NCBI RefSeq assembly: GCF_000383675.1
Contig: NZ_KB911823.1
Location: 63,095-127,094, forward strand
Source: Terracoccus sp. 273MFTsu3.1
GTDB lineage: Bacteria > Actinomycetota > Actinomycetes > Actinomycetales > Dermatophilaceae
Direction of reading: 5' to 3'
Length of the DNA: 64,000 nt
Made by a program: the position numbers and the translations under genes
The notes under the pieces: model-generated
The model's input: the letters and a program-made list of their open reading frames with translations, nothing else
Databases searched by the model: none
Told to the model about the DNA's origin: nothing
Shown here: positions 1 through 64,000 of the stretch, piece after piece
Layout of the letters: each line of letters opens with the position of its first letter
Numbering within the stretch: the first letter of the stretch is position 1

Positions 1-183
1 GGCAAGGCCGACCCGGTCATCGGCAAGATGAAGGTCACCGAGCTGCTCGAGTCGATGCCCGGCGTCGGACGCGTCCGCGCCAAGGCGATCATGGCCGAGG
101 TCGGCATCGCCGAGTCGCGACGCGTGCGCGGGCTCGGGGCCAACCAGGTCGCAGCCCTGCTCCACCGCTTCGAGAAGCCGTGA
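1..183 (+). CDS. mihF: Actinobacterial integration host factor, 3' part
   Basis: The frame is open from the first base to TGA at 181-183 and gives the last 60 residues of a mihF-type integration host factor, a small nucleoid-associated DNA-binding protein unrelated to enterobacterial IHF. The stretch MKVTELLESMPGVGRVRAKAI followed by MAEVGIAESRRVRGLG is the helix-two-turn-helix DNA-binding core typical of the family, and the C-terminus LLHRFEKP is also typical. The 5' end lies outside the window. It stands directly before gmk, the order found in many actinobacteria, and its stop overlaps the gmk ATG by one base, so the two are probably cotranscribed and coupled. Confidence 0.93.
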   Translation, partial: GKADPVIGKMKVTELLESMPGVGRVRAKAIMAEVGIAESRRVRGLGANQVAALLHRFEKP

Positions 184-803
184 TGTCGGCTGACCCGACA
201 CCGCCCGCGGAGCCCGAGCACGACGCAGCAGCCCCCCGGCGTGGTCGGCTCACGGTGCTCGCCGGCCCCACCGCGGTCGGCAAGGGCACCATCGCGGCCT
301 ACGTGCGCACGCACTTCCCGGGCGTCTGGTTCTCCGTCTCGATGACGACCCGCCGCCCGCGCCCGGGCGAGGTCGACGGCGTGCACTACCACTTCGTCGA
401 CGACCACGAGTTCGACCGTCTCGTCGAGGCGGGGGAGTTCCTCGAGTACGCCGTGGTCCACGGAGCCGCCAAGTACGGCACGCCGCGGGGCCCCGTCGAG
501 CGCGTCATCCGAGAGGGCCGCGACGCCCTGCTCGAGATCGACCTGCAGGGCGCTCGGCAGGTGCGCGAGACGTGGCCCGAGGCGCTCTTCGTCTTCCTCG
601 CACCGCCGAGCTGGGACGAGCTGGTGCGCCGGCTCGTCGGCCGCGGCACCGAGGACGAGGCCGAGCGCGAGCGTCGCCTCTCCACCGCACGGGGGGAGAT
701 GGCGGCCCAGAGCGAGTTCGACGAGGTCATCGTCAACGACGATGTTCGTCGGGCCAGCGAAGAACTCGTATCATTGATGAGATCGGGACGCACCGACCGG
801 TGA
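183..803 (+). CDS. gmk: Guanylate kinase
   Basis: Phosphorylates GMP to GDP with ATP in the cytoplasm. The product has 206 residues, near the usual length plus a disordered N-terminal extension of about 20 residues. A P-loop (GPTAVGKGT, residues 28-36) is followed by the GMP-binding segment SVSMTTRRPRPGEVDG and a YHFV motif; EFLEYAVVHGAAKYGTP matches the family. ATG 183 overlaps the mihF stop; GTG 180 is an alternative that adds one residue. The 100-bp gap after it contains a CGGCATAC motif (830-837) that could be the -10 of the rpoZ promoter. Confidence 0.96.
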   Translation: MSADPTPPAEPEHDAAAPRRGRLTVLAGPTAVGKGTIAAYVRTHFPGVWFSVSMTTRRPRPGEVDGVHYHFVDDHEFDRLVEAGEFLEYAVVHGAAKYGTPRGPVERVIREGRDALLEIDLQGARQVRETWPEALFVFLAPPSWDELVRRLVGRGTEDEAERERRLSTARGEMAAQSEFDEVIVNDDVRRASEELVSLMRSGRTDR

Positions 804-904
804 GTCCCGACGTGATGTGTGCCAGCCGACGGCATACGACCGCATCGCCGTCGACGTCGCGGCGCGCACCTCAAGCCCGCTGAAACCAACGAAACGAGAT
901 CACT

Positions 905-1168
905 GTGTCCGGTACCCAGGCTGCTCCCATCGGCATCACCAACCCGCCGATCGACGACCTCCTGACCGCCGCTGACTCGAAGTACGCGCTCGTCATCTAC
1001 TCCGCCAAGCGCGCCCGTCAGATCAACGCCTACTACTCCCAGCTGCAGGAGGGCCTGCTCGACTACGTCGGCCCGCTCGTCGAGACCGAGGTCCACGAGA
1101 AGCCGCTGTCGATCGCGCTGCGCGAGATCAACGAGGGCCTGCTGACCTCGACGCCCACCGAGGCCTGA
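905..1168 (+). CDS. rpoZ: DNA-directed RNA polymerase omega subunit
   Basis: Small (87 residues) assembly subunit of RNA polymerase that binds the beta' subunit. The core [19 protein letters not shown] and the C-terminal [16 protein letters not shown] match actinobacterial omega proteins, as does the short N-terminal extension containing [11 protein letters not shown]. The start is GTG 905; upstream sequence is purine-rich but has no strong Shine-Dalgarno. It stands alone between gmk (101-nt gap) and coaBC (26-nt gap), in the conserved gmk-rpoZ-coaBC order. Confidence 0.95.
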
Positions 1169-1194
1169 GCACCCCGACGGGTCCGGAGCAGCCG

Positions 1195-2433
1195 ATGCGC
1201 GTCGTCCTCGGGGTGAGTGGCGGCATCGCCGCCTACAAGGCGTGCTCGCTGCTCCGGCTCTTCACCGAGCACGGGCACGACGTCACGGTCGTGCCCACCG
1301 CGGCGGCGCTCCAGTTCGTCGGTGCGCCGACGTGGTCGGCTCTCTCGGGCAAGCCCGTCAGCACCGAGGTGTGGACGGCGGTGCACGAGGTCCCGCACGT
1401 TCGCATCGGCCAGTCGGCCGACCTCGTCGTCGTGGCGCCGGCGACCGCCGACCTGCTCGCCAAGGCCGCACACGGCCTGGCCGACGACCTGCTCACCAAC
1501 ACCCTGCTCACCGCCCGGTGCCCGGTCGCCTTCGCGCCGGCCATGCACACGGAGATGTGGGAGCACCCGGCCACGCAGGCCAACGTCGCGACGCTGCGCT
1601 CGCGCGGAGCGCACGTCATCGAGCCCGCGGTGGGTCGCCTGACGGGCAAGGATTCCGGCGCCGGCCGGCTCCCCGAGCCCGAGGCGTTGTATGCCGCCTG
1701 CCTCGCGATCGTCTCGGGTGACGGTGCCGCGGTGGCGGGGGCGCCGCTGCGCGACCTCGAGGGCCGCCGCGTCGTCGTGTCCGCCGGTGGCACGCGCGAG
1801 CCGCTCGACCCGGTGCGCTATCTCGGCAACCGCTCGTCCGGCAAGCAGGGCGTGGCCATCGCGCGCGCCGCCGCCGACCGCGGGGCGAAGGTCACCCTCG
1901 TGGCCGCCAACGTCTCGCTCCCGGTGCCCGACGGCATCGACGTCGTGCCGGTCGAGACGACGCTCGAGCTGCAGCGGGCGGTCGAGGAGGCGGCGTCGGA
2001 CGCCGACGTCGTCGTCATGGCTGCCGCCCCGGCCGACTTCCGGCCGGCGCTCGTGAGCGAGAGCAAGATCAAGAAGTCGTCCGACCCCGACGCCGGGCTG
2101 CGGGTCGAGCTCGTCGAGAACCCCGACATCGTCCGCGGGCTCGTCGCGGACCGCGACGCGCGTGGGGCGGCGACGCCGTTCATCGTCAGCTTCGCGGCCG
2201 AGACGGGTGACGCCCACGGCAGCGTCATGGACCACGCGCGGGCGAAGTTCGTCCGCAAGGGCAGCGACCTGCAGGTCGTCAACGAGGTCGGCACCGACCT
2301 GACCTTCGGCAAGGACGACACGACGGTGCACCTGCTCCGCCGCGGCAGCGACGAGGCGACCACGGTCGGCCCGACCTCCAAGGACGCCGTCGCCGACGCG
2401 CTGTGGGACACCATCTCGCCCCTGCTCGACTGA
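1195..2433 (+). CDS. coaBC: Bifunctional phosphopantothenoylcysteine synthetase/decarboxylase
   Basis: Carries out two consecutive steps of coenzyme A synthesis: CoaB joins cysteine to 4'-phosphopantothenate using CTP, and CoaC decarboxylates the product with FMN. The 412-residue protein has an N-terminal flavoprotein domain starting GGIAAYKACSLLR, the active-site histidine region VPHVRIG, and a substrate clamp PAMHTEMW in which the usual Asn is His. The C-terminal CoaB domain starts near VVVSAGGTREPLDPVRYLGN and has the KIKKS nucleotide-binding loop. ATG 1195 follows a GGAGCAG ribosome binding site. Confidence 0.96.
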   Translation: MRVVLGVSGGIAAYKACSLLRLFTEHGHDVTVVPTAAALQFVGAPTWSALSGKPVSTEVWTAVHEVPHVRIGQSADLVVVAPATADLLAKAAHGLADDLLTNTLLTARCPVAFAPAMHTEMWEHPATQANVATLRSRGAHVIEPAVGRLTGKDSGAGRLPEPEALYAACLAIVSGDGAAVAGAPLRDLEGRRVVVSAGGTREPLDPVRYLGNRSSGKQGVAIARAAADRGAKVTLVAANVSLPVPDGIDVVPVETTLELQRAVEEAASDADVVVMAAAPADFRPALVSESKIKKSSDPDAGLRVELVENPDIVRGLVADRDARGAATPFIVSFAAETGDAHGSVMDHARAKFVRKGSDLQVVNEVGTDLTFGKDDTTVHLLRRGSDEATTVGPTSKDAVADALWDTISPLLD

Positions 2434-2532
2434 GCACTAGACTCTCGCCCCACACGCGTACCCGCCCGTCACCGCGCGCCCGGCACGCACACCACGAAGC
2501 ACATCACCACGCACCCGACCGAGGGAGAGCAA

Positions 2533-3756
<1,224 letters not shown>

Positions 3757-3772
3757 GGCTAGATTCGCCCCC

Positions 3773-5809
3773 GTGGGCGACGACGAGACCAAGCAGCGAC
3801 CGGCCGGACGGCCGGTCGCTGCCGTCGTGGTGGAGACCCCGCTCGCGCACCTCGACCGCGTCTTCGAGTACGCCGTGCCCGAGGAGCTCGACGCCGACGC
3901 CGTGCCCGGTGCGCGCGTGCGGGTGCGCTTCTCCGGCCGCGAGCTCGACGGCTTCGTCGTCGAGCGGCGTGGCCAGCCGCAGCACGACGGCCGCCTGACG
4001 CCGCTGCGGCGTGTCGTCAGTCCCGAGCCGGTGCTGACCCCCGAGGTCCTCGCTCTCTGCCGGGCCGTCGCCGACCGGTATGCCGGCACCCTGAGCGACG
4101 TCCTGCGCCTCGCGGTCCCCAAGCGCCACGCCACGGCCGAGCGCAACCTCGCGATGGAGTGCCCGCCCCAGGAGGCGCTGGAGGCGCCGGACCCCGGTGC
4201 GTGGACGGCCTACCCGGCCGGTCCGGCGTGGCTGCGTCGCGTCGCCTCCGGGGAGGGTCCCGCCGCGGCGTGGGCCGCGCTGCCGGGACGCACGGGAGAC
4301 GCGGACTGGCCCGCAGCCCTCGCCGTCGCCGTCGCCACGGCGCTGGCCGCGGGCCGGGGCGCGCTCGTCGTCGTGCCCGACCACCGCGACGTCGACCGGC
4401 TCGACGCCGCCCTGACCGCCGTGCTCGGCAAGGGGCGCCACGTGCGGCTCACCTCCGACCAGGGCCCGCAGGCGCGCTACACGGCGTGGCTCAAGGTGCT
4501 CCGCGGTCACGTCCGGGTCGTCATCGGCACGCGCGCGGCGGCCTTCGCCCCCGTCCGCGACCTCGGCCTCGTCGCGTGGTGGGACGACGGCGACGACCTG
4601 CTCGCCGAGCCGCGAGCGCCCTACCACCACGTGGGGGTCGTGCTCGGGCTGAGGGCGTCCGCGACCGGCGCCGCCCTGCTGACCGGAGGGTTCGGGCGAA
4701 GCCTGCGCGTCCAGGTCGCCATCGAGGCGGGCGCCCTCGTGCCCGTCGAGGCCGACGCCCCGACCGTTCGCGCCGTCGCTCCCCGCGTCACCATCGCGGG
4801 TGAAGGGGTCGACGAGGAGCGCGACGGGCCTGCGGCCCGGGCGCATCTGCCCTCGCGTGCCTGGCGCGTCGCCAAGGACGCCCTCGTCGACGGGCCGGTG
4901 CTCGTCCAGGTCCCGCGGCGCGGCTACCTGCCGTCCCTCAGCTGCGCCGAGTGCCGCACGCCGGTGCGGTGCGTCCGATGCCAGGGGCCGGTCGCCCTCG
5001 GCGCCGCCGGGACGGCCCCGGCCTGCCGGTGGTGCGGCCTGGCCCTCAGCGGCCACGGCTTCGAGTGCGGACACTGCGGCTCGCGTCGCCTGCGTTCCTC
5101 GATCACGGGCGCCCGGCGCACGGCGGAGGAGATCGGGCGCGCCTTCCCGGGCTTCCCCGTCCACACGTCGGGCTCCGGGGAGGTGCTCTCCGCCGTCGGG
5201 AGCGAGCCCGCCCTCGTCATCGCGACGCCGGGAGCCGAGCCCGTCGCCGACGGCGGCTACACCGCCGTGCTGCTGCTCGACGCGTGGGCGAGCCTCGACC
5301 TGCCCGTGCTCGACGCGCCCCTCGAGGCCGTCCGACGGTGGATGGCCGCTGCGGCGCTGGCCCGCGAGGGGCGTGCCGTGGTGCTGAGCGGCGCCCCGGA
5401 AGCCGTGGCCCTGCCGGCCGTCGAGGCGCTCGTGCGGTGGGACCCCGCCTGGCTCGCGGCCCGCGAGCTGGCGGAGCGGCGTGAGCTCGGCCTTCCGCCG
5501 GCCGTGCGCGTGGCCCAGCTGACCGGTGGCCGTCGCCCGCTCGAGGAGGCGCTCGGGCAGGCCGACCTGCCCGACGTCGCCCAGGTGCTCGGCCCGGTCC
5601 GGCTCTCGCACGCGGGTGCCCCTCCCCGGCGCGCGCCGGCCGACGGGGAGCCCGAGCGTGCGGTCGCCGACCACCACGTGCTCGTCCGCGTGCCGGCCTC
5701 CGAGACCGAGTCGCTGACCCGGGCCCTGCTGGCGCTGAAGGCCTTCCGTTCGGCACGCAAGGAGACGGACGTCGTGGCCGTGCGGGTCGACCCGCTCGAC
5801 ACGTTCTGA
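3773..5809 (+). CDS. priA: PriA-like primosomal protein N', helicase motifs degenerate
   Basis: Homolog of the replication-restart protein PriA, 678 residues. The N-terminal 3'-DNA-binding domain (from VVVETPLAHLDRVFEYAVP) and the four zinc-binding CxxC pairs (CAEC, CVRC, CRWC, CGHC, about residues 388-435) are intact. The ATPase core is not: no GxxGSGKT Walker A is visible and the DEEH box position reads WDDGDD. This is typical of actinobacterial PriA proteins, which are presumed to lack helicase activity, so a structural role at forks is inferred. GTG 3773 lies 7 nt after a TAGATT -10-like hexamer (3760-3765), suggesting a leaderless mRNA separate from metK. Confidence 0.9.
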   Translation: MGDDETKQRPAGRPVAAVVVETPLAHLDRVFEYAVPEELDADAVPGARVRVRFSGRELDGFVVERRGQPQHDGRLTPLRRVVSPEPVLTPEVLALCRAVADRYAGTLSDVLRLAVPKRHATAERNLAMECPPQEALEAPDPGAWTAYPAGPAWLRRVASGEGPAAAWAALPGRTGDADWPAALAVAVATALAAGRGALVVVPDHRDVDRLDAALTAVLGKGRHVRLTSDQGPQARYTAWLKVLRGHVRVVIGTRAAAFAPVRDLGLVAWWDDGDDLLAEPRAPYHHVGVVLGLRASATGAALLTGGFGRSLRVQVAIEAGALVPVEADAPTVRAVAPRVTIAGEGVDEERDGPAARAHLPSRAWRVAKDALVDGPVLVQVPRRGYLPSLSCAECRTPVRCVRCQGPVALGAAGTAPACRWCGLALSGHGFECGHCGSRRLRSSITGARRTAEEIGRAFPGFPVHTSGSGEVLSAVGSEPALVIATPGAEPVADGGYTAVLLLDAWASLDLPVLDAPLEAVRRWMAAAALAREGRAVVLSGAPEAVALPAVEALVRWDPAWLAARELAERRELGLPPAVRVAQLTGGRRPLEEALGQADLPDVAQVLGPVRLSHAGAPPRRAPADGEPERAVADHHVLVRVPASETESLTRALLALKAFRSARKETDVVAVRVDPLDTF

Positions 5810-5820
5810 TCCGCCGTCGC

Positions 5821-5853
5821 GTCTCGGTGGCGTCTCGGCGGCGTCTCGGTGGC
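5821..5853 (+). repeat. Three 11-bp tandem repeats after priA
   Basis: Three head-to-tail copies of GTCTCGGYGGC, differing at one position, lie in the 77-bp gap between priA and the next gene. A partial fourth copy follows (GTCACGGGC). They do not fold into an obvious terminator. Confidence 0.8.
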
Positions 5854-5886
5854 GTCACGGGCACGACGCCGTGACAGAGTGACGAC

Positions 5887-7155
5887 ATGCCCGAACGCGA
5901 GCTCGACATCGTCCTGTACGGCGCCACCGGCTTCGTCGGGGCGCTGACCGCCGCCCACCTCGCCGCCCACGCAGGGCCCCACGTCCGGATCGCTCTGGCG
6001 GGCAGGTCGCGTCCCAAGCTCGAGGCGCTGCGCATCGAGCTCGGCCGGGCCGCGGCGTCCTGGGAGCTCGTGGCCGTGGACGCGACGGACGCTCCCGCCC
6101 TCCGCGAGCTCGCCGGTCGCACACGCGTGCTCGCCACGACCGTCGGCCCGTACGCGACGTACGGCAAGGAGGTGGCCCGGGCCTGCGCCGAGTCGGGGAC
6201 GCACTACGCCGACCTCACCGGCGAGGTACTCTTCGTGCGGTGGTCCCTCGACGAGCTCGACGCCCGGGCCCGCGAGACCGGCGCCGCCATCGTGCACGCG
6301 TGCGGTTTCGACTCCATCCCCTCCGACCTCGGCGTCCTGACGACGGCCCAGCGCGCGGCCGCGGACGGCGAGGGCACGCTCACCGAGACGACGCTGCTCG
6401 TCCGGTCCCTGAAGGGTGGCTTCTCCGGCGGCACCATCGACTCCGCCCGACAGCAGGCCATCACGGCCCGTGCGGACGCCGGCGCCCGCCGCGTGCTCGG
6501 CGACTCGTACGCGTTGAGCCCCCGGCGCGCCGAGGAGCCCTCGTCAGGGCGCCGCGTGTCCACCGGCGTCCTCGGCCGCCTGCGCCGGCTCGTGCCCGTC
6601 GACCGCGACCCGTCGACCGGACGGTGGTCGGGGCCCTTCGTCATGGCGTCGTTCAACACCCGGATCGTGCGACTGTCGAACACCCTGACCGACTGGTCCT
6701 ACGGTCGCGACCTGCGCTACCGCGAGGCGACCGACTTCGGCTCCGGCCCCATGTCGCCGGTCCTCGCCGGCGGGATGGCGGTCGGGCTGGGCGGCGTCGT
6801 CGCCGGCATGGCGTTCCGCCCGACGCGGGCCGTCATCGACCGCTTCCTGCCCAAGCCCGGCGAGGGCCCCAGTCCAGAGGCACAGGCCGCCGGGCGCTTC
6901 CGCCTCGAGATCCGCGCCACGACGACGACGGGCGCGCGCTACCGCACTCGGGTCGGCGCCGACTACGACCCCGGCTACGGCGGCACGGCGGTCATGCTGG
7001 GTCAGACCGCCCTCGCCCTGGCGCTCGACGAGGGACTGCCGCGTCGGTCCGGCGTCTGCACGCCCGCCACGGCCCTCGGCGAGGTCCTCGTCGAGCGTCT
7101 GCGGACCCAGGGCTTCACCTTCGACGTCGAACGCGACGACCGACCCACCGACTGA
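5887..7155 (+). CDS. Saccharopine dehydrogenase-like / trans-acting enoyl reductase family protein
   Basis: The 422-residue protein begins with a Rossmann fold (VLYGATGFVG, residues 10-19) and continues with ALAGRSRPKLEAL, TVGPYATYGKEVARAC and HYADLTGE. These are marks of the family that contains mycobacterial trans-acting enoyl reductases and saccharopine dehydrogenase-like proteins. A hydrophobic stretch near VLAGGMAVGLGGVVAGMAF may associate with the membrane. It is probably an NAD(P)-dependent oxidoreductase; the substrate is unknown and a lipid is only a guess from mycobacterial relatives. ATG 5887 follows the -10-like CAGAGT (5875-5880) by 6 nt. Confidence 0.8.
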   Translation: MPERELDIVLYGATGFVGALTAAHLAAHAGPHVRIALAGRSRPKLEALRIELGRAAASWELVAVDATDAPALRELAGRTRVLATTVGPYATYGKEVARACAESGTHYADLTGEVLFVRWSLDELDARARETGAAIVHACGFDSIPSDLGVLTTAQRAAADGEGTLTETTLLVRSLKGGFSGGTIDSARQQAITARADAGARRVLGDSYALSPRRAEEPSSGRRVSTGVLGRLRRLVPVDRDPSTGRWSGPFVMASFNTRIVRLSNTLTDWSYGRDLRYREATDFGSGPMSPVLAGGMAVGLGGVVAGMAFRPTRAVIDRFLPKPGEGPSPEAQAAGRFRLEIRATTTTGARYRTRVGADYDPGYGGTAVMLGQTALALALDEGLPRRSGVCTPATALGEVLVERLRTQGFTFDVERDDRPTD

Positions 7156-7188
7156 GCAGCCACCACCACCACCGACAGGAGGCACCAC

Positions 7189-7731
7189 ATGGGACGCATC
7201 GAGGTCCACGAGTTCATCTCGCTCGACGGGGTGTACGAGAGCCCGAGCTGGACGGCCGAGTTCCCCTTCGACCCGAAGATGGGCGAGGCGATCGCGCGCC
7301 TCACCGGTCCGGGCTCCGAGCTGCTCCTCGGGCGCCGGACGTACGAGATGTTCGCGCCCGCCTGGTCGGCCCGCAGTGACGACGACGACCCCGGCGCGTC
7401 CTTCTTCAACGGGGCGCGCAAGAACGTCGTCTCCTCGACGCTGCGTGATCCCGAGTGGAACAACTCCCGAGTCCTCGGCACGTACGACGCGGAGGCGATC
7501 CGCGCCCTGCGGGACGAGGTGGACGGATCGCTCTACGTCAGCGGCAGCGGCACGCTCGTCCGGGCCATGCTGCGGGACGGGCTCGTCGACGGTCTTCACC
7601 TCTTCGTCTTCCCCGTCGTGCTCGGCGCGGGGGAGCGGCTCTTCACCGACGAGGCCGTGTCGGGGCTGCGCCTGCTCGAGACCGAGGCCTACGACAGCGG
7701 CGTCGTGCACCTCGCCTACGGCCAGGGCTGA
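7189..7731 (+). CDS. Dihydrofolate reductase family protein (RibD C-terminal fold)
   Basis: A 180-residue member of the large DHFR/RibD-C superfamily of small NADPH-dependent reductases. Visible motifs are the N-terminal strand IEVHEFISLDGVYESP, the cofactor-binding LLLGRRTYEMF, and LYVSGSGTLVRAMLRDGLVDGL near the C-terminus. Such proteins are common in actinobacteria and mostly uncharacterised; true folate activity is not implied. ATG 7189 follows ACAGGAGGCACC, a good ribosome binding site. It is 33 nt after the oxidoreductase and may be cotranscribed with it. Confidence 0.85.
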   Translation: MGRIEVHEFISLDGVYESPSWTAEFPFDPKMGEAIARLTGPGSELLLGRRTYEMFAPAWSARSDDDDPGASFFNGARKNVVSSTLRDPEWNNSRVLGTYDAEAIRALRDEVDGSLYVSGSGTLVRAMLRDGLVDGLHLFVFPVVLGAGERLFTDEAVSGLRLLETEAYDSGVVHLAYGQG

Positions 7732-7756
7732 CGGGCTCCCGACTTGGGCGGCACGA

Positions 7757-7821
7757 CCTCCAAAGGAATGCTTGACGGTTGACCCGGCCGGACGGCATAC
7801 TCCCAAACATGTCTTTGGAGG
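7757..7821 (+). promoter_or_regulatory. Leaderless promoter with inverted CCTCCAAAG/CTTTGGAGG arms
   Basis: TTGACG (7772-7777), an 18-bp spacer and CATACT (7796-7801) form a good promoter whose predicted start falls at or next to the ATG at 7809. A perfect 9-bp inverted repeat, CCTCCAAAG at 7757-7765 and CTTTGGAGG at 7813-7821, flanks it. A shorter dyad CCAAA-N6-TTTGG (7803-7818) sits over the start codon. This is a natural place for the ArsR-like regulator encoded here to repress itself and its exporter; binding is inferred. Confidence 0.65.
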
Positions 7822-8348
7822 AAGAGCGGATCAGCGAGCTCCGCGCCACGGCCCACCCGCTGCGACTGCAGATGCTCTCGCTGCTGACCGGCGCCGAGCT
7901 GAGCGCCGCCGAGGTCGCGCGCGAGCTCGACGTCACGCAGGCCAACGCCAGCTACCACCTGCGCCTGCTGCTCGCCGCGGGCCTGCTCGAGGTCGCGGGG
8001 GAGGAGACGGTGCGCGGAGGTAGGGCCAAGAAGTACCGCCACCCCTGGGACGCGCCGGTCGTGCGCCGCCCGCAGGACACGCGCGACGAGGACCGGCTCG
8101 CCCACGCGCGGGTGCTCGCCGACATGATCCCCCGGCGTCTCCTCGAGCTCGCTCCCGGCACGCCGAGCCGTTTCACCGACGCCGAGCTGTGGGTCGAGGA
8201 GGAGGTCTGGGACAAGGTCACGGCCCTCGTCGACGAGGCGAGCGCCCTGATGCACGCCTCGGCGCGCCCGCCGCGGACCGAGGGCACCGTGCGGGCAGCC
8301 CTGTCCGTCGCTGCCTTCAGGCTCCGGGACGCGAAGGAGGCGTCATGA
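7809..8348 (+). CDS. ArsR-like winged-helix transcriptional regulator
   Basis: A 179-residue regulator with an N-terminal winged helix: ATAHPLRLQMLSLLTG, recognition helix region SAAEVARELDVTQANASYHLR, and a wing ending RGGRAKKYRHPW. The C-terminal half is unlike classic metal-sensing ArsR and has no CxC metal site, so it probably binds another ligand. ATG 7809 is chosen because the -10 element ends 7 nt before it; an upstream in-frame extension would cross the promoter. The stop overlaps the MFS ATG by four bases (ATGA), tying it to export control. Confidence 0.85.
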   Translation: MSLEEERISELRATAHPLRLQMLSLLTGAELSAAEVARELDVTQANASYHLRLLLAAGLLEVAGEETVRGGRAKKYRHPWDAPVVRRPQDTRDEDRLAHARVLADMIPRRLLELAPGTPSRFTDAELWVEEEVWDKVTALVDEASALMHASARPPRTEGTVRAALSVAAFRLRDAKEAS

Positions 8349-9679
8349 AGGTCCAGGCGTCGCTCGGGGTGCTGTCCGACCGCCGCTTCGCGTGGTACTT
8401 CACGGCCCGCACCGTCTCGACCGCAGGCTCGGTCATGGTGCCCGTGGCCCTCGCGTTCGCCGTGCTGCACATCGACCAGTCGGCGACGGCCCTCGCACAG
8501 GTGCTCGGCGTGCGGACCCTGACGATGGTCGTCTTCCTCCTCGTCGGAGGCGTCATCGCCGACCGCTTCTCGCGGATCGTCGTGCTCCAGGTGTCGCACG
8601 TGCTCACGTGCCTGACCCAGGCGCTCGCGGCGTACCTCATCATCAGCGGCGACGCGACGCTGACGCAGCTGACCGTCCTCGAGGGCGTCAACGGCGCGGT
8701 CTCGGCGTTCACGATGCCCGCGATGATGGGCATCGTCCCGCTCGTCGTCGACCGGTCGCGGCTCCAGCAGGCCAACGCGCTGCTGTCGTTCAGCCGGAGC
8801 GGCCTGTCCATCATCGGACCCGCGGTCGCCGGCCTGCTCGTCGTCGGGGTCGGACCCGGATGGGCGCTCGCCGTCGACGCCCTGACCTACGCCGTCGCCA
8901 TCGTCTGCCTGACGCGCGTCGGGCTGCCCCGGCGGTCCCAGGAGGAAGGGCGGGCGCACCACTCGATGGTGCGCGAGCTGCGGGAGGGGTGGAGCGAGTT
9001 CACCCGGCGCGAGTGGCTCTGGGTCATCGTGCTCGCCTTCGGGCTGACCAACGCCATCCACGCCGGAGTCCTCGGCGTCCTCGGCCCGCTCATCGCGAGC
9101 TCGACCGCCTCCATCGGAGAGGCGGGCTGGGGCCTCGTGCTCAGCGCCGAGGCGATCGGCACCGTCCTGATGACCCTCGTCATGCTGCGGCTGCAGCTGC
9201 GGCGACCGCTGCGCGCCGGGATGCTCGCCATCTGCGTGCTCGCCGTCCCGATGGTGCTCCTCGGCGTCGCACCCGCGATCGTGCCCGTCGCCATCGGGTT
9301 CTTCCTCGCCGGCGCGGCCGTGGAGGTCTTCGGCGTCGGGTGGAGCACGGCCCTGCACGAGCACGTCCCCGTCTCGGTGCTCTCGCGGGTGTCGAGCTAC
9401 GACGCGCTGGGGTCGTTCGTCGCCATCCCCATCGGGACGTTCCTCTACGGTTGGCTCGCGACGACGGTCGATACGGAGGTGCTGATGCTCGTCAGCGCCG
9501 GGGTCTACGTCGTCATCTCCCTCTCCGCGCTGCTGTCGCGATCGGTGCGTGAGCTGGGGCGCACGAGCGTAGACCCGGCCGTGGCCGGATCCGCGGGTGG
9601 CGCCGAGGCCCGCGACGCGACCCGCGACGTGACCGGCGCAGCGGCCGGCGCCGAGGCCGACGAGCCGTCGCGGTCCTAG
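8345..9679 (+). CDS. MFS transporter, EntS-like exporter
   Basis: A 444-residue major facilitator protein with about 12 hydrophobic segments. The start ([32 protein letters not shown]) and [14 protein letters not shown], the loop 2-3 motif, place it with MFS_3/enterobactin-exporter-like drug efflux proteins. The C-terminal 40 residues are hydrophilic and Ala/Asp-rich. ATG 8345 overlaps the regulator stop, so the pair is translated in tandem. Substrate unknown; efflux of a compound sensed by the regulator is the simplest reading. Confidence 0.87.
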
Positions 9680-9718
9680 ACTGGCGGCGCCCCACGCCTT
9701 CCCGACCCCTGGAGACCT

Positions 9719-10264
9719 GTGTCGATCAAGGACATCCGACTCTTCGGTGACCCGGTCCTGCGGACCGCCGCCGCCGAGGTCACCGACTTCGACAAGCAGC
9801 TGCGCGTGCTCGTCAAGGACCTCGAGGACACGATGCTCGACGCCCCCGGCGCCGGCCTCGCGGCCCCACAGATCGGTGTCGGCCTCCGCGTCTTCACCTA
9901 CTGGGTCGACGGCGTGCTCGGCCACCTCGTCAACCCCGTCCTCGACCTCTCCGACGACGAGCAGGACGGGCCCGAGGGGTGCCTCTCGATCCCCGGCCTG
10001 GCGTTCGACACCAAGCGTGCCCTGTCGGTCGTGGCCAAGGGACAGAACATGTGGGGCGAACCCGTCGTGCTCGAGGGCACGCAGCTGCTCGCCCGCTGCG
10101 TCCAGCACGAGACCGACCACCTCGACGGCATCCTCTTCCTCGACCGGCTCGACCCCGAGGCGCGCCGTGAGGCGATGCGGGCCATCCGTGCGGCGGAGTG
10201 GTTCGCCGAGGACCCGCCCGAGGTGCGGATCAGCCCCCACTCGACCTTCGGCCGGGCGATGTGA
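9719..10264 (+). CDS. def: Peptide deformylase
   Basis: Removes the N-formyl group from nascent proteins. All three motifs are present in the 181 residues: GAGLAAPQ (44-51), EGCLS (86-90) and QHETDH (129-134). Cys88, His130 and His134 bind the metal and Glu131 is catalytic. GTG 9719 follows GGAG by 4 nt; a TAGACT -10 element stands at 9677-9682. It is one base from fmt, which makes the formyl group it removes, so both ends of the formylation cycle are cotranscribed. Confidence 0.97.
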
Positions 10265-10265
10265 C

Positions 10266-11249
10266 ATGAGAGTCGTCTTCGCAGGCACCCCCGAGGCGGC
10301 GGTGCCGAGCCTCGATGCCATCGCGTCCTCGGGCCACGAGCTCGTCGGCGTCGTCACCCGACCCGACGCCCCCTCGGGCCGCGGGCGGCGGCTCGAGGCC
10401 TCGCCCGTCCGTCGTCGGGCCGAGCAGCTCGGGCTGCCGGTGCTCACCCCCGCGCGCGTCAAGGACCCCGACTTCATGGACGCCCTCACGGCGCTCGCTC
10501 CCGATGCGTGCCCGGTCGTGGCCTACGGCAACCTCATCCCACCCGACGCGCTCGCCATCCCGCGTCTCGGCTGGATCAACCTGCACTTCTCGCTCCTGCC
10601 CGCCTGGCGTGGAGCGGCACCGGTCCAGCACGCGATCATGGCGGGCGACGAGGTGACCGGTGCGTCGACGTTCGTCATCGAGCGCGGTCTCGACACCGGC
10701 CCGGTCCTCGGGGTCATGACCGAGACGATCCGGCCCACCGACACCGCCGGCGACCTGCTGGGTCGACTGTCGACCGCCGGGGCCGGCCTGCTCGTCGCCA
10801 CCCTGGACGGGCTCGAGTCCGGCGACCTCGTCGCCGTACCGCAGCCGAGCGAGGGCGTCTCGCTCGCGCCGAAGATCGAGGTCGAGGACGCCCGCATCGT
10901 GTGGACGCGTCCGGCGACCGCGGTCGACCGGCTCGTGCGCGGCTGCACGCCGGCCCCCGGGGCCTGGACGACCTTCCGCGGCGAGCGACTCAAGGTCTGG
11001 CCCGTGAGCCTCGCGGACGCCGGCGAGGTCCCCGGCTCCGAGGCGCTCGAGGCGCTCGAGGCGCTCGAGGCGCTCGGGGCGCTCGAGGCCGGCAGGCTCC
11101 TCGTGACGAAGAAGGCCGTCTACGTCGGCACGGGCACCGGCCCGGTCCGTCTGGGCACGGTGCAGGCGCACGGCAAGAAGCCGATGGCGGCCGCCGACTG
11201 GGCCCGAGGCACGCGCATCGAGGCTGGGGAAGGGGTCGGCGATGAGTGA
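10266..11249 (+). CDS. fmt: Methionyl-tRNA formyltransferase
   Basis: Formylates initiator Met-tRNA with 10-formyl-THF. The 327-residue protein has the THF-binding signature [11 protein letters not shown] (109-119) and the catalytic set Asn105, His107 and Asp143. The C-terminal tRNA-binding domain starts near VRLGT...MAAADWARG. An unusual Ala/Leu/Glu run at about residues 259-275, encoded by five 9-bp repeats, lies in this C-terminal region. ATG 10266 begins one base after the def stop; the 3' end overlaps rsmB by 8 bp. Confidence 0.95.
11040..11090 (+). repeat. Five 9-bp tandem repeats inside fmt
   Basis: GAGGCGCTC is repeated at 11040, 11049, 11058 and 11067, with a variant GGGGCGCTC at 11076 and a partial copy GAGGCC at 11085. 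The unit is in frame and encodes Glu-Ala-Leu, so copy-number changes would add or remove three residues without breaking fmt. The run probably forms a short helix on the surface of the C-terminal domain. Confidence 0.95.
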
Positions 11250-12777
11250 CGAGCCACGCGGCGGCGGTCGACCGGGCGACGGGCGACGCGGAGACCGCCA
11301 GCGGCCGCAGGCGCGTGAGCGCTCCGCCGGGCACCGCTCGGAGCAGCGGCCGTCGGAGCGGGCCCGGCGCACGGACGCGCCGAGGCTCGCCGCCTACACC
11401 GCGATGCGTGACGTCGCCGACGGCGCCTATGCCAACCTCACGCTGCCGAAGCTGCTGCGCGACAAGCGGATCGCCGGACGAGACGCCGGCTTCGCCACCG
11501 AGCTCGTCTACGGGGCGACGCGCCTCTCCGGTCTCTACGACGCGATCATCGCGTCCGCCGCGGGTCGGCCCGTCGACAGGATCGACGCCAACGTGCTCGA
11601 CACCCTGCGGCTCGGTGCGCACCAGCTGCTCGGGATGCGCGTGCCCAGCCACGCGGCCGTCGACGAGACCGTCGCGCTGGCCCGGCAGGTCAACGGGGCC
11701 GGGGCGGCCGGCTTCGTCAACGCCGTCATGCGGCGCATCAGCGAGCGCGAGCCGGACGAGTGGATCGACGTGGTCACGCGGGACGTCGTCGATCCCATCG
11801 AGCGCCTCGCGCTGCGCACGTCGCACCCCGTGTGGATCGCCAAGGCGCTCCGAGCCGCCCTCATCGGGCACGGCGCCGCAGGTCCGAACGACGTCGAGGA
11901 GTCGCTGACGGCGCTGCTCGAGAGCGACAACGCTGCCGCCAAGGTGTCTCTCGTCGCGCGACCCGGTCTCGCATCGCTCGACGAGCTCGAGGACGCCGGC
12001 GCGGAGCGCTCCGGGCTCAGCCCCGTCGGGGCGACGCTGCCGGAGGGTGACCCGGGAGCCATCTCGGCCGTGCGCGACGGACGGGCAGCGGTCCAGGACG
12101 AGGGCTCGCAGCTGCTCGTCCTCGCCCTCGCGGCCGCCGACACCGAGGGTGAGGCCGCCGAGCACGAGCGGTGGCTCGACCTCTGCGCGGGCCCGGGCGG
12201 CAAGGCGGGGCTGCTCGCAGCCCTTGCCATCGAGCGACGGATCCCCTTCGTGGCCAACGAGATCAGCGAGCACCGTGCCGACCTCGTGTGGCAGACCCTG
12301 GCGGCGGCCCGGGCCGAGGCACGCGAGCTGGACACGAGCCTCAAGGTCCGACACGGGGACGGGCGGGAGCTCGGCGAGCTCGAGCCGGGCGCCTTCAGCC
12401 GCGTCCTCATCGACGCCCCGTGCACGGGCCTCGGAGCACTGCGACGCCGCCCCGAGGCGCGGTGGAGGCGCAGCCCCGGCGACGTGGCGGCCCTGGCCGG
12501 GCTGCAGCGCGAGCTGCTCGAGTCCGCCCTCGCGGCCACCACGCCCGGGGGACTCGTCGGCTACGCGACGTGCAGCCCGCACCTCAACGAGACGCGCTTC
12601 GTCGTCACCGACGTCCTCAAGCGACGCGGCGACGTCGAGCTGGTCGACGCGCGTCCGCTCTTCGTCGATGCCTCCGGGCGCGAGCTGCCGGGTCTCGGCG
12701 ACGGGCCGTACGTCCAGCTCTGGCCGCACGTCCACGGCACCGACGCCATGTTCTTCGCCCTGCTGCGCAAGCGGTAG
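11242..12777 (+). CDS. rsmB: 16S rRNA m5C methyltransferase RsmB
   Basis: Methylates a cytosine in 16S rRNA (C967 in E. coli). The 511-residue protein starts with a charged disordered tail (residues 1-45), then a NusB-like RNA-binding domain ([19 protein letters not shown] onward) and a SAM domain. SAM motif I is [14 protein letters not shown]; the two catalytic-type cysteines of m5C enzymes are in [18 protein letters not shown] and [13 protein letters not shown] 11242 lies inside the end of fmt (8-bp overlap), a coupling conserved in actinobacteria. Confidence 0.94.
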
Positions 12778-12826
12778 GGCCGAAAAGCGCTCGCACGCGG
12801 GACCGCGCGGTGGGCAGGGTGGGGCC

Positions 12827-13606
12827 GTGACGGCATACGCGACCGACGACCTCGAGCCCACCCCCTTCGACGAGAGGGTGGCGCCGACGTACGACGCGGG
12901 GTCGGCCCACATGTTCGAGCCGGCCGTCCTCGGCCCGACCGTCGACGTGCTCCATGCCCTCGCCGGGGAGGGCCCGGCCCTCGAGCTCGCGATCGGCACC
13001 GGGCGGGTCGCGCTGCCCCTCGCAGGGCGCGGCGTCGAGGTGCACGGCGTCGACGTCTCGGAGGCGATGGTCGCCGAGCTGAGACGCAAGCCGGGTGGTG
13101 ACCGGTTGGCGGTGACGATCGGTGACATGGCGACCACCCGGGTGGGCAGTGGCTACCGCCTCGCGTACCTCGTCTACAACACGATCACGAACCTGCTGAC
13201 CCAGGACGACCAGGTCGAGTGCTTCCGCACCGTCGCCGGGCAGCTCGCTCCGGGAGGGTGCTTCGTCGTCGAGGTCTTCGTGCCGCAGCTGCGCCGGATG
13301 CCGCCCGGGCAGACCGCCGTGCCCTTTCACGTCGGCAGGCGCCACGCCGGCTTCGACACCGTCGACGTCGTGTCCCAGCTGTCGGTCTCGCACCACTACG
13401 TCCGGGAGGGCCGGCAGGACGCCCAGGGGCGGGAGCTGGCGAGGTATGCCGCCTCGGCGCACCGCTACGTGTGGCCGTCGGAGCTCGACCTCATGGCGCG
13501 CCTGGCGGGCCTGACCCTGACGCACCGCTGGGCGGACTGGGACCGCAGTGCCTTCACGGCTGAGTCGGAGTCGCACGTCTCGGTGTGGGCCAAGGGCGGT
13601 GCCTGA
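12827..13606 (+). CDS. Class I SAM-dependent methyltransferase
   Basis: A 259-residue protein with the glycine-rich SAM motif LELAIGTGRVALPLAGRG and acidic motif II VHGVDVSEAMVAELRRK, then YLVYNTITNLLTQDDQVE and LAPGGCFVVEVFVP. Its substrate cannot be told. GTG 12827 lies 6 nt after CAGGGT (12815-12820), so a leaderless start is likely. The first codons contain CGGCATAC. It sits alone between rsmB and rpe. Confidence 0.85.
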   Translation: MTAYATDDLEPTPFDERVAPTYDAGSAHMFEPAVLGPTVDVLHALAGEGPALELAIGTGRVALPLAGRGVEVHGVDVSEAMVAELRRKPGGDRLAVTIGDMATTRVGSGYRLAYLVYNTITNLLTQDDQVECFRTVAGQLAPGGCFVVEVFVPQLRRMPPGQTAVPFHVGRRHAGFDTVDVVSQLSVSHHYVREGRQDAQGRELARYAASAHRYVWPSELDLMARLAGLTLTHRWADWDRSAFTAESESHVSVWAKGGA

Positions 13607-13635
13607 CTCCGGCCACGCGCCCCTAGGCTGTGCGC

Positions 13636-14292
13636 GTGCAGATCTCACCGAGCATCCTGTCCGCCGACTTCGCCAACCTCGAGGCGGAGCTCGGGCGCAT
13701 CTCGAACGCCGACTGGGCGCACGTCGACGTCATGGACGCCCACTTCGTGCCGAACCTCACCCTCGGGCTGCCCGTCGTCGAGGCGCTGCTCGCGGTGAGC
13801 CCGATCCCCATCGACGCACACCTCATGATCGAGGACCCCGACCGCTGGGCGCCGGCCTACGCCGAGGCGGGGTGCCAGTCGGTGACCTTCCACGTCGAGG
13901 CGGCACGCGAGCCCCGCGAGCTGGCGCGGACCCTGCGGGCCGCGGGTGCCCGAGCGTCGATGGCGCTCAAGCCCGGGACGGCGTTCGCGCCCTACGAGGA
14001 CCTGCTGCCAGACCTCGACATGGTGCTCGTCATGACGGTCGAACCGGGCTTCGGCGGGCAGTCCTTCATGGCCGACCAGATGCCCAAGGTCCGCCAGGTG
14101 CGCGAGGCCGTGCGCCGCCACGGCGGCGAGATCTGGATCCAGGTCGACGGCGGCGTCAGCGCCGACACGATCGAGCAGTGCGCCGAGGCGGGCGCCGACG
14201 TGTTCGTCGCCGGCTCAGCGGTGTACGGCGCCGAGGACGCGGCGGTCGCCGTCGACGAGCTCCGCGCCCTGGCTCTCACGCACCGGCACTGA
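13636..14292 (+). CDS. rpe: Ribulose-phosphate 3-epimerase
   Basis: Interconverts ribulose 5-phosphate and xylulose 5-phosphate in the pentose phosphate pathway, which also supplies riboflavin synthesis downstream. The TIM-barrel protein (218 residues) begins [18 protein letters not shown], with the metal-binding [29 protein letters not shown], and [12 protein letters not shown] followed by VDGGVS. TAGGCT at 13624-13629 ends 6 nt before GTG 13636, favouring that leaderless start over GTG 13630. Confidence 0.96.
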
Positions 14293-14330
14293 CCCGACGG
14301 CGTCCGACCGTCACGGAGGGCGCGGGCGCG

Positions 14331-14351
14331 CGGGACCGGTCAGCGGTCCCG
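14331..14351. terminator. Hairpin between convergent rpe and M48 genes
   Basis: CGGGACCG (14331-14338) pairs with CGGTCCCG (14344-14351) around a 5-nt loop. It lies between the ends of two convergent genes and could stop transcription from both sides. There is no T tract, as is usual in this window. Confidence 0.55.
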
Positions 14352-14365
14352 GGACGGATGCCCGC

Positions 14366-15676
14366 TCAACCCAGGAAGTCGCGAGCCCCGAGGATCTCCC
14401 GGTGGGTGGACGCGTACCAGTGACGCAGCTCGGCGTCGACGCGCGCGCCGTGCTCGGGATCGACCGGCACGGTCCCGGGGACCACGGGAAGTGCCTCGAT
14501 CAGCGCCGCTCGACAGCCGTTCGGGGGATGTGTCGCCCAGAGGTCGCTCCCACGGCGGGACGCCTGGCGCCGCACGAGCAGCTGGTCCTGGAGGGCGGCC
14601 TGGCGACGTTCGGCGAGGGTGACCCAGTCGGTCGGGGCCTTCGTGACGACGTCGTGCACGAGTGCCTTGACGAGGTCGTCGAGGAAGGTGAGCCGGTCCA
14701 GCGCGGCGATCGTGGCCGTCGAGCCCGCTGCCTCGCGCGACGCCAGATCGGCGGCGTACTCGGCCCTGCGGTGATCCGGGGCCGCGACGGCGTCGATGGC
14801 GAGCTGGACCGACGCGAAGATCGTGTTGACCGCCGCTAGCAGGAGACGGAACAGCATCGTCGCGAAGGAGTCGTCGTCGGCGCGGTCGAGCCGGTCGCCC
14901 AGTCTGCGCCACGGGTTGTGCCCGCCGGTCCAGTCGACGGCACTCGCGAAGATCGCCGTGGCGGGCCGGGTCAGGGTTGCGCGCAGGGGGTCCCGGTTGT
15001 TGAGGTGGCCGAGCTCGTGCGCGAGCACGGCGACGCGCATCTCCGGGGTGAGGAGCAGCCACAGTGGGATGCCGATGACGAGGACCGAGCGGCCCCGGAC
15101 GCCGACTCGCGTCACCGCCATGTTCACCTCGTCGGCGAGCAGGACGAGGACGTCGGGCTCCGAGGTGCCCACGGCGGAGGCCACCTCCCGGATCAGGCCG
15201 CGGAGGGCGGGTGCCTGGTCCGCCGGGACCTTCTTCAGACTCCGTGGGAGGCGTCCGAACCGGGGTCTCGTCCAGATGCCGAGCAGGACGAGACCGACCG
15301 ATGCGAAGAACTTCGCCGGCGGGACCCAGTCGGTCCGGGACCAGACGAGCACGACACCGACGAAGCACGCGAGCGAGACGATCGTGATGAGGGCAGAGAC
15401 GGCCATGAGCGCCGTCTCGCCGCTTCGTCTGAGAGCAGCCGACGACGGGTCGACGACGAGCTGCGAGCGCAGCTCGTCGTCGAGGTGGAAGGCCCGTCGG
15501 TAGCCCCACCGACTGAGCCATCGGGTGCCGCGCCACGGTGCGGTCGACGGGTCGTACGTGTCGAGGCCGAACTCGCACCCCGGACACCAGGGAACATCGG
15601 ATCCGGCTGCGGCGACCGTGGCGGTCGAGCACTGCGGGCAGCGCTCTCCCACGGTCGCGGTGGCGGCTCTGGTCAC
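14366..15676 (-). CDS. M48 family membrane zinc metallopeptidase
   Basis: A 436-residue integral membrane protease. An N-terminal zinc ribbon (Cys13, Cys16, Cys31, Cys34) comes first, then two hydrophobic segments (about 86-112 and 122-138) and the catalytic HELGH (220-224), followed by further family-like sequence HRRAEYAADLASREAAG. It resembles HtpX-type membrane-quality-control proteases with an added zinc ribbon. GTG 15676 lies 6 nt from a minus-strand TAGGCT (plus coordinates 15683-15688), implying a leaderless mRNA. It stands alone on the minus strand. Confidence 0.85.
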   Translation of the reverse strand: MTRAATATVGERCPQCSTATVAAAGSDVPWCPGCEFGLDTYDPSTAPWRGTRWLSRWGYRRAFHLDDELRSQLVVDPSSAALRRSGETALMAVSALITIVSLACFVGVVLVWSRTDWVPPAKFFASVGLVLLGIWTRPRFGRLPRSLKKVPADQAPALRGLIREVASAVGTSEPDVLVLLADEVNMAVTRVGVRGRSVLVIGIPLWLLLTPEMRVAVLAHELGHLNNRDPLRATLTRPATAIFASAVDWTGGHNPWRRLGDRLDRADDDSFATMLFRLLLAAVNTIFASVQLAIDAVAAPDHRRAEYAADLASREAAGSTATIAALDRLTFLDDLVKALVHDVVTKAPTDWVTLAERRQAALQDQLLVRRQASRRGSDLWATHPPNGCRAALIEALPVVPGTVPVDPEHGARVDAELRHWYASTHREILGARDFLG

Positions 15677-15734
15677 GGACGCAGCCTAGGGTGCGCTGAC
15701 CTGCTTCGGGCGAACGGAGAGCTGCCACTTGCGC

Positions 15735-15769
15735 GCCCGCGGACTCCCCGGCTCGGGAAGTCCGCGGGC
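15735..15769. terminator. Strong hairpin between yciI-like and M48 genes
   Basis: GCCCGCGGACT (15735-15745) and AGTCCGCGGGC (15759-15769) form a perfect 11-bp stem, extended inside by three more G-C pairs after one mismatch. It lies about 100 nt past the stop of the leftward YciI gene and could end its transcript before the M48 promoter. No T-run follows. Confidence 0.5.
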
Positions 15770-15787
15770 CGCCGGCGGGTGTGGAGC

Positions 15788-15850
15788 GTGCGGGCCGACG
15801 GGTGCGGGCCGCCGGGTGCGCCCGACGGGTGCGGCCCGACGGGTGCGGCG
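15788..15850. repeat. 13-14 bp tandem repeats
   Basis: Four full and one partial copies of a GTGCGGSCCGACGG-like unit start at 15788, 15802, 15816, 15829 and 15843. They lie in the 192-bp gap between the two minus-strand genes, just beyond the end of the YciI CDS. No function is evident. Confidence 0.75.
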
Positions 15851-15868
15851 ACGCGCCCGTCGAGGCGG

Positions 15869-16228
15869 TCAGTCGACCTTGGGCCGTGACTTGAACCGGC
15901 GGACCTCATGGGGCCAGCCGCAGGCCTCGGCGATCTTCCCGGCCCACATCGTGGCGGTCTCGTCGTCGGGCACGTCCACGATGGCGAAACCGCCGAGGAA
16001 CTCCTTCGTCTCGACGTAGGGACCGTCGGTGATCATCACCTGGCCGCTCGTCGGGTCGGCGTGGTAGACGGGTCCGTCCTCCTCCTCGAGACCCCCGGCG
16101 AAGACGTACACGCCGGCCGCCTTCATCTCGTCGACGGCCGCCATCGCGAGCGGTCCGCGACCGCGGAACCACTCCTCGGAGTGGTCGCCGACCCACTGCT
16201 GGTTGAAGTAGAGGAGGTACTCGGCCAC
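15869..16228 (-). CDS. YciI family (DGPF-type) protein
   Basis: A 119-residue single-domain protein with the order typical of actinobacterial YciI/PhnB-type proteins: EYLLYFNQQW at the start, KAAGVYVFAGGLEEE, and the conserved VMITDGPYVETKEFLGGFAIVDVPDDETA. These dimeric ferredoxin-like proteins often sit beside ECF sigma factors, but none is present here. Function unknown. GTG 16228 follows AAGGAG on the minus strand. Confidence 0.85.
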   Translation of the reverse strand: MAEYLLYFNQQWVGDHSEEWFRGRGPLAMAAVDEMKAAGVYVFAGGLEEEDGPVYHADPTSGQVMITDGPYVETKEFLGGFAIVDVPDDETATMWAGKIAEACGWPHEVRRFKSRPKVD

Positions 16229-16300
16229 GACGGGCTCCTTCTGTCCGGGCGGACCCTGTTGTCCGCGTCATGCCTACTACACGAACGGGGACCGGTGATT

Positions 16301-16316
16301 TCGACACGGGTGTCGA
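16301..16316. promoter_or_regulatory. Dyad TCGACAC-GG-GTGTCGA, possible operator
   Basis: Two perfect 7-bp arms separated by two bases lie about 75 bp upstream of the YciI start codon, roughly where a -35 region would be for that gene. The size and symmetry fit a TetR- or GntR-type dimer site. No regulator gene is adjacent. Confidence 0.4.
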
Positions 16317-16519
16317 TCTCTCTTCTTCCGCGCTCGACGTCGTCTGCGCCCCACGGCAGCGGGCGGCACACGGTGTGTCACGGGCCCGGCCGCGATCCAG
16401 CTCGCCCTGCAGCGGCGCTGAGCGTCTCTGACCGGCCGCTCTGCCGGGACGGACAGCGAAGGCGCCTGCCGTGGCGCCCGTCACGCGGTCGCGGCGTGCA
16501 CGGCCGACGGACGCGGGTG

Positions 16520-16525
16520 CATACT
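16520..16525 (+). promoter_or_regulatory. -10 element of the riboflavin operon
   Basis: CATACT ends 7 nt before the first paired base of the riboswitch, so transcription would start at its P1 stem. I could not identify a clear -35 hexamer at the expected distance. Confidence 0.55.
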
Positions 16526-16532
16526 GGCACTA

Positions 16533-16657
16533 CGTGCTCCGGGGTCGGTGTAATTCCGAGCCGGCGGTTACAGTCCGCGACCCGACCGCATCCAGCGGCC
16601 GGTTGACCTGGTGAAATTCCGGGACCGACGGTGAAAGTCCGGATGGGAGGCAGCACG
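16533..16657 (+). promoter_or_regulatory. FMN riboswitch (RFN element)
   Basis: The conserved RFN blocks are all visible: GGGGTCGGTGTAATTCCGA (from 16541), GGCGGTTACAGTCCGCGACCC (about 16563-16583), GGTGAAATTCCGGGACCGACG (about 16610-16630) and GGTGAAAGTCCGGATGGGAG (from 16630). The outer P1 stem pairs CGTGCT (16533-16538) with AGCACG (16652-16657). FMN binding is expected to shut off the operon below. About 120 nt separate the aptamer from pnuX; GC-rich repeats there could form either a terminator or a sequestering hairpin, which I cannot decide by eye. Confidence 0.96.
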
Positions 16658-16776
16658 AAACAGGCCGTCGTGGCCTGGGCCGTCGGCATCGTCCGTCCGG
16701 GTCCGGACCACGTGGGCGTGTGGAGTCACCCCGGAGTTCGTCCGTGCCACGACGAACGACCAAGGACGAACACCAC

Positions 16777-17535
16777 ATGCAGGCTCTTGCTCTGGCCGAC
16801 GAGACGAAGAACGTCTTCCAACAGGCCATCGACGCCACCATCCCGATCGGGCCGTACCAGCTGCACTGGCTCGAGCTGATCGGCGTCCTCATCGGGCTCG
16901 CCTCCGCCTACCTCGGCATGCGCCGGTGGGTCTGGGCCTGGCCGGTGGGGATCCTCGCGAACATCATGCTGTTCTTCGTCTACCTGGGTGCCGTCTTCGG
17001 GGCGGACGAGCGCATCCCGCTCTTCGGTCAGGCCGGCCGGCAGGTCTTCTTCATCATCACGAGCATCTACGGCTGGTGGCGCTGGTCGCAGGTCCGCCGG
17101 CTCAACCACGCTGACGACTCGAGCGGTGTGGCGATCACGCCCCGCTGGGCCACGAGCCGTGAGCGCGTCGCCGTCGTCGTCTTCTGGCTCGTCGGCACGG
17201 TCGTCGTGCACCAGGTCTTCGTCTGGCTGTGGAACCTTTCGCCGAACCCGTTCTTCACGCCCGAGTGGTGGTTCTACTGGTGCGACGCCTGGATCTTCGT
17301 CGGCTCGATCGTCGCGACCTACGCGATGGCGCGCGGCTGGAACGAGTTCTGGCTCGCGTGGATCGCCGTCGACCTCGTCGGCGTGCCGTTCGCCTTCGCG
17401 ACCGACTACGTGCCGACCGGTGTGCTCTACACGTTCTACGGCCTCTTCGTCATCTACGGCTTCACCCAGTGGGTCAAGGTGTCACGGGTCGCCGAACGCG
17501 ACGTCGAGCCGCAGCTGACCGGGACGTCGAGCTGA
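16777..17535 (+). CDS. pnuX: Riboflavin transporter, PnuC family
   Basis: A 252-residue membrane protein with about seven hydrophobic segments. It shows the PnuC-family features LHWLELIGVLIGLASAYLGM, WAWPVGILANIMLFF and GQVFFIITSIYGWWRW-like sequence near residue 95, and a C-terminal YGLFVIYGFTQWVK. PnuC proteins carry nicotinamide riboside, but the riboswitch and rib genes here identify it as the riboflavin-importing subgroup (PnuX). ATG 16777 follows AAGGACG; longer in-frame starts would run back towards the riboswitch. Confidence 0.88.
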   Translation: MQALALADETKNVFQQAIDATIPIGPYQLHWLELIGVLIGLASAYLGMRRWVWAWPVGILANIMLFFVYLGAVFGADERIPLFGQAGRQVFFIITSIYGWWRWSQVRRLNHADDSSGVAITPRWATSRERVAVVVFWLVGTVVVHQVFVWLWNLSPNPFFTPEWWFYWCDAWIFVGSIVATYAMARGWNEFWLAWIAVDLVGVPFAFATDYVPTGVLYTFYGLFVIYGFTQWVKVSRVAERDVEPQLTGTSS

Positions 17536-17538
17536 CCC

Positions 17539-18573
17539 ATGGGTGACACGGCCGCCCCGGCCTGGATGCGACGAGCCCTCCGGCTCGCCGCGTCCGGGCC
17601 GTGGCCCGACCCCAACCCGCGGGTCGGCTGCGTCATCGTCGCTGCCGACGGCGCCCTCGTCGTCGGAGAGGGTCACCACCACGGAGCCGGCACGCCGCAC
17701 GCGGAGATCGAGGCGCTGAGGTCGGCCGGCCCCGCGGCCCGGGGCGCGACCGCCTACGTGACGCTCGAGCCGTGCTCGCACACCGGCCGCACCGGCCCCT
17801 GCGCCGAGGCGCTCGTCGAGGCCGGCGTGGCGCGGGTCGTCTTCGCGCAGTCGGATCCCAACCCGGACGCGGCGGGAGGCGCCGAGGTGCTGCACGCCGC
17901 CGGCATCCACGTGACCGGAGGTGTGCTCGCCGACGAGGCGGCCGCCCTCAACGACCGCTGGGCTCGCTGCGTGGCCCTCGGCCGGCCGCTCGTCACGTGG
18001 AAGCTCGCCACGACCCTCGACGGCAGGAGCGCCGCGGCCGACGGCAGCAGCCAGTGGATCACGGGAGAGGCAGCGCGCGCCGACGTCCACGGGCTGCGCG
18101 CCACCCGTGACGCCGTCCTCGTCGGCACGGGCACCGTGCTCGCCGACGACCCCCGTCTCACGGTGCGTATGCCGGGTGGCGGGCTCGCGCCGCAGCAGCC
18201 CCTTCGCGTCGTCATGGGAGAGCGTGGACTTCCGGCCGGAGCGCGCCTCCACGACGCTCCGGGGGAGGTGCTGCACCTGACCACTCGCGACCCCAACGAG
18301 GCACTGGAACGCTTGTGGCACAACGGAATCCGTGATGTCTGGCTCGAGGGAGGCCCTACGCTCGCCGCGGCGTTCCTGCGCGCCGGTCTCGTCGACGACG
18401 TCTACGCCTACGTCGCCCCGGCGCTGCTCGGCTCGGGCCGGGCCGCCGTGGCCGACCTCGGCATCACCTCCATCGCAGACGTCCGACGCCTTGATCTCGT
18501 CGACGTGACGGTCGTCGGGGGAGACGTCCGCATCCACGCCGGCGCCCACCCGCGAGTGCCCGCAGAACCCTGA
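17539..18573 (+). CDS. ribD: Riboflavin biosynthesis deaminase/reductase RibD
   Basis: Bifunctional enzyme for the second and third steps of riboflavin synthesis, 344 residues. The N-terminal deaminase has the zinc set His54-Ala-Glu56, Cys79 and Cys88 in GTPHAEIEAL and LEPCSHTGRTGPC. The C-terminal NADPH reductase starts around TWKLATTLDGRSAAADGSSQWI and has LEGGPTLAAAFLRAGLVD. It begins 3 nt after the pnuX stop, without its own strong ribosome binding site, so coupling to pnuX is likely. Confidence 0.96.
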   Translation: MGDTAAPAWMRRALRLAASGPWPDPNPRVGCVIVAADGALVVGEGHHHGAGTPHAEIEALRSAGPAARGATAYVTLEPCSHTGRTGPCAEALVEAGVARVVFAQSDPNPDAAGGAEVLHAAGIHVTGGVLADEAAALNDRWARCVALGRPLVTWKLATTLDGRSAAADGSSQWITGEAARADVHGLRATRDAVLVGTGTVLADDPRLTVRMPGGGLAPQQPLRVVMGERGLPAGARLHDAPGEVLHLTTRDPNEALERLWHNGIRDVWLEGGPTLAAAFLRAGLVDDVYAYVAPALLGSGRAAVADLGITSIADVRRLDLVDVTVVGGDVRIHAGAHPRVPAEP

Positions 18574-18583
18574 GGAGACAGCC

Positions 18584-19249
18584 ATGTTCACCGGAATCGT
18601 CGAGGAGCTCGGCACCGTCGCCGCCATCGAGCACGGCGCCGACTCGGCCGTGCTGCGCATCGACGGACCCCTCGTCGTCAGCGACGCCACCCACGGCGCC
18701 TCCATCTCCGTCAACGGCGTCTGCCTCACGGTGACCGAGCACGACTCCTCCGGCTTCACGGTCGACGTCATGGCCGAGACCCTCGCCCGCAGCAGTCTCG
18801 GGGCCCTGGCCCCCGGTGACCGCGTCAACCTCGAACGCGCCATGCCGGCCGACGGCCGCTTCGGTGGTCACGTCGTGCAGGGCCACGTCGACGGGACTGC
18901 CACCATCACCTCGCGAACGCCCGGGGACCGTTGGGAGACGGTCGACTTCACGCTCCCAGCGGGCCTGGCGGCATACGTGGTCGAGAAGGGCTCGATCACC
19001 GTGGACGGGGTCTCGCTCACCGTCGCCCACGTCGGCGACGGGGTGTTCGGCGTCTCGCTCATCCCCACGACGCTCGACCTGACGACCCTGGGGCACAAGG
19101 GGGTCGGTGACGTCGTCAACCTCGAGGTCGACGTCATCGCGAAGTACGTCGAGCGACTGCTCAGCCACCGCCAGCCCGACCGACAGACCGACCGACAGAC
19201 CGACCGACAGACCGACCGACAGACCGACCGGCAGGAGGTCGAGTCATGA
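18584..19249 (+). CDS. ribE: Riboflavin synthase alpha subunit
   Basis: Dismutates two lumazines to riboflavin and ribityl pyrimidine. The 221-residue protein has the two tandem lumazine-binding barrels, starting MFTGIVEELG and FGGHVVQGHVDGTATI, with SVNGVCLTV and TVDGVSLTVAHVGDGVF as the matching loops. The end is odd: after YVERLLSHRQ comes a low-complexity tail of (Asp-Arg-Gln-Thr) repeats encoded by tandem DNA repeats. RBS GAGGAGA precedes ATG 18584 and the stop overlaps ribBA. Confidence 0.95.
   Translation: MFTGIVEELGTVAAIEHGADSAVLRIDGPLVVSDATHGASISVNGVCLTVTEHDSSGFTVDVMAETLARSSLGALAPGDRVNLERAMPADGRFGGHVVQGHVDGTATITSRTPGDRWETVDFTLPAGLAAYVVEKGSITVDGVSLTVAHVGDGVFGVSLIPTTLDLTTLGHKGVGDVVNLEVDVIAKYVERLLSHRQPDRQTDRQTDRQTDRQTDRQEVES
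19178..19237 (+). repeat. 12-bp tandem repeats at the 3' end of ribE
   Basis: GACCGACAGACC occurs four times without error (19178, 19190, 19202, 19214) followed by a diverged partial fifth copy at 19226. The unit encodes Asp-Arg-Gln-Thr. The array runs straight into the GGAGG ribosome binding site of ribBA (19233-19237), so a length change would alter the ribE tail and the sequence just upstream of the ribBA start. Confidence 0.96.
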
Positions 19250-20487
19250 CCACCCTCTCCACCGTCGAGGAGGCCCTCGAGGCGCTGCAGGCGGGCCGTC
19301 CCGTCCTCGTGCTCGACGACGAGGACCGCGAGAACGAGGGCGACCTGGTCCTCGCGGCCGAGACCGCCACCGAGGACTGGATGGCGTGGACCATCCGGCA
19401 CTCGTCCGGCTACCTCTGCGCGCCGATGCCCGACGAGATCGCCGACCGGCTCGAGCTGCCGCTCATGGTCGCCGAGAACCGCGACCCGCTGCGGACCGCC
19501 TACACCGTCTCCGTCGATGCCGCGTCAGGGGTCACCACGGGCATCAGCGCGGCGGACCGCCTGCACACCGTCCGGATGCTCGCCGACGTCGACTCGACGC
19601 CCGCCGACCTCATCCGGCCCGGGCACATCCTGCCGCTGCGCGCCCGCCACGGAGGCGTGCTGACCCGTCCCGGCCACACCGAGGCGGCGGTCGACCTGAC
19701 CCGGCTGGCGGGCCTGTCGCCGGTCGGCGTCATCGGTGAGCTCGTCCACGACGACGGCACGATGATGCGCTTCGACGCCGTGGTCGGGCTCGGCAGCGAG
19801 TTCGGCCTGCCCGTCATCACCATCGAGCAGCTCATCGACCACCGGCAGCGCCTGGACCGGGTCGAACGCCTCGCGACCACCCGCATCCCGACGGTGCACG
19901 GCACGTTCACGGCCCACGGCTACCGCGACACCCTGACCGGCGACGAGCACGTCGCCCTCGTCAGCCCGCGGGGGCTGCAGGGCCGCGGCCGGAGCGGACC
20001 CGTCGTCACGCGCCTGCACTCCGAGTGCCTGACCGGCGACGCGTTCGGGTCGCTGCGCTGCGACTGTGGGCCCCAGCTCCAGGCGTCCCTCGCGCGCGTC
20101 GGGCGCGACGGTGGCGTCGTCGTGTACCTCGGCGGTCACGAGGGCCGGGGCGTGGGGCTCGTCGACAAGCTCCGGGCCTACTCCGAGCAGGACGGCGGCG
20201 CCGACACCGTCGATGCCCAGACGGCTCTCGGCCTGCCCGTCGACGCGCGGGAGTACGCCGCCGGTGCGGCGATCCTGCACGACCTCGGTGCGACGCAGGT
20301 CGTCCTCCTGACGAACAACCCCAACAAGGTCTCGTCGCTGCGCCAGCTCGGGCTCGACGTCGTCGCGGTCGAGCGGCTCCACGGACCGATGGGCGCGGAC
20401 AACGAGCAGTACCTCACGACCAAGCGCGAGCGCATGGGTCACGACATCCCGGTCCCGACCGACCGGCACGGCAAGGAGACGGCATGA
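19246..20487 (+). CDS. ribBA: DHBP synthase / GTP cyclohydrolase II fusion
   Basis: Supplies both precursors of riboflavin. The RibB half (about 1-205) has the acidic loop [12 protein letters not shown] and [11 protein letters not shown] with His144. The RibA half has the zinc cysteines Cys261, Cys272 and Cys274 in [17 protein letters not shown], then [16 protein letters not shown] and LTNNPNKV. Both halves look intact over 413 residues. ATG 19246 overlaps the ribE stop (ATGA) and follows GGAGG. Confidence 0.96.
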
Positions 20488-20954
20488 AGGACGGCGCCCC
20501 CACCATCAGCACCGACGGCACCGGGCTGCGGGTCGCCGTCGTCGCGGCGAGCTGGCACGAGCAGGTCATGGACGGCCTCCTCGACGGCGCGCGTCGTGGC
20601 CTCGCCGACGCCGGGGTCACGCACGTCGACGTCGTCCGCGTCCCCGGGACGTTCGAGCTGCCGGTCGCGTGCGCGACCCTCGCCCACCGCTACGACGCGC
20701 TCGTCGCCCTGGGGGTCGTCATCCGCGGTGGCACGCCACACTTCGACTACGTCTGCCAGGCCGCGACGGTCGGCATCACCGACGTCTCGGTGCGCACGAG
20801 CACGCCGATCGGTTTCGGCGTGCTCACGTGCGACGACGAGGCCCAGGCGCTCGACCGCGCCGGGCTGCCCGACTCCGCCGAGGACAAGGGCCACGAGGCC
20901 GCGTCCGCGGCCGTGGCGACCGTCGTCGCCCTCCGCGGCGTCGCCACGACGTGA
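20484..20954 (+). CDS. ribH: 6,7-dimethyl-8-ribityllumazine synthase
   Basis: Condenses the RibA/RibD and RibB products to lumazine. The 156-residue protein has [31 protein letters not shown], the phosphate-binding and catalytic loop [15 protein letters not shown], and [17 protein letters not shown] followed by KGHEAA. ATG 20484 overlaps the ribBA stop (ATGA). This is the last gene of the riboswitch-controlled rib cluster; hisE begins 44 nt later behind its own -10 element. Confidence 0.96.
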
Positions 20955-20998
20955 GCACCGTCCGGGACACGGCTGTGCGGCCCGTAGGCTGGGGCACC

Positions 20999-21262
20999 GT
21001 GAAGAGCTTTGAGCAGCTGTATGCCGAGCTGGCCGAGAAGGCGCAGACGCGACCCGAGGGTTCGGGCACCGTCGCGCAGCTCGACGCCGGCGTCCACGCG
21101 ATCGGCAAGAAGATCGTCGAGGAGGCGGCCGAGGTGTGGATGGCCGCCGAGTACCAGTCGAACGACGAGGCCGCCGAGGAGATCAGCCAGCTCCTCTACC
21201 ACCTGCAGGTCCTCATGCTCGCCAAGGGCATCTCGCTCGACGACGTCTACTCCCACCTCTGA
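20999..21262 (+). CDS. hisE: Phosphoribosyl-ATP pyrophosphatase
   Basis: Second step of histidine synthesis; hydrolyses PR-ATP to PR-AMP. The 87-residue protein matches the all-alpha MazG-like HisE family: [60 protein letters not shown] (20985-20990) ends 8 nt before GTG 20999, pointing to a leaderless mRNA independent of the rib operon. HisI, often fused to HisE in other bacteria, is a separate gene at 36836. Confidence 0.95.
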
Positions 21263-21276
21263 GGACTGTTCACTCC

Positions 21277-22122
21277 ATGCTGCGAATCGCCGTGCCCAAC
21301 AAGGGCTCTCTCTCCGACGCGACCGTCGAGCTGCTGCGCGAGGCGGGCTACCGCGTGCGCCGTGACACCAAGGAGCTCGTCGTCGCGGACGCCGAGAACG
21401 ACGTCGAGTTCTTCTACCTGCGCCCCCGCGACATCGCGGTCTACGTCGGCTCCGGCACGGTCGACGGGGGCGTCACCGGTCGTGACCTGCTGCTCGACTC
21501 GGGCTCGAGCGCCGTCGAGGTCATGTCGCTCGGCTTCGGCGCCTCGACCTTCCGGTATGCCGGCAAGCCCGGCCACGTGGGCACCGTCGACGACATCGCG
21601 GGCAAGCGGGTCGCCACGTCCTATGCCGGCCTGGTGCGTTCCGACCTCGCCGCCCGTGGGCTCTCGGCGGAGGTCGTGCGCCTCGACGGCGCGGTCGAGA
21701 CGGCCATCACCCTCGGGGTGGCCGACTGCATCGCCGACGTCGTCGAGACCGGGACGACCCTGCGCCAGCAGGGCCTCGAGGTGTTCGGCGAGCCGATCCT
21801 GCAGTCCGAGGCCGTCCTCATCCGCGGCGACCGCCCCGGCGAGGACCAGGCCATCGAGGTGCTCCAGCGGCGCATCGCCGGCGTCATCACGGCCCGCACG
21901 TACGTCATGCTCGACTACGACTGCCCGAAGGACCTCGTCGACCGGGCCTGCCGGCTGACGCCGGGCCTCGAGTCGCCCACGGTCTCGCCGATGCAGGACG
22001 AGGCGTGGGTCGCCGTGCGCGCCATGGTGCCTCGCATCGGGCGCAACCGACTCATGGACGAGCTCTACGACCTCGGCGCGCGGGCGATCCTCGTGACCGA
22101 CATCGCCGCCTGCCGGCTGTGA
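21277..22122 (+). CDS. hisG: ATP phosphoribosyltransferase, long form
   Basis: Commits ATP and PRPP to histidine synthesis. At 281 residues it is the long form with a C-terminal ACT-like regulatory domain, so histidine feedback is expected and HisZ is not needed. Visible motifs: LRIAVPNKGSLSDATVELLR, the catalytic-site sequence YVGSGTVDGGVTGRDLLLDS, and DCIADVVETGTTLRQQGLEV (PRPP loop). ATG 21277 is 14 nt after hisE. The stop overlaps the GTG of the next gene. Confidence 0.96.
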   Translation: MLRIAVPNKGSLSDATVELLREAGYRVRRDTKELVVADAENDVEFFYLRPRDIAVYVGSGTVDGGVTGRDLLLDSGSSAVEVMSLGFGASTFRYAGKPGHVGTVDDIAGKRVATSYAGLVRSDLAARGLSAEVVRLDGAVETAITLGVADCIADVVETGTTLRQQGLEVFGEPILQSEAVLIRGDRPGEDQAIEVLQRRIAGVITARTYVMLDYDCPKDLVDRACRLTPGLESPTVSPMQDEAWVAVRAMVPRIGRNRLMDELYDLGARAILVTDIAACRL

Positions 22123-22664
22123 CGCACGACGGGGATGACGGACGTGAACCGATGACGCAGCAGCCCTCGTCCCAGCCGGAGCACGACCCGGCCGCCGACT
22201 CGGCCGCGTGGGCCCCTTTCCGCCCCCATCGCGGCCGGGCGGTCGCGCTCGGCGCGGTCTGGTCCTCGCTCGCCCTCTTCGGCATCATCGCCGTCGTCAT
22301 GCCGGCGCAGGTCGACGGTCGGTGGGGGCTCGGCGACCGCATCATGTTCTTCGGTCTCGGCGTCGTCATCGCCTTCCTCGCGTGGCGGTACGCGTCGATC
22401 CGCGCGGTGCCGAGCCCGGCCGGGCTCGTCGTGCGCAACCTCGTGCTCACCCGGACGCTCGAGTGGCCCGAGGTCGTCGGCATCCAGTTCGGCGGGGGAG
22501 AGCCCTGGGTCACCCTCGACCTCGAGGACGGCGACACCGTGGCGGTCATGGCGATCCAGAAGGCCGATGGTCCGCTCGCCGGCCGGGAGGCCTCCCGTCT
22601 CGCGGCGCTCGTCCAGGCGTTCGGCGAGGCGCGTGAGCCCGGTCCGCGCCAGGACCCGGCATGA
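22119..22664 (+). CDS. PH domain-containing membrane protein
   Basis: A small protein with two transmembrane helices (about residues 48-66 and 78-95) followed by a bacterial PH domain (VPSPAGLVVRNLVLTRTLEWPEVVGIQFGGG onward). Relatives are widespread in actinobacteria; M. tuberculosis has one near ribH. Function unknown. GTG 22119 overlaps the hisG stop; ATG 22152 is an equally possible start and would shorten the product from 181 to 170 residues. Confidence 0.78.
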   Translation: MTHDGDDGREPMTQQPSSQPEHDPAADSAAWAPFRPHRGRAVALGAVWSSLALFGIIAVVMPAQVDGRWGLGDRIMFFGLGVVIAFLAWRYASIRAVPSPAGLVVRNLVLTRTLEWPEVVGIQFGGGEPWVTLDLEDGDTVAVMAIQKADGPLAGREASRLAALVQAFGEAREPGPRQDPA

Positions 22665-23251
22665 CGGCTGGACCGACGGGGCCGACGGGGCCGACGGGGC
22701 CGACGGGTGAGCCGACGGGTGAGCCGACGCCGGAGCGGATGCGCCACGCGCTCGGCCACTTCGCCACGGGGGTGACGATCGTGACCGGGTTCGCCCAGGG
22801 CGGTGAGCCCGTCGGCTTCGCCTGCCAGTCGTTCGCGTCGGTCTCCCTGCACCCGCCGCTCGTGCTCTTCTGCGCCGACCACCGTGGCCGGTCGTGGCCG
22901 CGCATGCGGGACGACGGCCGCTTCACCGTCAACGTGCTCGGACACGAGCAGCGCGACCTCATCGCGCGCTTCGGCTCGGCCGGCGGCGCCCGTTTCGACT
23001 CCCTCGACTGGGAGCCGTCGCAGCACGGTGGCCCGAGCCTTCCCGGTGTGCTCGTGCGCGTGCACTGCTCGGTCGAGCAGGTGCACGTCGCGGGGGACCA
23101 CGATGTCGTCGTCGGCCGCGTCCTCGATCTCGAGGACGGCGAGTCGGGCCGGCCAATGCTCTTCTACCGGGGACGTCTCACGGTCACCGAGCGGCGGACG
23201 TCCGCCGCGACCGAGGAGGGTCCCGCGGCGATCGACGACTACTGGGGCTGA
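22661..23251 (+). CDS. Flavin reductase-like domain protein
   Basis: A 196-residue FMN-binding split-barrel protein: ALGHFATGVTIVTG, PVGFACQSFASVSLHPPLVLFCA, FTVNVLGHEQRDLIARF. It belongs to the family of NAD(P)H:flavin oxidoreductases that feed two-component monooxygenases. The N-terminus is a low-complexity run with four Gly-Pro-Thr units and two Gly-Glu-Pro-Thr units. ATG 22661 overlaps the previous stop. Its position after the rib genes fits a flavin role, though it lies beyond hisEG. Confidence 0.86.
   Translation: MTAGPTGPTGPTGPTGEPTGEPTPERMRHALGHFATGVTIVTGFAQGGEPVGFACQSFASVSLHPPLVLFCADHRGRSWPRMRDDGRFTVNVLGHEQRDLIARFGSAGGARFDSLDWEPSQHGGPSLPGVLVRVHCSVEQVHVAGDHDVVVGRVLDLEDGESGRPMLFYRGRLTVTERRTSAATEEGPAAIDDYWG
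22670..22729 (+). repeat. Tandem repeats encoding GPT/GEPT in the flavin reductase
   Basis: Four 9-bp units (consensus GGGCCGACG, 22670-22705) are followed by two 12-bp units (22706-22729). All are in frame right after the start codon and encode a proline- and threonine-rich tail of about 20 residues before the folded domain. Confidence 0.93.
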
Positions 23252-23730
23252 GCCGGCGAGGCCGTCGCCCGGGAGTCCGTGCCGTCGACGAGGCCGTCCC
23301 ACGACCACTGCGGCACGGTCAGGCCGTCGGGCACCTCGTCGGCCGACCCGTGGTAGGTGCTCATGTAGCCCACCGCCCAGCCGAAGTACGCGACGAGGGC
23401 GTCGCGCACCTCCGGGTCGTCCGCGAGGCCGGCGTCCTCGACGGCCCGCTCGAAGCACGCGAGCGCCCGCTCGTCCATGTCGTGGTGCGGGCCGTTGCCC
23501 GAGTGCATCCGCACGACCGCCGACTCGCTCGCCACGGACCCGGAGTAGGTGGGAGGGCCGCCGAGCGCCTCGGCCCAGTACGCCGCGAGCCGTGCGGTGT
23601 GGTCGGGGTGGTAGCCGTGCGAGAAGGCGTGCGACACGACGGGGTCGACGAGGACGCGCTCGTGCCAGGCGTGCGCGAGGGCGACGAGTGCGGGCATCCC
23701 GCCGACGGCGTCGTAGATGGTCCGGGTCAC
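23239..23730 (-). CDS. Truncated (2/2) hemoglobin
   Basis: A 163-residue globin of the truncated family. It starts with YDAVGGMPALVALAHAWHERVLVDPVVSHAFSHG; the heme-contacting region and proximal-histidine helix appear as MHSGNGPHHDMDERALACFERAVEDAG. Group II is likely. Such proteins bind oxygen or detoxify NO. Its 3' end overlaps the convergent flavin reductase by 13 bp; a flavin reductase could keep heme iron reduced, but that link is inference. Confidence 0.87.
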   Translation of the reverse strand: MTRTIYDAVGGMPALVALAHAWHERVLVDPVVSHAFSHGYHPDHTARLAAYWAEALGGPPTYSGSVASESAVVRMHSGNGPHHDMDERALACFERAVEDAGLADDPEVRDALVAYFGWAVGYMSTYHGSADEVPDGLTVPQWSWDGLVDGTDSRATASPAQPQ

Positions 23731-23800
23731 CGTCGCAGGCTCCCATCCCGCGGGCGACGCGACAAGGCCTCGGGACCGGCTGGGTCCCGAGGCCCCGCTG

Positions 23801-26800
23801 TCAGCGGAAGTGGATGAAGTTCGACGGCCAGGAGGAGCTGCCTCGCTCGAGGATGCGCCGACCGCTCATCGACGTGTAGGTTGCTCCGAGCACCGTTCCG
23901 CCGTAACCGCTCTCGGAGATCGCGACGGTGTCGCCGTCTGCGCTGACCCAGTCCACGTACGCGACGTGGTTGGAGTTCCACTGGGCGATGTCGCCGACGC
24001 GGGGCTTCTGGTCCACGGCGAAGCCCTTGGCCCGGGCGTTCGTGTCCCAGTTCGTCGCGTTGCCGAGGTTGCCGGGGTTCTTCACCCCGTCACGCGAGAG
24101 GCGGTACGCGGAGAAGTTCGTGCAGTTGTTGCCCCACGGGTCGACGGGGTAGTTCCACGCGCGCTGCCCGTAGTAGCCGAACCGCTCGATGCAGTCCTGG
24201 GTCGCACGGGAGTAGCACTTCCAGCCCGTGGGCGCCGGTCCGCCGGTGATGGCCCACGTGACGGTCGTGGCGCGGTAGATCGCGACGTTGGCGTTCCCGA
24301 GCACGCGCACGACCGACCCGCTCCCGCTCGTCCCGGTGGACCACAGCGTCACCCCGCGCGAGTTGCGCACGACGAAGTTGCCGTCGGTCTGCATCGTGGC
24401 GGTGCTGCCCGCGCCCGTCGTGAAGGTCGCCCACTCGCGCACGCCGGCGGCAGAGGCCAGCACGAGGTTGCCGTCGGTGCGCATCGTCAGCTGCCACGCC
24501 TTGCTCGTCGACAGGATCGACTCGCCGGAGCGCAGCACCTGTCCCGGCAGCATCCGGTCGTAGCGGTAGCCGCGGTGGTCCCAGACCGTCGTCGTGCCCT
24601 GCCGCACCTGGAGCAGGCCGTCGTTGGTCAGGGTGAGCAGCCCGCCGGTCCACCCGTTGGTACCGCTCGACCACGCGACGCTGCCGTCGGTGCGGGTCAT
24701 GACGACGTTGCCGTCGGCCCGGACCGAGAGGCGGTTGCCGGCGCCCGGGGTGGCGCTCGTCCAGCGCCGGACGCCCGCAGAGGTCGTGACGACGAGGTTG
24801 CCGTCCGCCTGCATGGTGGCGAGGTAGGCCCCCGTGGACGACCGCAGCGCCGTGCCGGAGGAGAGCCACTGCCCGGGCTGCAGCGTCGCCCCGGCGACGT
24901 AGGTGAAGCCGTCGGTGCGCACGACGGTGCCGGCGCGCGTCGTAAGGCGGATCGGGATCGCGCCGGTCGCGATCCTGGCCGGGACCACGGCGGTCACCTG
25001 GGTGGCAGAGACCCGGGTGAACGAGGTCGCCGCGACTCCGTTGAAGAGGACGTTGCGCACGTCGGTGAACGACGTGCCCCGCAGGGTGACCACCGTGCCA
25101 CCGGCCAGCGGCCCCGAGGAGGGCGAGACCGAGGCAACGACGGGCGGGTCCTGGAAGGTGAAACGGCCCGCCGGCACCACGAGGGAGATGCCACCGGGAG
25201 TCGTGACGCGCACGTCGACGTCACCCTCGGCGTGAACCGGCAGGGTGACCCGCAGCTGGGTCGCCGAGAGGCGCGTCACCGCGGTGGCGGCGACGCCGCC
25301 GAACGTCACGGACGAGACGCGGTCGTATGCCGTCCCGGTGAGGACGACGGTGCCGCCGCCCTTCGTGGGTGCCAGGGTCGGGGAGACGGAGGTGACGGTC
25401 GGCACGGCCTGGTACGTGAACTGGCCCGCCACGACGGCAGGCGAGGTGCCGCCGGGGGTGGTGACCCGGACGTCGACCGTGCCGACTCCCTGGGCGGGCG
25501 CGGTGATCCGCAGTGTGGTGTCGGAGACCCGGACGATCCCGGTCCCGGCCACGCCGCCGAAGTCCACGCCCGTCGCGAGGCCGAGGCGGGTGCCGGTGAC
25601 GGTGACGACGACGCCGCCGCGCAGCGGGCCCGCCGGGATCGACAGGGCGGACACGGCGGGCACCCCGACGTAGGTGAACCGGCCGCCCGCGGACTCCGGG
25701 CTCGTACCGTTGGGATTGGTGACGCGTACGGACACCGTCCCCTCGGCCTGCGGCGGAGCGGTGACCCGGAGGCTGGTGTCCGAGACGCGCACGAGGCCGG
25801 TGGCCGCGACGGCGCCGAAGCGCACCGAGGTGGCGTCGGACAGGTGGGCGCCGGTGATCGTCACGACCGTGCCGCCGCGGAGCGGGCCTGCCGTGGCGGA
25901 CAGTGCGCTGACGACCGGAGGCGAGCCGTAGGCGAAGCGGGCGCCGACCCCGGCGGCCGAGGTTCCGCCCGGAGTGGTGACCTGGACGTCGACGGGTCCG
26001 GAGGCATGGCGCGGCGTCGTGGCGCGCAGCGTAGTCGCCGAGACCCGGACGACGTTGGTCGCCGCGACCGTGCCGAAGCGGACGGCGGTCGCCCGGCTCA
26101 GACCGGTGCCGGTCAGCGTCACGACCGTGCCACCGGACGGTGGGCCGGTCTGGGGCGAGAGGGACGTGATGGCCGGGACCGGGTCGAACGCGAAGGTGCT
26201 CGACGTGTGCTGGGGCGACGTGCCGTACGGGGTCGTCACGGTGACGGCGACGAGCCCGGCCGCGTGGGCGGGTGTCGTGGCCCGGATGCTCGTGGCCGAC
26301 AGGAGGCTGAAGCGCGCTGCCGTGCCGCCGAAGTCGACCCGGGTCGCGCCCGTGAACCGCGTGCCGGTGAGCGTGACGACGGTGCCACCACGGACGGGTC
26401 CGGCCGTGGTCGACAGCGACGTGACGGCCGGGGGTGCCTGGTAGCCGTAACGGGCACGTGAGGTCACGGCCGAGGTGCCGCCCGGGGTGGTCACGCGCAC
26501 GTCGACGCTTCCCACGGGGCGTGCCGGGGTCGTGACCCGGAGCGTGGTCGCCGAGACCCGCACGACCTTCGTGGTGGCCGACGAGCCGAACGCGACGCTC
26601 GTGGCCCGGTTGAGGCCGGTGCCCGTCAGGGTCACGGTGGCTCCACCAGCCGTGGGGCCGGTGGCGGGAGAGATGCCAGTGAGGGTCGGAACCGCTTCGT
26701 AGGCAAAGCTGTTCGCGGAGTAGCCGGACGAGAGGCCGGCCGCTGTCCGGACCCGCACGTTGACGAGGCCGGCCACACGGGCCGGGGAGGTGGCGCGCAC

Positions 26801-27670
26801 CTGGGTCGCGGAGAGCACCGTGAAGCGGGCCGTCGTCGCGCCGAAGGTCACCGCGGTGGCACCCGTGAACCGGGTGCCCGTCAGGGTCACGACCGTGCCG
26901 CCGCTCAGTGGACCGGCGGCGACGGAGAGGCCCGTCACCGCCGGCGGGGTGATGACGGGAGGAGCGGTGTAGGTGAAGCGCGTGGCGGAGGACACCGGCG
27001 AGGTGCCGCCCGGCGTCGTGGCGCGGACGTCGACGGTGCCTGCTGCGTGCGCCGGGACCGTGACGCGGACCTGCGTCGCCGACAGGCGGGTGAGGCCCGT
27101 CGCGGGGGTGGCGCCGAAGAGCACGGCGCTCGTGCGGTAGAGCCCGGTGCCGGTCAGCGTCACGGTGGTGCCGCCGCGCGTCGTGGCGGTGCGGGACGAC
27201 AGGGTGGACACGGTCGGGACGGCGTCGAAGGCGAAGCTGGCGCGGGACGAGATGGGCGACGTCCCGGCGGGGGTGGTGACCCGGACGCTGGCCACGCCGA
27301 CGGGGTGGGCCGGGGTGACGACCCGGACGCGGGTGCTCGAGACCTTCGTGATGCGGGTGACGGCGGTCGAGCCGAACCAGGCCGTCGTCGTCGCGCCCAC
27401 GCCCGTGCCCGACAGCTCGACCGTCGTGCCACCTCGGGTCGGGCCCGCCACGACGGAGAGGCTGACGGCCGTGGGGGCGGTGCCGGTGACGGCGGCGAGG
27501 GACGGCGCAGCCACGGCGGTGACGGAGGCGGCGGACGCCGTCGGCGCGGTCGCGAGGCCCGGCACCGCGGCGAGGAGGGCCGCGACGACGAGGCCGGAGA
27601 GCAGGCGCGCGGTCGTCCTGCGGTCGACGTCGGGGTCTCGCTCGGGCAGCGGGGTGGGGCGGGGCAGCAT
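23801..27670 (-). CDS. Large secreted TIG-repeat, bulb-lectin and CHAP amidase protein
   Basis: A 1289-residue modular exoprotein. A signal peptide (RRTTARLLSGLVVAALLAA... ending near APTASA, about residue 48) is followed by ten TIG/IPT immunoglobulin-like repeats of about 80 residues (roughly 65-925). Two bulb-type lectin modules with QxDGN-type motifs (about 930-1145) follow, then a C-terminal CHAP domain (1152-1289) with the likely nucleophile Cys1183 in NNCTNFSAYRL and His1235 in NSNHVAYVDW. CHAP domains cleave peptidoglycan peptides, so cell-wall processing or attack on other cells is likely. AAGGAGA precedes ATG 27670. No LPXTG sorting signal is seen at the C-terminus. Confidence 0.88.
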   Translation of the reverse strand: MLPRPTPLPERDPDVDRRTTARLLSGLVVAALLAAVPGLATAPTASAASVTAVAAPSLAAVTGTAPTAVSLSVVAGPTRGGTTVELSGTGVGATTTAWFGSTAVTRITKVSSTRVRVVTPAHPVGVASVRVTTPAGTSPISSRASFAFDAVPTVSTLSSRTATTRGGTTVTLTGTGLYRTSAVLFGATPATGLTRLSATQVRVTVPAHAAGTVDVRATTPGGTSPVSSATRFTYTAPPVITPPAVTGLSVAAGPLSGGTVVTLTGTRFTGATAVTFGATTARFTVLSATQVRATSPARVAGLVNVRVRTAAGLSSGYSANSFAYEAVPTLTGISPATGPTAGGATVTLTGTGLNRATSVAFGSSATTKVVRVSATTLRVTTPARPVGSVDVRVTTPGGTSAVTSRARYGYQAPPAVTSLSTTAGPVRGGTVVTLTGTRFTGATRVDFGGTAARFSLLSATSIRATTPAHAAGLVAVTVTTPYGTSPQHTSSTFAFDPVPAITSLSPQTGPPSGGTVVTLTGTGLSRATAVRFGTVAATNVVRVSATTLRATTPRHASGPVDVQVTTPGGTSAAGVGARFAYGSPPVVSALSATAGPLRGGTVVTITGAHLSDATSVRFGAVAATGLVRVSDTSLRVTAPPQAEGTVSVRVTNPNGTSPESAGGRFTYVGVPAVSALSIPAGPLRGGVVVTVTGTRLGLATGVDFGGVAGTGIVRVSDTTLRITAPAQGVGTVDVRVTTPGGTSPAVVAGQFTYQAVPTVTSVSPTLAPTKGGGTVVLTGTAYDRVSSVTFGGVAATAVTRLSATQLRVTLPVHAEGDVDVRVTTPGGISLVVPAGRFTFQDPPVVASVSPSSGPLAGGTVVTLRGTSFTDVRNVLFNGVAATSFTRVSATQVTAVVPARIATGAIPIRLTTRAGTVVRTDGFTYVAGATLQPGQWLSSGTALRSSTGAYLATMQADGNLVVTTSAGVRRWTSATPGAGNRLSVRADGNVVMTRTDGSVAWSSGTNGWTGGLLTLTNDGLLQVRQGTTTVWDHRGYRYDRMLPGQVLRSGESILSTSKAWQLTMRTDGNLVLASAAGVREWATFTTGAGSTATMQTDGNFVVRNSRGVTLWSTGTSGSGSVVRVLGNANVAIYRATTVTWAITGGPAPTGWKCYSRATQDCIERFGYYGQRAWNYPVDPWGNNCTNFSAYRLSRDGVKNPGNLGNATNWDTNARAKGFAVDQKPRVGDIAQWNSNHVAYVDWVSADGDTVAISESGYGGTVLGATYTSMSGRRILERGSSSWPSNFIHFR

Positions 27671-27856
27671 TCGTCCGTCTCCTTGCAGTCAGCACGTCCG
27701 GCGAGCATTCTGCACAGGCAAATCGCCCCTTGTACGCCGTTTCGCCCTAATTGGCTCGTCCCAGGCGCACCACGAGCCCCAGATGTGGGGGTCGGGAGTC
27801 GAACGACCGGCCCGGTCCCGGCGTCACCAAACCCTCACGCGCGCACCGCGCTGTGC

Positions 27857-29056
27857 TCACTCCACGCGGCGCAGGTCGGGCCGCAGACGCTGGACGACGA
27901 AGAGCTGGACCACCCCGATCGCGGCGAGGATGCCCCACACGAGCGACAGGCTCCCGGTGACGTCGCGCACGAGCCCCATCGCCAGCGGTCCGATCGAGGC
28001 GAGGCCGTAGGAGATGAGGAAGGCCATGCCGGTCAGGCGCCCGCTCGCCTCGGGGGTGCGGGCGTAGCGCACGAGGAGCACGAGCGCGAGGGAGAAGGCC
28101 GCGCCCTGACCGAGCCCGGTGACGACCGCCCACACCCAGGGCGCCGTGAGGGGCGACAACCAGATGCCGAGGGAGCCGATGGTCCCGAGCACCGCGGCCG
28201 GCCACAGGAGACGGCGCATGTCGCGGGTCCGGTCGCTGACGACGGGGCCGAGCAGGCCGGAGACGATCTGGGCACCGCTGAAGACCGCCGCGAGGTAGCC
28301 GGCGGACCCCCGCGACCATCCGTGCTCGACGTACGTCGGGGCGAGCCACGTGACGGCCGAGTAGAAGCACCACGACTGCAGGGTGAGGTATCCGGCGACG
28401 AGCCAGGCCGTCGGGTGCCGCCACGGCAGCCGACCGGGACCCTCCTCGTCGGGGGTGTGGTGCGGGTTGGCCCGGAGGGTGAACGGGGCCCAGGCGAGGG
28501 CGCCGACGAGGGCGACGACCGACCACGACCCGAGCGAGCCCTGCCAGCTTCCGAGGCGGTCGGCGAGCGGCACGGCGACCGCCGAGCTGAGGGCCGCCCC
28601 ACCCATCATCGCGAGCATGTAGAGGCCCGTGACGAGACCCGTGCGCTCGGGCGGGAAGAAGGTCTTGACGAGTCTCGGCAGCAGGGTGCCGGCGACGGCG
28701 ATCCCGACACCGCAGAGGAACGTCCCGGCGTAGAGCACGACGACGTGCTCGCCGGCGAAGCGGCTGGCCGTGCCGACGAGGATGCTGATGACCGCCCCGA
28801 GGACCGCGGCGGCCGCGCCCGTGTGGTGGGCGATCCGGCTCGCGACCGGCGCGAAGAGGCCCATGCAGAGGACCGGCAGGGTCGTGAGCGCCCCGGCCGC
28901 GGCGTGGCTGAGACCGAGGTCGGCGGAGATGGCGTCGAGCAGCGGTGGGACGCTCGTGATCGCGATCCGGAGGTTCGCGGCGACGGCGACGAGCGCGAGC
29001 GCCATGACCCAGACGGGCGGAAGGGGGCAGAGCGGTCGGTCTCGTCGAAGCACCAT
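27857..29056 (-). CDS. MFS transporter, CynX/NimT-like
   Basis: A 399-residue 12-helix transporter. VVAVAANLRIAITSVPPLLDAI- and GLSHAAAGALTTLPVLCMGLFAP-like sequence at the N-terminus matches the cyanate/nitroimidazole (CynX/NimT) MFS group. Its start codon overlaps the stop of the kinase gene by one base, so the two are expressed together. The 186-bp gap to the large secreted protein contains a relatively AT-rich stretch (27718-27755) that probably carries that gene's promoter. Substrate unknown. Confidence 0.85.
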   Translation of the reverse strand: MVLRRDRPLCPLPPVWVMALALVAVAANLRIAITSVPPLLDAISADLGLSHAAAGALTTLPVLCMGLFAPVASRIAHHTGAAAAVLGAVISILVGTASRFAGEHVVVLYAGTFLCGVGIAVAGTLLPRLVKTFFPPERTGLVTGLYMLAMMGGAALSSAVAVPLADRLGSWQGSLGSWSVVALVGALAWAPFTLRANPHHTPDEEGPGRLPWRHPTAWLVAGYLTLQSWCFYSAVTWLAPTYVEHGWSRGSAGYLAAVFSGAQIVSGLLGPVVSDRTRDMRRLLWPAAVLGTIGSLGIWLSPLTAPWVWAVVTGLGQGAAFSLALVLLVRYARTPEASGRLTGMAFLISYGLASIGPLAMGLVRDVTGSLSLVWGILAAIGVVQLFVVQRLRPDLRRVE

Positions 29057-29643
29057 CAGAGACTAGATGTGTCGAGGACGAGGTCAGCGCGCTCCCTCGT
29101 CGCGTCGGCGGTGAAGAGCGCCGACTCCTGGTCGGCCCAGCGCTGCCACTGGGGTCGGTAGGCCTCACCGTCACGGTCGATCCCGCGGCGCATCCGCAAC
29201 GCGGTGTCGGCGTCCACGAAGACGGACACGGCGGCATACTCCCCAGCGGGCGCCACGCTGGAGCCGCACCCCTCGACGACGAGGAAGCGGCACGGCGGCA
29301 CGTCGCGCGTGCCCGACCACTGCTCGCGGACCCAGCTCCACAGCCGGTAGGTCGCCCGCTCGCCGCGCGCCAGCGGCTCGAGCACCTGCGCCGTGAGCAG
29401 CCCGGGTGCCTGGGCCAGCCCGTCCCAGCCCGGGTAGAGGTGGTCCATGTGCACGACGGCCACGGGGCCCCGTGGCGCCAGGGCGAGCTCGATGCCGCGG
29501 GCCAGCGTCGTCTTCCCGGCGCCGCTCGGCCCGTCGAGGGCGATGACCACGACGTCACCGCAGCGGGGCTCCGCCGCGAGCGCGAGGGACACGACGGCGG
29601 CGACGTGCTCCTCGCGCGGCGGTCGCGTCACCTCGTCCCACAT
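29056..29643 (-). CDS. Uridine kinase-like P-loop ATPase
   Basis: A 195-residue small-molecule kinase. The P-loop is GPSGAGKTT (38-46), followed by VAVVHMDHLYPGWDGL, the substrate-binding segment of uridine/phosphoribulokinase-like proteins, and a late RMRRGIDRDGEAYRP lid region. The substrate is uncertain. ATG 29643 lies 7 nt from a minus-strand TAGGGT (plus coordinates 29651-29656), implying a leaderless mRNA. It is coupled to the MFS gene, suggesting that uptake and phosphorylation, or export, act on related compounds. Confidence 0.75.
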   Translation of the reverse strand: MWDEVTRPPREEHVAAVVSLALAAEPRCGDVVVIALDGPSGAGKTTLARGIELALAPRGPVAVVHMDHLYPGWDGLAQAPGLLTAQVLEPLARGERATYRLWSWVREQWSGTRDVPPCRFLVVEGCGSSVAPAGEYAAVSVFVDADTALRMRRGIDRDGEAYRPQWQRWADQESALFTADATRERADLVLDTSSL

Positions 29644-29663
29644 GGGCGCGACCCTACCGACCC

Positions 29664-29691
29664 GTGACCGTCCCCCGGGCTGCCCTAGATT
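29664..29691 (+). promoter_or_regulatory. hisF promoter, leaderless
   Basis: GTGACC (29664-29669), a 16-bp spacer and TAGATT (29686-29691) end 6 nt before the hisF ATG at 29698. It lies back to back with the leftward kinase promoter, the two -10 elements being only about 30 bp apart. Confidence 0.6.
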
Positions 29692-29697
29692 TGTCGT

Positions 29698-30471
29698 ATG
29701 CCGGTCGCCACGAGAGTCATCGCCTGTCTCGACGTCGACGCGGGGCGCGTCGTCAAGGGCGTCAACTTCGAGAACCTCCGTGACGCCGGCGACCCCGTCG
29801 AGCTCGCGAAGCTCTACGACGACCAGGGCGTCGACGAGCTGACCTTCCTCGACGTCACGGCGAGCAGCGGTGACCGGGAGACCACCTACGACGTCGTGCG
29901 TCGGACGGCCGAGCAGGTCTTCATCCCGCTCACCGTCGGGGGTGGCGTGCGCACCGTCGACGACGTCGACCGCCTCCTGCGCGCCGGCGCCGACAAGGTG
30001 GGGGTCAACACCGCCGCCCTCGCCCGACCCGAGCTGGTCTCCGAGATCGCGGCCCGGTTCGGCGCACAGGTGCTCGTCCTGTCGGCCGACGTCCGCCGGC
30101 GCCTCGGTGACGACGGGAGGCCCACCGACGACTTCGTCATGACGACGCACGGAGGGCGCACCCCGGTCGACCTCGACGCCGTCGAGTGGTGCGCGCGGGC
30201 TGCGGAGCTCGGGGCGGGCGAGATCCTGCTCAACTCGATGGACGCCGACGGCACGAAGGACGGCTTCGACCTCGAGCTGATCCGGCGGGTGCGCGCGGCC
30301 GTGTCGGTGCCCGTCATCGCGAGCGGGGGCGCCGGACGGGTCGAGCACTTCGCGCCCGCGGTCGCCGCCGGGGCGGACGCCGTCCTCGCCGCGAGCGTCT
30401 TCCACTTCCGCGAGCTCACCGTCGGCGACGTCAAGGACGCGCTGCGCGCAGCCGGTGTGACGGTCCGCTGA
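29698..30471 (+). CDS. hisF: Imidazole glycerol phosphate synthase, cyclase subunit
   Basis: Converts PRFAR and HisH-derived ammonia to imidazole glycerol phosphate and AICAR. The 257-residue barrel has both catalytic aspartates, Asp12 ([14 protein letters not shown]) and Asp131 (LSADVRRR), plus [17 protein letters not shown] and [15 protein letters not shown]. HisH and HisA are not in the window. ATG 29698 fits the -10 spacing and overlaps a GTATGCCG motif. It faces the TIGR03085 gene. Confidence 0.96.
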
Positions 30472-30496
30472 GGGCGGGCGCCCCCGGGCCAGAGGA

Positions 30497-31138
30497 TCAG
30501 CTGATGCCGAGGTCGGTCCTCTGGAGGGCCGCGATGTCGTCGGCGTCGCCCTCGAACTCGACGCGCGCCACGCTCTTGCGCCCGTACGCGTAGAGCACGA
30601 GCTCGGCGGGCGTCCCGCGGAGCACGACGGTGCCGTGCTCGTCGGGCAGCTTGGCAGCGTGCCGGCCCTGGCCCTCGGCGATGAGGACGATCCCGGTGGG
30701 CGCCTTCCGGAACATCAGACGTGCCGAGCGCTTGAGCGCCGACCAGAGCTTGCCCGACAGCTGGGGCGACAGCTCGCGCGGCTCCCACCCGGGCTGGGCG
30801 CGGCGCGCGTCCTCGTGGTGGACGAAGAACTCGATGAGGTTGGTCACCTCGTCGACCTTCGGGTGCGCCATGGGGTTCCACATCGGGGCGCCGCGGCGGA
30901 CGCGGTCGACGAGCGCCGTGTAGTCGCCGTGCGCGATCTTGCCCTGCTCCTTCTCGAGGTGACCCGCGAGGAACGGGACGAAGCGTCCGGCCGTCAGGTC
31001 GGGCCGGTGCTCGCGGACCAGCAGGTGGGCCGCCAGGTCACGCGTGTCCCACCCCTCGCACAACGTCGGCTCGTCGGGGCCGAGCCGGTCGAGCTCGTCG
31101 CAGAGCTGGAGGCGTTCGGACTGGGCGTGTCGCGTCAT
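30497..31138 (-). CDS. TIGR03085 family protein (DinB-like, mycothiol-linked fold)
   Basis: A 213-residue protein of an actinobacteria-specific family related to mycothiol-dependent maleylpyruvate isomerase. Family marks are the N-terminal RLQLCDELDRLGPDEPTLCEGWDTRDLAAHLLVRE and the FFVHHEDARRAQPGW motif, where histidines would bind metal. Exact function unknown. ATG 31138 lies after a weak minus-strand -10-like GAGGAT. Confidence 0.85.
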   Translation of the reverse strand: MTRHAQSERLQLCDELDRLGPDEPTLCEGWDTRDLAAHLLVREHRPDLTAGRFVPFLAGHLEKEQGKIAHGDYTALVDRVRRGAPMWNPMAHPKVDEVTNLIEFFVHHEDARRAQPGWEPRELSPQLSGKLWSALKRSARLMFRKAPTGIVLIAEGQGRHAAKLPDEHGTVVLRGTPAELVLYAYGRKSVARVEFEGDADDIAALQRTDLGIS

Positions 31139-31213
31139 GGCCCCATCCTCTCAGGGCGCGGCGCCGCCCGAATCCGGTGGCACCCGGCCGGGCCGGGTCC
31201 CTAGGGTCGGACG

Positions 31214-32242
31214 GTGATCGAGCTCGTGCGCCCCACCGTCGACCTGTCCGACTCGTGGTGGGAGATGGTGGACGACTTCGCCGGCGAGACCATCCACGGC
31301 TCGAGCTACCGCGCGGCGGACCGCGAGGTGCTGCGTGTCCCGGACACCTTCGAGGAGTGGGTCGACTGGCTCGGCCGGATGGAGCGGCCCGACGCGGCCC
31401 TCCCGGAGGGACGCGTGGCGTCGACGAACCGGTGGGTCGTCCGTGACGGTCGCGTCGTCGGCACGATCGCCGTCCGCCACGCGCTCACCGCGTCCCTCCT
31501 CGTCGAGGGCGGACACATCGGGTATGCCGTCTCGCCGGCGTTCCGGCGCCAGGGGATCGCCAGCGCGGCGCTGGGTCTCGGGCTGGGGCTTGCCGCGTCC
31601 CGCGGCATCGACCCGGTCCTCGTGACGTGCGACGCGACGAACACCGCGTCCGCGCGGACCATCACGTCGTGCGGCGGCATCCTCGAGGACGAGCGGGACG
31701 GGGTCCTGCGGCACTGGGTCCGGACCGGCGCGCCGGCGCAGCCGATCGGTCCGGCGCCCATCGAGACCCGCGAGGCCCGGCTCGTGCCCATCACGTCCGA
31801 GGAGGCCGCGGCGATGCGGGCGGGGGAGAGGCGCGACGGGTGGGCCGAGGGCTACCCGCGCGAGGACGACCTCGACGCCGTCGGGATGCTGACGTCCCAC
31901 CCCGACGCGTGGTCACCGCGCCACATCGTCCGGAGGTCCGACGGGCGGGCCGTCGGCTCGATCGGCTGCTTCGGGCCACCAGAGGCGGGCGTCGTCGAGG
32001 TCGGCTACGGGCTCGTCGAGCAGGCCCGGGGAGGGGGTCTGATGACCGACGTCCTGTCGGGGATGGTGCGCTCGCTCGAGGCCGCCGGGCTGTCCGTGAC
32101 CGCTCACACCGAGCCCGGCAACGTCGCCAGCCACCGGGTCCTCGCGCGTCTCGGGTTCGAGCGCGCCGACGATCCGGGGGACGCGGGCGCGGAGTGGTTC
32201 TGGGCGAGACGGCCGGATGCCAGAGGTGTCGGTGACGCGTGA
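31214..32242 (+). CDS. Tandem two-domain GNAT acetyltransferase
   Basis: A 342-residue protein made of two GNAT domains. The first (1-175) has IGYAVSPAFRRQGIASAALGLGL, the acetyl-CoA loop, with R/Q-x-x-G-x-A intact. The second (about 180-342) has VEVGYGLVEQARGGGLMTDVLSGM and VAHTEPGNVASHRVLARLGFE-like sequence. Substrate unknown. GTG 31214 lies 6 nt after TAGGGT (31202-31207), again leaderless. Its 3' end comes 49 nt before the chosen start of the ABC exporter. Confidence 0.85.
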   Translation: MIELVRPTVDLSDSWWEMVDDFAGETIHGSSYRAADREVLRVPDTFEEWVDWLGRMERPDAALPEGRVASTNRWVVRDGRVVGTIAVRHALTASLLVEGGHIGYAVSPAFRRQGIASAALGLGLGLAASRGIDPVLVTCDATNTASARTITSCGGILEDERDGVLRHWVRTGAPAQPIGPAPIETREARLVPITSEEAAAMRAGERRDGWAEGYPREDDLDAVGMLTSHPDAWSPRHIVRRSDGRAVGSIGCFGPPEAGVVEVGYGLVEQARGGGLMTDVLSGMVRSLEAAGLSVTAHTEPGNVASHRVLARLGFERADDPGDAGAEWFWARRPDARGVGDA

Positions 32243-32291
32243 GAGGCTGAGGGGTCGACCACAGAGCACGTCACCAGGGGAGCAGCACACC

Positions 32292-34157
32292 GTGAACGTC
32301 CCGCCCACCTCGACCCTTCGGGAGGGTCTCGCCGTCATCGGTCGGGGCATCAAGGGCCAGCCCCGCTGGTTCGCCCTCGCCGTGGTCGGCAGCGTCGTCT
32401 ACGGCGTCATGACGAGCCTCACGGCCGCGGCCATCGGCTTCGTCGTGGAGCGGGCCGTCGCGCCCGCGATCGCGGCCGGCCACGTCACCGCGTCCCAGCT
32501 GTGGTTCATCGGGGGCGTCATGGCGGCGGTCGTGCTCACGACGATAGTCGGGGTCATCGGCCGCCGCATCGCCGGCGGCGTCGCCATGTACAACCTCGGC
32601 GCGATGTACCGCCGACAGGTCACCCGCCAGTACCTCCGGCTGCCGCTCAGTTGGCACCACCGGCACCCATCCGGCCAGCTGCTCTCCAACGCCAACGCCG
32701 ACGTCGAGGCGACGTGGAACATCTTCGCGCCGCTGCCGATGGCTCTCGGCGTCGTCGTCATGCTCGTCTTCGGCATCGTCCAGATGGTCATCGTCGACCC
32801 GTGGCTCGCGCTCGTGGGGCTCACGGTCTTCCCCATGCTCTTCCTGGCCAACGTCGCCTTCCAGCGGGCCATGTCGCCGCGCGTCACCCGGGCCCAGCAG
32901 CTGCGTGCCGACGTCTCGGAGGTCGCCCACGAGAGCTTCGAGGCCGCCCTCATCGTCAAGTCGCTCGGGCGAGAGGACCACGAGGCCGAGCGCTTCCGCG
33001 TCGTCACCCACGAGCTGCGCGACGCCAACATCGAGGTCGGCCGCACGCGGGGCCGCTTCGACCCCGCGATCGAGGCCATCCCGACCATCGGCACGCTCGC
33101 GGTGCTCTTCGTCGGCACCCTGCGGGTGAGCAGCGGACAGCTCACGGCGGCCCAGGTCGTGCAGATCGCCTACCTCTTCTCGATCCTCGCCTTCCCCGTC
33201 CGTGCCCTCGGCTGGGTCCTGGCCGAGCTGCCGCGCGCCGTCGTCGGCTGGAAGCGCGTCTCTGCCGTCCTGGACGCCACGGGCAGCATGACCTTCGGCG
33301 ACCGCGCGCTGCCCTCCGGTGCCGCCAGCCACCTGCAGGCCGAGCGCCTCGCGTACGCCTACGAGATCGAGTCCGAGACGGGCGAGCCGGACCTCAACCC
33401 CGCGGTCGTCGACGTCACGCTCGACGTCGCGCCCGGCGCCACCGTCGCGATCGTCGGTCCCACCGGCAGCGGCAAGTCGACACTGACCAACCTCGTCATG
33501 CGGCTCGTCGACCCCGACTCGGGAGCCGTCCTCGTCGACGACGTCGACCTGCGCGAGGTTCGCCGTGGAGGCGTCAGCGACGTCGCCGCGCTCGTCGCGC
33601 AGCAGACGTTCATGTTCGACGACAGCGTGCGCGGCAACATCACCCTCGGCGCCGAGCGCGACGACGAGAGCGTCTGGCGTGCGCTGGACGTCGCACAGGG
33701 CGCCGGCTTCGTCGAGCGGCTGCCCGACGGCCTCGACACCCATGTCGGCGAACGCGGCGCGAGCCTCTCCGGTGGGCAGCGCCAGCGCATCGCCCTGGCC
33801 CGTGCCGTGATCCGTGAGCCGCAGCTGCTCATCCTCGACGACGCCACGTCGGCCGTCGACCCCAGCGTCGAGCAGGCCATCCTCGCCCGTCTTCGCGAGG
33901 CGAGCTCGGGCACGACGGTCCTCGTCGTCGCCTACCGCATGGCCACGATCCTGCTCGCCGACGAGGTCGTCTACATGGAGGGCGGTCGCGTCGTCGACCA
34001 CGGCTCCCACGCCGCGCTGCTGGGCCGGTGCGTTGGCTACGAGCGGCTCGTCACGGCATACGCCCGCGAGGCCGCGGAGCGCGAGGCCATCGCGGCCGCA
34101 GAGGAGTACGACGAGCACGGGCGCGGTGCCGACGCGGCCGAGGAGGTCTCCCGATGA
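32292..34157 (+). CDS. ABC exporter subunit with degenerate ATP site
   Basis: A 621-residue half-transporter: six-helix membrane domain (about 20-310) then an ATPase domain. Walker A GPTGSGKST begins at Gly389 and the signature LSGGQRQ is canonical. After the Walker B Asp516, however, the catalytic Glu is Asp517, and the H-loop His is Tyr548. This marks it as the partner that supplies the non-hydrolysing site in a heterodimeric exporter. GTG 32292 after AGGGGAGC is preferred; ATG 32217 would overlap the GNAT gene. Substrate unknown. Confidence 0.88.
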   Translation: MNVPPTSTLREGLAVIGRGIKGQPRWFALAVVGSVVYGVMTSLTAAAIGFVVERAVAPAIAAGHVTASQLWFIGGVMAAVVLTTIVGVIGRRIAGGVAMYNLGAMYRRQVTRQYLRLPLSWHHRHPSGQLLSNANADVEATWNIFAPLPMALGVVVMLVFGIVQMVIVDPWLALVGLTVFPMLFLANVAFQRAMSPRVTRAQQLRADVSEVAHESFEAALIVKSLGREDHEAERFRVVTHELRDANIEVGRTRGRFDPAIEAIPTIGTLAVLFVGTLRVSSGQLTAAQVVQIAYLFSILAFPVRALGWVLAELPRAVVGWKRVSAVLDATGSMTFGDRALPSGAASHLQAERLAYAYEIESETGEPDLNPAVVDVTLDVAPGATVAIVGPTGSGKSTLTNLVMRLVDPDSGAVLVDDVDLREVRRGGVSDVAALVAQQTFMFDDSVRGNITLGAERDDESVWRALDVAQGAGFVERLPDGLDTHVGERGASLSGGQRQRIALARAVIREPQLLILDDATSAVDPSVEQAILARLREASSGTTVLVVAYRMATILLADEVVYMEGGRVVDHGSHAALLGRCVGYERLVTAYAREAAEREAIAAAEEYDEHGRGADAAEEVSR

Positions 34158-35965
34158 GCATGCGGTCCCAGGTCCTCGTCGAGCACCACGGTGTCGCGAC
34201 GGGCAAGGAGATGACGACGTGGCAGACCCTCCGTCGCGGTGTCGAGCTCTCGCCCGAGCTGCGCAAGGGCATCTGGGTCACGGTGCTCCTCGCCGTGCTC
34301 TCGACCCTCGGTCGGGTGCTCGTGCCGTTCGTCGTCCAGCGGATCACCGACAACGGCATCCTCGCCGAGGGTGGTCCGGACACGCAGCTCGTGGCCGTCT
34401 ACATCGGCATCGCCCTCGTCGGTGTCGCCGTGACGGCGGTGTCCGCCTACTTCGTCAACATCCGACTCTTCCGTTCGTCCGAGAACGGCTTGGCGACATT
34501 GCGCCTCAAGGCGTTCCGCCACATCCACGACCTCGCGATGCTCACCCAGAACACCGAACGTCGAGGGTCGCTCGTCTCGCGCGTGACCTCGGACGTCGAC
34601 ACGATCTCGATGTTCGTGCAGTTCGGCGGGCTCATGCTGCTCATCAACATCGCGCAGATCACGCTGGCGACCGTCCTCATGGTGGTCTACAGCCCGCTGC
34701 TCGGCCTCGTCGTGTGGCTCTGCTTCGTGCCGCTCTTCGTCATCATCCGCAAGTTCCAGGGCATCGTCGGGCGCGCGTACACCAAGGTCCGTGAGCGTGT
34801 CGGCGACATGCTCGGCGCGATCTCCGAGGCCGTCGTCGGGGCCCAGGCCATCCGCGCCTACGGCGTCGAGGACCGCACGGCGGAGCGGATCGACGCCGCC
34901 GTCGAGGCGCACCGCAAGGCCGCGATCGGCGCCCAGGCCCGCTCGGTCGTGGCGTTCACCTCCGGTCAGCTCGTCTCCGGGCTCACCACGGCGGTCGTCC
35001 TCGTCGTCGGCACCGTCCTCGCGGCCGGTGGCAGCCTGACCCTGGGCGAGCTGCTCGCCTTCCTCTTCCTCGTCAACCTCTTCACCCAGCCGGTGCAGCA
35101 GGCCACCGAGATCCTCAACGAGATGCAGAACGCCGTCGCCGGATGGCGCCGGGTCATCGGCATCATCGACACGCCGGCCGACGTCTCCGACCCCGGCGAC
35201 GCGGGCGTCACGCTCCCGCGCGGGCCGATCACCGTGCAGTTCAACGAGGTCGGGTTCGCCTACCCCGGGGGCGCGCCCGTGCTCCACGACATCGACCTCA
35301 CCATCGCGCCGCGCAGCCGCGTCGCCATCGTCGGCGAGACCGGCTCGGGCAAGTCGACCCTCGCCAAGCTGCTCACGCGGCTCATGGACTCGAGCAGCGG
35401 CCACGTCCTGCTCGACGGGGTCGACCTGCGCACGATCCGCTTCTCGTCCCTGCGGTCCCGCGTCGTGCTCGTCCCCCAGGAGGGGTTCCTCTTCGACGGC
35501 ACCCTGCTCGACAACGTCCGCTTCGGACGGCCGCAGGCGAGCGAGCAGGACGTGCGGCTCACCCTCACCGAGCTCGGCCTCGACCCGTGGGTCGAGACCC
35601 TGCCGCTCGGCCTGGCGACCGACGTCGGCCAACGCGGGGAGTCGCTCTCGGCCGGAGAGCGCCAGCTCGTGGCGCTGGCCCGTGCCTACCTCGCCGATCC
35701 CGACCTGCTCGTCCTCGACGAGGCGACGTCGGCCGTCGACCCGAGCACGGAGGTGCGGATCCAGCGTGCCCTCGACTCGCTGACCCGCGGCCGCACCTCC
35801 ATCGCGATCGCGCACCGGCTCTCGACGGCCCAGGCGGCCGACGAGGTGATCGTCGTCGACGCCGGCCGCATCGTCGAGCGCGGCCACCACACGGAGCTCG
35901 TCCGCCTCGGTGGTGTCTACTCGAAGCTCCACGAGTCGTGGGTCGCACAGCAGCAGGCGGTCTGA
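34154..35965 (+). CDS. ABC exporter subunit with canonical Walker B
   Basis: The 603-residue partner of the preceding half-transporter. Walker A begins at Gly394 (GETGSGKST), Walker B has Asp522-Glu523 and the H-loop has His554, all canonical, but the signature is altered to LSAGE (498-502). With the partner's intact LSGGQ and this subunit's Glu523, one catalytic site is complete. ATG 34154 overlaps the previous stop (ATGA) and follows AGGAGG, so equal amounts of both subunits are expected. It probably exports a lipid, peptide or drug. Confidence 0.9.
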   Translation: MSMRSQVLVEHHGVATGKEMTTWQTLRRGVELSPELRKGIWVTVLLAVLSTLGRVLVPFVVQRITDNGILAEGGPDTQLVAVYIGIALVGVAVTAVSAYFVNIRLFRSSENGLATLRLKAFRHIHDLAMLTQNTERRGSLVSRVTSDVDTISMFVQFGGLMLLINIAQITLATVLMVVYSPLLGLVVWLCFVPLFVIIRKFQGIVGRAYTKVRERVGDMLGAISEAVVGAQAIRAYGVEDRTAERIDAAVEAHRKAAIGAQARSVVAFTSGQLVSGLTTAVVLVVGTVLAAGGSLTLGELLAFLFLVNLFTQPVQQATEILNEMQNAVAGWRRVIGIIDTPADVSDPGDAGVTLPRGPITVQFNEVGFAYPGGAPVLHDIDLTIAPRSRVAIVGETGSGKSTLAKLLTRLMDSSSGHVLLDGVDLRTIRFSSLRSRVVLVPQEGFLFDGTLLDNVRFGRPQASEQDVRLTLTELGLDPWVETLPLGLATDVGQRGESLSAGERQLVALARAYLADPDLLVLDEATSAVDPSTEVRIQRALDSLTRGRTSIAIAHRLSTAQAADEVIVVDAGRIVERGHHTELVRLGGVYSKLHESWVAQQQAV

Positions 35966-35971
35966 CCGCTC

Positions 35972-36661
35972 CTACGCGCCGAGCCGCTCGACGAGCGAGG
36001 CGATCGCCGTAGCCACGACGGCGGGCTCCGTGACGAAGGCCAGGTGCGAGCCCGCGAGGTCTGCGACGGGCCAGTCGTGGCGCACGGCGACGGCGCGCTC
36101 GTCCGCGTAGGTGTCGCCGAAGGCGATGTAGGCGTTGGGCCGTTCCACCCAGCCGGGCGGCACCGTCACGACGGTGTCGACGTAGTCGAGGGACAGGCGC
36201 GGGCACTGCGCGTCCACCGCGGCGAAGAGGTCCGCGGGCAGGACCTCGTCGAGGTCGCTGCGCGGCCACCACCGGGTCCAGGGCGGTAGCTGTCCCTCGG
36301 CGTCGGCGAGCTCGCCCAGCCACGCGCGGAACGGAGCCGGAGCGAGCGCGCAGGACCCGGCGGCCGGCGGCAGCGCAGCGTCCATGAACACGACCGGAGC
36401 GGTCGCCCCGCCGGCCGCGCGGACGAGCGGTGCGAGGTAGCCGGCGTTGCTGTGTGCGACGAGGACCGTGCCCGGTCCGACGAGGCGCGCCCACCGCCGG
36501 ACGAGGTCGAGCGCCCCCTGACCCGCGTCGAGCCCGGCCGGTGCGACGGAGGCGCCCAGGCCTCGGTGGTCGAGGGCGTCGCGCAGGCCGTCGTGGACCG
36601 AGTCCGGGAGCAGAGGGCTCGGGAGCAAAAGCACGGTCCGGGCTGCCGGGTCGGTCGCCAT
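35972..36661 (-). CDS. Alpha/beta hydrolase
   Basis: A 229-residue protein with an alpha/beta hydrolase layout: [22 protein letters not shown], the nucleophile elbow [13 protein letters not shown], and a late [29 protein letters not shown] providing acid and His. Substrate unknown. ATG 36661 lies 6 nt from a minus-strand TACGAT (plus 36668-36673), implying a leaderless mRNA. Its end is 6 bp from the convergent ABC gene, leaving no room for a terminator outside the CDSs. Confidence 0.8.
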
Positions 36662-36673
36662 CCGCCGATCGTA

Positions 36674-36809
36674 GGACCGGACCGGGCCGTCGGCGGGTGG
36701 ACCGGGCCGCTGGCGGGTGGACCGGGCCATCGGCGGCGTGGACCGGACCGGGCCGTCGGCGGGTGGACCGGGCCATCGGCGGCGTGGACCGGACCGGGCC
36801 GTCGGCGGG
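36674..36809. repeat. Six tandem ~20-bp repeats upstream of hisI
   Basis: Copies of GGACCGGGCCGTCGGCGGGT, some with a 21-bp ATCGGCGGCGT ending, start at 36679, 36699, 36719, 36745, 36765 and 36791. The last four form two higher-order units of about 46 bp. The array fills almost the whole gap between the leftward hydrolase and hisI and ends only 15 bp before the likely hisI -10 element. It lies where hisI and hydrolase promoters should be. Confidence 0.93.
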
Positions 36810-36835
36810 ATGGACCGTCCCGGCACAATGGGCAG

Positions 36836-37234
36836 GTGACCGACGCCCTCGACCCGATCCCCGACCCCACCAGCCTCGACCCGCAGATCGCCGAGCTGCT
36901 CAAGCGCGACGAGCACGGCCTCGTCGCCGCCGTGGTGCAGCAGCACGACACGGGCGACGTACTCATGGTCGGCTGGATGGACGACGAGGCCCTGCGCCGC
37001 ACGCTGGTGGAGGGTCGGGTGACCTTCTGGTCGCGCAGCCGGCAGGAGTACTGGCGCAAGGGCGACACGAGCGGCCACGTCCAGTGGGTCAAAGGCGTCC
37101 GCCTCGACTGCGACGGTGACGCCCTTCTCGTCACCGTCGACCAGGTCGGTGCGGCCTGCCACACCGGGGACCGCACGTGCTTCGACGCGCGCGTGCTCCC
37201 CGCCACCGTCGGCGAGCCCACCCCCACCCCCTGA
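36836..37234 (+). CDS. hisI: Phosphoribosyl-AMP cyclohydrolase
   Basis: Third step of histidine synthesis, opening the purine ring of PR-AMP. The 132-residue zinc protein has [50 protein letters not shown] and the metal cysteines in [12 protein letters not shown] 36836 lies 6 nt after CACAAT (36824-36829). It is the single-domain form, not fused to HisE. Confidence 0.95.
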
Positions 37235-37240
37235 CGCAAA

Positions 37241-37421
37241 CTCGAGTGAGCGCCCCGTCCCACTCGAGTGAGCGCCCCGTCCCACTCGAGTGAGCGCGTG
37301 GTCCCACTCGAACGAGCGCTGCGCCCCACGATTCTGTGACCGGGCGCTCACTCGACTGTAGTTACGCGCTCACTCGACTGTGGTTGCGCGCTCACTCGAC
37401 TGTGGTTGCGCGCTCACTCGA
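37241..37421. repeat. Two facing arrays of four 22-bp repeats with an inverted core
   Basis: The left array has the core CTCGAGTGAGCGC at 37241, 37263 and 37285 and a variant at 37307, each exactly 22 bp apart. The right array has the reverse-oriented core GCGCTCACTCGA at 37344, 37366, 37388 and 37410, also 22 bp apart but with a different 10-bp linker. A 24-bp AT-richer stretch separates them. The left copies contain the palindrome CACTCGAGTG. The array fills most of the 249-bp gap between hisI and trpE; I found no ORF in it. Confidence 0.97.
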
Positions 37422-37483
37422 GGTGGTGGGGGAGCGCCGGGGGCCTGATCGAAGGGTGAGGCGGGGACACGGCATACGACCGC

Positions 37484-39085
37484 GTGAGCCAGAATGGCTC
37501 GGTGCCCGACTCGAACACCTCGCTCGCCGCTGCGCCCGCGCCACACGCCGACCTCGCGTGGGGACGCACGTGGCCGAGCCTCGAGGTCTTCACCGAGCTG
37601 GCGCTCGAGCACCGTCGCGTCATCCCGGTCGTACGCCGGGTGCTCGCCGACGCGGAGACCCCGGTCGGCGTCTACCGCAAGCTCGCCAAGGACGCCCCGG
37701 GCACCTTCCTGCTCGAGTCCGCCGAGCACGGCGGCGTCTGGTCGCGCTACTCGATCGTCGGGGCGCGCAGCGCGGCGACGTTGACCGAGAAGGACGGCCG
37801 CGCCCACTGGATCGGCGAGCCGCCCACCGGACTGCCCACCGACGGTGACCCGACCGCGGCGGTCCGCGACACCGTCGCAGCCCTCGCGACGCCGCGGACG
37901 CCGGGTCTGCCGCCCCTGACCGGTGGACTCGTCGGGGCCATCACCTACGACGCCGTCCGCCGCTGGGAGAAGGTGCCCGACGGCGGCCGCGACGAGCTCG
38001 ACCTGCCCGAGGTCGCCATGATGCTCGCCACCGACCTGGCGGTCTTCGACCACAGCGACGGCTCCCTGCTCCTCATCGCCAACGCCGTCAACCACGACGC
38101 GACCGACGAGCGCATCGAGGACGCGTGGGCCGATGCCGTGAGCCGTCTCGACCGGATGACCGACGAGCTCGCGGCCCCGGCGCCGAGCACCGTGGCCACC
38201 ATCGAGCCCACCCCGAGCAACCCGACGAGCAGCCACACGCAGGCCGAGTACGAGGAGATGGTCGAGGAGGCCAAGGAGGCGATCCGGGCCGGCGAGGCCT
38301 TCCAGATCGTCGTCTCCCAGCGCTTCACCGTGCCCTGCCGGGCCGACGCCCTCGACGTCTACCGCGCGCTGCGGGTCAGCAACCCCAGCCCGTACATGTA
38401 CCTCCTGCGGCTGCCGCACCCCGACGGCACGGCGTACGACATCGTCGGCTCGAGCCCCGAGGCGCTCATCAAGGTGACGGGACGCCAGGCGATCACCCAC
38501 CCCATCGCCGGGTCGCGCCCGCGGGGCAAGAGTCCCGACCACGACGCGCACCTCGCCGAGGAGCTGCTCGGCGACGCGAAGGAGCGGGCCGAGCACCTCA
38601 TGCTCGTCGACCTCGCCCGCAACGACCTCCAGCGCATCTGCCGCGCCGGCACGGTCGACACGGTCGACTTCATGTCGATCCGTCGCTACAGCCACATCAT
38701 GCACATCGAGTCGACCGTCGTCGGTGACCTGCGCGACGACCAGAGCGCCTACGACGCGCTCGTCGCCACGTTCCCCGCCGGCACGCTGAGCGGAGCCCCC
38801 AAGCCGCGGGCCATGTCCCTCATCGACGCCTACGAGGGGCTGCGCCGCGGTCTCTACGGCGGTGTCGTCGGCTACCTCGACTTCGCCGGCGACCTCGACA
38901 TGGCCATCGCCATCCGCACCGCGCTCATCAAGGACGGCCGCGCGCACGTCCAGGCCGGCGCGGGCATCGTCGCCGACTCGGTGCCGCACCTCGAGTACGA
39001 GGAGACGGTCAACAAGGCCGCCGCCGCCCTGCGCGCCGTGGCGGCCGCCGCGGGCCTGCGACCGCTGGGAGACCACCGCCCATGA
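37484..39085 (+). CDS. trpE: Anthranilate synthase component I
   Basis: Makes anthranilate from chorismate with TrpG-derived ammonia. The 533-residue protein has the tryptophan-binding FLLESAEHG region, and the chorismate-binding core: AFQIVVSQRFTV, PSPYMYLLRL, GSSPEALIKV, HPIAGSRPRGK, LVDLARNDLQRI and GTLSGAPKPRAM. Feedback inhibition by tryptophan is therefore expected. TrpG and TrpD are not in the window. GTG 37484 lies 5 nt after CATACG (37473-37478), so no leader-peptide attenuator is apparent. Confidence 0.96.
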   Translation: MSQNGSVPDSNTSLAAAPAPHADLAWGRTWPSLEVFTELALEHRRVIPVVRRVLADAETPVGVYRKLAKDAPGTFLLESAEHGGVWSRYSIVGARSAATLTEKDGRAHWIGEPPTGLPTDGDPTAAVRDTVAALATPRTPGLPPLTGGLVGAITYDAVRRWEKVPDGGRDELDLPEVAMMLATDLAVFDHSDGSLLLIANAVNHDATDERIEDAWADAVSRLDRMTDELAAPAPSTVATIEPTPSNPTSSHTQAEYEEMVEEAKEAIRAGEAFQIVVSQRFTVPCRADALDVYRALRVSNPSPYMYLLRLPHPDGTAYDIVGSSPEALIKVTGRQAITHPIAGSRPRGKSPDHDAHLAEELLGDAKERAEHLMLVDLARNDLQRICRAGTVDTVDFMSIRRYSHIMHIESTVVGDLRDDQSAYDALVATFPAGTLSGAPKPRAMSLIDAYEGLRRGLYGGVVGYLDFAGDLDMAIAIRTALIKDGRAHVQAGAGIVADSVPHLEYEETVNKAAAALRAVAAAAGLRPLGDHRP

Positions 39086-39690
39086 CGACTTCCCGCACCC
39101 GGCCCGGCGCCCTCGACAAGAAGCGGGCAGCCCTCGTCGTCCTCGTCCCCGCGGCGCTGCTGCTCGGCCTCACGACGCGCTCGTGGGCGAGCGGCGAGTC
39201 CAAGGACGTCCTCAGCCAGGCGGTCACCGACGTGACCGGCGGTACCGCGGCACCCGGGGTCGTCGGACTCACCGCCGTCTGCGTGGTGGCCCTGCTCGGC
39301 CTCATGACAGGTGGCCGCATCATCCGGGCCGTCTCGGCGGCCGTCATCGTGCTGGCGTCGCTCGGTGCCCTGGCGATGACGGTCCTCGTCGCGCTGCGCC
39401 CGGTCGACACCGTCGCCGACGCGGTCGCCCGCGAGCTCGCCCGGACGACGGCTCCGGCCGCCACCGGAGCGAGCACCGTGTGGGTCTGGCTCGCCGTCGC
39501 GGCCGCGCTCCTGCTGGCCCTCGGGTCCGCCTGGGCCGCCGTGTCGAGCCGCACGTGGGCCGGTCTCTCGGGTCGCTACGAGCGGGGCGAGAAGCCGGCG
39601 AGCGGGCCGCGTGGAGAGGTCCGCACGACGTGGGACGAGCTGACCGAGGGCCGGGACCCGACCCTGCGCGACGCCCCTGACGAGACCTGA
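39082..39690 (+). CDS. Trp biosynthesis-associated membrane protein (TIGR02234)
   Basis: A 202-residue protein with four predicted membrane helices (starting about residues 14, 55, 80 and 125) that is found inside actinobacterial trp operons between trpE and trpC. Its role is unknown; the location suggests transport or membrane association of an intermediate. ATG 39082 overlaps the trpE stop (ATGA), so translation is coupled. Confidence 0.88.
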   Translation: MTTSRTRPGALDKKRAALVVLVPAALLLGLTTRSWASGESKDVLSQAVTDVTGGTAAPGVVGLTAVCVVALLGLMTGGRIIRAVSAAVIVLASLGALAMTVLVALRPVDTVADAVARELARTTAPAATGASTVWVWLAVAAALLLALGSAWAAVSSRTWAGLSGRYERGEKPASGPRGEVRTTWDELTEGRDPTLRDAPDET

Positions 39691-39748
39691 CAGAATGAAC
39701 GTCGTCGGCCCGCACGCGAGTGGCGCCGACCGGACCAGAGAGGACGCC

Positions 39749-40018
39749 ATGGAAGAGCAGCACGAGGACCACGGTCACAGCACCGCAGCCTGGACCGGGG
39801 TCGGAGTCATCCTGCTCGGCACGGCCATCGCGTCGGTCGCGGTCGTGATCCCCAGCCTCGTCCTCGGCATCATCGGTGCCGTCGTCATCGTGGCCGGTGT
39901 CGCCGCGGGCAAGACGATGTCCATGGCCGGCTACGGCAACAAGGGGCACCACGCGCAGGCGGGCTCGATCGTCGACGCCCCCGACGAGACGGGCGCCGAG
40001 ACCCTCGGCAAGAGCTGA
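39749..40018 (+). CDS. HGxxPAAW family membrane protein
   Basis: An 89-residue protein with the family motif near the N-terminus (DHGHSTAAW, residues 7-15; Pro replaced by Thr) and two hydrophobic segments (about 16-36 and 39-55). Members are short actinobacterial membrane proteins of unknown function, often in the trp cluster. ATG 39749 follows GAGAGGACGCC; a longer start lacks a ribosome binding site. It is followed by trpC after 5 nt. Confidence 0.82.
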
Positions 40019-40023
40019 GAGCA

Positions 40024-40851
40024 GTGCCGACGGTTCTCGACGGGATCATCAGCGGCGTCCGCGAGGATCTCGGACGCCGTCGCGCCGCGCTGTCGCCTGC
40101 TGATCTGGAGGCGCTGCTCGCGTCGGTGCCCCCGGCGCTCGACCCGATGCCGGGCATCCGCTCCGCCGAGGGCGTCGCCGTCATCGCCGAGGTCAAGCGG
40201 TCCAGCCCGAGCAAGGGCGCGCTGGCGGACATCCCCGAGCCCGGCCTGCTGGCGCGGTCGTATGCCGCCGGGGGAGCGAGCGCCATCAGCGTGCTCACCG
40301 AGGAGCGCCGGTTCTCCGGCAGCCTCGCCGACCTCGACGAGGTGCGCGCGGCGGTCCGGACTCCCTTGTTGCGCAAGGACTTCATGGTCGACGCCTACCA
40401 GGTGACCGAGGCCCGGGCCCACGGCGCCGACCTCATCCTGCTCATCGTCGCGGCTCTCGGCGACGACCTCATGCGTGACCTGCACGACCAGGCCCGCGAG
40501 CTCGGCATGACCGCTCTCGTCGAGGTCCACGACGCGTCCGAGCTCGACCGGGCGCTCGCGCTCGACCCCGTCCTCGTCGGGGTCAACGCCCGCAACCTCA
40601 AGACCCTCGAGGTGAACCCCCGCACCGTGACCGACCTGCTGCCGCGCGTCCCCGAGGGCGTCGTCGGCGTGGCCGAGTCCGGGGTCAGCGGGCCGGCCGA
40701 CGTCGCCGCCTACGTGCGCGCGGGAGCCGGAGCCGTGCTCGTCGGCGAGGCCCTCGTCAAGGACGGCGCCCCCGAGGCCGCGATCCGCGGCTTCATCGAC
40801 GCCGCGACCGCGGTCCGGGCCTCGGCCCGACCCGGCTCGGCAGGAGAGTGA
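40024..40851 (+). CDS. trpC: Indole-3-glycerol phosphate synthase
   Basis: Cyclises CdRP to indole-3-glycerol phosphate. The 275-residue barrel has the catalytic [15 protein letters not shown] and [13 protein letters not shown] lysines, [28 protein letters not shown] and [12 protein letters not shown] 40024 is in the trp operon, just after the HGxxPAAW gene. It is monofunctional (no TrpF fusion). Confidence 0.96.
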
Positions 40852-40853
40852 GC

Positions 40854-42113
40854 ATGACCACGACATCCAACGTGCCGGCATACGGCCGCTTCGGCGGTTT
40901 CGGCGGACGCTACGTCCCCGAGGCGCTCATCCCCGCCCTCGAGCAGCTCGAGGAGGTCTGGCGCAAGGCCGTCGTCGACCCGGAGTTCGTCGGCGAGCTC
41001 GAGCGTCTCCAGCGCACCTACACGGGGCGGCCGAGCATCATCACCGAGGTGCCGCGTTTCGCGGAGCACTGCGGCGGGGCGCGCGTCATCCTCAAGCGCG
41101 AGGACCTCAACCACACCGGCTCGCACAAGATCAACAACGTCCTCGGCCAGGCCCTCCTGACCAAGCGGATGGGCAAGACGCGCGTCATCGCCGAGACGGG
41201 CGCCGGCCAGCACGGCGTCGCGACGGCCACGGCGGCCGCCCTGCTCGGTCTCGAGTGCGTCGTCTACATGGGTCGCAAGGACACCGAGCGCCAGGCGCTC
41301 AACGTCGCACGGATGCGCCTGCTCGGCGCCGAGGTCGTCGCGGTCGACAACGGCAGCAAGACGCTCAAGGACGCCGTCAACGAGGCGTTCCGCGACTGGG
41401 TCGCCAACGTCGACACCACGCACTACGTCCTCGGCACCGTCACCGGGCCGCACCCCTTCCCCGAGATGGTCCGCGACTTCCACCGCGTCATCGGGGTCGA
41501 GGCGCGCCAGCAGGTGCTCGACCTCGTCGGTCGGCTGCCCGACGCCGTCCTCGCCTGCGTCGGCGGCGGCTCCAACGCGATGGGCATCTTCCACCGCTTC
41601 ATCGACGACCGCTCGGTCCGGCTCATCGGGTTCGAGGCGGGCGGCGAGGGCGTCGAGTCCGGCAAGCACGCGGCGCGCTTCTCGGCCGGCATCCCCGGCG
41701 TGCTCCACGGCGCCTTCACCTACGTCATGCAGGACGAGGACGGCCAGACGGTCGAGTCGCACAGCGTCTCGGCAGGGCTCGACTACCCCAGCGTCGGACC
41801 CGAGCACGCGCACCTGCTCGAGTCGGGGCGCGCGGAGTACCGCCCGATCAGCGACGTCGAGGCCATGGAGGCCTTCTCGCTGCTCTCGCGCACCGAGGGC
41901 ATCCTGCCCGCCATCGAGAGCGCGCACGCGCTCGCCGGCGCCATGAAGGTCGGGCGCGAGCTCGGACCCGACGCCGTCCTGCTCGTCAACCTCTCGGGGC
42001 GCGGCGACAAGGACGTCCACACGGCCGCCGAGTGGTTCGGCCTCATCGACGACGACGGCTCGCCGCGCCTGCCGGACGACGACGGCGCCAAGGGCATGGG
42101 GGAGCAGCAGTGA
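40854..42113 (+). CDS. trpB: Tryptophan synthase beta subunit
   Basis: Joins indole and serine with PLP. The 419-residue protein has the PLP lysine Lys92 in [31 protein letters not shown], the phosphate-binding GGGSNAMG and the late [12 protein letters not shown] 40854 with AGGAGAG 6-12 nt upstream is preferred over GTG 40848, which overlaps that ribosome binding site. Its stop overlaps the trpA GTG. Confidence 0.97.
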
Positions 42114-42910
42114 GCGTCGCCACCGTCATCGAGAAGTGCCGTGCAGACAACCGCGCGGCCCTCATCGGCTACCTCCCCGTCGGTTTCCCCTCGGTCGAGG
42201 GGTCGATCGCCGCGATGAAGGTCCTCGTCGAGTCCGGCGTCGACATCGTCGAGATCGGCGTGCCCTACAGCGACCCCGTCATGGACGGCCCCGTCATCCA
42301 GGACGCTGCCGTGCGGGCCCTCGCGGCCGGCGTGCACCTGACCGACATCTTCACCGCGGCCCGCGAGGTCTCGGCGGCCGGCGCGGGTGCGCTCGTCATG
42401 ACGTACTGGAACCCGGTCCTGCGCTACGGCGTCGAGCGCTTCGCCGCCGACCTCGCCGCTGCCGGGGGAGCCGGGCTCATCACGCCGGACCTCATCCCCG
42501 ACGAGGCCGGCGACTGGATCGCCGCTGCCGATGCCCACGACCTCGACAAGGTCTTCCTCGTGGCGCCGAGCTCGACGCCCGAGCGCCTCGAGGCCGTGAC
42601 CTCCCAGTGCCGGGGCTTCGTCTACGCGACCGCCGTCATGGGCGTCACCGGTGCCCGCGCCAGTGTCGGCGTGGCCGCGGACGCCCTCGTCTCGCGCACC
42701 CGCGAGCACACCGACCTGCCCGTCTGCGTCGGGCTCGGCGTCTCCACCGGCGACCAGGCCGCCCAGGTGGGCCGCTACGCCGACGGCGTCATCGTCGGAT
42801 CGGCGCTCGTGCGCTGCCTCACCGAGGCCGACTCCGACGAGCAGGGCCTCGAGGCGCTCGGCTCCCTCGCCCGCGAGCTCGCCGAGGGCGTCCGCCGGGG
42901 TCGGTCATGA
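42110..42910 (+). CDS. trpA: Tryptophan synthase alpha subunit
   Basis: Releases indole from indole-3-glycerol phosphate and channels it to TrpB. The 266-residue barrel has the catalytic Glu48 ([10 protein letters not shown]) and Asp59 (VMDGP), [14 protein letters not shown], and GVTGARASV near the phosphate site. GTG 42110 overlaps trpB, and the stop overlaps lgt; the three are coupled. Confidence 0.96.
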
Positions 42911-43995
42911 GCCTCCTCGCCGGGGTCCCGGCGGCGTTGGGCGCCGTCCTGCCCACCGACATCCCGTCGCCGAGCGTCGGGGTCTGGCACCTGGGCCCGC
43001 TGCCGATCCGCGGCTATGCCCTGTGCATCCTCGCGGGCATCGTCGTCGCGGTCTGGCTGACGCAGAAGCGGCTCGAGGCCCGCGGCCACCGCAAGGGCGT
43101 CGCCATCGACATCTCCGCGTGGGCGGTGCCGTTCGGCATCGTCGGTGGACGCATCTACCACCTCATCACGACGCCGCAGCCGTACTTCGGCGAGAACGGC
43201 CAGCCGTGGAAGGCGTTCGCCATCTACGAGGGCGGCCTCGGCATCTGGGGCGCCGTGGCGCTCGGCGCCGTCGGCGCGTGGATCGGCTGCCGCAAGAACG
43301 GCGTCGCCTTCCGCGACTTCGTCGACGCCGCCGCGCCCGGGCTCGCGATCGCCCAGGCCATGGGCCGCTTCGGCAACTGGTTCAACAACGAGATCTACGG
43401 CGCGCCCACCGACCTGCCGTGGCGGCTGCGCATCTACGAGTGGGACACCTCCCTCGGGCGAGCCGTCGTCGACGGCCAGGGCAACCCCGTCGTCAAGGGC
43501 TACTTCCACCCGACGTTCCTCTACGAGGCCCTCTGGTGCCTGCTGCTCGCGGCCTTCCTCATCTGGCTCGGCCGTCATCGCCAGCTCAAGGCCGGGCAGG
43601 TCTTCGCCGCCTACGTCATGGGCTACCCCATCGGCCGCATCGTCATCGAGAACATGCGCACCGACTCGGCCAACCTCATCCTCGGTCAGCGCGTCAACAC
43701 GTGGGTCTCGATCCTCGTGTTCCTGCTCGGCGTCTACCTGTGGCGGCACTTCGCCCGGATGGAGCAGCCCCCGGTCCCGGTCCCACCGGACGAGCCGACC
43801 CCGGCGGGCGCGAACGGCGCGGGCGACCAGGCGGACGAGGCGGCGGACGGCGGGCCGGCCGACGCGCGGGCCGACGAGCAGGCCGACGAGCCGGGCGCCG
43901 GTGACCCCGAAGATCCTTCGGTGCAGACCGGCTCGGACCGGCCGAACGACACCGTGGGCACCGAGGCGAAGGCGGACCGTCCGGCGCAGTCCTGA
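42907..43995 (+). CDS. lgt: Prolipoprotein diacylglyceryl transferase
   Basis: Transfers diacylglycerol from phosphatidylglycerol to lipobox cysteines such as that of LivK in this window. The 362-residue membrane protein has LGPLPIRGYALCILAGI, the signature GRFGNWFNNE near residue 155 and HPTFLYEALWCLL. A C-terminal tail of about 70 residues, rich in Ala, Asp, Glu and Pro, is typical of actinobacterial Lgt but disordered. ATG 42907 overlaps trpA. Confidence 0.95.
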   Translation: MSLLAGVPAALGAVLPTDIPSPSVGVWHLGPLPIRGYALCILAGIVVAVWLTQKRLEARGHRKGVAIDISAWAVPFGIVGGRIYHLITTPQPYFGENGQPWKAFAIYEGGLGIWGAVALGAVGAWIGCRKNGVAFRDFVDAAAPGLAIAQAMGRFGNWFNNEIYGAPTDLPWRLRIYEWDTSLGRAVVDGQGNPVVKGYFHPTFLYEALWCLLLAAFLIWLGRHRQLKAGQVFAAYVMGYPIGRIVIENMRTDSANLILGQRVNTWVSILVFLLGVYLWRHFARMEQPPVPVPPDEPTPAGANGAGDQADEAADGGPADARADEQADEPGAGDPEDPSVQTGSDRPNDTVGTEAKADRPAQS

Positions 43996-44197
43996 TGCGG
44001 TCTGCGTCACGTCCCGACCGTGGACGTGAGCACGGCGTCTCACGATTCGGAATCCGCCGTATCAACAGGTAGGACGAGCGGTCCCTCCGATATCGTCGTC
44101 AGCAACGCCTGTGGCCAGTGCCGTCCACATGCCCTCAGTCATGTCGCGTGGCCCCGTCGCGGTCGCCCGCCTGGGACCCAGCAGAAGGACGGTGAAG

Positions 44198-47100
44198 ATG
44201 CCGCCGCACACCCGCACCCGTGCCCTCTTCAGTGCACACCCGGAGAACTCCGGTCTCTACCGACGCGAGTTCGAGCACGACGCCTGCGGCGTCGCCCTCA
44301 TCGCGACGATGCGGGGGACGGCAGGTCACGACATCGTCGACCACGCCCTCACGGCGCTGCGCAACCTCGACCACCGGGGTGCCACGGGCGCCGACCCGCT
44401 CGTCGGTGACGGAGCGGGCATCCTGACGCAGATCCCCGACGAGTTCTTCCGGGCGACCGTCCCCTTCACCCTCCCCAACAGCGGGGCGTATGCCGCCGGC
44501 ATCGCCTTCCTGCCCCCGAACCCCATCGAGCGCGCGGCCGCCAAGGCGCGCATCGAGGAGATCGCGGTCGCCGAGAACCTCAAGGTGCTCGGCTGGCGCG
44601 AGGTCCCCGTCGAGGCCGACCTCGTCGGCACGGTCGCGCGGGACTGCATGCCGTTCTTCGAGCAGCTCTTCGTCAGCAGCTCGATCGGCCGCCAGGTGGC
44701 CCTCGGTCTCGACCGGCTCGCCTTCTGCCTGCGCAAGCGCGCCGAGCACGAGGTCGACGTCTACTTCGCCTCGCTCAGCTCCCGCACCATCGTCTACAAG
44801 GGCATGCTGACGACCGGCCAGCTCGAGCCGTTCTTCCCCGACCTGTCCGACCACCGGTTCAAGAGCGAGCTCGCCCTCGTGCACTCGCGCTTCTCGACCA
44901 ACACGTTCCCGTCGTGGCCCCTCGCGCACCCGTACCGATTCATCGCCCACAACGGCGAGATCAACACCGTCAAGGGCAACCGCAACTGGATGCACGCCCG
45001 CGAGAGCCTCCTGACGTCCGACATCATCCCGGGCGACCTCGAGCGGATCTTCCCCGTCTGCACGCCGGAGGCGTCCGACTCGGCGAGCTTCGACGAGGTG
45101 CTCGAGCTGCTCCACCTCGGTGGCCGCTCGCTCCCGCACGCCGTGCTCATGATGATCCCCGAGGCGTGGGAGAACCACGCCACGATGGACCCCGCCCGCA
45201 AGGCCTTCTACGAGTTCCACTCGACCTTCATGGAGCCGTGGGACGGTCCGGCCAACGTCTGCTTCAGCGACGGCACGCTCGTCGGAGCGGTCCTCGACCG
45301 CAACGGCCTGCGACCCGGCCGCTACACGGTCACGGACGACGGACTCGTCGTGCTCGCGTCGGAGTCCGGCGTGCTCGAGCTCGACCCGAGGACCATCGTC
45401 CAGCGGGGGCGGCTGCAGCCCGGCAAGATGTTCCTCGTCGACACCGAGCACGGCCGGATCGTCAGCGACGAGGAGATCAAGAGCCAGCTCGCGGCGGCCA
45501 AGCCGTACGCCGAGTGGCTGCACGCGGGTCTCATCCGCCTCGAGGACCTCCCCGAGCGTGAGCACATCGTGCACACGGCCGCCTCGGTCGCCCGCCGCCA
45601 GCAGACCTTCGGCTACACCGCCGAGGAGCTGCGCATCCTCCTGACGCCGATGGCCCGGTCCGGTGGCGAGGCGCTCGGCTCGATGGGCACCGACACGCCC
45701 ATCGCCGTCCTGTCCTCGCGGCCGCGCCTGCTCTTCGACTACTTCACCCAGCTCTTCGCGCAGGTCACCAACCCACCGCTCGACGCGATCCGCGAGGAGC
45801 TCGTCACCTCACTCGGTACGTACATGGGCCCCGAGGGCAATGCGCTGTCGGCCTCCCCGAGCCACGCCCGCCAGCTCGTCCTCGACTTCCCCGTCATCGA
45901 CAACGACGAGCTCGCCAAGATCGTGCACATCAACGCCGACGGCGACCTGCCCGGCTACGCCACGCACGTCGTCCGTGGCCTCTACGACGTCACCGGGGGA
46001 GCGGCCGCCATGCGCGACCGCCTCGAGGAGATCTTCGCCGAGGTCTCGCAGGCGATCCGGCGCGGTGCCCGCTTCGTCGTGCTCTCCGACCGGGACTCGG
46101 GCCGTGACCTCGCGCCCATCCCGTCGCTGCTGCTCACGGCTGCCGTCCACCACCACCTCATCCGCGAGAAGACCCGCACCCAGGTGGGTCTGCTCGTCGA
46201 GGCCGGCGACGTGCGCGAGGTCCACCACGTGGCCCTGCTCATCGGCTTCGGCGCCGCCGCCGTCAACCCCTACCTGGCGATGGAGACCGTCGAGGACCTC
46301 GTCCGGGCGGGCGAGATCGAGGGCGTCACGCCCGAGAAGGCCGTCGCCAACCTCATCAAGGCGCTCGGCAAGGGTGTCCTCAAGGTCATGTCCAAGATGG
46401 GCATCTCGACCGTCGCCTCCTACCGCGGCGCCCAGGTCTTCGAGGCCATCGGCCTGGCCCAGCCACTCGTCGACCGCTACTTCACCGGCACGGTCAGCCA
46501 GCTCGGCGGTGTCGGCCTCGACGTCATCGCCCGCGAGGCGGCCGAGCGGCATGCCCGGGCCTACCCGCCGGACGGCGTCCACCAGCCGCACCGCACCCTC
46601 GAGGTCGGTGGCGAGTACCAGTGGCGCCGCGAGGGCGAGCCACACCTCTTCGACCCCGAGACGGTCTTCCGCCTCCAGCACTCGACGCGGCAGCGCCGCT
46701 ACGACATCTTCAAGCAGTACACCGAGCGCATCGACGACCAGACGTCCCGCCTCATGACGCTGCGTGGCCTCATGGGCTTCCGGCCGACCGGGGTCACGGG
46801 GCGCCTGCCCGTGCCGATCGAGGAGGTCGAGCCGGTCAGCGAGATCGTCAAGCGCTTCAACACCGGCGCGATGAGCTACGGCTCGATCTCCAAGGAGGCT
46901 CACGAGACCCTCGCGATCGCGATGAACCACCTCGGCGGCCGCTCCAACACCGGCGAGGGCGGCGAGGACATCGACCGCCTGCTCGACCCCGAGCGGCGCT
47001 CGGCCGTCAAGCAGGTCGCGTCCGGACGCTTCGGCGTGACGAGCCTCTACCTCACCCACTCCGACGACATCCAGATCAAGATGGCGCAGGGCGCCAAGCC

Positions 47101-48763
47101 CGGCGAGGGCGGCCAGCTGCCCGGGCACAAGGTCTACCCGTGGGTCGCCAAGACGCGGCACTCGACGCCCGGCGTCGGGCTCATCTCGCCGCCCCCGCAC
47201 CACGACATCTACTCGATCGAGGACCTCGCGCAGCTGATCCACGACCTCAAGAACGCCAACCCGGCGGCGCGCATCCACGTCAAGCTCGTCTCCGAGATCG
47301 GGGTCGGCACCGTCGCGGCCGGCGTGTCCAAGGCGCACGCCGACGTCGTGCTCATCTCCGGCCATGACGGCGGCACCGGCGCCTCGCCGCTCACCTCGCT
47401 CAAGCACGCGGGCGCGCCGTGGGAGCTCGGCCTGGCCGAGGCCCAGCAGACCCTCGTGCTCAACGGCCTGCGCGACCGCATCGTCGTCCAGGTCGACGGG
47501 CAGCTCAAGACCGGTCGCGACGTCGTCGTGGCCGCGCTGCTCGGCGCCGAGGAGTTCGGCTTCGCCACCGCGCCGCTCGTCGTCTCGGGCTGCATCATGA
47601 TGCGCGTCTGCCACCTCGACACCTGTCCGGTCGGCATCGCGACCCAGAACCCCGAGCTGCGCTCGCGCTTCTCCGGCAAGCCGGAGTTCGTCGAGACCTT
47701 CTTCGAGTACATCGCGCAGGAGGTGCGCGAGCACCTGGCCTCGCTCGGCTTCCGCTCGATCGAGGAGGCCGTCGGCCAGGTCGGCAGCCTCGACCTCGAC
47801 AAGGCCATCGCGCACTGGAAGGCCTCCGGCCTCGACCTCAGCCCCATCCTCGCCGTGGCCGACAACCCGACCGGTGGCACGCTCCACCAGTCGGCCACGC
47901 AGGACCACGGTCTCGACAAGGCGCTCGACAACGAGCTGCTGAGCCGCGCCCTGTCGGCCATCGAGTCCGGCGAGCCGGTGCGCACCGAGATCGCGGTGCG
48001 CAACGTCAACCGCACCGTCGGCACGATGCTCGGCCACCACGTGACCAAGGCGCACCCGCACGGTCTCGCGGACAACACGATCGAGCTGACGATGACCGGA
48101 TCCGGGGGACAGTCCTTCGGCGCCTTCCTGCCGGCGGGCGTCACGATGCAGCTGTTCGGCGACGCCAACGACTACGTCGGCAAGGGCCTGTCGGGTGGCC
48201 GTGTCGCCGTCCGTCCGCACCGCGACGCCACGCTCGTGGCCGAGGACAACGTCATCGGCGGCAACGTCATCGCCTACGGCGCGACGACCGGGCAGCTCTT
48301 CCTGCGCGGCATCGTCGGCGAGCGCTTCTGCGTGCGCAACTCCGGCGCCCACGCGGTCGTCGAGGGTGTCGGCGACCACGGCTGCGAGTACATGACCGGT
48401 GGCACGGCCGTCGTGCTCGGCCGGACCGGGCGCAACTTCGCGGCAGGCATGTCCGGTGGTGTCGCCTACGTCCTCGACCTCGACGCCGACCTCGTCAACC
48501 GCGAGATGGTCGACCTCATGCCGCTGCGGCCCGACGACGAGGAGCCGCTCTGCGAGCTGCTCGAGGGCCACGTCAGGTGGACCGAGTCGCCCGTCGCGCA
48601 GGCCCTGCTCGACGACTGGGCGGCCGCGCGCGACCGCTTCACGCTCGTGCTCCCGCGCGACTACCAGCGTGTCCTCGACGTCCGGGCCGAGGCCGAGGTG
48701 CAAGGCCTCGACCTCGACGGACCCGAAGTGTGGAACCGGATCATGGAGGCTTCCCGTGGCTGA
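44198..48763 (+). CDS. gltB: Glutamate synthase large subunit
   Basis: Makes two glutamates from glutamine and 2-oxoglutarate. The 1521-residue protein starts with a propeptide; the nucleophile of the glutaminase domain is Cys30 in [10 protein letters not shown], which should become residue 1 after processing. The FMN/synthase domain includes [17 protein letters not shown] and [13 protein letters not shown]; the 3Fe-4S cysteines are in [15 protein letters not shown]. The C-terminal beta-helix ([14 protein letters not shown]...) is intact. ATG 44198 after AGAAGGAC is preferred. The 202-bp gap after lgt has a possible -10 (TATCGT, 44092-44097). Confidence 0.96.
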
Positions 48764-50213
48764 CCCCCAAGGCTTTCTCACCACCCGCGAGCGTGAGCTC
48801 CCGGCCCGCCGTCCCGTCCCCGTGCGCATCCGGGACTGGAAGGAGGTCTACGAGGAGCAGGAGCTCGGCCAGCTCCAGCGGCAGGCCGGCCGCTGCATGG
48901 ACTGCGGCATCCCGTTCTGCCACTCCGGCTGTCCCCTCGGCAACCTCATCCCCGAGTGGAACAACTTCGCCTGGCGCGGGGACTGGTCCGACGCCATCGA
49001 GCGGCTCCACGCGACGAACAACTTCCCGGAGTTCACCGGCCGCCTCTGCCCGGCACCGTGCGAGACGGCGTGCGTGCTCGGCATCAACCAGCCGGCCGTG
49101 ACGATCAAGCAGGTCGAGGTCACGACGATCGAGCGCGCCTTCGACGAGGGTCTCGTCAAGCCGCTTCCGCCCGAGCGGCTGTCGGGCAAGACGGTCGCCG
49201 TCGTCGGCTCGGGCCCGGCCGGGCTGGCGGCCGCGCAGCAGCTGACGCGCGCCGGCCACACGGTCGCCGTCTTCGAACGCGCCGACAAGCCCGGCGGTCT
49301 GCTGCGGTACGGCATCCCCGAGTTCAAGATGGAGAAGTCGGTCCTCGACCGGCGTCTGGACCAGATGACGGCCGAGGGCACCCGCTTTCGCAACGGGATG
49401 GACGTCGGGGTCGACATCACCGGTCGCCAGCTGCGCGACCGCTACGACGCCGTCGTGCTCGCGCTCGGGGCCACGGTCCCGCGCGACCTCGACGTCCCCG
49501 GCCGTCAGCTCGGCGGCATCCACCAGGCGATGGACTACCTCCCGCAGGGCAACCGGGCTGCGCTCGGCGAGCCGGTGGAGAGCCAGATCCTGGCCACCGA
49601 CAAGCACGTCATCGTCATCGGCGGCGGTGACACCGGTGCCGACTGCATCGGCACCGCCCACCGACAGGGCGCGGCGTCCGTCACGAGCCTCGAGATCATG
49701 CCGCAGCCGGGGGAGGACCGCCCCGGCAACCAGCCGTGGCCGACCTACCCGATGCTCTACCGCGTCGCGAGCGCCCACGAGGAGGGCGGCGAGCGCCTCT
49801 ACGCCGTCAGCACGACGGAGTTCGTCGGCGACGACGACGGCAACGTCGCGGCCCTGCGACTGACCGAGGTCGAGTTCGTCGACGGCCGCCCGACGTCCAA
49901 GCCCGGCACCGAGCGCGAGATCCCGGCCCAGCTGGTCCTCTTCGCGATGGGTTTCCTCGGCCCACAGGGTCCGGGTGTCGTCGAGCAGCTCGGTGTCGAC
50001 CTCGACGAGCGCAGCAACGTCCGGCGGGACAAGAACTTCATGAGCTCGGTCCCCGGCGTCTTCGTCGCCGGCGACGCCGGCCGCGGCCAGTCGCTCATCG
50101 TCTGGGCCATCGCCGAGGGCCGCGCCGCCGCCGCCGGCGTCGACGCCTGGCTCACCGGCTCGAGCTCGCTCCCGCGACCGATCGGCCCGAGCGACCGCCC
50201 GATCACCGTCTGA
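48756..50213 (+). CDS. gltD: Glutamate synthase small subunit
   Basis: Passes electrons from NADPH to GltB. The 485-residue protein has the N-terminal 4Fe-4S cysteines [18 protein letters not shown] and [13 protein letters not shown], an FAD Rossmann motif [15 protein letters not shown], an NADPH motif [13 protein letters not shown], and [20 protein letters not shown] 48756 overlaps gltB by 8 bp and follows GGAGG. Confidence 0.96.
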
Positions 50214-50251
50214 CCGCCCGGCCGGCATCCGGCCACCCCGCCACACCCGGA

Positions 50252-50288
50252 CGTATGCCGTGTCGCCACCCCGGCGACACGGCATACG
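50252..50288. terminator. 16-bp hairpin after gltD, with CGGCATAC arms
   Basis: CGTATGCCGTGTCGCC (50252-50267) and its exact complement (50273-50288) form a 16-bp perfect stem with a 5-nt loop. It stands 39 nt after the gltD stop and must strongly terminate or stabilise the transcript. The outer arms are GTATGCCG and CGGCATAC, the over-represented motif described in the findings. Confidence 0.85.
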
Positions 50289-50362
50289 CTCATGATCACC
50301 CTGAGCCACAACGGATCCCGCGCCGACGACGCCGCGGGGCGTCCCACAGGACGAACCCGCGT

Positions 50363-50378
50363 GGTGACCCACGTCACA
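50363..50378. promoter_or_regulatory. CRP/GlxR-like operator before pyk
   Basis: GGTGA-CCCACG-TCACA differs by one base from the TGTGA-N6-TCACA consensus of cAMP-responsive CRP/GlxR regulators. If transcription starts at the pyk ATG (see TAAGGT, 50386-50391), the site is centred near -27, between the -35 and -10 regions, a position usual for repression. Confidence 0.6.
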
Positions 50379-50397
50379 GCACCCATAAGGTTGAACC

Positions 50398-51855
50398 ATG
50401 CGTCGCGCCAAGATCGTCTGCACGATCGGACCCAAGACCTCATCGCCCACCCAGCTCCGCGCCCTCGTCGACGCCGGCATGGACGTCGCCCGTCTCAACC
50501 TCTCCCACGGTGACCACTCCGTGCACGAGCAGGTCTACCGCGACTGCCGCGCCGCGAGCGACGCGTCGGGACGTGCCGTCGGCATCCTCGTCGACCTCCA
50601 GGGCCCCAAGATCCGCACCGGGCGCTTCTCCGGCGGTCCGGTGACGCTGAGCCCCGGCCAGCGCTTCACCATCACCACCCGCGAGGTCGACGGCGACGAC
50701 AGCATCGTCGGCACCACCTACGACGGGCTGCCCGGTGACGTGACTCCCGGCGACGTGCTGCTCATCGACGACGGCAAGGTCATGCTGCGCGCGGTCGAGG
50801 TCACCGACACCGACGTGCTCACCGAGACGGTCATCGGCGGCCAGGTCAGCAACAACAAGGGCATCAACCTGCCCGGCGTGGCCGTCAGCGTCCCCGCCCT
50901 GTCCGACAAGGACCGCGAGGACCTCCGCTTCGCGATGCGCCTCGGCGTCGACATGATCGCCCTGTCGTTCGTGCGCTCGGCCGACGACATCGTCGACGTC
51001 CACGCGATCATGGACGAGTTCGGCGAGCGCATCCCGGTCATCGCCAAGATCGAGAAGCCGCAGGCCGTCGACAACCTCGAGGGCATCGTCGCGGCGTTCG
51101 ACGGCATCATGGTCGCCCGCGGGGACCTCGGCGTCGAGATGCCCCTCGAGGACGTGCCGCTCGTGCAGAAGCGCGCCATCGAGCTGGCCCGCCGCGAGGC
51201 CAAGCCGGTCATCGTCGCCACGCAGGTGCTCGAGTCGATGATCGAGAACCCCCGTCCGACCCGCGCCGAGGCCTCCGACGCCGCCAACGCGGTGCTCGAC
51301 GGCGCCGACGCGCTCATGCTCTCCGGCGAGACGTCCGTCGGTGCCTGGCCGATCGACTCCGTGCGCACCATGGCGCGGATCATCGAGTCCACCGAGGTCC
51401 ACGGCTACGACAAGATCGCCCCGATGAAGACCAACCCCAAGACGGTCGGCGGTGCGGTCACCAAGGCGGCGGCCGAGATCGGCGAGGTCGTCGGGGCGAA
51501 GTTCCTCATCACCTTCACCGAGACCGGCGGCTCGGCGACGCGGATGGCCCGCATCCGTCCGCGGCTGCCCATGCTGGCCTTCACCTCCGAGCCGCGCGTC
51601 CGCTCGCGCCTCGCGCTCGTCTGGGGCATCGAGACCTACCTCGTGCCGCGCATGCACCACACCGACCAGTTCGCCATGCAGGTCGACCTCAAGCTCATCC
51701 CCGAGGGCCGCATCGCCGAGGGTGACCGCGTCGTCATCGTCGCCGGCTCGCCCCCCGGCATCCCCGGCTCGACGAACGCGCTGCGCGTCCACCGCGTCGG
51801 CGACGCGGTCAACCGGGCCGCCCCGGCCTACCGGCCGGAGGAGGTCACGAGCTGA
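50398..51855 (+). CDS. pyk: Pyruvate kinase
   Basis: Last step of glycolysis. The 485-residue protein has RRAKIVCTIGPKTSS, NLSHGDHSVHEQ, VDLQGPKIRTGRF, the catalytic IAKIEKPQAVDNL, the metal-binding ARGDLGVEMPLEDV, and ATQVLESMIENPRPTRAEASDAANAVLDG. TAAGGT at 50386-50391 ends 6 nt before ATG 50398, so the mRNA is probably leaderless, with the CRP-like site just upstream. Confidence 0.97.
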   Translation: MRRAKIVCTIGPKTSSPTQLRALVDAGMDVARLNLSHGDHSVHEQVYRDCRAASDASGRAVGILVDLQGPKIRTGRFSGGPVTLSPGQRFTITTREVDGDDSIVGTTYDGLPGDVTPGDVLLIDDGKVMLRAVEVTDTDVLTETVIGGQVSNNKGINLPGVAVSVPALSDKDREDLRFAMRLGVDMIALSFVRSADDIVDVHAIMDEFGERIPVIAKIEKPQAVDNLEGIVAAFDGIMVARGDLGVEMPLEDVPLVQKRAIELARREAKPVIVATQVLESMIENPRPTRAEASDAANAVLDGADALMLSGETSVGAWPIDSVRTMARIIESTEVHGYDKIAPMKTNPKTVGGAVTKAAAEIGEVVGAKFLITFTETGGSATRMARIRPRLPMLAFTSEPRVRSRLALVWGIETYLVPRMHHTDQFAMQVDLKLIPEGRIAEGDRVVIVAGSPPGIPGSTNALRVHRVGDAVNRAAPAYRPEEVTS

Positions 51856-51885
51856 GCTCGTCCGACCGCACGATCGAGAGACCAC

Positions 51886-51916
51886 GTATGCCGCCGGGCC
51901 CGGCCCGGCGGCATAC
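51886..51916. terminator. GC-rich hairpin after pyk, with CGGCATAC arms
   Basis: GTATGCCGCCGGGCC (51886-51900) is complementary to 51902-51916, giving a stem of at least 12 bp with a small GC loop. It lies 31 nt after the pyk stop. As at 50252-50288, the outer arms are GTATGCCG and CGGCATAC. Confidence 0.8.
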
Positions 51917-51972
51917 CTGCGTCCGGGGGAGGGGCGGGCGGCCACCGGACGCGGCTCCCCAGTCGTCACGGG

Positions 51973-51978
51973 TATGCT
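51973..51978 (+). promoter_or_regulatory. -10 element of the tRNA-Leu gene
   Basis: TATGCT lies 14 nt before the tRNA 5' end, suitable for a transcript starting near 51985 with a short 5' leader. A -35 hexamer is not obvious. Confidence 0.45.
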
Positions 51979-51992
51979 GGCGCGGCACTCCG

Positions 51993-52075
<83 letters not shown>

Positions 52076-52179
52076 CCGCTGGCCGCCCGTGACCCCCACG
52101 GCCGGCCCCGGGCCCACCGCGACGCGGGGATGACGGTCCCGAAACGCGCCGGAAACGTGGCCCCGGCTACGCTTTGCCC

Positions 52180-52881
52180 GTGAGCACTGACGAGAGCACG
52201 ACCCCCAGGCCGACCCCCGCCACCGCCGCCGAGGCCTCCGCGGCCCCGGCCGCCGCCGAGGCGACGCCGGCACCCGAGGACGCCGGCAACGCGGCGCCGG
52301 TCGGCAGCGCCACCCGCATCCTCGTGGCCGAGGACGAGGCGCTCATCCGTCTCGACCTCGTCGAGATGCTGGGGGAGCAGGGCTACGACGTCGTCGGCCA
52401 GGCGAGCAACGGCGAGCAGGCCGTCGAGCTCGCCAAGGAGGTCAGGCCCGACCTCGTCATCATGGACGTCAAGATGCCCGTCCTCGACGGGCTCTCGGCC
52501 GCCGAGCAGCTCCACGAGGCCAAGCTGTGCCCCGTCATCATGCTCACCGCGTTCTCGCAGACCGAGCTCGTCGAGCGGGCCCGCGACGCCGGCGTCATGG
52601 CCTACATCGTCAAGCCGTTCACCGCCGACGACCTGCGACCCGCCATCGACATCGCGACGTCGCGCTGGCAGGAGCTCAAGGCCCTCGAGGCCGAGATCGC
52701 CGACCTCGGCGAGCGGCTCGAGACGCGCAAGCTCGTCGACCGCGCCAAGGGCGTGCTCATGAGCCAGCTCAAGCTGAGCGAGTCCGACGCGTTCCGCTGG
52801 ATCCAGAAGACCGCGATGGACCGCCGACTCGGGATGAAGGAGGTCGCCGAGGCCGTCATCAACGGCTTTCCGGCGTCCTGA
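52180..52881 (+). CDS. pdtaR: ANTAR-domain response regulator, PdtaR-like
   Basis: A 233-residue two-component regulator that acts on RNA. A disordered N-terminal tail of about 45 residues precedes the receiver domain (ILVAEDEALIRLDLVEMLGEQGYDVVG; phospho-acceptor Asp in LVIMDVKMP; YIVKPF) and a coiled linker leads to the ANTAR domain (LVDRAKGVLMSQLKLSESDAFRWIQKTAMDRR). ANTAR proteins prevent terminator formation by binding paired RNA stem-loops. GTG 52180 lies 6 nt after TACGCT (52168-52173). M. tuberculosis has the same neighbour order (pyk, Rv1626, polA). The sensor kinase is not here. Confidence 0.92.
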   Translation: MSTDESTTPRPTPATAAEASAAPAAAEATPAPEDAGNAAPVGSATRILVAEDEALIRLDLVEMLGEQGYDVVGQASNGEQAVELAKEVRPDLVIMDVKMPVLDGLSAAEQLHEAKLCPVIMLTAFSQTELVERARDAGVMAYIVKPFTADDLRPAIDIATSRWQELKALEAEIADLGERLETRKLVDRAKGVLMSQLKLSESDAFRWIQKTAMDRRLGMKEVAEAVINGFPAS

Positions 52882-52956
52882 CGCACGCTCGGCCGCACAT
52901 CGTCCGGCAACCCGGTCCGAACAGGTCACGACACGGTCACTCATCGCGAGTTTCTC

Positions 52957-52986
52957 GTGACCCCGGCGCAGGGTGGGGCTTAGTCT
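52957..52986 (+). promoter_or_regulatory. Promoter of the liv operon
   Basis: GTGACC (52957-52962), an 18-bp spacer and TAGTCT (52981-52986) predict a start near 52993 and a leader of about 40 nt carrying the AGGAGGA ribosome binding site of livK. Confidence 0.6.
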
Positions 52987-53032
52987 CCAGACAGCCCTCG
53001 ACCGAGGGATGTGTGACATCAGGAGGACACCC

Positions 53033-54175
53033 GTGCGTTCTACCCTCAAGTTCGCTGTGCCGCTCGCGGTCGCAGCGCTTGCCCTCGGCGCCTGTGGCAC
53101 CAAGGGTGGCGACACTGCTACACCTGCCGCCAGCGGTGGTGCTGCAGCCTGCGGCAACTACAAGATCGGCATGTTCGGTGCCCTCACCGGCCCGAACGCC
53201 AACCTGGGCATCTACATCCAGAACGGCGTGAACCTCGCCCTCGACGACTACAACAAGAAGCACGGTGACTGCAAGGTCACGCTCGAGAACTACGACTCGC
53301 AGGGTGACCCGACGCAGGCTCCGGCGCTGGCCAAGAAGGCCATCGACGACAAGAAGGTCGTCGGCATCGTCGGCCCCGCGTTCTCCGGTGAGTCCAAGGC
53401 CGCCGACCCGGCGTTCAACGAGGCAGGCCTCGTGACGATCACGCCGTCCGCGACCAACCCGAAGCTCGCCGACAACGGCTGGAAGACCTTCTTCCGCGCC
53501 CTCGGCAACGACGCCACCCAGGGCCCCGCGGCCGCCAAGTACATCAAGGACACCGTCAAGTCGACGAAGACCTTCGTCATCGACGACGCGTCCGAGTACG
53601 GCAAGGGCCTGGCCGACATCGTCCGTCAGGACCTCGGCGCGCAGGTCGTCGGCAACGACACCATCCAGCAGAAGCAGACCGACTTCAGCGCCTCCGTCAC
53701 GAAGGTGACGAGCTCGGGTGCCGACGCCCTCTTCTTCGGTGGCTACTCGCCCGAGGCCGCGCCGCTCATCAAGCAGCTGCGCGACGCCGGCTGGAAGGGC
53801 ACGTTCGTCGTGGCCGACGGTGTCAAGGACCAGTCCTTCATCGACAACGCCAAGGACGCCGCCGAGGGCACCGTCATCACCTGCCCGTGCGTCCCCGCCG
53901 ACGTGGCGCCGGACTTCCAGGCCGCGTACAAGGCGAAGTACAACGAGGACCCCAACACCTACTCCGGTGAGGGCTACGACTCCGCCACGATCCTGCTCGA
54001 CGGCATCGCCGCCGGCAAGGACCGCTCGAGCATGGTCGACTTCGTCAAGTCCTACGACAAGAAGGGCGTCACGAAGCAGCTGAAGTTCGACGCCAAGGGC
54101 GAGTCGGCCGACATCAAGGTCTTCGCCTACAAGGTCGAGGGCGGCAAGATCGTCTCCGTCGGCGAGATCAAGTAA
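53033..54175 (+). CDS. livK: Branched-chain amino acid ABC transporter substrate-binding lipoprotein
   Basis: Captures leucine, isoleucine or valine outside the membrane. The 380-residue precursor has a lipoprotein signal peptide ending in LALGAC with the acylated Cys21 (a substrate of Lgt), then the periplasmic-binding fold IGMFGALTGPNANLGIY, VGIVGPAFSGESKAADPAF and YGKGLADIVRQDLGAQVVG. GTG 53033 follows AGGAGGA. It heads a five-gene operon and is separated from livH by a strong hairpin, a common way to make more binding protein than permease. Confidence 0.93.
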   Translation: MRSTLKFAVPLAVAALALGACGTKGGDTATPAASGGAAACGNYKIGMFGALTGPNANLGIYIQNGVNLALDDYNKKHGDCKVTLENYDSQGDPTQAPALAKKAIDDKKVVGIVGPAFSGESKAADPAFNEAGLVTITPSATNPKLADNGWKTFFRALGNDATQGPAAAKYIKDTVKSTKTFVIDDASEYGKGLADIVRQDLGAQVVGNDTIQQKQTDFSASVTKVTSSGADALFFGGYSPEAAPLIKQLRDAGWKGTFVVADGVKDQSFIDNAKDAAEGTVITCPCVPADVAPDFQAAYKAKYNEDPNTYSGEGYDSATILLDGIAAGKDRSSMVDFVKSYDKKGVTKQLKFDAKGESADIKVFAYKVEGGKIVSVGEIK

Positions 54176-54193
54176 CGCGTTCGTCAACGAAGG

Positions 54194-54226
54194 GGGGCGG
54201 TCGGAGCAGTACGCTCCGACCGCCCC
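54194..54226 (+). terminator. 14-bp hairpin between livK and livH
   Basis: GGGGCGGTCGGAGC (54194-54207) pairs perfectly with 54213-54226 around a 5-nt loop, followed by the moderately T-rich TCGTTCGGTTGG. As no new promoter is evident before livH, it probably acts as a partial terminator or 3' stabiliser within the operon. Confidence 0.85.
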
Positions 54227-54286
54227 TCGTTCGGTTGGCGCTCGAGCCCTGATCCCGCCCACCGCACCCGGCCCAGGAGGTCTTGG

Positions 54287-55276
54287 ATGCAGAACCTCAT
54301 CGACAACTTCTTCGCCTACACCATCACCGGGCTGACGATCGGCGCGGTCTACGCGCTCGTCGCGCTCGGATACACGCTCGTCTACGGCGTCCTTCGCCTC
54401 ATCAACTTCGCCCACTCCGAGGTGTTCATGTACGGCACCTTCGCAGCGCTGTGGGTGGTCATGCTCCTCGGTGGTCGGCCCGGTGCCGGGGTCGGGCAGG
54501 TCGTCTTCTGGGTCGCGATGATGTTCGTCGCCGCCATGGCGATGTCCGGTTTCATCGCCGTCCTGCTCGAACGGGTGGCCTACCGGCCACTGCGCAAACG
54601 CAACGCACCACCGCTCATCGCGCTCATCTCGGCGATCGGCGCCTCGTTCGTCCTCGCCGAGATCATGGGCCTGCGCAGCCGCATCACGGCCTGGGTCGGC
54701 CTCGACGACAACCTTCGTGACTACGTCCGCAACTCGCGCAACAACGCGGGCCTGCCGACGATCATCTCGCCGCAGCCGATCTTCACGATCGGTGGCTACC
54801 ACGTCACGAACGTCGACGTCTTCGTCATCGTGGGCGCCATCGCCATCATGGTCATCCTCGACCAGTTCGTGAAGCGCTCGCGCCTCGGCCGCGGCATCCG
54901 CGCCGTCGCGATGGACCCCGAGTCCGCCGCCCTCATGGGCGTCAACCGCGACCGCGTCATCCAGGTGACGTTCCTCGTCGGTGGTGTCATGGCCGGCGCC
55001 GCTGCCGTCTTCTACATGCTGAAGATCGGGATCACCCGCTACGACGCCGGCTTCACCCTCGGCGTCAAGGCGTTCACCGCTGCCGTCCTCGGCGGCATCG
55101 GCAACCTGCGCGGAGCGCTGCTCGGTGGCTTCATCCTCGGACTGGCCGAGAACTACGGGTCCGCCATCGTCGGCTCGCAGTGGAAGGACGTCGTGGCCTT
55201 CGTGCTCCTCATCCTCATCCTGCTCTTCCGACCCACCGGCCTGCTCGGTGAGTCCCTCGGAAAGGCGCGCGCATGA
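54287..55276 (+). CDS. livH: Branched-chain amino acid ABC permease LivH
   Basis: One of two membrane subunits of the transporter; 329 residues with about eight hydrophobic segments. Family sequence includes GLTIGAVYALVALGYTLVYGVLRLINFAH, RAVAMDPESAALMGVNRDRVI and AAVLGGIGNLRGALLGGF. A loop of about 30 hydrophilic residues (near DNLRDYVRNSRNNAG) is longer than usual. ATG 54287 follows AGGAGG; the stop overlaps livM. Confidence 0.94.
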   Translation: MQNLIDNFFAYTITGLTIGAVYALVALGYTLVYGVLRLINFAHSEVFMYGTFAALWVVMLLGGRPGAGVGQVVFWVAMMFVAAMAMSGFIAVLLERVAYRPLRKRNAPPLIALISAIGASFVLAEIMGLRSRITAWVGLDDNLRDYVRNSRNNAGLPTIISPQPIFTIGGYHVTNVDVFVIVGAIAIMVILDQFVKRSRLGRGIRAVAMDPESAALMGVNRDRVIQVTFLVGGVMAGAAAVFYMLKIGITRYDAGFTLGVKAFTAAVLGGIGNLRGALLGGFILGLAENYGSAIVGSQWKDVVAFVLLILILLFRPTGLLGESLGKARA

Positions 55277-56421
55277 GCACCACGACGTCGACCCCCGCGG
55301 CACGCAAGCCGGCCTCACCGCGCTTCAGGGAGCGGGTCAACAACCTGCCGAAGGCCGTCAAGATCCTCCTCTGGGTGCTCTTCGCGATCTTCCTGTTCCT
55401 CCTCCCGCTGCTCAACATCCCGTTCATCACGACCGAGGGCTCCGACTTCGGTGGCGTCCTCTTCACGGTCGCGACGTACGTCCTCGTCGCCCTCGGCCTC
55501 AACATCGTCGTCGGCTACGCCGGACTGCTCGACCTCGGCTACGTCGGGTTCTACGCGATCGGCGCCTACACGATCGGCGTCCTGACCTCGGAGCACGCCC
55601 ACATGGCGTGGGTCGTCGTCGTCCCGATCGCGATCGTCATCGCCATGATCTCGGGCATCATCCTCGGTGCCCCGACCCTGCGCGTGCGCGGCGACTACCT
55701 CGCCATCGTCACGCTCGGCTTCGGCGAGATCGTCCGGCTCACCCTCGTCAACTCCGAGTGGCTCGGCGGCGCGCAGGGCATCTCCGACATCCCGAAGCCG
55801 CCCAGCTTCGAGCTGTTCGAGGTCCCGAGCATCGACTGGAGCAGCGGTGCGCCGGTCGTCGACCTCGACACGACCTCGACCTTCCTCAAGTTCGGGATCA
55901 ACGACTTCGTGCCCTACTACTGGCTCGCCCTCGGCGTCATCTCGCTCGTCCTGCTCTTCGACATCCTCGTCAAGAGCAGCCGGGTCGGTCGTGCCTGGGA
56001 GGCCACGCGTGAGGACGAGGACGCCGCCGAGCTCATGGGCGTGCCGACCTTCCGGTTCAAGCTGCTCGCCTTCGCGCTCGGTGCCGCCATCGGTGGTCTC
56101 TCGGGTGCACTCTTCGCGACCAAGGCGGGCTTCATCTCACCCGACAGCTTCCAGCTGCTGCTCTCGATCCTGTTCCTGGCGGCGGTCGTCGTCGGTGGCG
56201 CCGGGAACCGCTGGGGTGTCATCGTCGGTGCGATCGTGGTCAGCTACTTCCCGGAGCGCTTCCGTGAGTTCGCGGACTTCCGCGTCCTCGTCTTCGGTCT
56301 CGCACTCATGCTGCTCGCGATCTTCCGCCCCCAGGGCCTGCTGCCTCCGAGGCGTACGGTCCGCGCCAAGCGGGCGGACGAGAGACAGGCCGTCCTCGAG
56401 GAAGGAGATGCCCATGTCTGA
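55273..56421 (+). CDS. livM: Branched-chain amino acid ABC permease LivM
   Basis: The second membrane subunit, 382 residues. It has a hydrophilic N-terminus, then about ten hydrophobic segments with NIVVGYAGLLDLGYVGFYAIGAY, RGDYLAIVTLGFGEIVRL and the EAA-like WEATREDEDAAELMGVPTFRFKLLAFALG that contacts the ATPases. ATG 55273 overlaps livH (ATGA) and the end overlaps livG. Confidence 0.94.
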   Translation: MSTTTSTPAARKPASPRFRERVNNLPKAVKILLWVLFAIFLFLLPLLNIPFITTEGSDFGGVLFTVATYVLVALGLNIVVGYAGLLDLGYVGFYAIGAYTIGVLTSEHAHMAWVVVVPIAIVIAMISGIILGAPTLRVRGDYLAIVTLGFGEIVRLTLVNSEWLGGAQGISDIPKPPSFELFEVPSIDWSSGAPVVDLDTTSTFLKFGINDFVPYYWLALGVISLVLLFDILVKSSRVGRAWEATREDEDAAELMGVPTFRFKLLAFALGAAIGGLSGALFATKAGFISPDSFQLLLSILFLAAVVVGGAGNRWGVIVGAIVVSYFPERFREFADFRVLVFGLALMLLAIFRPQGLLPPRRTVRAKRADERQAVLEEGDAHV

Positions 56422-57331
56422 CCCGACCCCGCCCACCACGGGTGACGAGCCGGCCGTCGAGCGCACGCTCGCCGACCCGGCCGAGGAGGTCACCGAGATC
56501 AACCCCGACGTCGACATCGCCCCCGAGGACATCGGCGTTCCCGTCGTGTCCGAGGGCGAGCGACTGCTCGAGGTCGACGAGGTCACCCTCCGCTTCGGCG
56601 GTGTCGTGGCCCTCAACGAGGTGAGCTTCCACATCAACAAGGGCGAGATCCTCGGTCTCATCGGCCCCAACGGTGCCGGCAAGACGACGTGCTTCAACGT
56701 CATGACCGGCGTCTACCAGCCCACCTCCGGTGGCGTCCGCTACCTCGGCAAGCCGCTGGGCAAGCGCAAGAAGTTCCAGATCACCAAGCTGGGCATCGCG
56801 CGCACCTTCCAGAACATCCGTCTCTTCGCCAACATGACGGCGCTCGAGAACGTCCTCGTCGGGGTCGACGCGCACCACTCGACCGGTGTCGTCTCGGCGA
56901 TGTTCCGGCTCCCGAAGCACCGCAGGGAGGAGGCGCAGGGCTACGCCCGCGCCATCGAGCTGCTGACCTTCATGGGGCTCGACGGCAAGGCCGACGAGCT
57001 GGCCCGCAACCTCCCGTACGGCGACCAGCGTCGCCTCGAGATCGCGCGTGCCCTGGCCACGAGCCCGCAGCTGCTGTGCCTCGACGAGCCGGCGGCGGGC
57101 TTCAACCCGGCCGAGAAGGCCAAGCTCATGGAGCTGATCCGCACGATCCGCGACCAGGGCTACACGGTCCTGCTCATCGAGCACGACATGAAGCTCGTCA
57201 TGGGCGTCACCGACCGGATCGTCGTGCTCGAGTTCGGCCGCAAGATCGCCGAGGGCTCGCCCGCGGAGATCCGCGACAACCCGGCGGTCATCGCCGCCTA
57301 CCTGGGAGTTGATGAGGAAGATGCTTCTTGA
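56414..57331 (+). CDS. livG: Branched-chain amino acid ABC ATPase LivG
   Basis: One of the two ATPases driving transport. The 305-residue protein has an acidic N-terminal extension of about 55 residues not usual for LivG, then Walker A GPNGAGKTT, signature-like LPYGDQRRLEIARAL and Walker B LLCLDEPAAGFN, with the H-loop in LIEHDMKLVM. ATG 56414 lies 6 nt after GGAAGGAG; ATG 56408 is possible but too close. It overlaps livM by 8 bp. Confidence 0.94.
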   Translation: MSDPTPPTTGDEPAVERTLADPAEEVTEINPDVDIAPEDIGVPVVSEGERLLEVDEVTLRFGGVVALNEVSFHINKGEILGLIGPNGAGKTTCFNVMTGVYQPTSGGVRYLGKPLGKRKKFQITKLGIARTFQNIRLFANMTALENVLVGVDAHHSTGVVSAMFRLPKHRREEAQGYARAIELLTFMGLDGKADELARNLPYGDQRRLEIARALATSPQLLCLDEPAAGFNPAEKAKLMELIRTIRDQGYTVLLIEHDMKLVMGVTDRIVVLEFGRKIAEGSPAEIRDNPAVIAAYLGVDEEDAS

Positions 57332-58040
57332 GGTCAACGGCCTGTGCGTCAACTACGGACGCATCGAGGCCATCCGCGACATCAGCTTCACGGTCGACGA
57401 GGGCGAGATCGTCACCCTCATCGGGGCCAACGGCGCCGGCAAGACGACGACGATGAAGACGGTCTCGGGACTGCGTCCCGTGCGAGCCGGCTCGGTCGTC
57501 TTCGACGGCAAGGACATCACGCACCTGCCCTCCCACGAGCGGCCGGTCCTCGGCATCTCGCAGTCGCCGGAGGGCCGCGGGTGCTTCGTCGGCATGACGG
57601 TCATGGAGAACCTCGAGATGGGCACGTATGCCCGTCCGGACCGCAAGAGCAAGGCCGTCAAGGACGACCTCGATCGCGTCTTCGAGCTCTTCCCGCGGCT
57701 CAAGGAGCGCAGCAACCAGGCTGCCGGCTCGATGTCGGGTGGCGAGCAGCAGATGCTGGCCATGGGCCGGGCGCTCATGGCCAAGCCGAAGCTGCTGCTC
57801 CTCGACGAGCCGTCGATGGGTCTCGCGCCGAAGCTGATCAAGCAGATCTTCGACATCGTGACGGAGATCAACAGCCAGGGCACCACGGTGCTGCTCGTCG
57901 AGCAGAACGCCGCCCAGGCGCTCAAGAGGTCGCACCGCGCCTACATCCTCGAGACGGGCGAGATCGTCCGTGAGGGCACGGGCAAGGACCTCGCGGACGA
58001 CCCGGCCGTCAAGGCCGCCTACCTCGGCGGCGACGTCTAG
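57312..58040 (+). CDS. livF: Branched-chain amino acid ABC ATPase LivF
   Basis: The second ATPase, 242 residues from ATG 57312. It has Walker A GANGAGKTT, signature MSGGEQQMLAMGRAL, Walker B LLLLDEPSMGLAP and VEQNAAQAL. It overlaps livG by 20 bp. ATG 57321 would give the more typical MLLEVNGLCVNYG start, 3 residues later; the ribosome binding site does not decide between them. It ends the operon and is followed by a hairpin. Confidence 0.93.
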   Translation: MRKMLLEVNGLCVNYGRIEAIRDISFTVDEGEIVTLIGANGAGKTTTMKTVSGLRPVRAGSVVFDGKDITHLPSHERPVLGISQSPEGRGCFVGMTVMENLEMGTYARPDRKSKAVKDDLDRVFELFPRLKERSNQAAGSMSGGEQQMLAMGRALMAKPKLLLLDEPSMGLAPKLIKQIFDIVTEINSQGTTVLLVEQNAAQALKRSHRAYILETGEIVREGTGKDLADDPAVKAAYLGGDV

Positions 58041-58117
58041 GGGAGCCTTCCGGCGACGTCCGGCGACGTCCGGCACGGCCTCCCGGCCCAGGGAGCGCAG
58101 GCTACGGATTCCGAAGG

Positions 58118-58149
58118 CGGGGCGCCACGACCACGGTCGTGGCGCCCCG
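58118..58149 (+). terminator. 15-bp hairpin after the liv operon
   Basis: CGGGGCGCCACGACC (58118-58132) and GGTCGTGGCGCCCCG (58135-58149) pair almost end to end, leaving a minimal loop. It lies about 75 nt after the livF stop, between two genes on the same strand. Confidence 0.85.
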
Positions 58150-58243
58150 TCCGCTCGCTGTGCACCTTCGCGTTGCCCTTCCGCCGGGGCCTCGTTGGTC
58201 GTAGTGTCTGCCGGGTGACCTCGGGGCAGGAACGGGAGGGATG

Positions 58244-58825
58244 ATGGGTCGAGCACTGGTCTCGGTGCAGCGGGTCGACGAGAGCCTGCACTCGCAGTTC
58301 ATCGAGCTGTGGATCACGCACCGGATCGAGGGTGGCACCACCCCGGAGGCGGCGCAGCGGCTGGCGCTCGACGGAACCCTGCGAAATGCCTTGCAGCGCA
58401 ATGACATCTGCGCCTTCATCGCGTCCCTCGATGGGCGTCCCGCGGGCTACGTCGTCCTCGCCGACTCGACGCGCAGCCTCCTCGTCGACTCCCCGTGCGT
58501 CTCGATCGACATGCTCTTCGTCCACCCCGACTTCCGCCGTCAGGGCGTCGGGCGGTCGCTGCTCACGGCCGCGGGCCGCTACGCCGACCGCCAGGGCTGC
58601 GAGCACCTGGCCAGCTCGGTGCCCGCGGGGGACCGCGAGGCCAACCGCTTCTTCGCACGGCTCGGCTTCGCGCCCGAGACCGTGCGGCGCGTCGCGACGT
58701 CCGCGACGATGCAGCGCAAGCTGGCCGGGGAGCCCCGTCCCCAGCGGGTCTCGCTCGACCTGCTCCAGCGCCGTCGTGACCTGCGCGCCCGGGCGCCGCG
58801 GCACGACCCGAAGATCGCCGGCTGA
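58244..58825 (+). CDS. GNAT family N-acetyltransferase
   Basis: A single-domain acetyltransferase of 193 residues. The acetyl-CoA loop is DMLFVHPDFRRQGVGRSLLTAAG and the C-terminal helix has GDREANRFFARLGFAPE. The substrate is not evident. ATG 58244 is 4 nt after GGGAGG; ATG 58241 is also possible. It stands alone between the liv terminator and the convergent thioesterase. Confidence 0.87.
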   Translation: MGRALVSVQRVDESLHSQFIELWITHRIEGGTTPEAAQRLALDGTLRNALQRNDICAFIASLDGRPAGYVVLADSTRSLLVDSPCVSIDMLFVHPDFRRQGVGRSLLTAAGRYADRQGCEHLASSVPAGDREANRFFARLGFAPETVRRVATSATMQRKLAGEPRPQRVSLDLLQRRRDLRARAPRHDPKIAG

Positions 58826-58853
58826 GGCCTGCCCCGGGCCGATGCCCGGGGCC

Positions 58854-59291
58854 TCAGGCCCCCGGCGCCGCGTCGCGCAGCAGACAGGTGATGCGCGACG
58901 TGCAGACGCGCTTGCCCTCCTCGTCGGTGACGACGACGTCGTAGCTGACGAGGGTGCGGCCGGCGCTGAGCAGCGTCGCCGTCCCGGTCACGACGCCCGA
59001 GCGGGCGGCCCGGTGGTGCGTCGCGTTGATGTCGAGCCCGACGGCCACGCGGCCCGGGCCAGCATGGATCTGGGCGCCGATGGAGCCGAGGGTCTCGGCG
59101 AGCACGACGCTCGCGCCCCCGTGGAGCAGCCCGTACGGCTGGGTGTTTCCGGCGACGGGCATCGTCGCGACGAGGCGCTCGGGGGAGACCTCGGTCATCT
59201 CGATGTGCATCCGTTCGAGGAGCGTCCCCTCGGCCATCGACCGCATGTCGTCGAGGGTCTGACCGGGCGCCTGCGTCGAAGAGTCAGTCAT
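58854..59291 (-). CDS. PaaI-like hotdog-fold thioesterase
   Basis: A 145-residue acyl-CoA thioesterase of the PaaI/menaquinone-DHNA-CoA thioesterase group. Visible are MPVAGNTQPYGLLHGGASVVLAETLGS, the catalytic HGG region, and the strand ATHHRAARSGVVTGTAT. Whether it acts on DHNA-CoA or phenylacetyl-CoA products is undecided. ATG 59291 is 6 nt from a minus-strand TACGAT (plus 59298-59303) that overlaps a CGGCATAC motif; polA lies divergently 78 bp away. Confidence 0.88.
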   Translation of the reverse strand: MTDSSTQAPGQTLDDMRSMAEGTLLERMHIEMTEVSPERLVATMPVAGNTQPYGLLHGGASVVLAETLGSIGAQIHAGPGRVAVGLDINATHHRAARSGVVTGTATLLSAGRTLVSYDVVVTDEEGKRVCTSRITCLLRDAAPGA

Positions 59292-59368
59292 GCCGGGATC
59301 GTATGCCGCCCTCCCGCGCACCCGGTGCCCCGGCTCACGCCGTCGGTGGCCGCCACTAGGGTTGCCGT

Positions 59369-62044
59369 GTGAGCCGACTTCTCCTTCTCGACGGACACTC
59401 GCTGGCCTACCGCGCGTTCTTCGCGCTCCCTGCCGAGAACTTCTCGACGAGCACGGGGCAGCACACCAACGCCGTCTACGGCTTCACCTCGATGCTCATC
59501 AACATGCTGCGCGACGAGGAGCCGACGCACGTCGTCGTCGCCTTCGACAAGGCGCGACAGTCGTTCCGCACCGAGGAGTACGCCGAGTACAAGGCCGGTC
59601 GTGCGCGCACGCCCGACGAGTTCCAGGGCCAGATCCCGCTCGTCAAGGAGATCCTCGACGCGCTGCGCATCCGCTACGTCGAGCTCGACGGCTACGAGGC
59701 CGACGACATCATCGCGACGTTCGCCACGCAGGCCGAGGCCAAGGACATCGACGTCCTCATCTGCTCCGGCGACCGCGACACCTTCCAGCTCGTCTCCGAC
59801 CGGGTGACGATCCTCTACCCCGTCCGCGGGGTGTCCGAGGTGTGGCGGATGGGCCCGACCGAGGTCGAGGAGAAGTACGGCGTCCCCCCGACCCGCTACA
59901 GCGACCTCGCGGCCATGGTCGGCGAGTCCTCCGACAACCTGCCCGGCGTGCCCGGAGTCGGCCCCAAGACCGCAGCGAAGTGGATCACCCAGTACGGCGA
60001 CCTCGACGGCATCGTCGCGAGCATCGACAAGATCCCCGGCAAGGCCGGGCAGTCGCTGCGCGACCACCTCGACCAGGTGCTCCGCAACCGCCGCCTCAAC
60101 CAGCTCGTCAAGGACAGCCCCGTCGGCGTCGACGTCGAGGACCTCCAGCGCACCCAGTGGGCCCGCGAGGAGGTGCACACCGTCTTCGACGGCCTCGAGT
60201 TCCGCGTGCTCCGCGACCGCCTCTTCGCCACCGTCGAGGCCGCGGCCCCCGAGGCCGAGGAGGGTTTCGACGTCGACGGCGAGACCGTCGCGCCAGAGGC
60301 CGTGCCGGCCTGGGTGGCCGCACACCTCGCGTCCGACCAGCGCGCCGGGCTCTCCGTGGCCGGCACGTGGGCCCGGGGGACCGGTGACGCGAGCGGCGTC
60401 GCGGTGGCCGCGCCTGACGGCAGCGCCGCGTGGATCGACCTGCAGACCCTGACCCCCGAGGGCGAGGCCGCGCTCGGCGACTGGCTCGAGGACGCGGCCC
60501 GGCCCAAGGCCATGCACGACGCCAAGGGCCCGATCGAGGCCCTCGGCGCCCGCGGCTGGACGCTCGGCGGGCTGACGAGCGACACCCAGCTCGCGGCATA
60601 CCTCGTCAAGCCCGACCAGCGCACCTACCACCTCGACGACCTCGTGCTGCGCAACCTCCACCGAGAGCTGAGCGGTGCCGCCCCGACCGACGGCCAGGGC
60701 ATGCTCGACTTCGGCGGTGACGCCGACGAGGTGGCCGCCCAGAAGGAGATGGTGCGCGCGACCGCGGTGCGCGACCTCGCCGAGGTCCTCGACGAGCAGG
60801 TGGCCGCGACCGGTGGCGAGCAGCTGCTCGCCGAGGTCGAGATCCCGCTGGTCGGCGTCCTCGCCCGCATGGAGCGCACCGGCATCGCCGTCGACGTGCC
60901 GGGGCTCGAGTCGCTCGAGGGCGACTTCGCCGCCAAGGTCGCCCAGGCGCAGGAGGACGCGTGGGACGCCATCGAGCGCCGTGACGTCAACCTCGGGTCG
61001 CCGAAGCAGCTGCAGGAGGTCCTCTTCGGGCAGCTCAACCTGCCCAAGACGAAGAAGACCAAGACCGGGTGGACGACCGACGCCGACGCGCTGTCCGACC
61101 TCTACACCAAGACCGAGCACCCGTTCCTCGAGGCGCTGCTGCGCCACCGCGACGCCGCACGCCTGCGGGTCACGGTCGAGGGCCTGCAGAAGTCGGTGGC
61201 CGACGACGGCCGCATCCACACGACCTACCTGCAGACCATCGCCGCGACGGGCCGGCTCAGCTCGACCGAGCCCAATCTCCAGAACGTCCCGATCCGCACC
61301 GAGGAGGGGCGTCGCATCCGCGAGCTCTTCGTCGTCGGTGACGGCTACGACTCGCTGATGTCGGCCGACTACTCCCAGATCGAGATGCGCGTCATGGCGC
61401 ACCTGTCCGGCGACGAGGGGCTCATCGAGGCCTTCCGCACCGGCGAGGACCTTCACAACTTCGTCGGCTCGAAGGTCTTCGGCGTCGAGCCCGACGACGT
61501 CACGTCGGCCATGCGCTCCAAGGTCAAGGCCATGTCCTACGGCCTCGCCTACGGCCTCTCGGCCTTCGGGCTGTCCAAGCAGCTGACCATCAGCACCGAG
61601 GAGGCCCGGGGCCTCATGGACGGCTACTTCGAGCGCTTCGGCGGCGTCAGCGACTACCTCAAGGAGGTCGTCGCCGAGGCGCGCGGGACCGGCTACACCG
61701 CGACGATGTTCGGGCGCCGGCGCTACCTGCCCGACCTGACGTCCGACAACCGCCAGCGCCGCGAGATGGCCGAGCGGATGGCCCTCAACGCCCCGATCCA
61801 GGGCTCGGCCGCCGACATCATGAAGGTCGCCATGATCGGGGTCGACCGTGCGCTCACCGATGCCGGCGCGAAGTCGCGTGTGCTGCTCCAGGTCCACGAC
61901 GAGCTCGTCCTCGAGGTCGCCGCGGGCGAGCGTGACGACGTCGAGAAGCTCGTGCGTCACGAGATGGGGCACGCCGCCGAGCTCGACGTGCCACTCGACA
62001 TCAACGTCGGCGTCGGACACTCCTGGCACGACGCGGCCCACTGA
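59369..62044 (+). CDS. polA: DNA polymerase I
   Basis: Repair and Okazaki-fragment polymerase, 891 residues. The 5'-3' exonuclease domain (1-295) has LLLLDGHSLAYRAFFAL, GYEADDIIAT and SGDRDTFQL. The middle 3'-5' exonuclease domain (about 310-480) lacks the DxE and HNxxxD motifs, having SVAGTW and HDAKGP instead, so proofreading is probably absent. The polymerase has DYSQIEMR (Asp667), the O-helix RSKVKAMSYGLAYG and VHDE (843-846 region). GTG 59369 lies 6 nt after TAGGGT (59357-59362). Confidence 0.96.
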   Translation: MSRLLLLDGHSLAYRAFFALPAENFSTSTGQHTNAVYGFTSMLINMLRDEEPTHVVVAFDKARQSFRTEEYAEYKAGRARTPDEFQGQIPLVKEILDALRIRYVELDGYEADDIIATFATQAEAKDIDVLICSGDRDTFQLVSDRVTILYPVRGVSEVWRMGPTEVEEKYGVPPTRYSDLAAMVGESSDNLPGVPGVGPKTAAKWITQYGDLDGIVASIDKIPGKAGQSLRDHLDQVLRNRRLNQLVKDSPVGVDVEDLQRTQWAREEVHTVFDGLEFRVLRDRLFATVEAAAPEAEEGFDVDGETVAPEAVPAWVAAHLASDQRAGLSVAGTWARGTGDASGVAVAAPDGSAAWIDLQTLTPEGEAALGDWLEDAARPKAMHDAKGPIEALGARGWTLGGLTSDTQLAAYLVKPDQRTYHLDDLVLRNLHRELSGAAPTDGQGMLDFGGDADEVAAQKEMVRATAVRDLAEVLDEQVAATGGEQLLAEVEIPLVGVLARMERTGIAVDVPGLESLEGDFAAKVAQAQEDAWDAIERRDVNLGSPKQLQEVLFGQLNLPKTKKTKTGWTTDADALSDLYTKTEHPFLEALLRHRDAARLRVTVEGLQKSVADDGRIHTTYLQTIAATGRLSSTEPNLQNVPIRTEEGRRIRELFVVGDGYDSLMSADYSQIEMRVMAHLSGDEGLIEAFRTGEDLHNFVGSKVFGVEPDDVTSAMRSKVKAMSYGLAYGLSAFGLSKQLTISTEEARGLMDGYFERFGGVSDYLKEVVAEARGTGYTATMFGRRRYLPDLTSDNRQRREMAERMALNAPIQGSAADIMKVAMIGVDRALTDAGAKSRVLLQVHDELVLEVAAGERDDVEKLVRHEMGHAAELDVPLDINVGVGHSWHDAAH

Positions 62045-62080
62045 GCCAAGCGCCGGGGTCCGGCACACCGGGCGCCGGCC

Positions 62081-62096
62081 ACCGGGCCGACCCGGT
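62081..62096. terminator. Weak hairpin between convergent polA and flippase
   Basis: ACCGGG (62081-62086) pairs with CCCGGT (62091-62096) around a 4-nt loop in the 63-bp gap between two convergent genes. GC-rich sequence 5' of it offers alternative pairings. Confidence 0.4.
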
Positions 62097-62107
62097 CGAG
62101 CCTGTCG

Positions 62108-63397
62108 TCAGAGTGGGGCGACGGCCTCGGCGGCCTTCGTGTCGAGCCCGTCGAAGCGGTCCCGCTGGGTCACGTCGTCACGGCGCGTGATGACGACGAG
62201 GGCGGCCAGCAGGCTGACGTCGACGGCGCAGACGAGGGTCAGCAGGCCGCTCCCCGTGTGCACGAGCAGGGAGCCCGCCGAGATGGCCGCGAGCGCCACC
62301 CAGAGCAGCCCGATCGACCGCTGGTGCCGACGGGCGAGCGCGCTGTAGACGAGCAGCTGCACGGCGGCGAGCACGGTGCCGACGGCGGCGAAGGCCCACA
62401 GGGAGCCCGCCACCTCGGCGTACGCGTGGCCGCCGACGAAGACGACGGCGATCCCCGGGAGGGCCGCTGCGGTGAGGGCCACGACCCCACCCACTGCGAC
62501 GACGACACCGAGCCCCCAGAGGTGCAGCCGGTGGTCGGCTCCGTGGCGGGCCATCGCCGGGAAGGCGATGACGATGACGAACTGGGGAAGGAAGAGCACC
62601 GCCTTGGCGAGGATCAGCCCGGCCGCGTACAGGCCGGCCTCGTGCTCGTCGAGGACGATCCGGGCGACGACGACGTCGACGGTCGACAGCGCGAAGAAGG
62701 CGAAGAGGGCGTGCGCGCTGAGGACGACCTCGCGCAGCACCCGGGAGTGCGTGCGACCGGTGGCAGGTGCCGTGGACGTCCCGGCGACCGCCACCGCCGT
62801 GCGGCGCAGCGCGACGGCACCGACGACGAGCGGGACCACCGCTGCGAGGGCGATGCCGCCGAGGGTGGCCGAGAAGGGCGTCGCCGACACCGACAGGGCG
62901 ACGCTCCCGATGACGATGCGTGCGACACCGAGCGAGACGAAGACCGCGGCGAGGGGGAGCCAGCGCTCCTCGCCCTGCAGGATGCCGGCCTGGCCACCCA
63001 TGACGGAGAAGCAGAAGGCGGGCACGGCGAGCAGCGCGGCCGTCAGCCACGAGTCGAGCGAGAGCGCCCTCGCCACGAGGGGTGCAGCGACGAGGCACAC
63101 GGCAGCGAGCGCGGCCCCGCAGCGCACCGAGACCGCCATGACCCGCGCCTCGATGACACCACGGTCACCCGGGGTCGACGCGATGCGCCGGGCGCCGGTG
63201 GCCTGCAGGCCGAGCGAGACCACGTTGACGACGATGACGAGGCCGAGCATGGCGGCGAACGCGCCGTAGCCGGTGGGACCGAGACGCCGGGCGCCGATGA
63301 GCGTGAAGCCGTAGGTCGCGGCGTTCATCAGGCCGGTGGCGACGGCGATGACGAGGCCCCCTCGCAGGGCGTCGCGGCGTCGCGAGGGGTCGGTCAC
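62108..63397 (-). CDS. Oligosaccharide flippase-like (MOP superfamily) membrane protein
   Basis: A 429-residue protein with 12 or more hydrophobic segments. ALRGGLVIAVATGLMNAATYGFTLIGARRLGPTGYGAFAAM is the start usual for Wzx-like polysaccharide flippases, and GILQGEERW matches that family. It likely moves lipid-linked glycans. GTG 63397 lies 6 nt from a minus-strand TATCCT (plus 63404-63409), a better start than GTG 63418. With the next gene it may begin a surface-glycan region beyond the window. Confidence 0.82.
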   Translation of the reverse strand: MTDPSRRRDALRGGLVIAVATGLMNAATYGFTLIGARRLGPTGYGAFAAMLGLVIVVNVVSLGLQATGARRIASTPGDRGVIEARVMAVSVRCGAALAAVCLVAAPLVARALSLDSWLTAALLAVPAFCFSVMGGQAGILQGEERWLPLAAVFVSLGVARIVIGSVALSVSATPFSATLGGIALAAVVPLVVGAVALRRTAVAVAGTSTAPATGRTHSRVLREVVLSAHALFAFFALSTVDVVVARIVLDEHEAGLYAAGLILAKAVLFLPQFVIVIAFPAMARHGADHRLHLWGLGVVVAVGGVVALTAAALPGIAVVFVGGHAYAEVAGSLWAFAAVGTVLAAVQLLVYSALARRHQRSIGLLWVALAAISAGSLLVHTGSGLLTLVCAVDVSLLAALVVITRRDDVTQRDRFDGLDTKAAEAVAPL

Positions 63398-63424
63398 GGG
63401 CCGAGGATAGCCCGTCACTACCCG

Positions 63425-64000
63425 TCAGTACGGGTCGAACGGCCCGACGTGACCGAGTCGACGCGCGACGCCGCCGAGGCGCAGGCGGAGTAGGACCTTG
63501 AGGAAGACGTTGCGCACCCACCACGGCAGCTGCGCGACGAAGCGTCGGCGGTCGGCTGCGGTGGGCGGAGCCACCTCGAGCAGGGCCAGTGACCCGACCC
63601 GCCCGGTCAGGCGCAGGCGCCGGGACGGCAGGACGTGCACGAGCAGGCTCGTCGTCACGCCGATGCTCGAGAACGCGTCGTGGACCAGGCATCGTCCGTG
63701 AAGGGGAAGGTGCTCGGTCCACCTCAGGTCGTCGCTGCAGGTCCAGTAGTCGTGCTTGCCGTCGACCCAGAGCAGGTCGACGGGCGCCGACCAGCGGGCC
63801 CGGAGATCCTGGCTGCGCGACGGGACGACGTCCACGACCGCTGCCACGCCGGCGCGCTCGAGGTTGGCCGTGAGGACGTCACGGGTCGCGGCGCCGCCGT
63901 AGCGGGGACCCTCGACGAAGGCGTCGACCGCCGTGAGTCGTCCACCCGAGCGGGCGAGTGCTCGGGCGAGCACGACGGTGCTGCGTCCCCGGTGCGAGCC
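63425..64000 (-). CDS. Class I SAM methyltransferase, 5' end outside window
   Basis: The last 191 residues of a class I SAM-dependent methyltransferase. The partial frame begins GSHRGRSTVVLARALARSGG, which is the glycine-rich motif I of Methyltransf_24-type enzymes, followed by the acidic AVDAF and DLLWVDGKHDYWTCSDDL. Such enzymes often methylate sugars in cell-surface glycans, consistent with the adjacent flippase; the substrate is unknown. The open frame continues past 64000. Confidence 0.8.
   Translation of the reverse strand, partial: GSHRGRSTVVLARALARSGGRLTAVDAFVEGPRYGGAATRDVLTANLERAGVAAVVDVVPSRSQDLRARWSAPVDLLWVDGKHDYWTCSDDLRWTEHLPLHGRCLVHDAFSSIGVTTSLLVHVLPSRRLRLTGRVGSLALLEVAPPTAADRRRFVAQLPWWVRNVFLKVLLRLRLGGVARRLGHVGPFDPY

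What the first reader, a model, noticed from the sequence alone, without database searches (positions are those of the whole stretch)
830..60601. CGGCATAC/GTATGCCG is a highly over-represented, inverted-pair-forming motif
By eye I find GGCATAC starting at 831, 7794, 12832, 18970, 29233, 34055, 37471, 40877, 50281, 51910 and 60595, and its complement GTATGCC starting at 1689, 4078, 13444, 21019, 21555, 25325, 29696, 31522, 40260, 44488, 50253, 51886, 57626 and 59301. Of these 25, 24 extend to the 8-mer CGGCATAC. A rough composition estimate (about 71% GC assumed) expects only about 2 in 64 kb on both strands. Nine lie outside or across the ends of CDSs although such DNA is a small part of the window. 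Inside CDSs the motif uses the rare codons TAT (as TAT-GCC) or GCA (as GCA-TAC) in one fixed frame. Two pairs are inverted and form terminator hairpins, and the two orientations are about equal. This resembles DNA-uptake sequences of Neisseria and Pasteurellaceae, which also pair up in terminators. Other options are a chromosome-organising site, a methylation target, or a -10-like promoter word (which could explain 7794, 37471 and 59301 but not the coding or hairpin copies).
Basis: partly seen in the sequence, partly recalled or inferred. Interest (0 to 1): 0.8.

Follow-up and report, generated by a model that had tools for sequence, protein, structure and literature searches.

The report
DNA-uptake-like word with dialects in Actinobacteria
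A soil bacterium of the genus Terrabacter carries one eight-letter DNA word about every two thousand letters, and some relatives carry the same word or versions changed by one letter, which looks like the self-recognition tag that some Gram-negative bacteria use to choose which free DNA to take up.

Summary
CGGCATAC occurs 25 times in the window (shuffled mean 0.67) and 2244 times in the 4.94 Mb genome (reversed word 257), a Terrabacter. It is in excess between genes, more often near gene ends, forms inverted pairs, and in coding DNA sits mainly in TAT-GCC or GCA-TAC. Composition or codon bias does not explain it: two sister genera have largely lost this word and carry 3949 and 3816 copies of CGGCATCC; another genus uses CCGCATAC; a genome of another family uses GAGGCATCCG. 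At about 82% identity, sites are kept between genomes of one dialect and lost between dialects. ComEC is near universal among the relatives and Tad clusters were seen in sampled genomes with and without a word; such genes serve transformation in Micrococcus luteus. Best explanation: an uptake-sequence system in a Gram-positive lineage, a third origin beside Neisseriaceae and Pasteurellaceae. Shown: the word, its maintenance and its dialects. Inferred: its role in DNA uptake; no receptor was found. Open-access searches (capped listings) showed no report of it.

The parts
830..837 (+). CGGCATAC, between genes
1689..1696 (-). CGGCATAC in CDS, TAT-GCC frame
4078..4085 (-). CGGCATAC in CDS, TAT-GCC frame
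7793..7800 (+). CGGCATAC, between genes
12831..12838 (+). CGGCATAC in CDS, GCA-TAC frame
13444..13451 (-). CGGCATAC in CDS, TAT-GCC frame
18167..18174 (-).
18969..18976 (+). CGGCATAC in CDS, GCA-TAC frame
21019..21026 (-). CGGCATAC, between genes
21555..21562 (-). CGGCATAC in CDS, TAT-GCC frame
25325..25332 (-). CGGCATAC in CDS, GCA-TAC frame
29232..29239 (+). CGGCATAC in a called but doubtful ORF, TAT-GCC frame
29696..29703 (-). CGGCATAC in the same doubtful ORF, other frame
31522..31529 (-). CGGCATAC in CDS, TAT-GCC frame
34054..34061 (+). CGGCATAC in CDS, GCA-TAC frame
37470..37477 (+). CGGCATAC, between divergent genes
40260..40267 (-). CGGCATAC in CDS, TAT-GCC frame
40876..40883 (+). CGGCATAC in CDS, GCA-TAC frame
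44488..44495 (-). CGGCATAC in CDS, TAT-GCC frame
50253..50287 (.). inverted pair of the word (50253 - and 50280 +), 15-pair stem, 39 bases after a stop codon
51886..51916 (.). inverted pair of the word (51886 - and 51909 +), 14-pair stem, 30 bases after a stop codon (a pyruvate kinase gene by inspection)
59301..59308 (-). CGGCATAC, between divergent genes
60594..60601 (+). CGGCATAC in the DNA polymerase I gene, GCA-TAC frame

Best explanation
CGGCATAC (in Terrabacter often A or G before it and G after it, with a weaker preferred flank upstream) is a DNA uptake sequence of a naturally transformable Gram-positive lineage, the family that holds Terrabacter, Intrasporangium, Knoellia and Leekyejoonella. 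Proposed mechanism: a surface DNA receptor, most likely a minor pilin or partner of the Tad/Flp competence pilus or a ComEA-like protein, prefers double-stranded DNA with the word. Such DNA enters through ComEA/ComEC and recombines, so kin DNA is favoured and the word spreads by biased uptake to tolerated places: gene ends, and frames that cost only rare synonymous codons. A change of the receptor makes a new dialect; old sites decay and new ones build up elsewhere. Shown: genome-wide excess, placement, maintenance, dialects, presence of com and tad genes. Inferred: competence of these species, recognition at uptake, and the receptor.
For: 2244 copies in the genome against 257 of the reversed word; the reversed word overlaps the extended motif in some genomes, so these ratios are low estimates. 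73 of 275 sites in 544 kb lie in the 11.2% between genes (p 1.8e-12). In that sample tandem and convergent gaps hold 1.6 and 1.9 per kb, divergent gaps 0.42. Inverted pairs: within 40 bp 6 -+ and 2 +-, no direct pair, in 464 kb; within 45 bp 9 inverted and 1 direct in 544 kb. No replication-strand bias on the two sides of parS (58:65 and 39:32). Spacing more even than random (CV 0.845 against 0.989; 1.2% of random sets as low). Lineage: 14 of 28 genera of the family carry the A word (my grouping); 0 of 273 sampled genomes of 19 other families do. Dialects: CGGCATCC 3949 copies in G034 and 3816 in G024, reversed word 289 and 392, a clade (100/99) nested among A-word genomes; CCGCATAC 1204 in G028 against 107. 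Dialect-specific conservation at about 82% identity: A to A 12/19 (window to G029); A to C 1/14 (window to G034) and 1/22 (G029 to G034); C to C 19/43 (G034 to G024); C to A 4/39 (G034 to G029) and 8/36 (G034 to window). TAT and GCA codons inside the word are kept 12/14 in G005 against 17/69 outside (p 3e-5), but 1/9 against 8/54 in C-word G034. ComEA, ComEC, two tad clusters and an FtsK/SpoIIIE gene beside one of them in G000; in M. luteus both tad clusters are needed for transformation and an FtsK/SpoIIIE gene lies beside tad-1 (passages of PMC4322843 and PMC8467076).
Against: No uptake experiment and no receptor. ComEC (57 of 58 genomes) and the Tad clusters are also found in relatives without the word, so they do not predict it. 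The comEA-comEC loci are nearly free of the word: 5 copies in 17 loci of A-word genomes, 0 in the 9 Terrabacter loci. Four capsid-gene loci in A-word genomes held 3 copies against 6.2 expected, too few to decide. A link to low-GC DNA is weak. Avoidance of divergent gaps is clear only in the 544 kb of G000: in smaller samples divergent gaps hold as many as or more than tandem gaps in six other Terrabacter regions (5 in 3.0 kb), G024, G011 and G019, and nearly as many in G029. Close pairs in G024 are mixed (2 +-, 2 -+, 2 --) and in G019 one is direct and one +-. G023, an A-word genome, keeps only 2 of 15 window sites. Any protein with genome-wide sites could show dialects and conservation.
Confidence: 0.7

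Rival explanations
1. A chromosome-organising or nucleoid-protein site: a cytoplasmic protein binds the word along the chromosome.
For: Sites are spread fairly evenly, maintained and exist in dialects, as could be the case for any specific DNA-binding protein.
Against: I know of no organising site with about 1000-4700 copies and inverted pairs at gene ends (recalled); no strand bias around parS; such proteins rarely change specificity between sister genera (inference).
Confidence: 0.14
2. A Chi-like site that tells a helicase-nuclease that DNA is self.
For: A non-palindromic 8-mer in high copy number that differs between lineages.
Against: No orientation bias with replication in 360 kb; excess between genes and inverted pairs are not Chi features (recalled).
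Confidence: 0.07
3. A methylation or restriction-linked word kept in excess.
For: Specificity units can change by small steps (recalled). No methylation data were available.
Against: Restriction sites are usually avoided, not enriched (recalled); a weak upstream flank does not fit a usual R-M target.
Confidence: 0.04
4. A terminator or other RNA element.
For: Inverted pairs give strong stems after stop codons.
Against: Most copies are single, and 200 of 275 are in CDSs; no T tract at the two window hairpins.
Confidence: 0.03
5. Composition or codon-pair bias only.
For: In CDSs 165 of 200 copies sit in TAT-GCC or GCA-TAC.
Against: 63 copies between genes against 3.4 expected by a third-order model of that DNA; sister genera of like GC (0.70-0.73) carry another word; the codons are held inside the word only in A-word genomes.
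Confidence: 0.01

Closest known systems
DNA uptake sequence (DUS) of Neisseriaceae, read by the minor pilin ComP
   Same: Thousands of copies of a short non-palindromic word; inverted pairs at gene ends; dialects that follow phylogeny, eight of them in Neisseriaceae, with some family genomes lacking any word (PMC3630211, abstract and passages).
   Different: High-GC Gram-positive host; Tad/Flp and no PilB-strength ATPase in G000; none of eleven Tad-cluster proteins scanned matched a Pfam model for ComP; different word, although its complement with the preferred flank, ATGCCGTC, equals the first eight letters of ATGCCGTCTGAA (consensus as printed in PMC5031613), probably by chance. Uptake not tested.
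Uptake signal sequence (USS) of Pasteurellaceae
   Same: Genome-wide copies, pairs in terminator hairpins (PMC1852404, abstract and passages); receptor not identified as of a 2016 review (PMC5031613, passages).
   Different: Different word (AAGTGCGGT) and a Gram-negative host.
Tad/Flp-dependent transformation of Micrococcus luteus
   Same: comEA/comEC, two tad clusters and an FtsK/SpoIIIE gene beside tad-1 (passages of PMC4322843 and PMC8467076).
   Different: The terms 'uptake sequence' and 'uptake signal' have 0 hits in these two papers; whether M. luteus itself has such a word was not tested.
Chi sites
   Same: Over-represented asymmetric octamer.
   Different: No replication polarity found; intergenic and paired placement.

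Membership tests
DNA uptake sequence (DUS/USS type) | Hundreds to thousands of copies of a short word, far above expectation | tested here: met
   2244 copies, reversed word 257; 241 in 464 kb against 12 by a third-order model
DNA uptake sequence (DUS/USS type) | Both orientations about equal, spread over the chromosome | tested here: met
   1111 and 1133; mean gap 1.85 kb, largest 11.9 kb in the 360 kb sampled
DNA uptake sequence (DUS/USS type) | Excess between genes, inverted pairs at gene ends | tested here: met
   stems; no T tract at the window pairs; avoidance of divergent gaps not general
DNA uptake sequence (DUS/USS type) | Dialects between related species, congruent with phylogeny | tested here: met
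   (PolA tree; the C word is one clade, the S word one genome)
DNA uptake sequence (DUS/USS type) | Host has DNA uptake machinery | tested here: met
   ComEC in G000 and in 57 of 58 genomes searched; ComEA and tad clusters in G000. Also present in genomes without the word
DNA uptake sequence (DUS/USS type) | Depletion in mobile or foreign DNA | tested here: inconclusive
   3 copies against 6.2 expected in four capsid-gene loci; weak relation to GC
DNA uptake sequence (DUS/USS type) | The word raises uptake or transformation of DNA that carries it | not testable with these tools
   needs a transformation experiment
Neisserial DUS with ComP | PilB-type type IV pilus | tested here: not met
   PF00437 at PilB strength (E below 1e-120) in 2 of 36 family genomes (G013, G033), best in G000 2e-66
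Neisserial DUS with ComP | ComP-type minor pilin | tested here: inconclusive
   eleven Tad-cluster proteins gave no ComP model in Pfam; the whole genome was not searched for it
Chi site | Orientation bias with replication direction | tested here: not met
   58:65 and 39:32 on the two sides of parS, p 0.37; 360 kb only

The most novel reading that the evidence does not exclude
A third, independently evolved DNA self-recognition system for natural transformation, the first in Gram-positive bacteria, read by a Tad/Flp-type competence apparatus, with at least four dialects (CGGCATAC, CGGCATCC, CCGCATAC and, in another actinobacterial family, GAGGCATCCG) and one dialect switch caught between sister genera.
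Probability: 0.6. Interest if true: 0.92.

Novelty: new variant of a known kind. Interest (0 to 1): 0.85.

Why it matters
A 2016 review names uptake sequences in two families, Pasteurellaceae and Neisseriaceae (PMC5031613, passages). An independent third case, in monoderm bacteria mostly without PilB-type pili, would help to tell whether such words arise by drive or as species recognition. The nested A-to-C switch gives a natural experiment for finding the receptor: the gene should be shared by the sister genera and differ between them. It would also imply that a large group of soil actinobacteria is naturally transformable, and give a handle for their genetics.

Tried and rejected
Codon bias, composition and a long mobile repeat (no long conserved flank in Terrabacter) were rejected; in G023, 12 of 25 sites share one 14-mer, so a repeat family there is not excluded. 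A promoter word was judged unlikely (45 of 63 intergenic copies lie nearer a 3' end), though some copies sit between divergent genes. A search for a gene that separates genomes with and without the word failed: ComEC, ComEA and Tad genes were found in both kinds; the third Tad cluster and PilB-type pili are missing in several word-bearing genomes. Small tad-1 genes that seemed absent in G009 and G018 were found by tblastn, and TadE-like ORFs that the caller missed in G034 and G024 by listing ORFs. The tad-1 loci of G034 and G024 were not seen. An early view that G034 and G024 had simply lost the word gave way to the dialect finding. Phage TJE1 of Tetrasphaera jenkinsii held 2 A words in 49 kb; the dialect of its host is unknown. 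A plasmid protein search led nowhere. In the tree I labelled Leekyejoonella as without the word although its PolA is identical to that of G026 (A word) and its locus has 4 copies in 14 kb, so part of the label changes counted there is false.

Limits: gene calls come from my own simple caller. Samples: 544 kb of G000 including the window; 37-128 kb of other genomes; named loci 3-23 kb. The conservation counts rest on one 64 kb region. The Fisher tests on codons were run for 3 of the 10 genomes aligned (G005, G029, G034); the counts for all ten are. Of the 11 family genera without a found word, 10 were sampled for other words (not G027; 40-120 kb each). No word there stood out as the A and C words do, but a word as sparse as that of G028 (z about 8 in 40 kb) could have been missed, and GGCGTAC/GGACGTAC in G032 is unresolved.
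Full report
WHAT IS THERE. CGGCATAC occurs 25 times in the 64 kb window; 100 dinucleotide shuffles gave a mean of 0.67 and at most 3. A third-order Markov model of the window expects 1.1. In the whole genome (G000, 4.94 Mb) it occurs 1111+1133 times, the reversed word 141+116. The genus is very likely Terrabacter: the best named PolA match is T. tumescens at 93%.

THE WORD. In 464 kb of this genome, 241 copies stand against 12 by a third-order model. With the sites masked, in 544 kb, the 24 one-letter neighbours total 384 against 275 expected, a modest excess. Flanks: A or G before and G after the word. Between genes a weak upstream pattern appears, about GA.C..GC.CAG, which is strong in G023 (GCCCAG-CGGCATAC-GGC). 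G023 has one contig of 4,024,382 bases, the genome length printed for Intrasporangium calvum 7 KIP (PMC3035309, abstract and passages), so it is very likely that strain.

PLACEMENT. In 544 kb, 73 of 275 copies are between genes, which make up 11.2% (p 1.8e-12). Density is 1.6 per kb in tandem gaps, 1.9 in convergent, 0.42 in divergent gaps (p 1e-5). In the 464 kb sample 45 of 63 intergenic copies lie nearer a 3' end than a 5' end. Pairs within 40 bp there are -+ 6, +- 2, direct 0; within 45 bp in 544 kb, -+ 6, +- 3, -- 1; in six other Terrabacter regions all 7 pairs are -+, several of them orthologous to the window's. In CDSs, 165 of 200 copies use the frames TAT-GCC (103) or GCA-TAC (62). Orientation does not follow replication in 360 kb. 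After merging pairs, spacing is more even than random. Excess between genes is seen in the other A-word and C-word samples (intergenic against CDS density per kb: 1.43/0.28, 1.66/0.37, 0.76/0.11, 1.02/0.81, 0.94/0.55, 1.59/0.83, 1.03/0.69), but avoidance of divergent gaps is not: six other Terrabacter regions have 5 copies in 3.0 kb of divergent gaps, G029 3 in 1.4 kb, G024 3 in 1.4 kb, G011 3 in 1.7 kb, G019 3 in 1.9 kb. These samples are small.

DISTRIBUTION. Among 28 genera of the family in the relatives set (36 genomes, G000 included), 14 carry CGGCATAC in excess (my grouping), two carry CGGCATCC, one CCGCATAC, and for 11 I found no word; of these G027 has a weak excess of the A word (293 against 130) and G009 of CGGCATCC (1336 against 310). 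In a sample of 297 genomes of the order, G000 included, 14 of 24 family genomes have the A word and none of 273 from 19 other families does (highest count there 177, G256, reversed word 135). In family f19, G055 has AGGCATCCG 596+619 times against 2+4 reversed, G380 442+389 against 11+7, and most of the other 78 genomes have far fewer; the 10-mer GAGGCATCCG occurs 14 times in 60 kb of G055 against 0.4 expected. That this family is Microbacteriaceae is only a guess from its many genera.

DIALECT SWITCH. G034 and G024 carry 3949 and 3816 copies of CGGCATCC (reversed word 289 and 392) and only 40 and 235 of CGGCATAC (reversed 25 and 47). In a PolA tree they form a clade (100/99) inside the clade of G029, G023 and Terrabacter, all with the A word. 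Old sites were not edited in place: none of the window sites aligned there reads CGGCATCC in G034 (14 sites) or G024 (16 sites). At about 82% identity, window A sites are intact in 12 of 19 aligned places in G029 but 1 of 14 in G034 (p 0.001) and 3 of 16 in G024 (81% identity); A sites of G029 in 1 of 22 in G034; C sites of G034 in 19 of 43 in G024, 8 of 36 in the window and 4 of 39 in G029. Random 8-base windows are intact in 27-31% of the comparisons with G029, G034 and G024 to which these C and A counts belong (24% for window to G024), so sites are held within a dialect and lost across dialects. Within Terrabacter, window sites are intact in 13-21 of 23-25 aligned places, each time above the random expectation (8.6-17.3). 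G023 (A word, 79% identity, longer motif) keeps only 2 of 15 window sites, against 3.2 expected by chance, which goes against the simplest reading; its sites are sparser. TAT and GCA codons inside the word are kept, against synonymous change, 12 of 14 against 17 of 69 outside the word in G005 (p 3e-5), 8 of 9 against 24 of 63 in G029 (p 0.008) and 1 of 9 against 8 of 54 in G034 (p 1.0) (amino-acid changes left out; three of ten genomes tested).

MACHINERY. ComEC is found in 57 of 58 genomes searched, G000 included. G000 has a ComEA-like protein (SLBB and HhH) beside ComEC, a Tad cluster with TadA, a T2SSF protein, a DUF4244 protein and a TadE-like protein (below Pfam's cut-off), and a second cluster with TadA, TadE and a TadE/G-like protein beside an FtsK/SpoIIIE-FHA protein. 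In Micrococcus luteus two tad clusters are both needed for transformation (PMC4322843, passages), and an FtsK/SpoIIIE gene lies beside tad-1 (PMC8467076, passages). PilB-strength ATPases are absent from G000. Both Tad clusters were also seen in G009 and G018, which have no found A word, so they permit but do not explain it. G014, without the word, has only one weak PF00437 match (E 1.8e-4), and G012, with it, has none better than E 3e-34, so tad-2 in G012 is not shown.

READING. The data say that a protein that reads DNA maintains this word and that its specificity has changed by one base between sister genera. The pattern matches uptake sequences in several points, including dialects (PMC3630211, abstract and passages) and pairs at gene ends (PMC1852404, abstract and passages). 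Uptake itself is untested. The near absence of the word in the comEA-comEC loci of A-word genomes (5 copies in 17 loci) is unexplained.

LITERATURE. Searches of the open-access library for the word with Actinobacteria (335 papers, 20 listed, microbiome or other unrelated papers by title), for uptake sequences with Actinobacteria or Micrococcales (1 of 1, 7 of 7, 25 of 551 and 12 of 28 papers listed) and for Terrabacter or Knoellia with competence (20 of 119 listed) showed no report of such a word in Actinobacteria; listings only, apart from the papers cited. Searches (M. luteus; I. calvum) were made for other purposes. Subscription papers and preprints are not in that library.

Noticed in passing
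window 16531-16659: FMN riboswitch (Rfam RF00050, 92.9 bits), upstream of what look by inspection like riboflavin genes.
   Followed up: no
window 23801-27670, minus strand: 1289-aa protein with many IPT/TIG repeats, a CHAP domain and a B-lectin match: probably a large surface protein.
   Followed up: no
G000 contig C1 about 211-214 kb (L019): Five GTTTCACGTGAAAC sites, parS-like, which would mark the origin region; the name parS is recalled.
   Followed up: partly
L043 and comEC loci of other A-word genomes: comEA-comEC loci are nearly free of the word: 0 in nine Terrabacter loci of about 3.8 kb, 5 in eight loci of other A-word genera.
   Followed up: partly
L407-L409 (G032): GGCGTAC (58 against 12.8) and GGACGTAC (20 against 1.8) are in excess, perhaps a further dialect; ACGAAATG occurs 14 times, all between called genes, like an array.
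   Followed up: no
G053:C1:28082-31265: About 50 copies of CCGCATAC at about 61-base spacing on one strand, like a CRISPR array.
   Followed up: no
L384-L385 (G011): CCACGAGATGTCAG occurs 11 times in 40 kb, a separate repeat.
   Followed up: no
A-word sites of Terrabacter: The complement with its preferred flank, ATGCCGTC, equals the first eight letters of the neisserial consensus printed in PMC5031613; probably chance, since the neisserial CTG core is not shared.
   Followed up: no
G019 and G026 genomes: Besides the A word both carry CCGCATAC 433 and 459 times, against 461 and 312 of the reversed word, which overlaps the extended A motif; mixed or relaxed specificity is possible.
   Followed up: no
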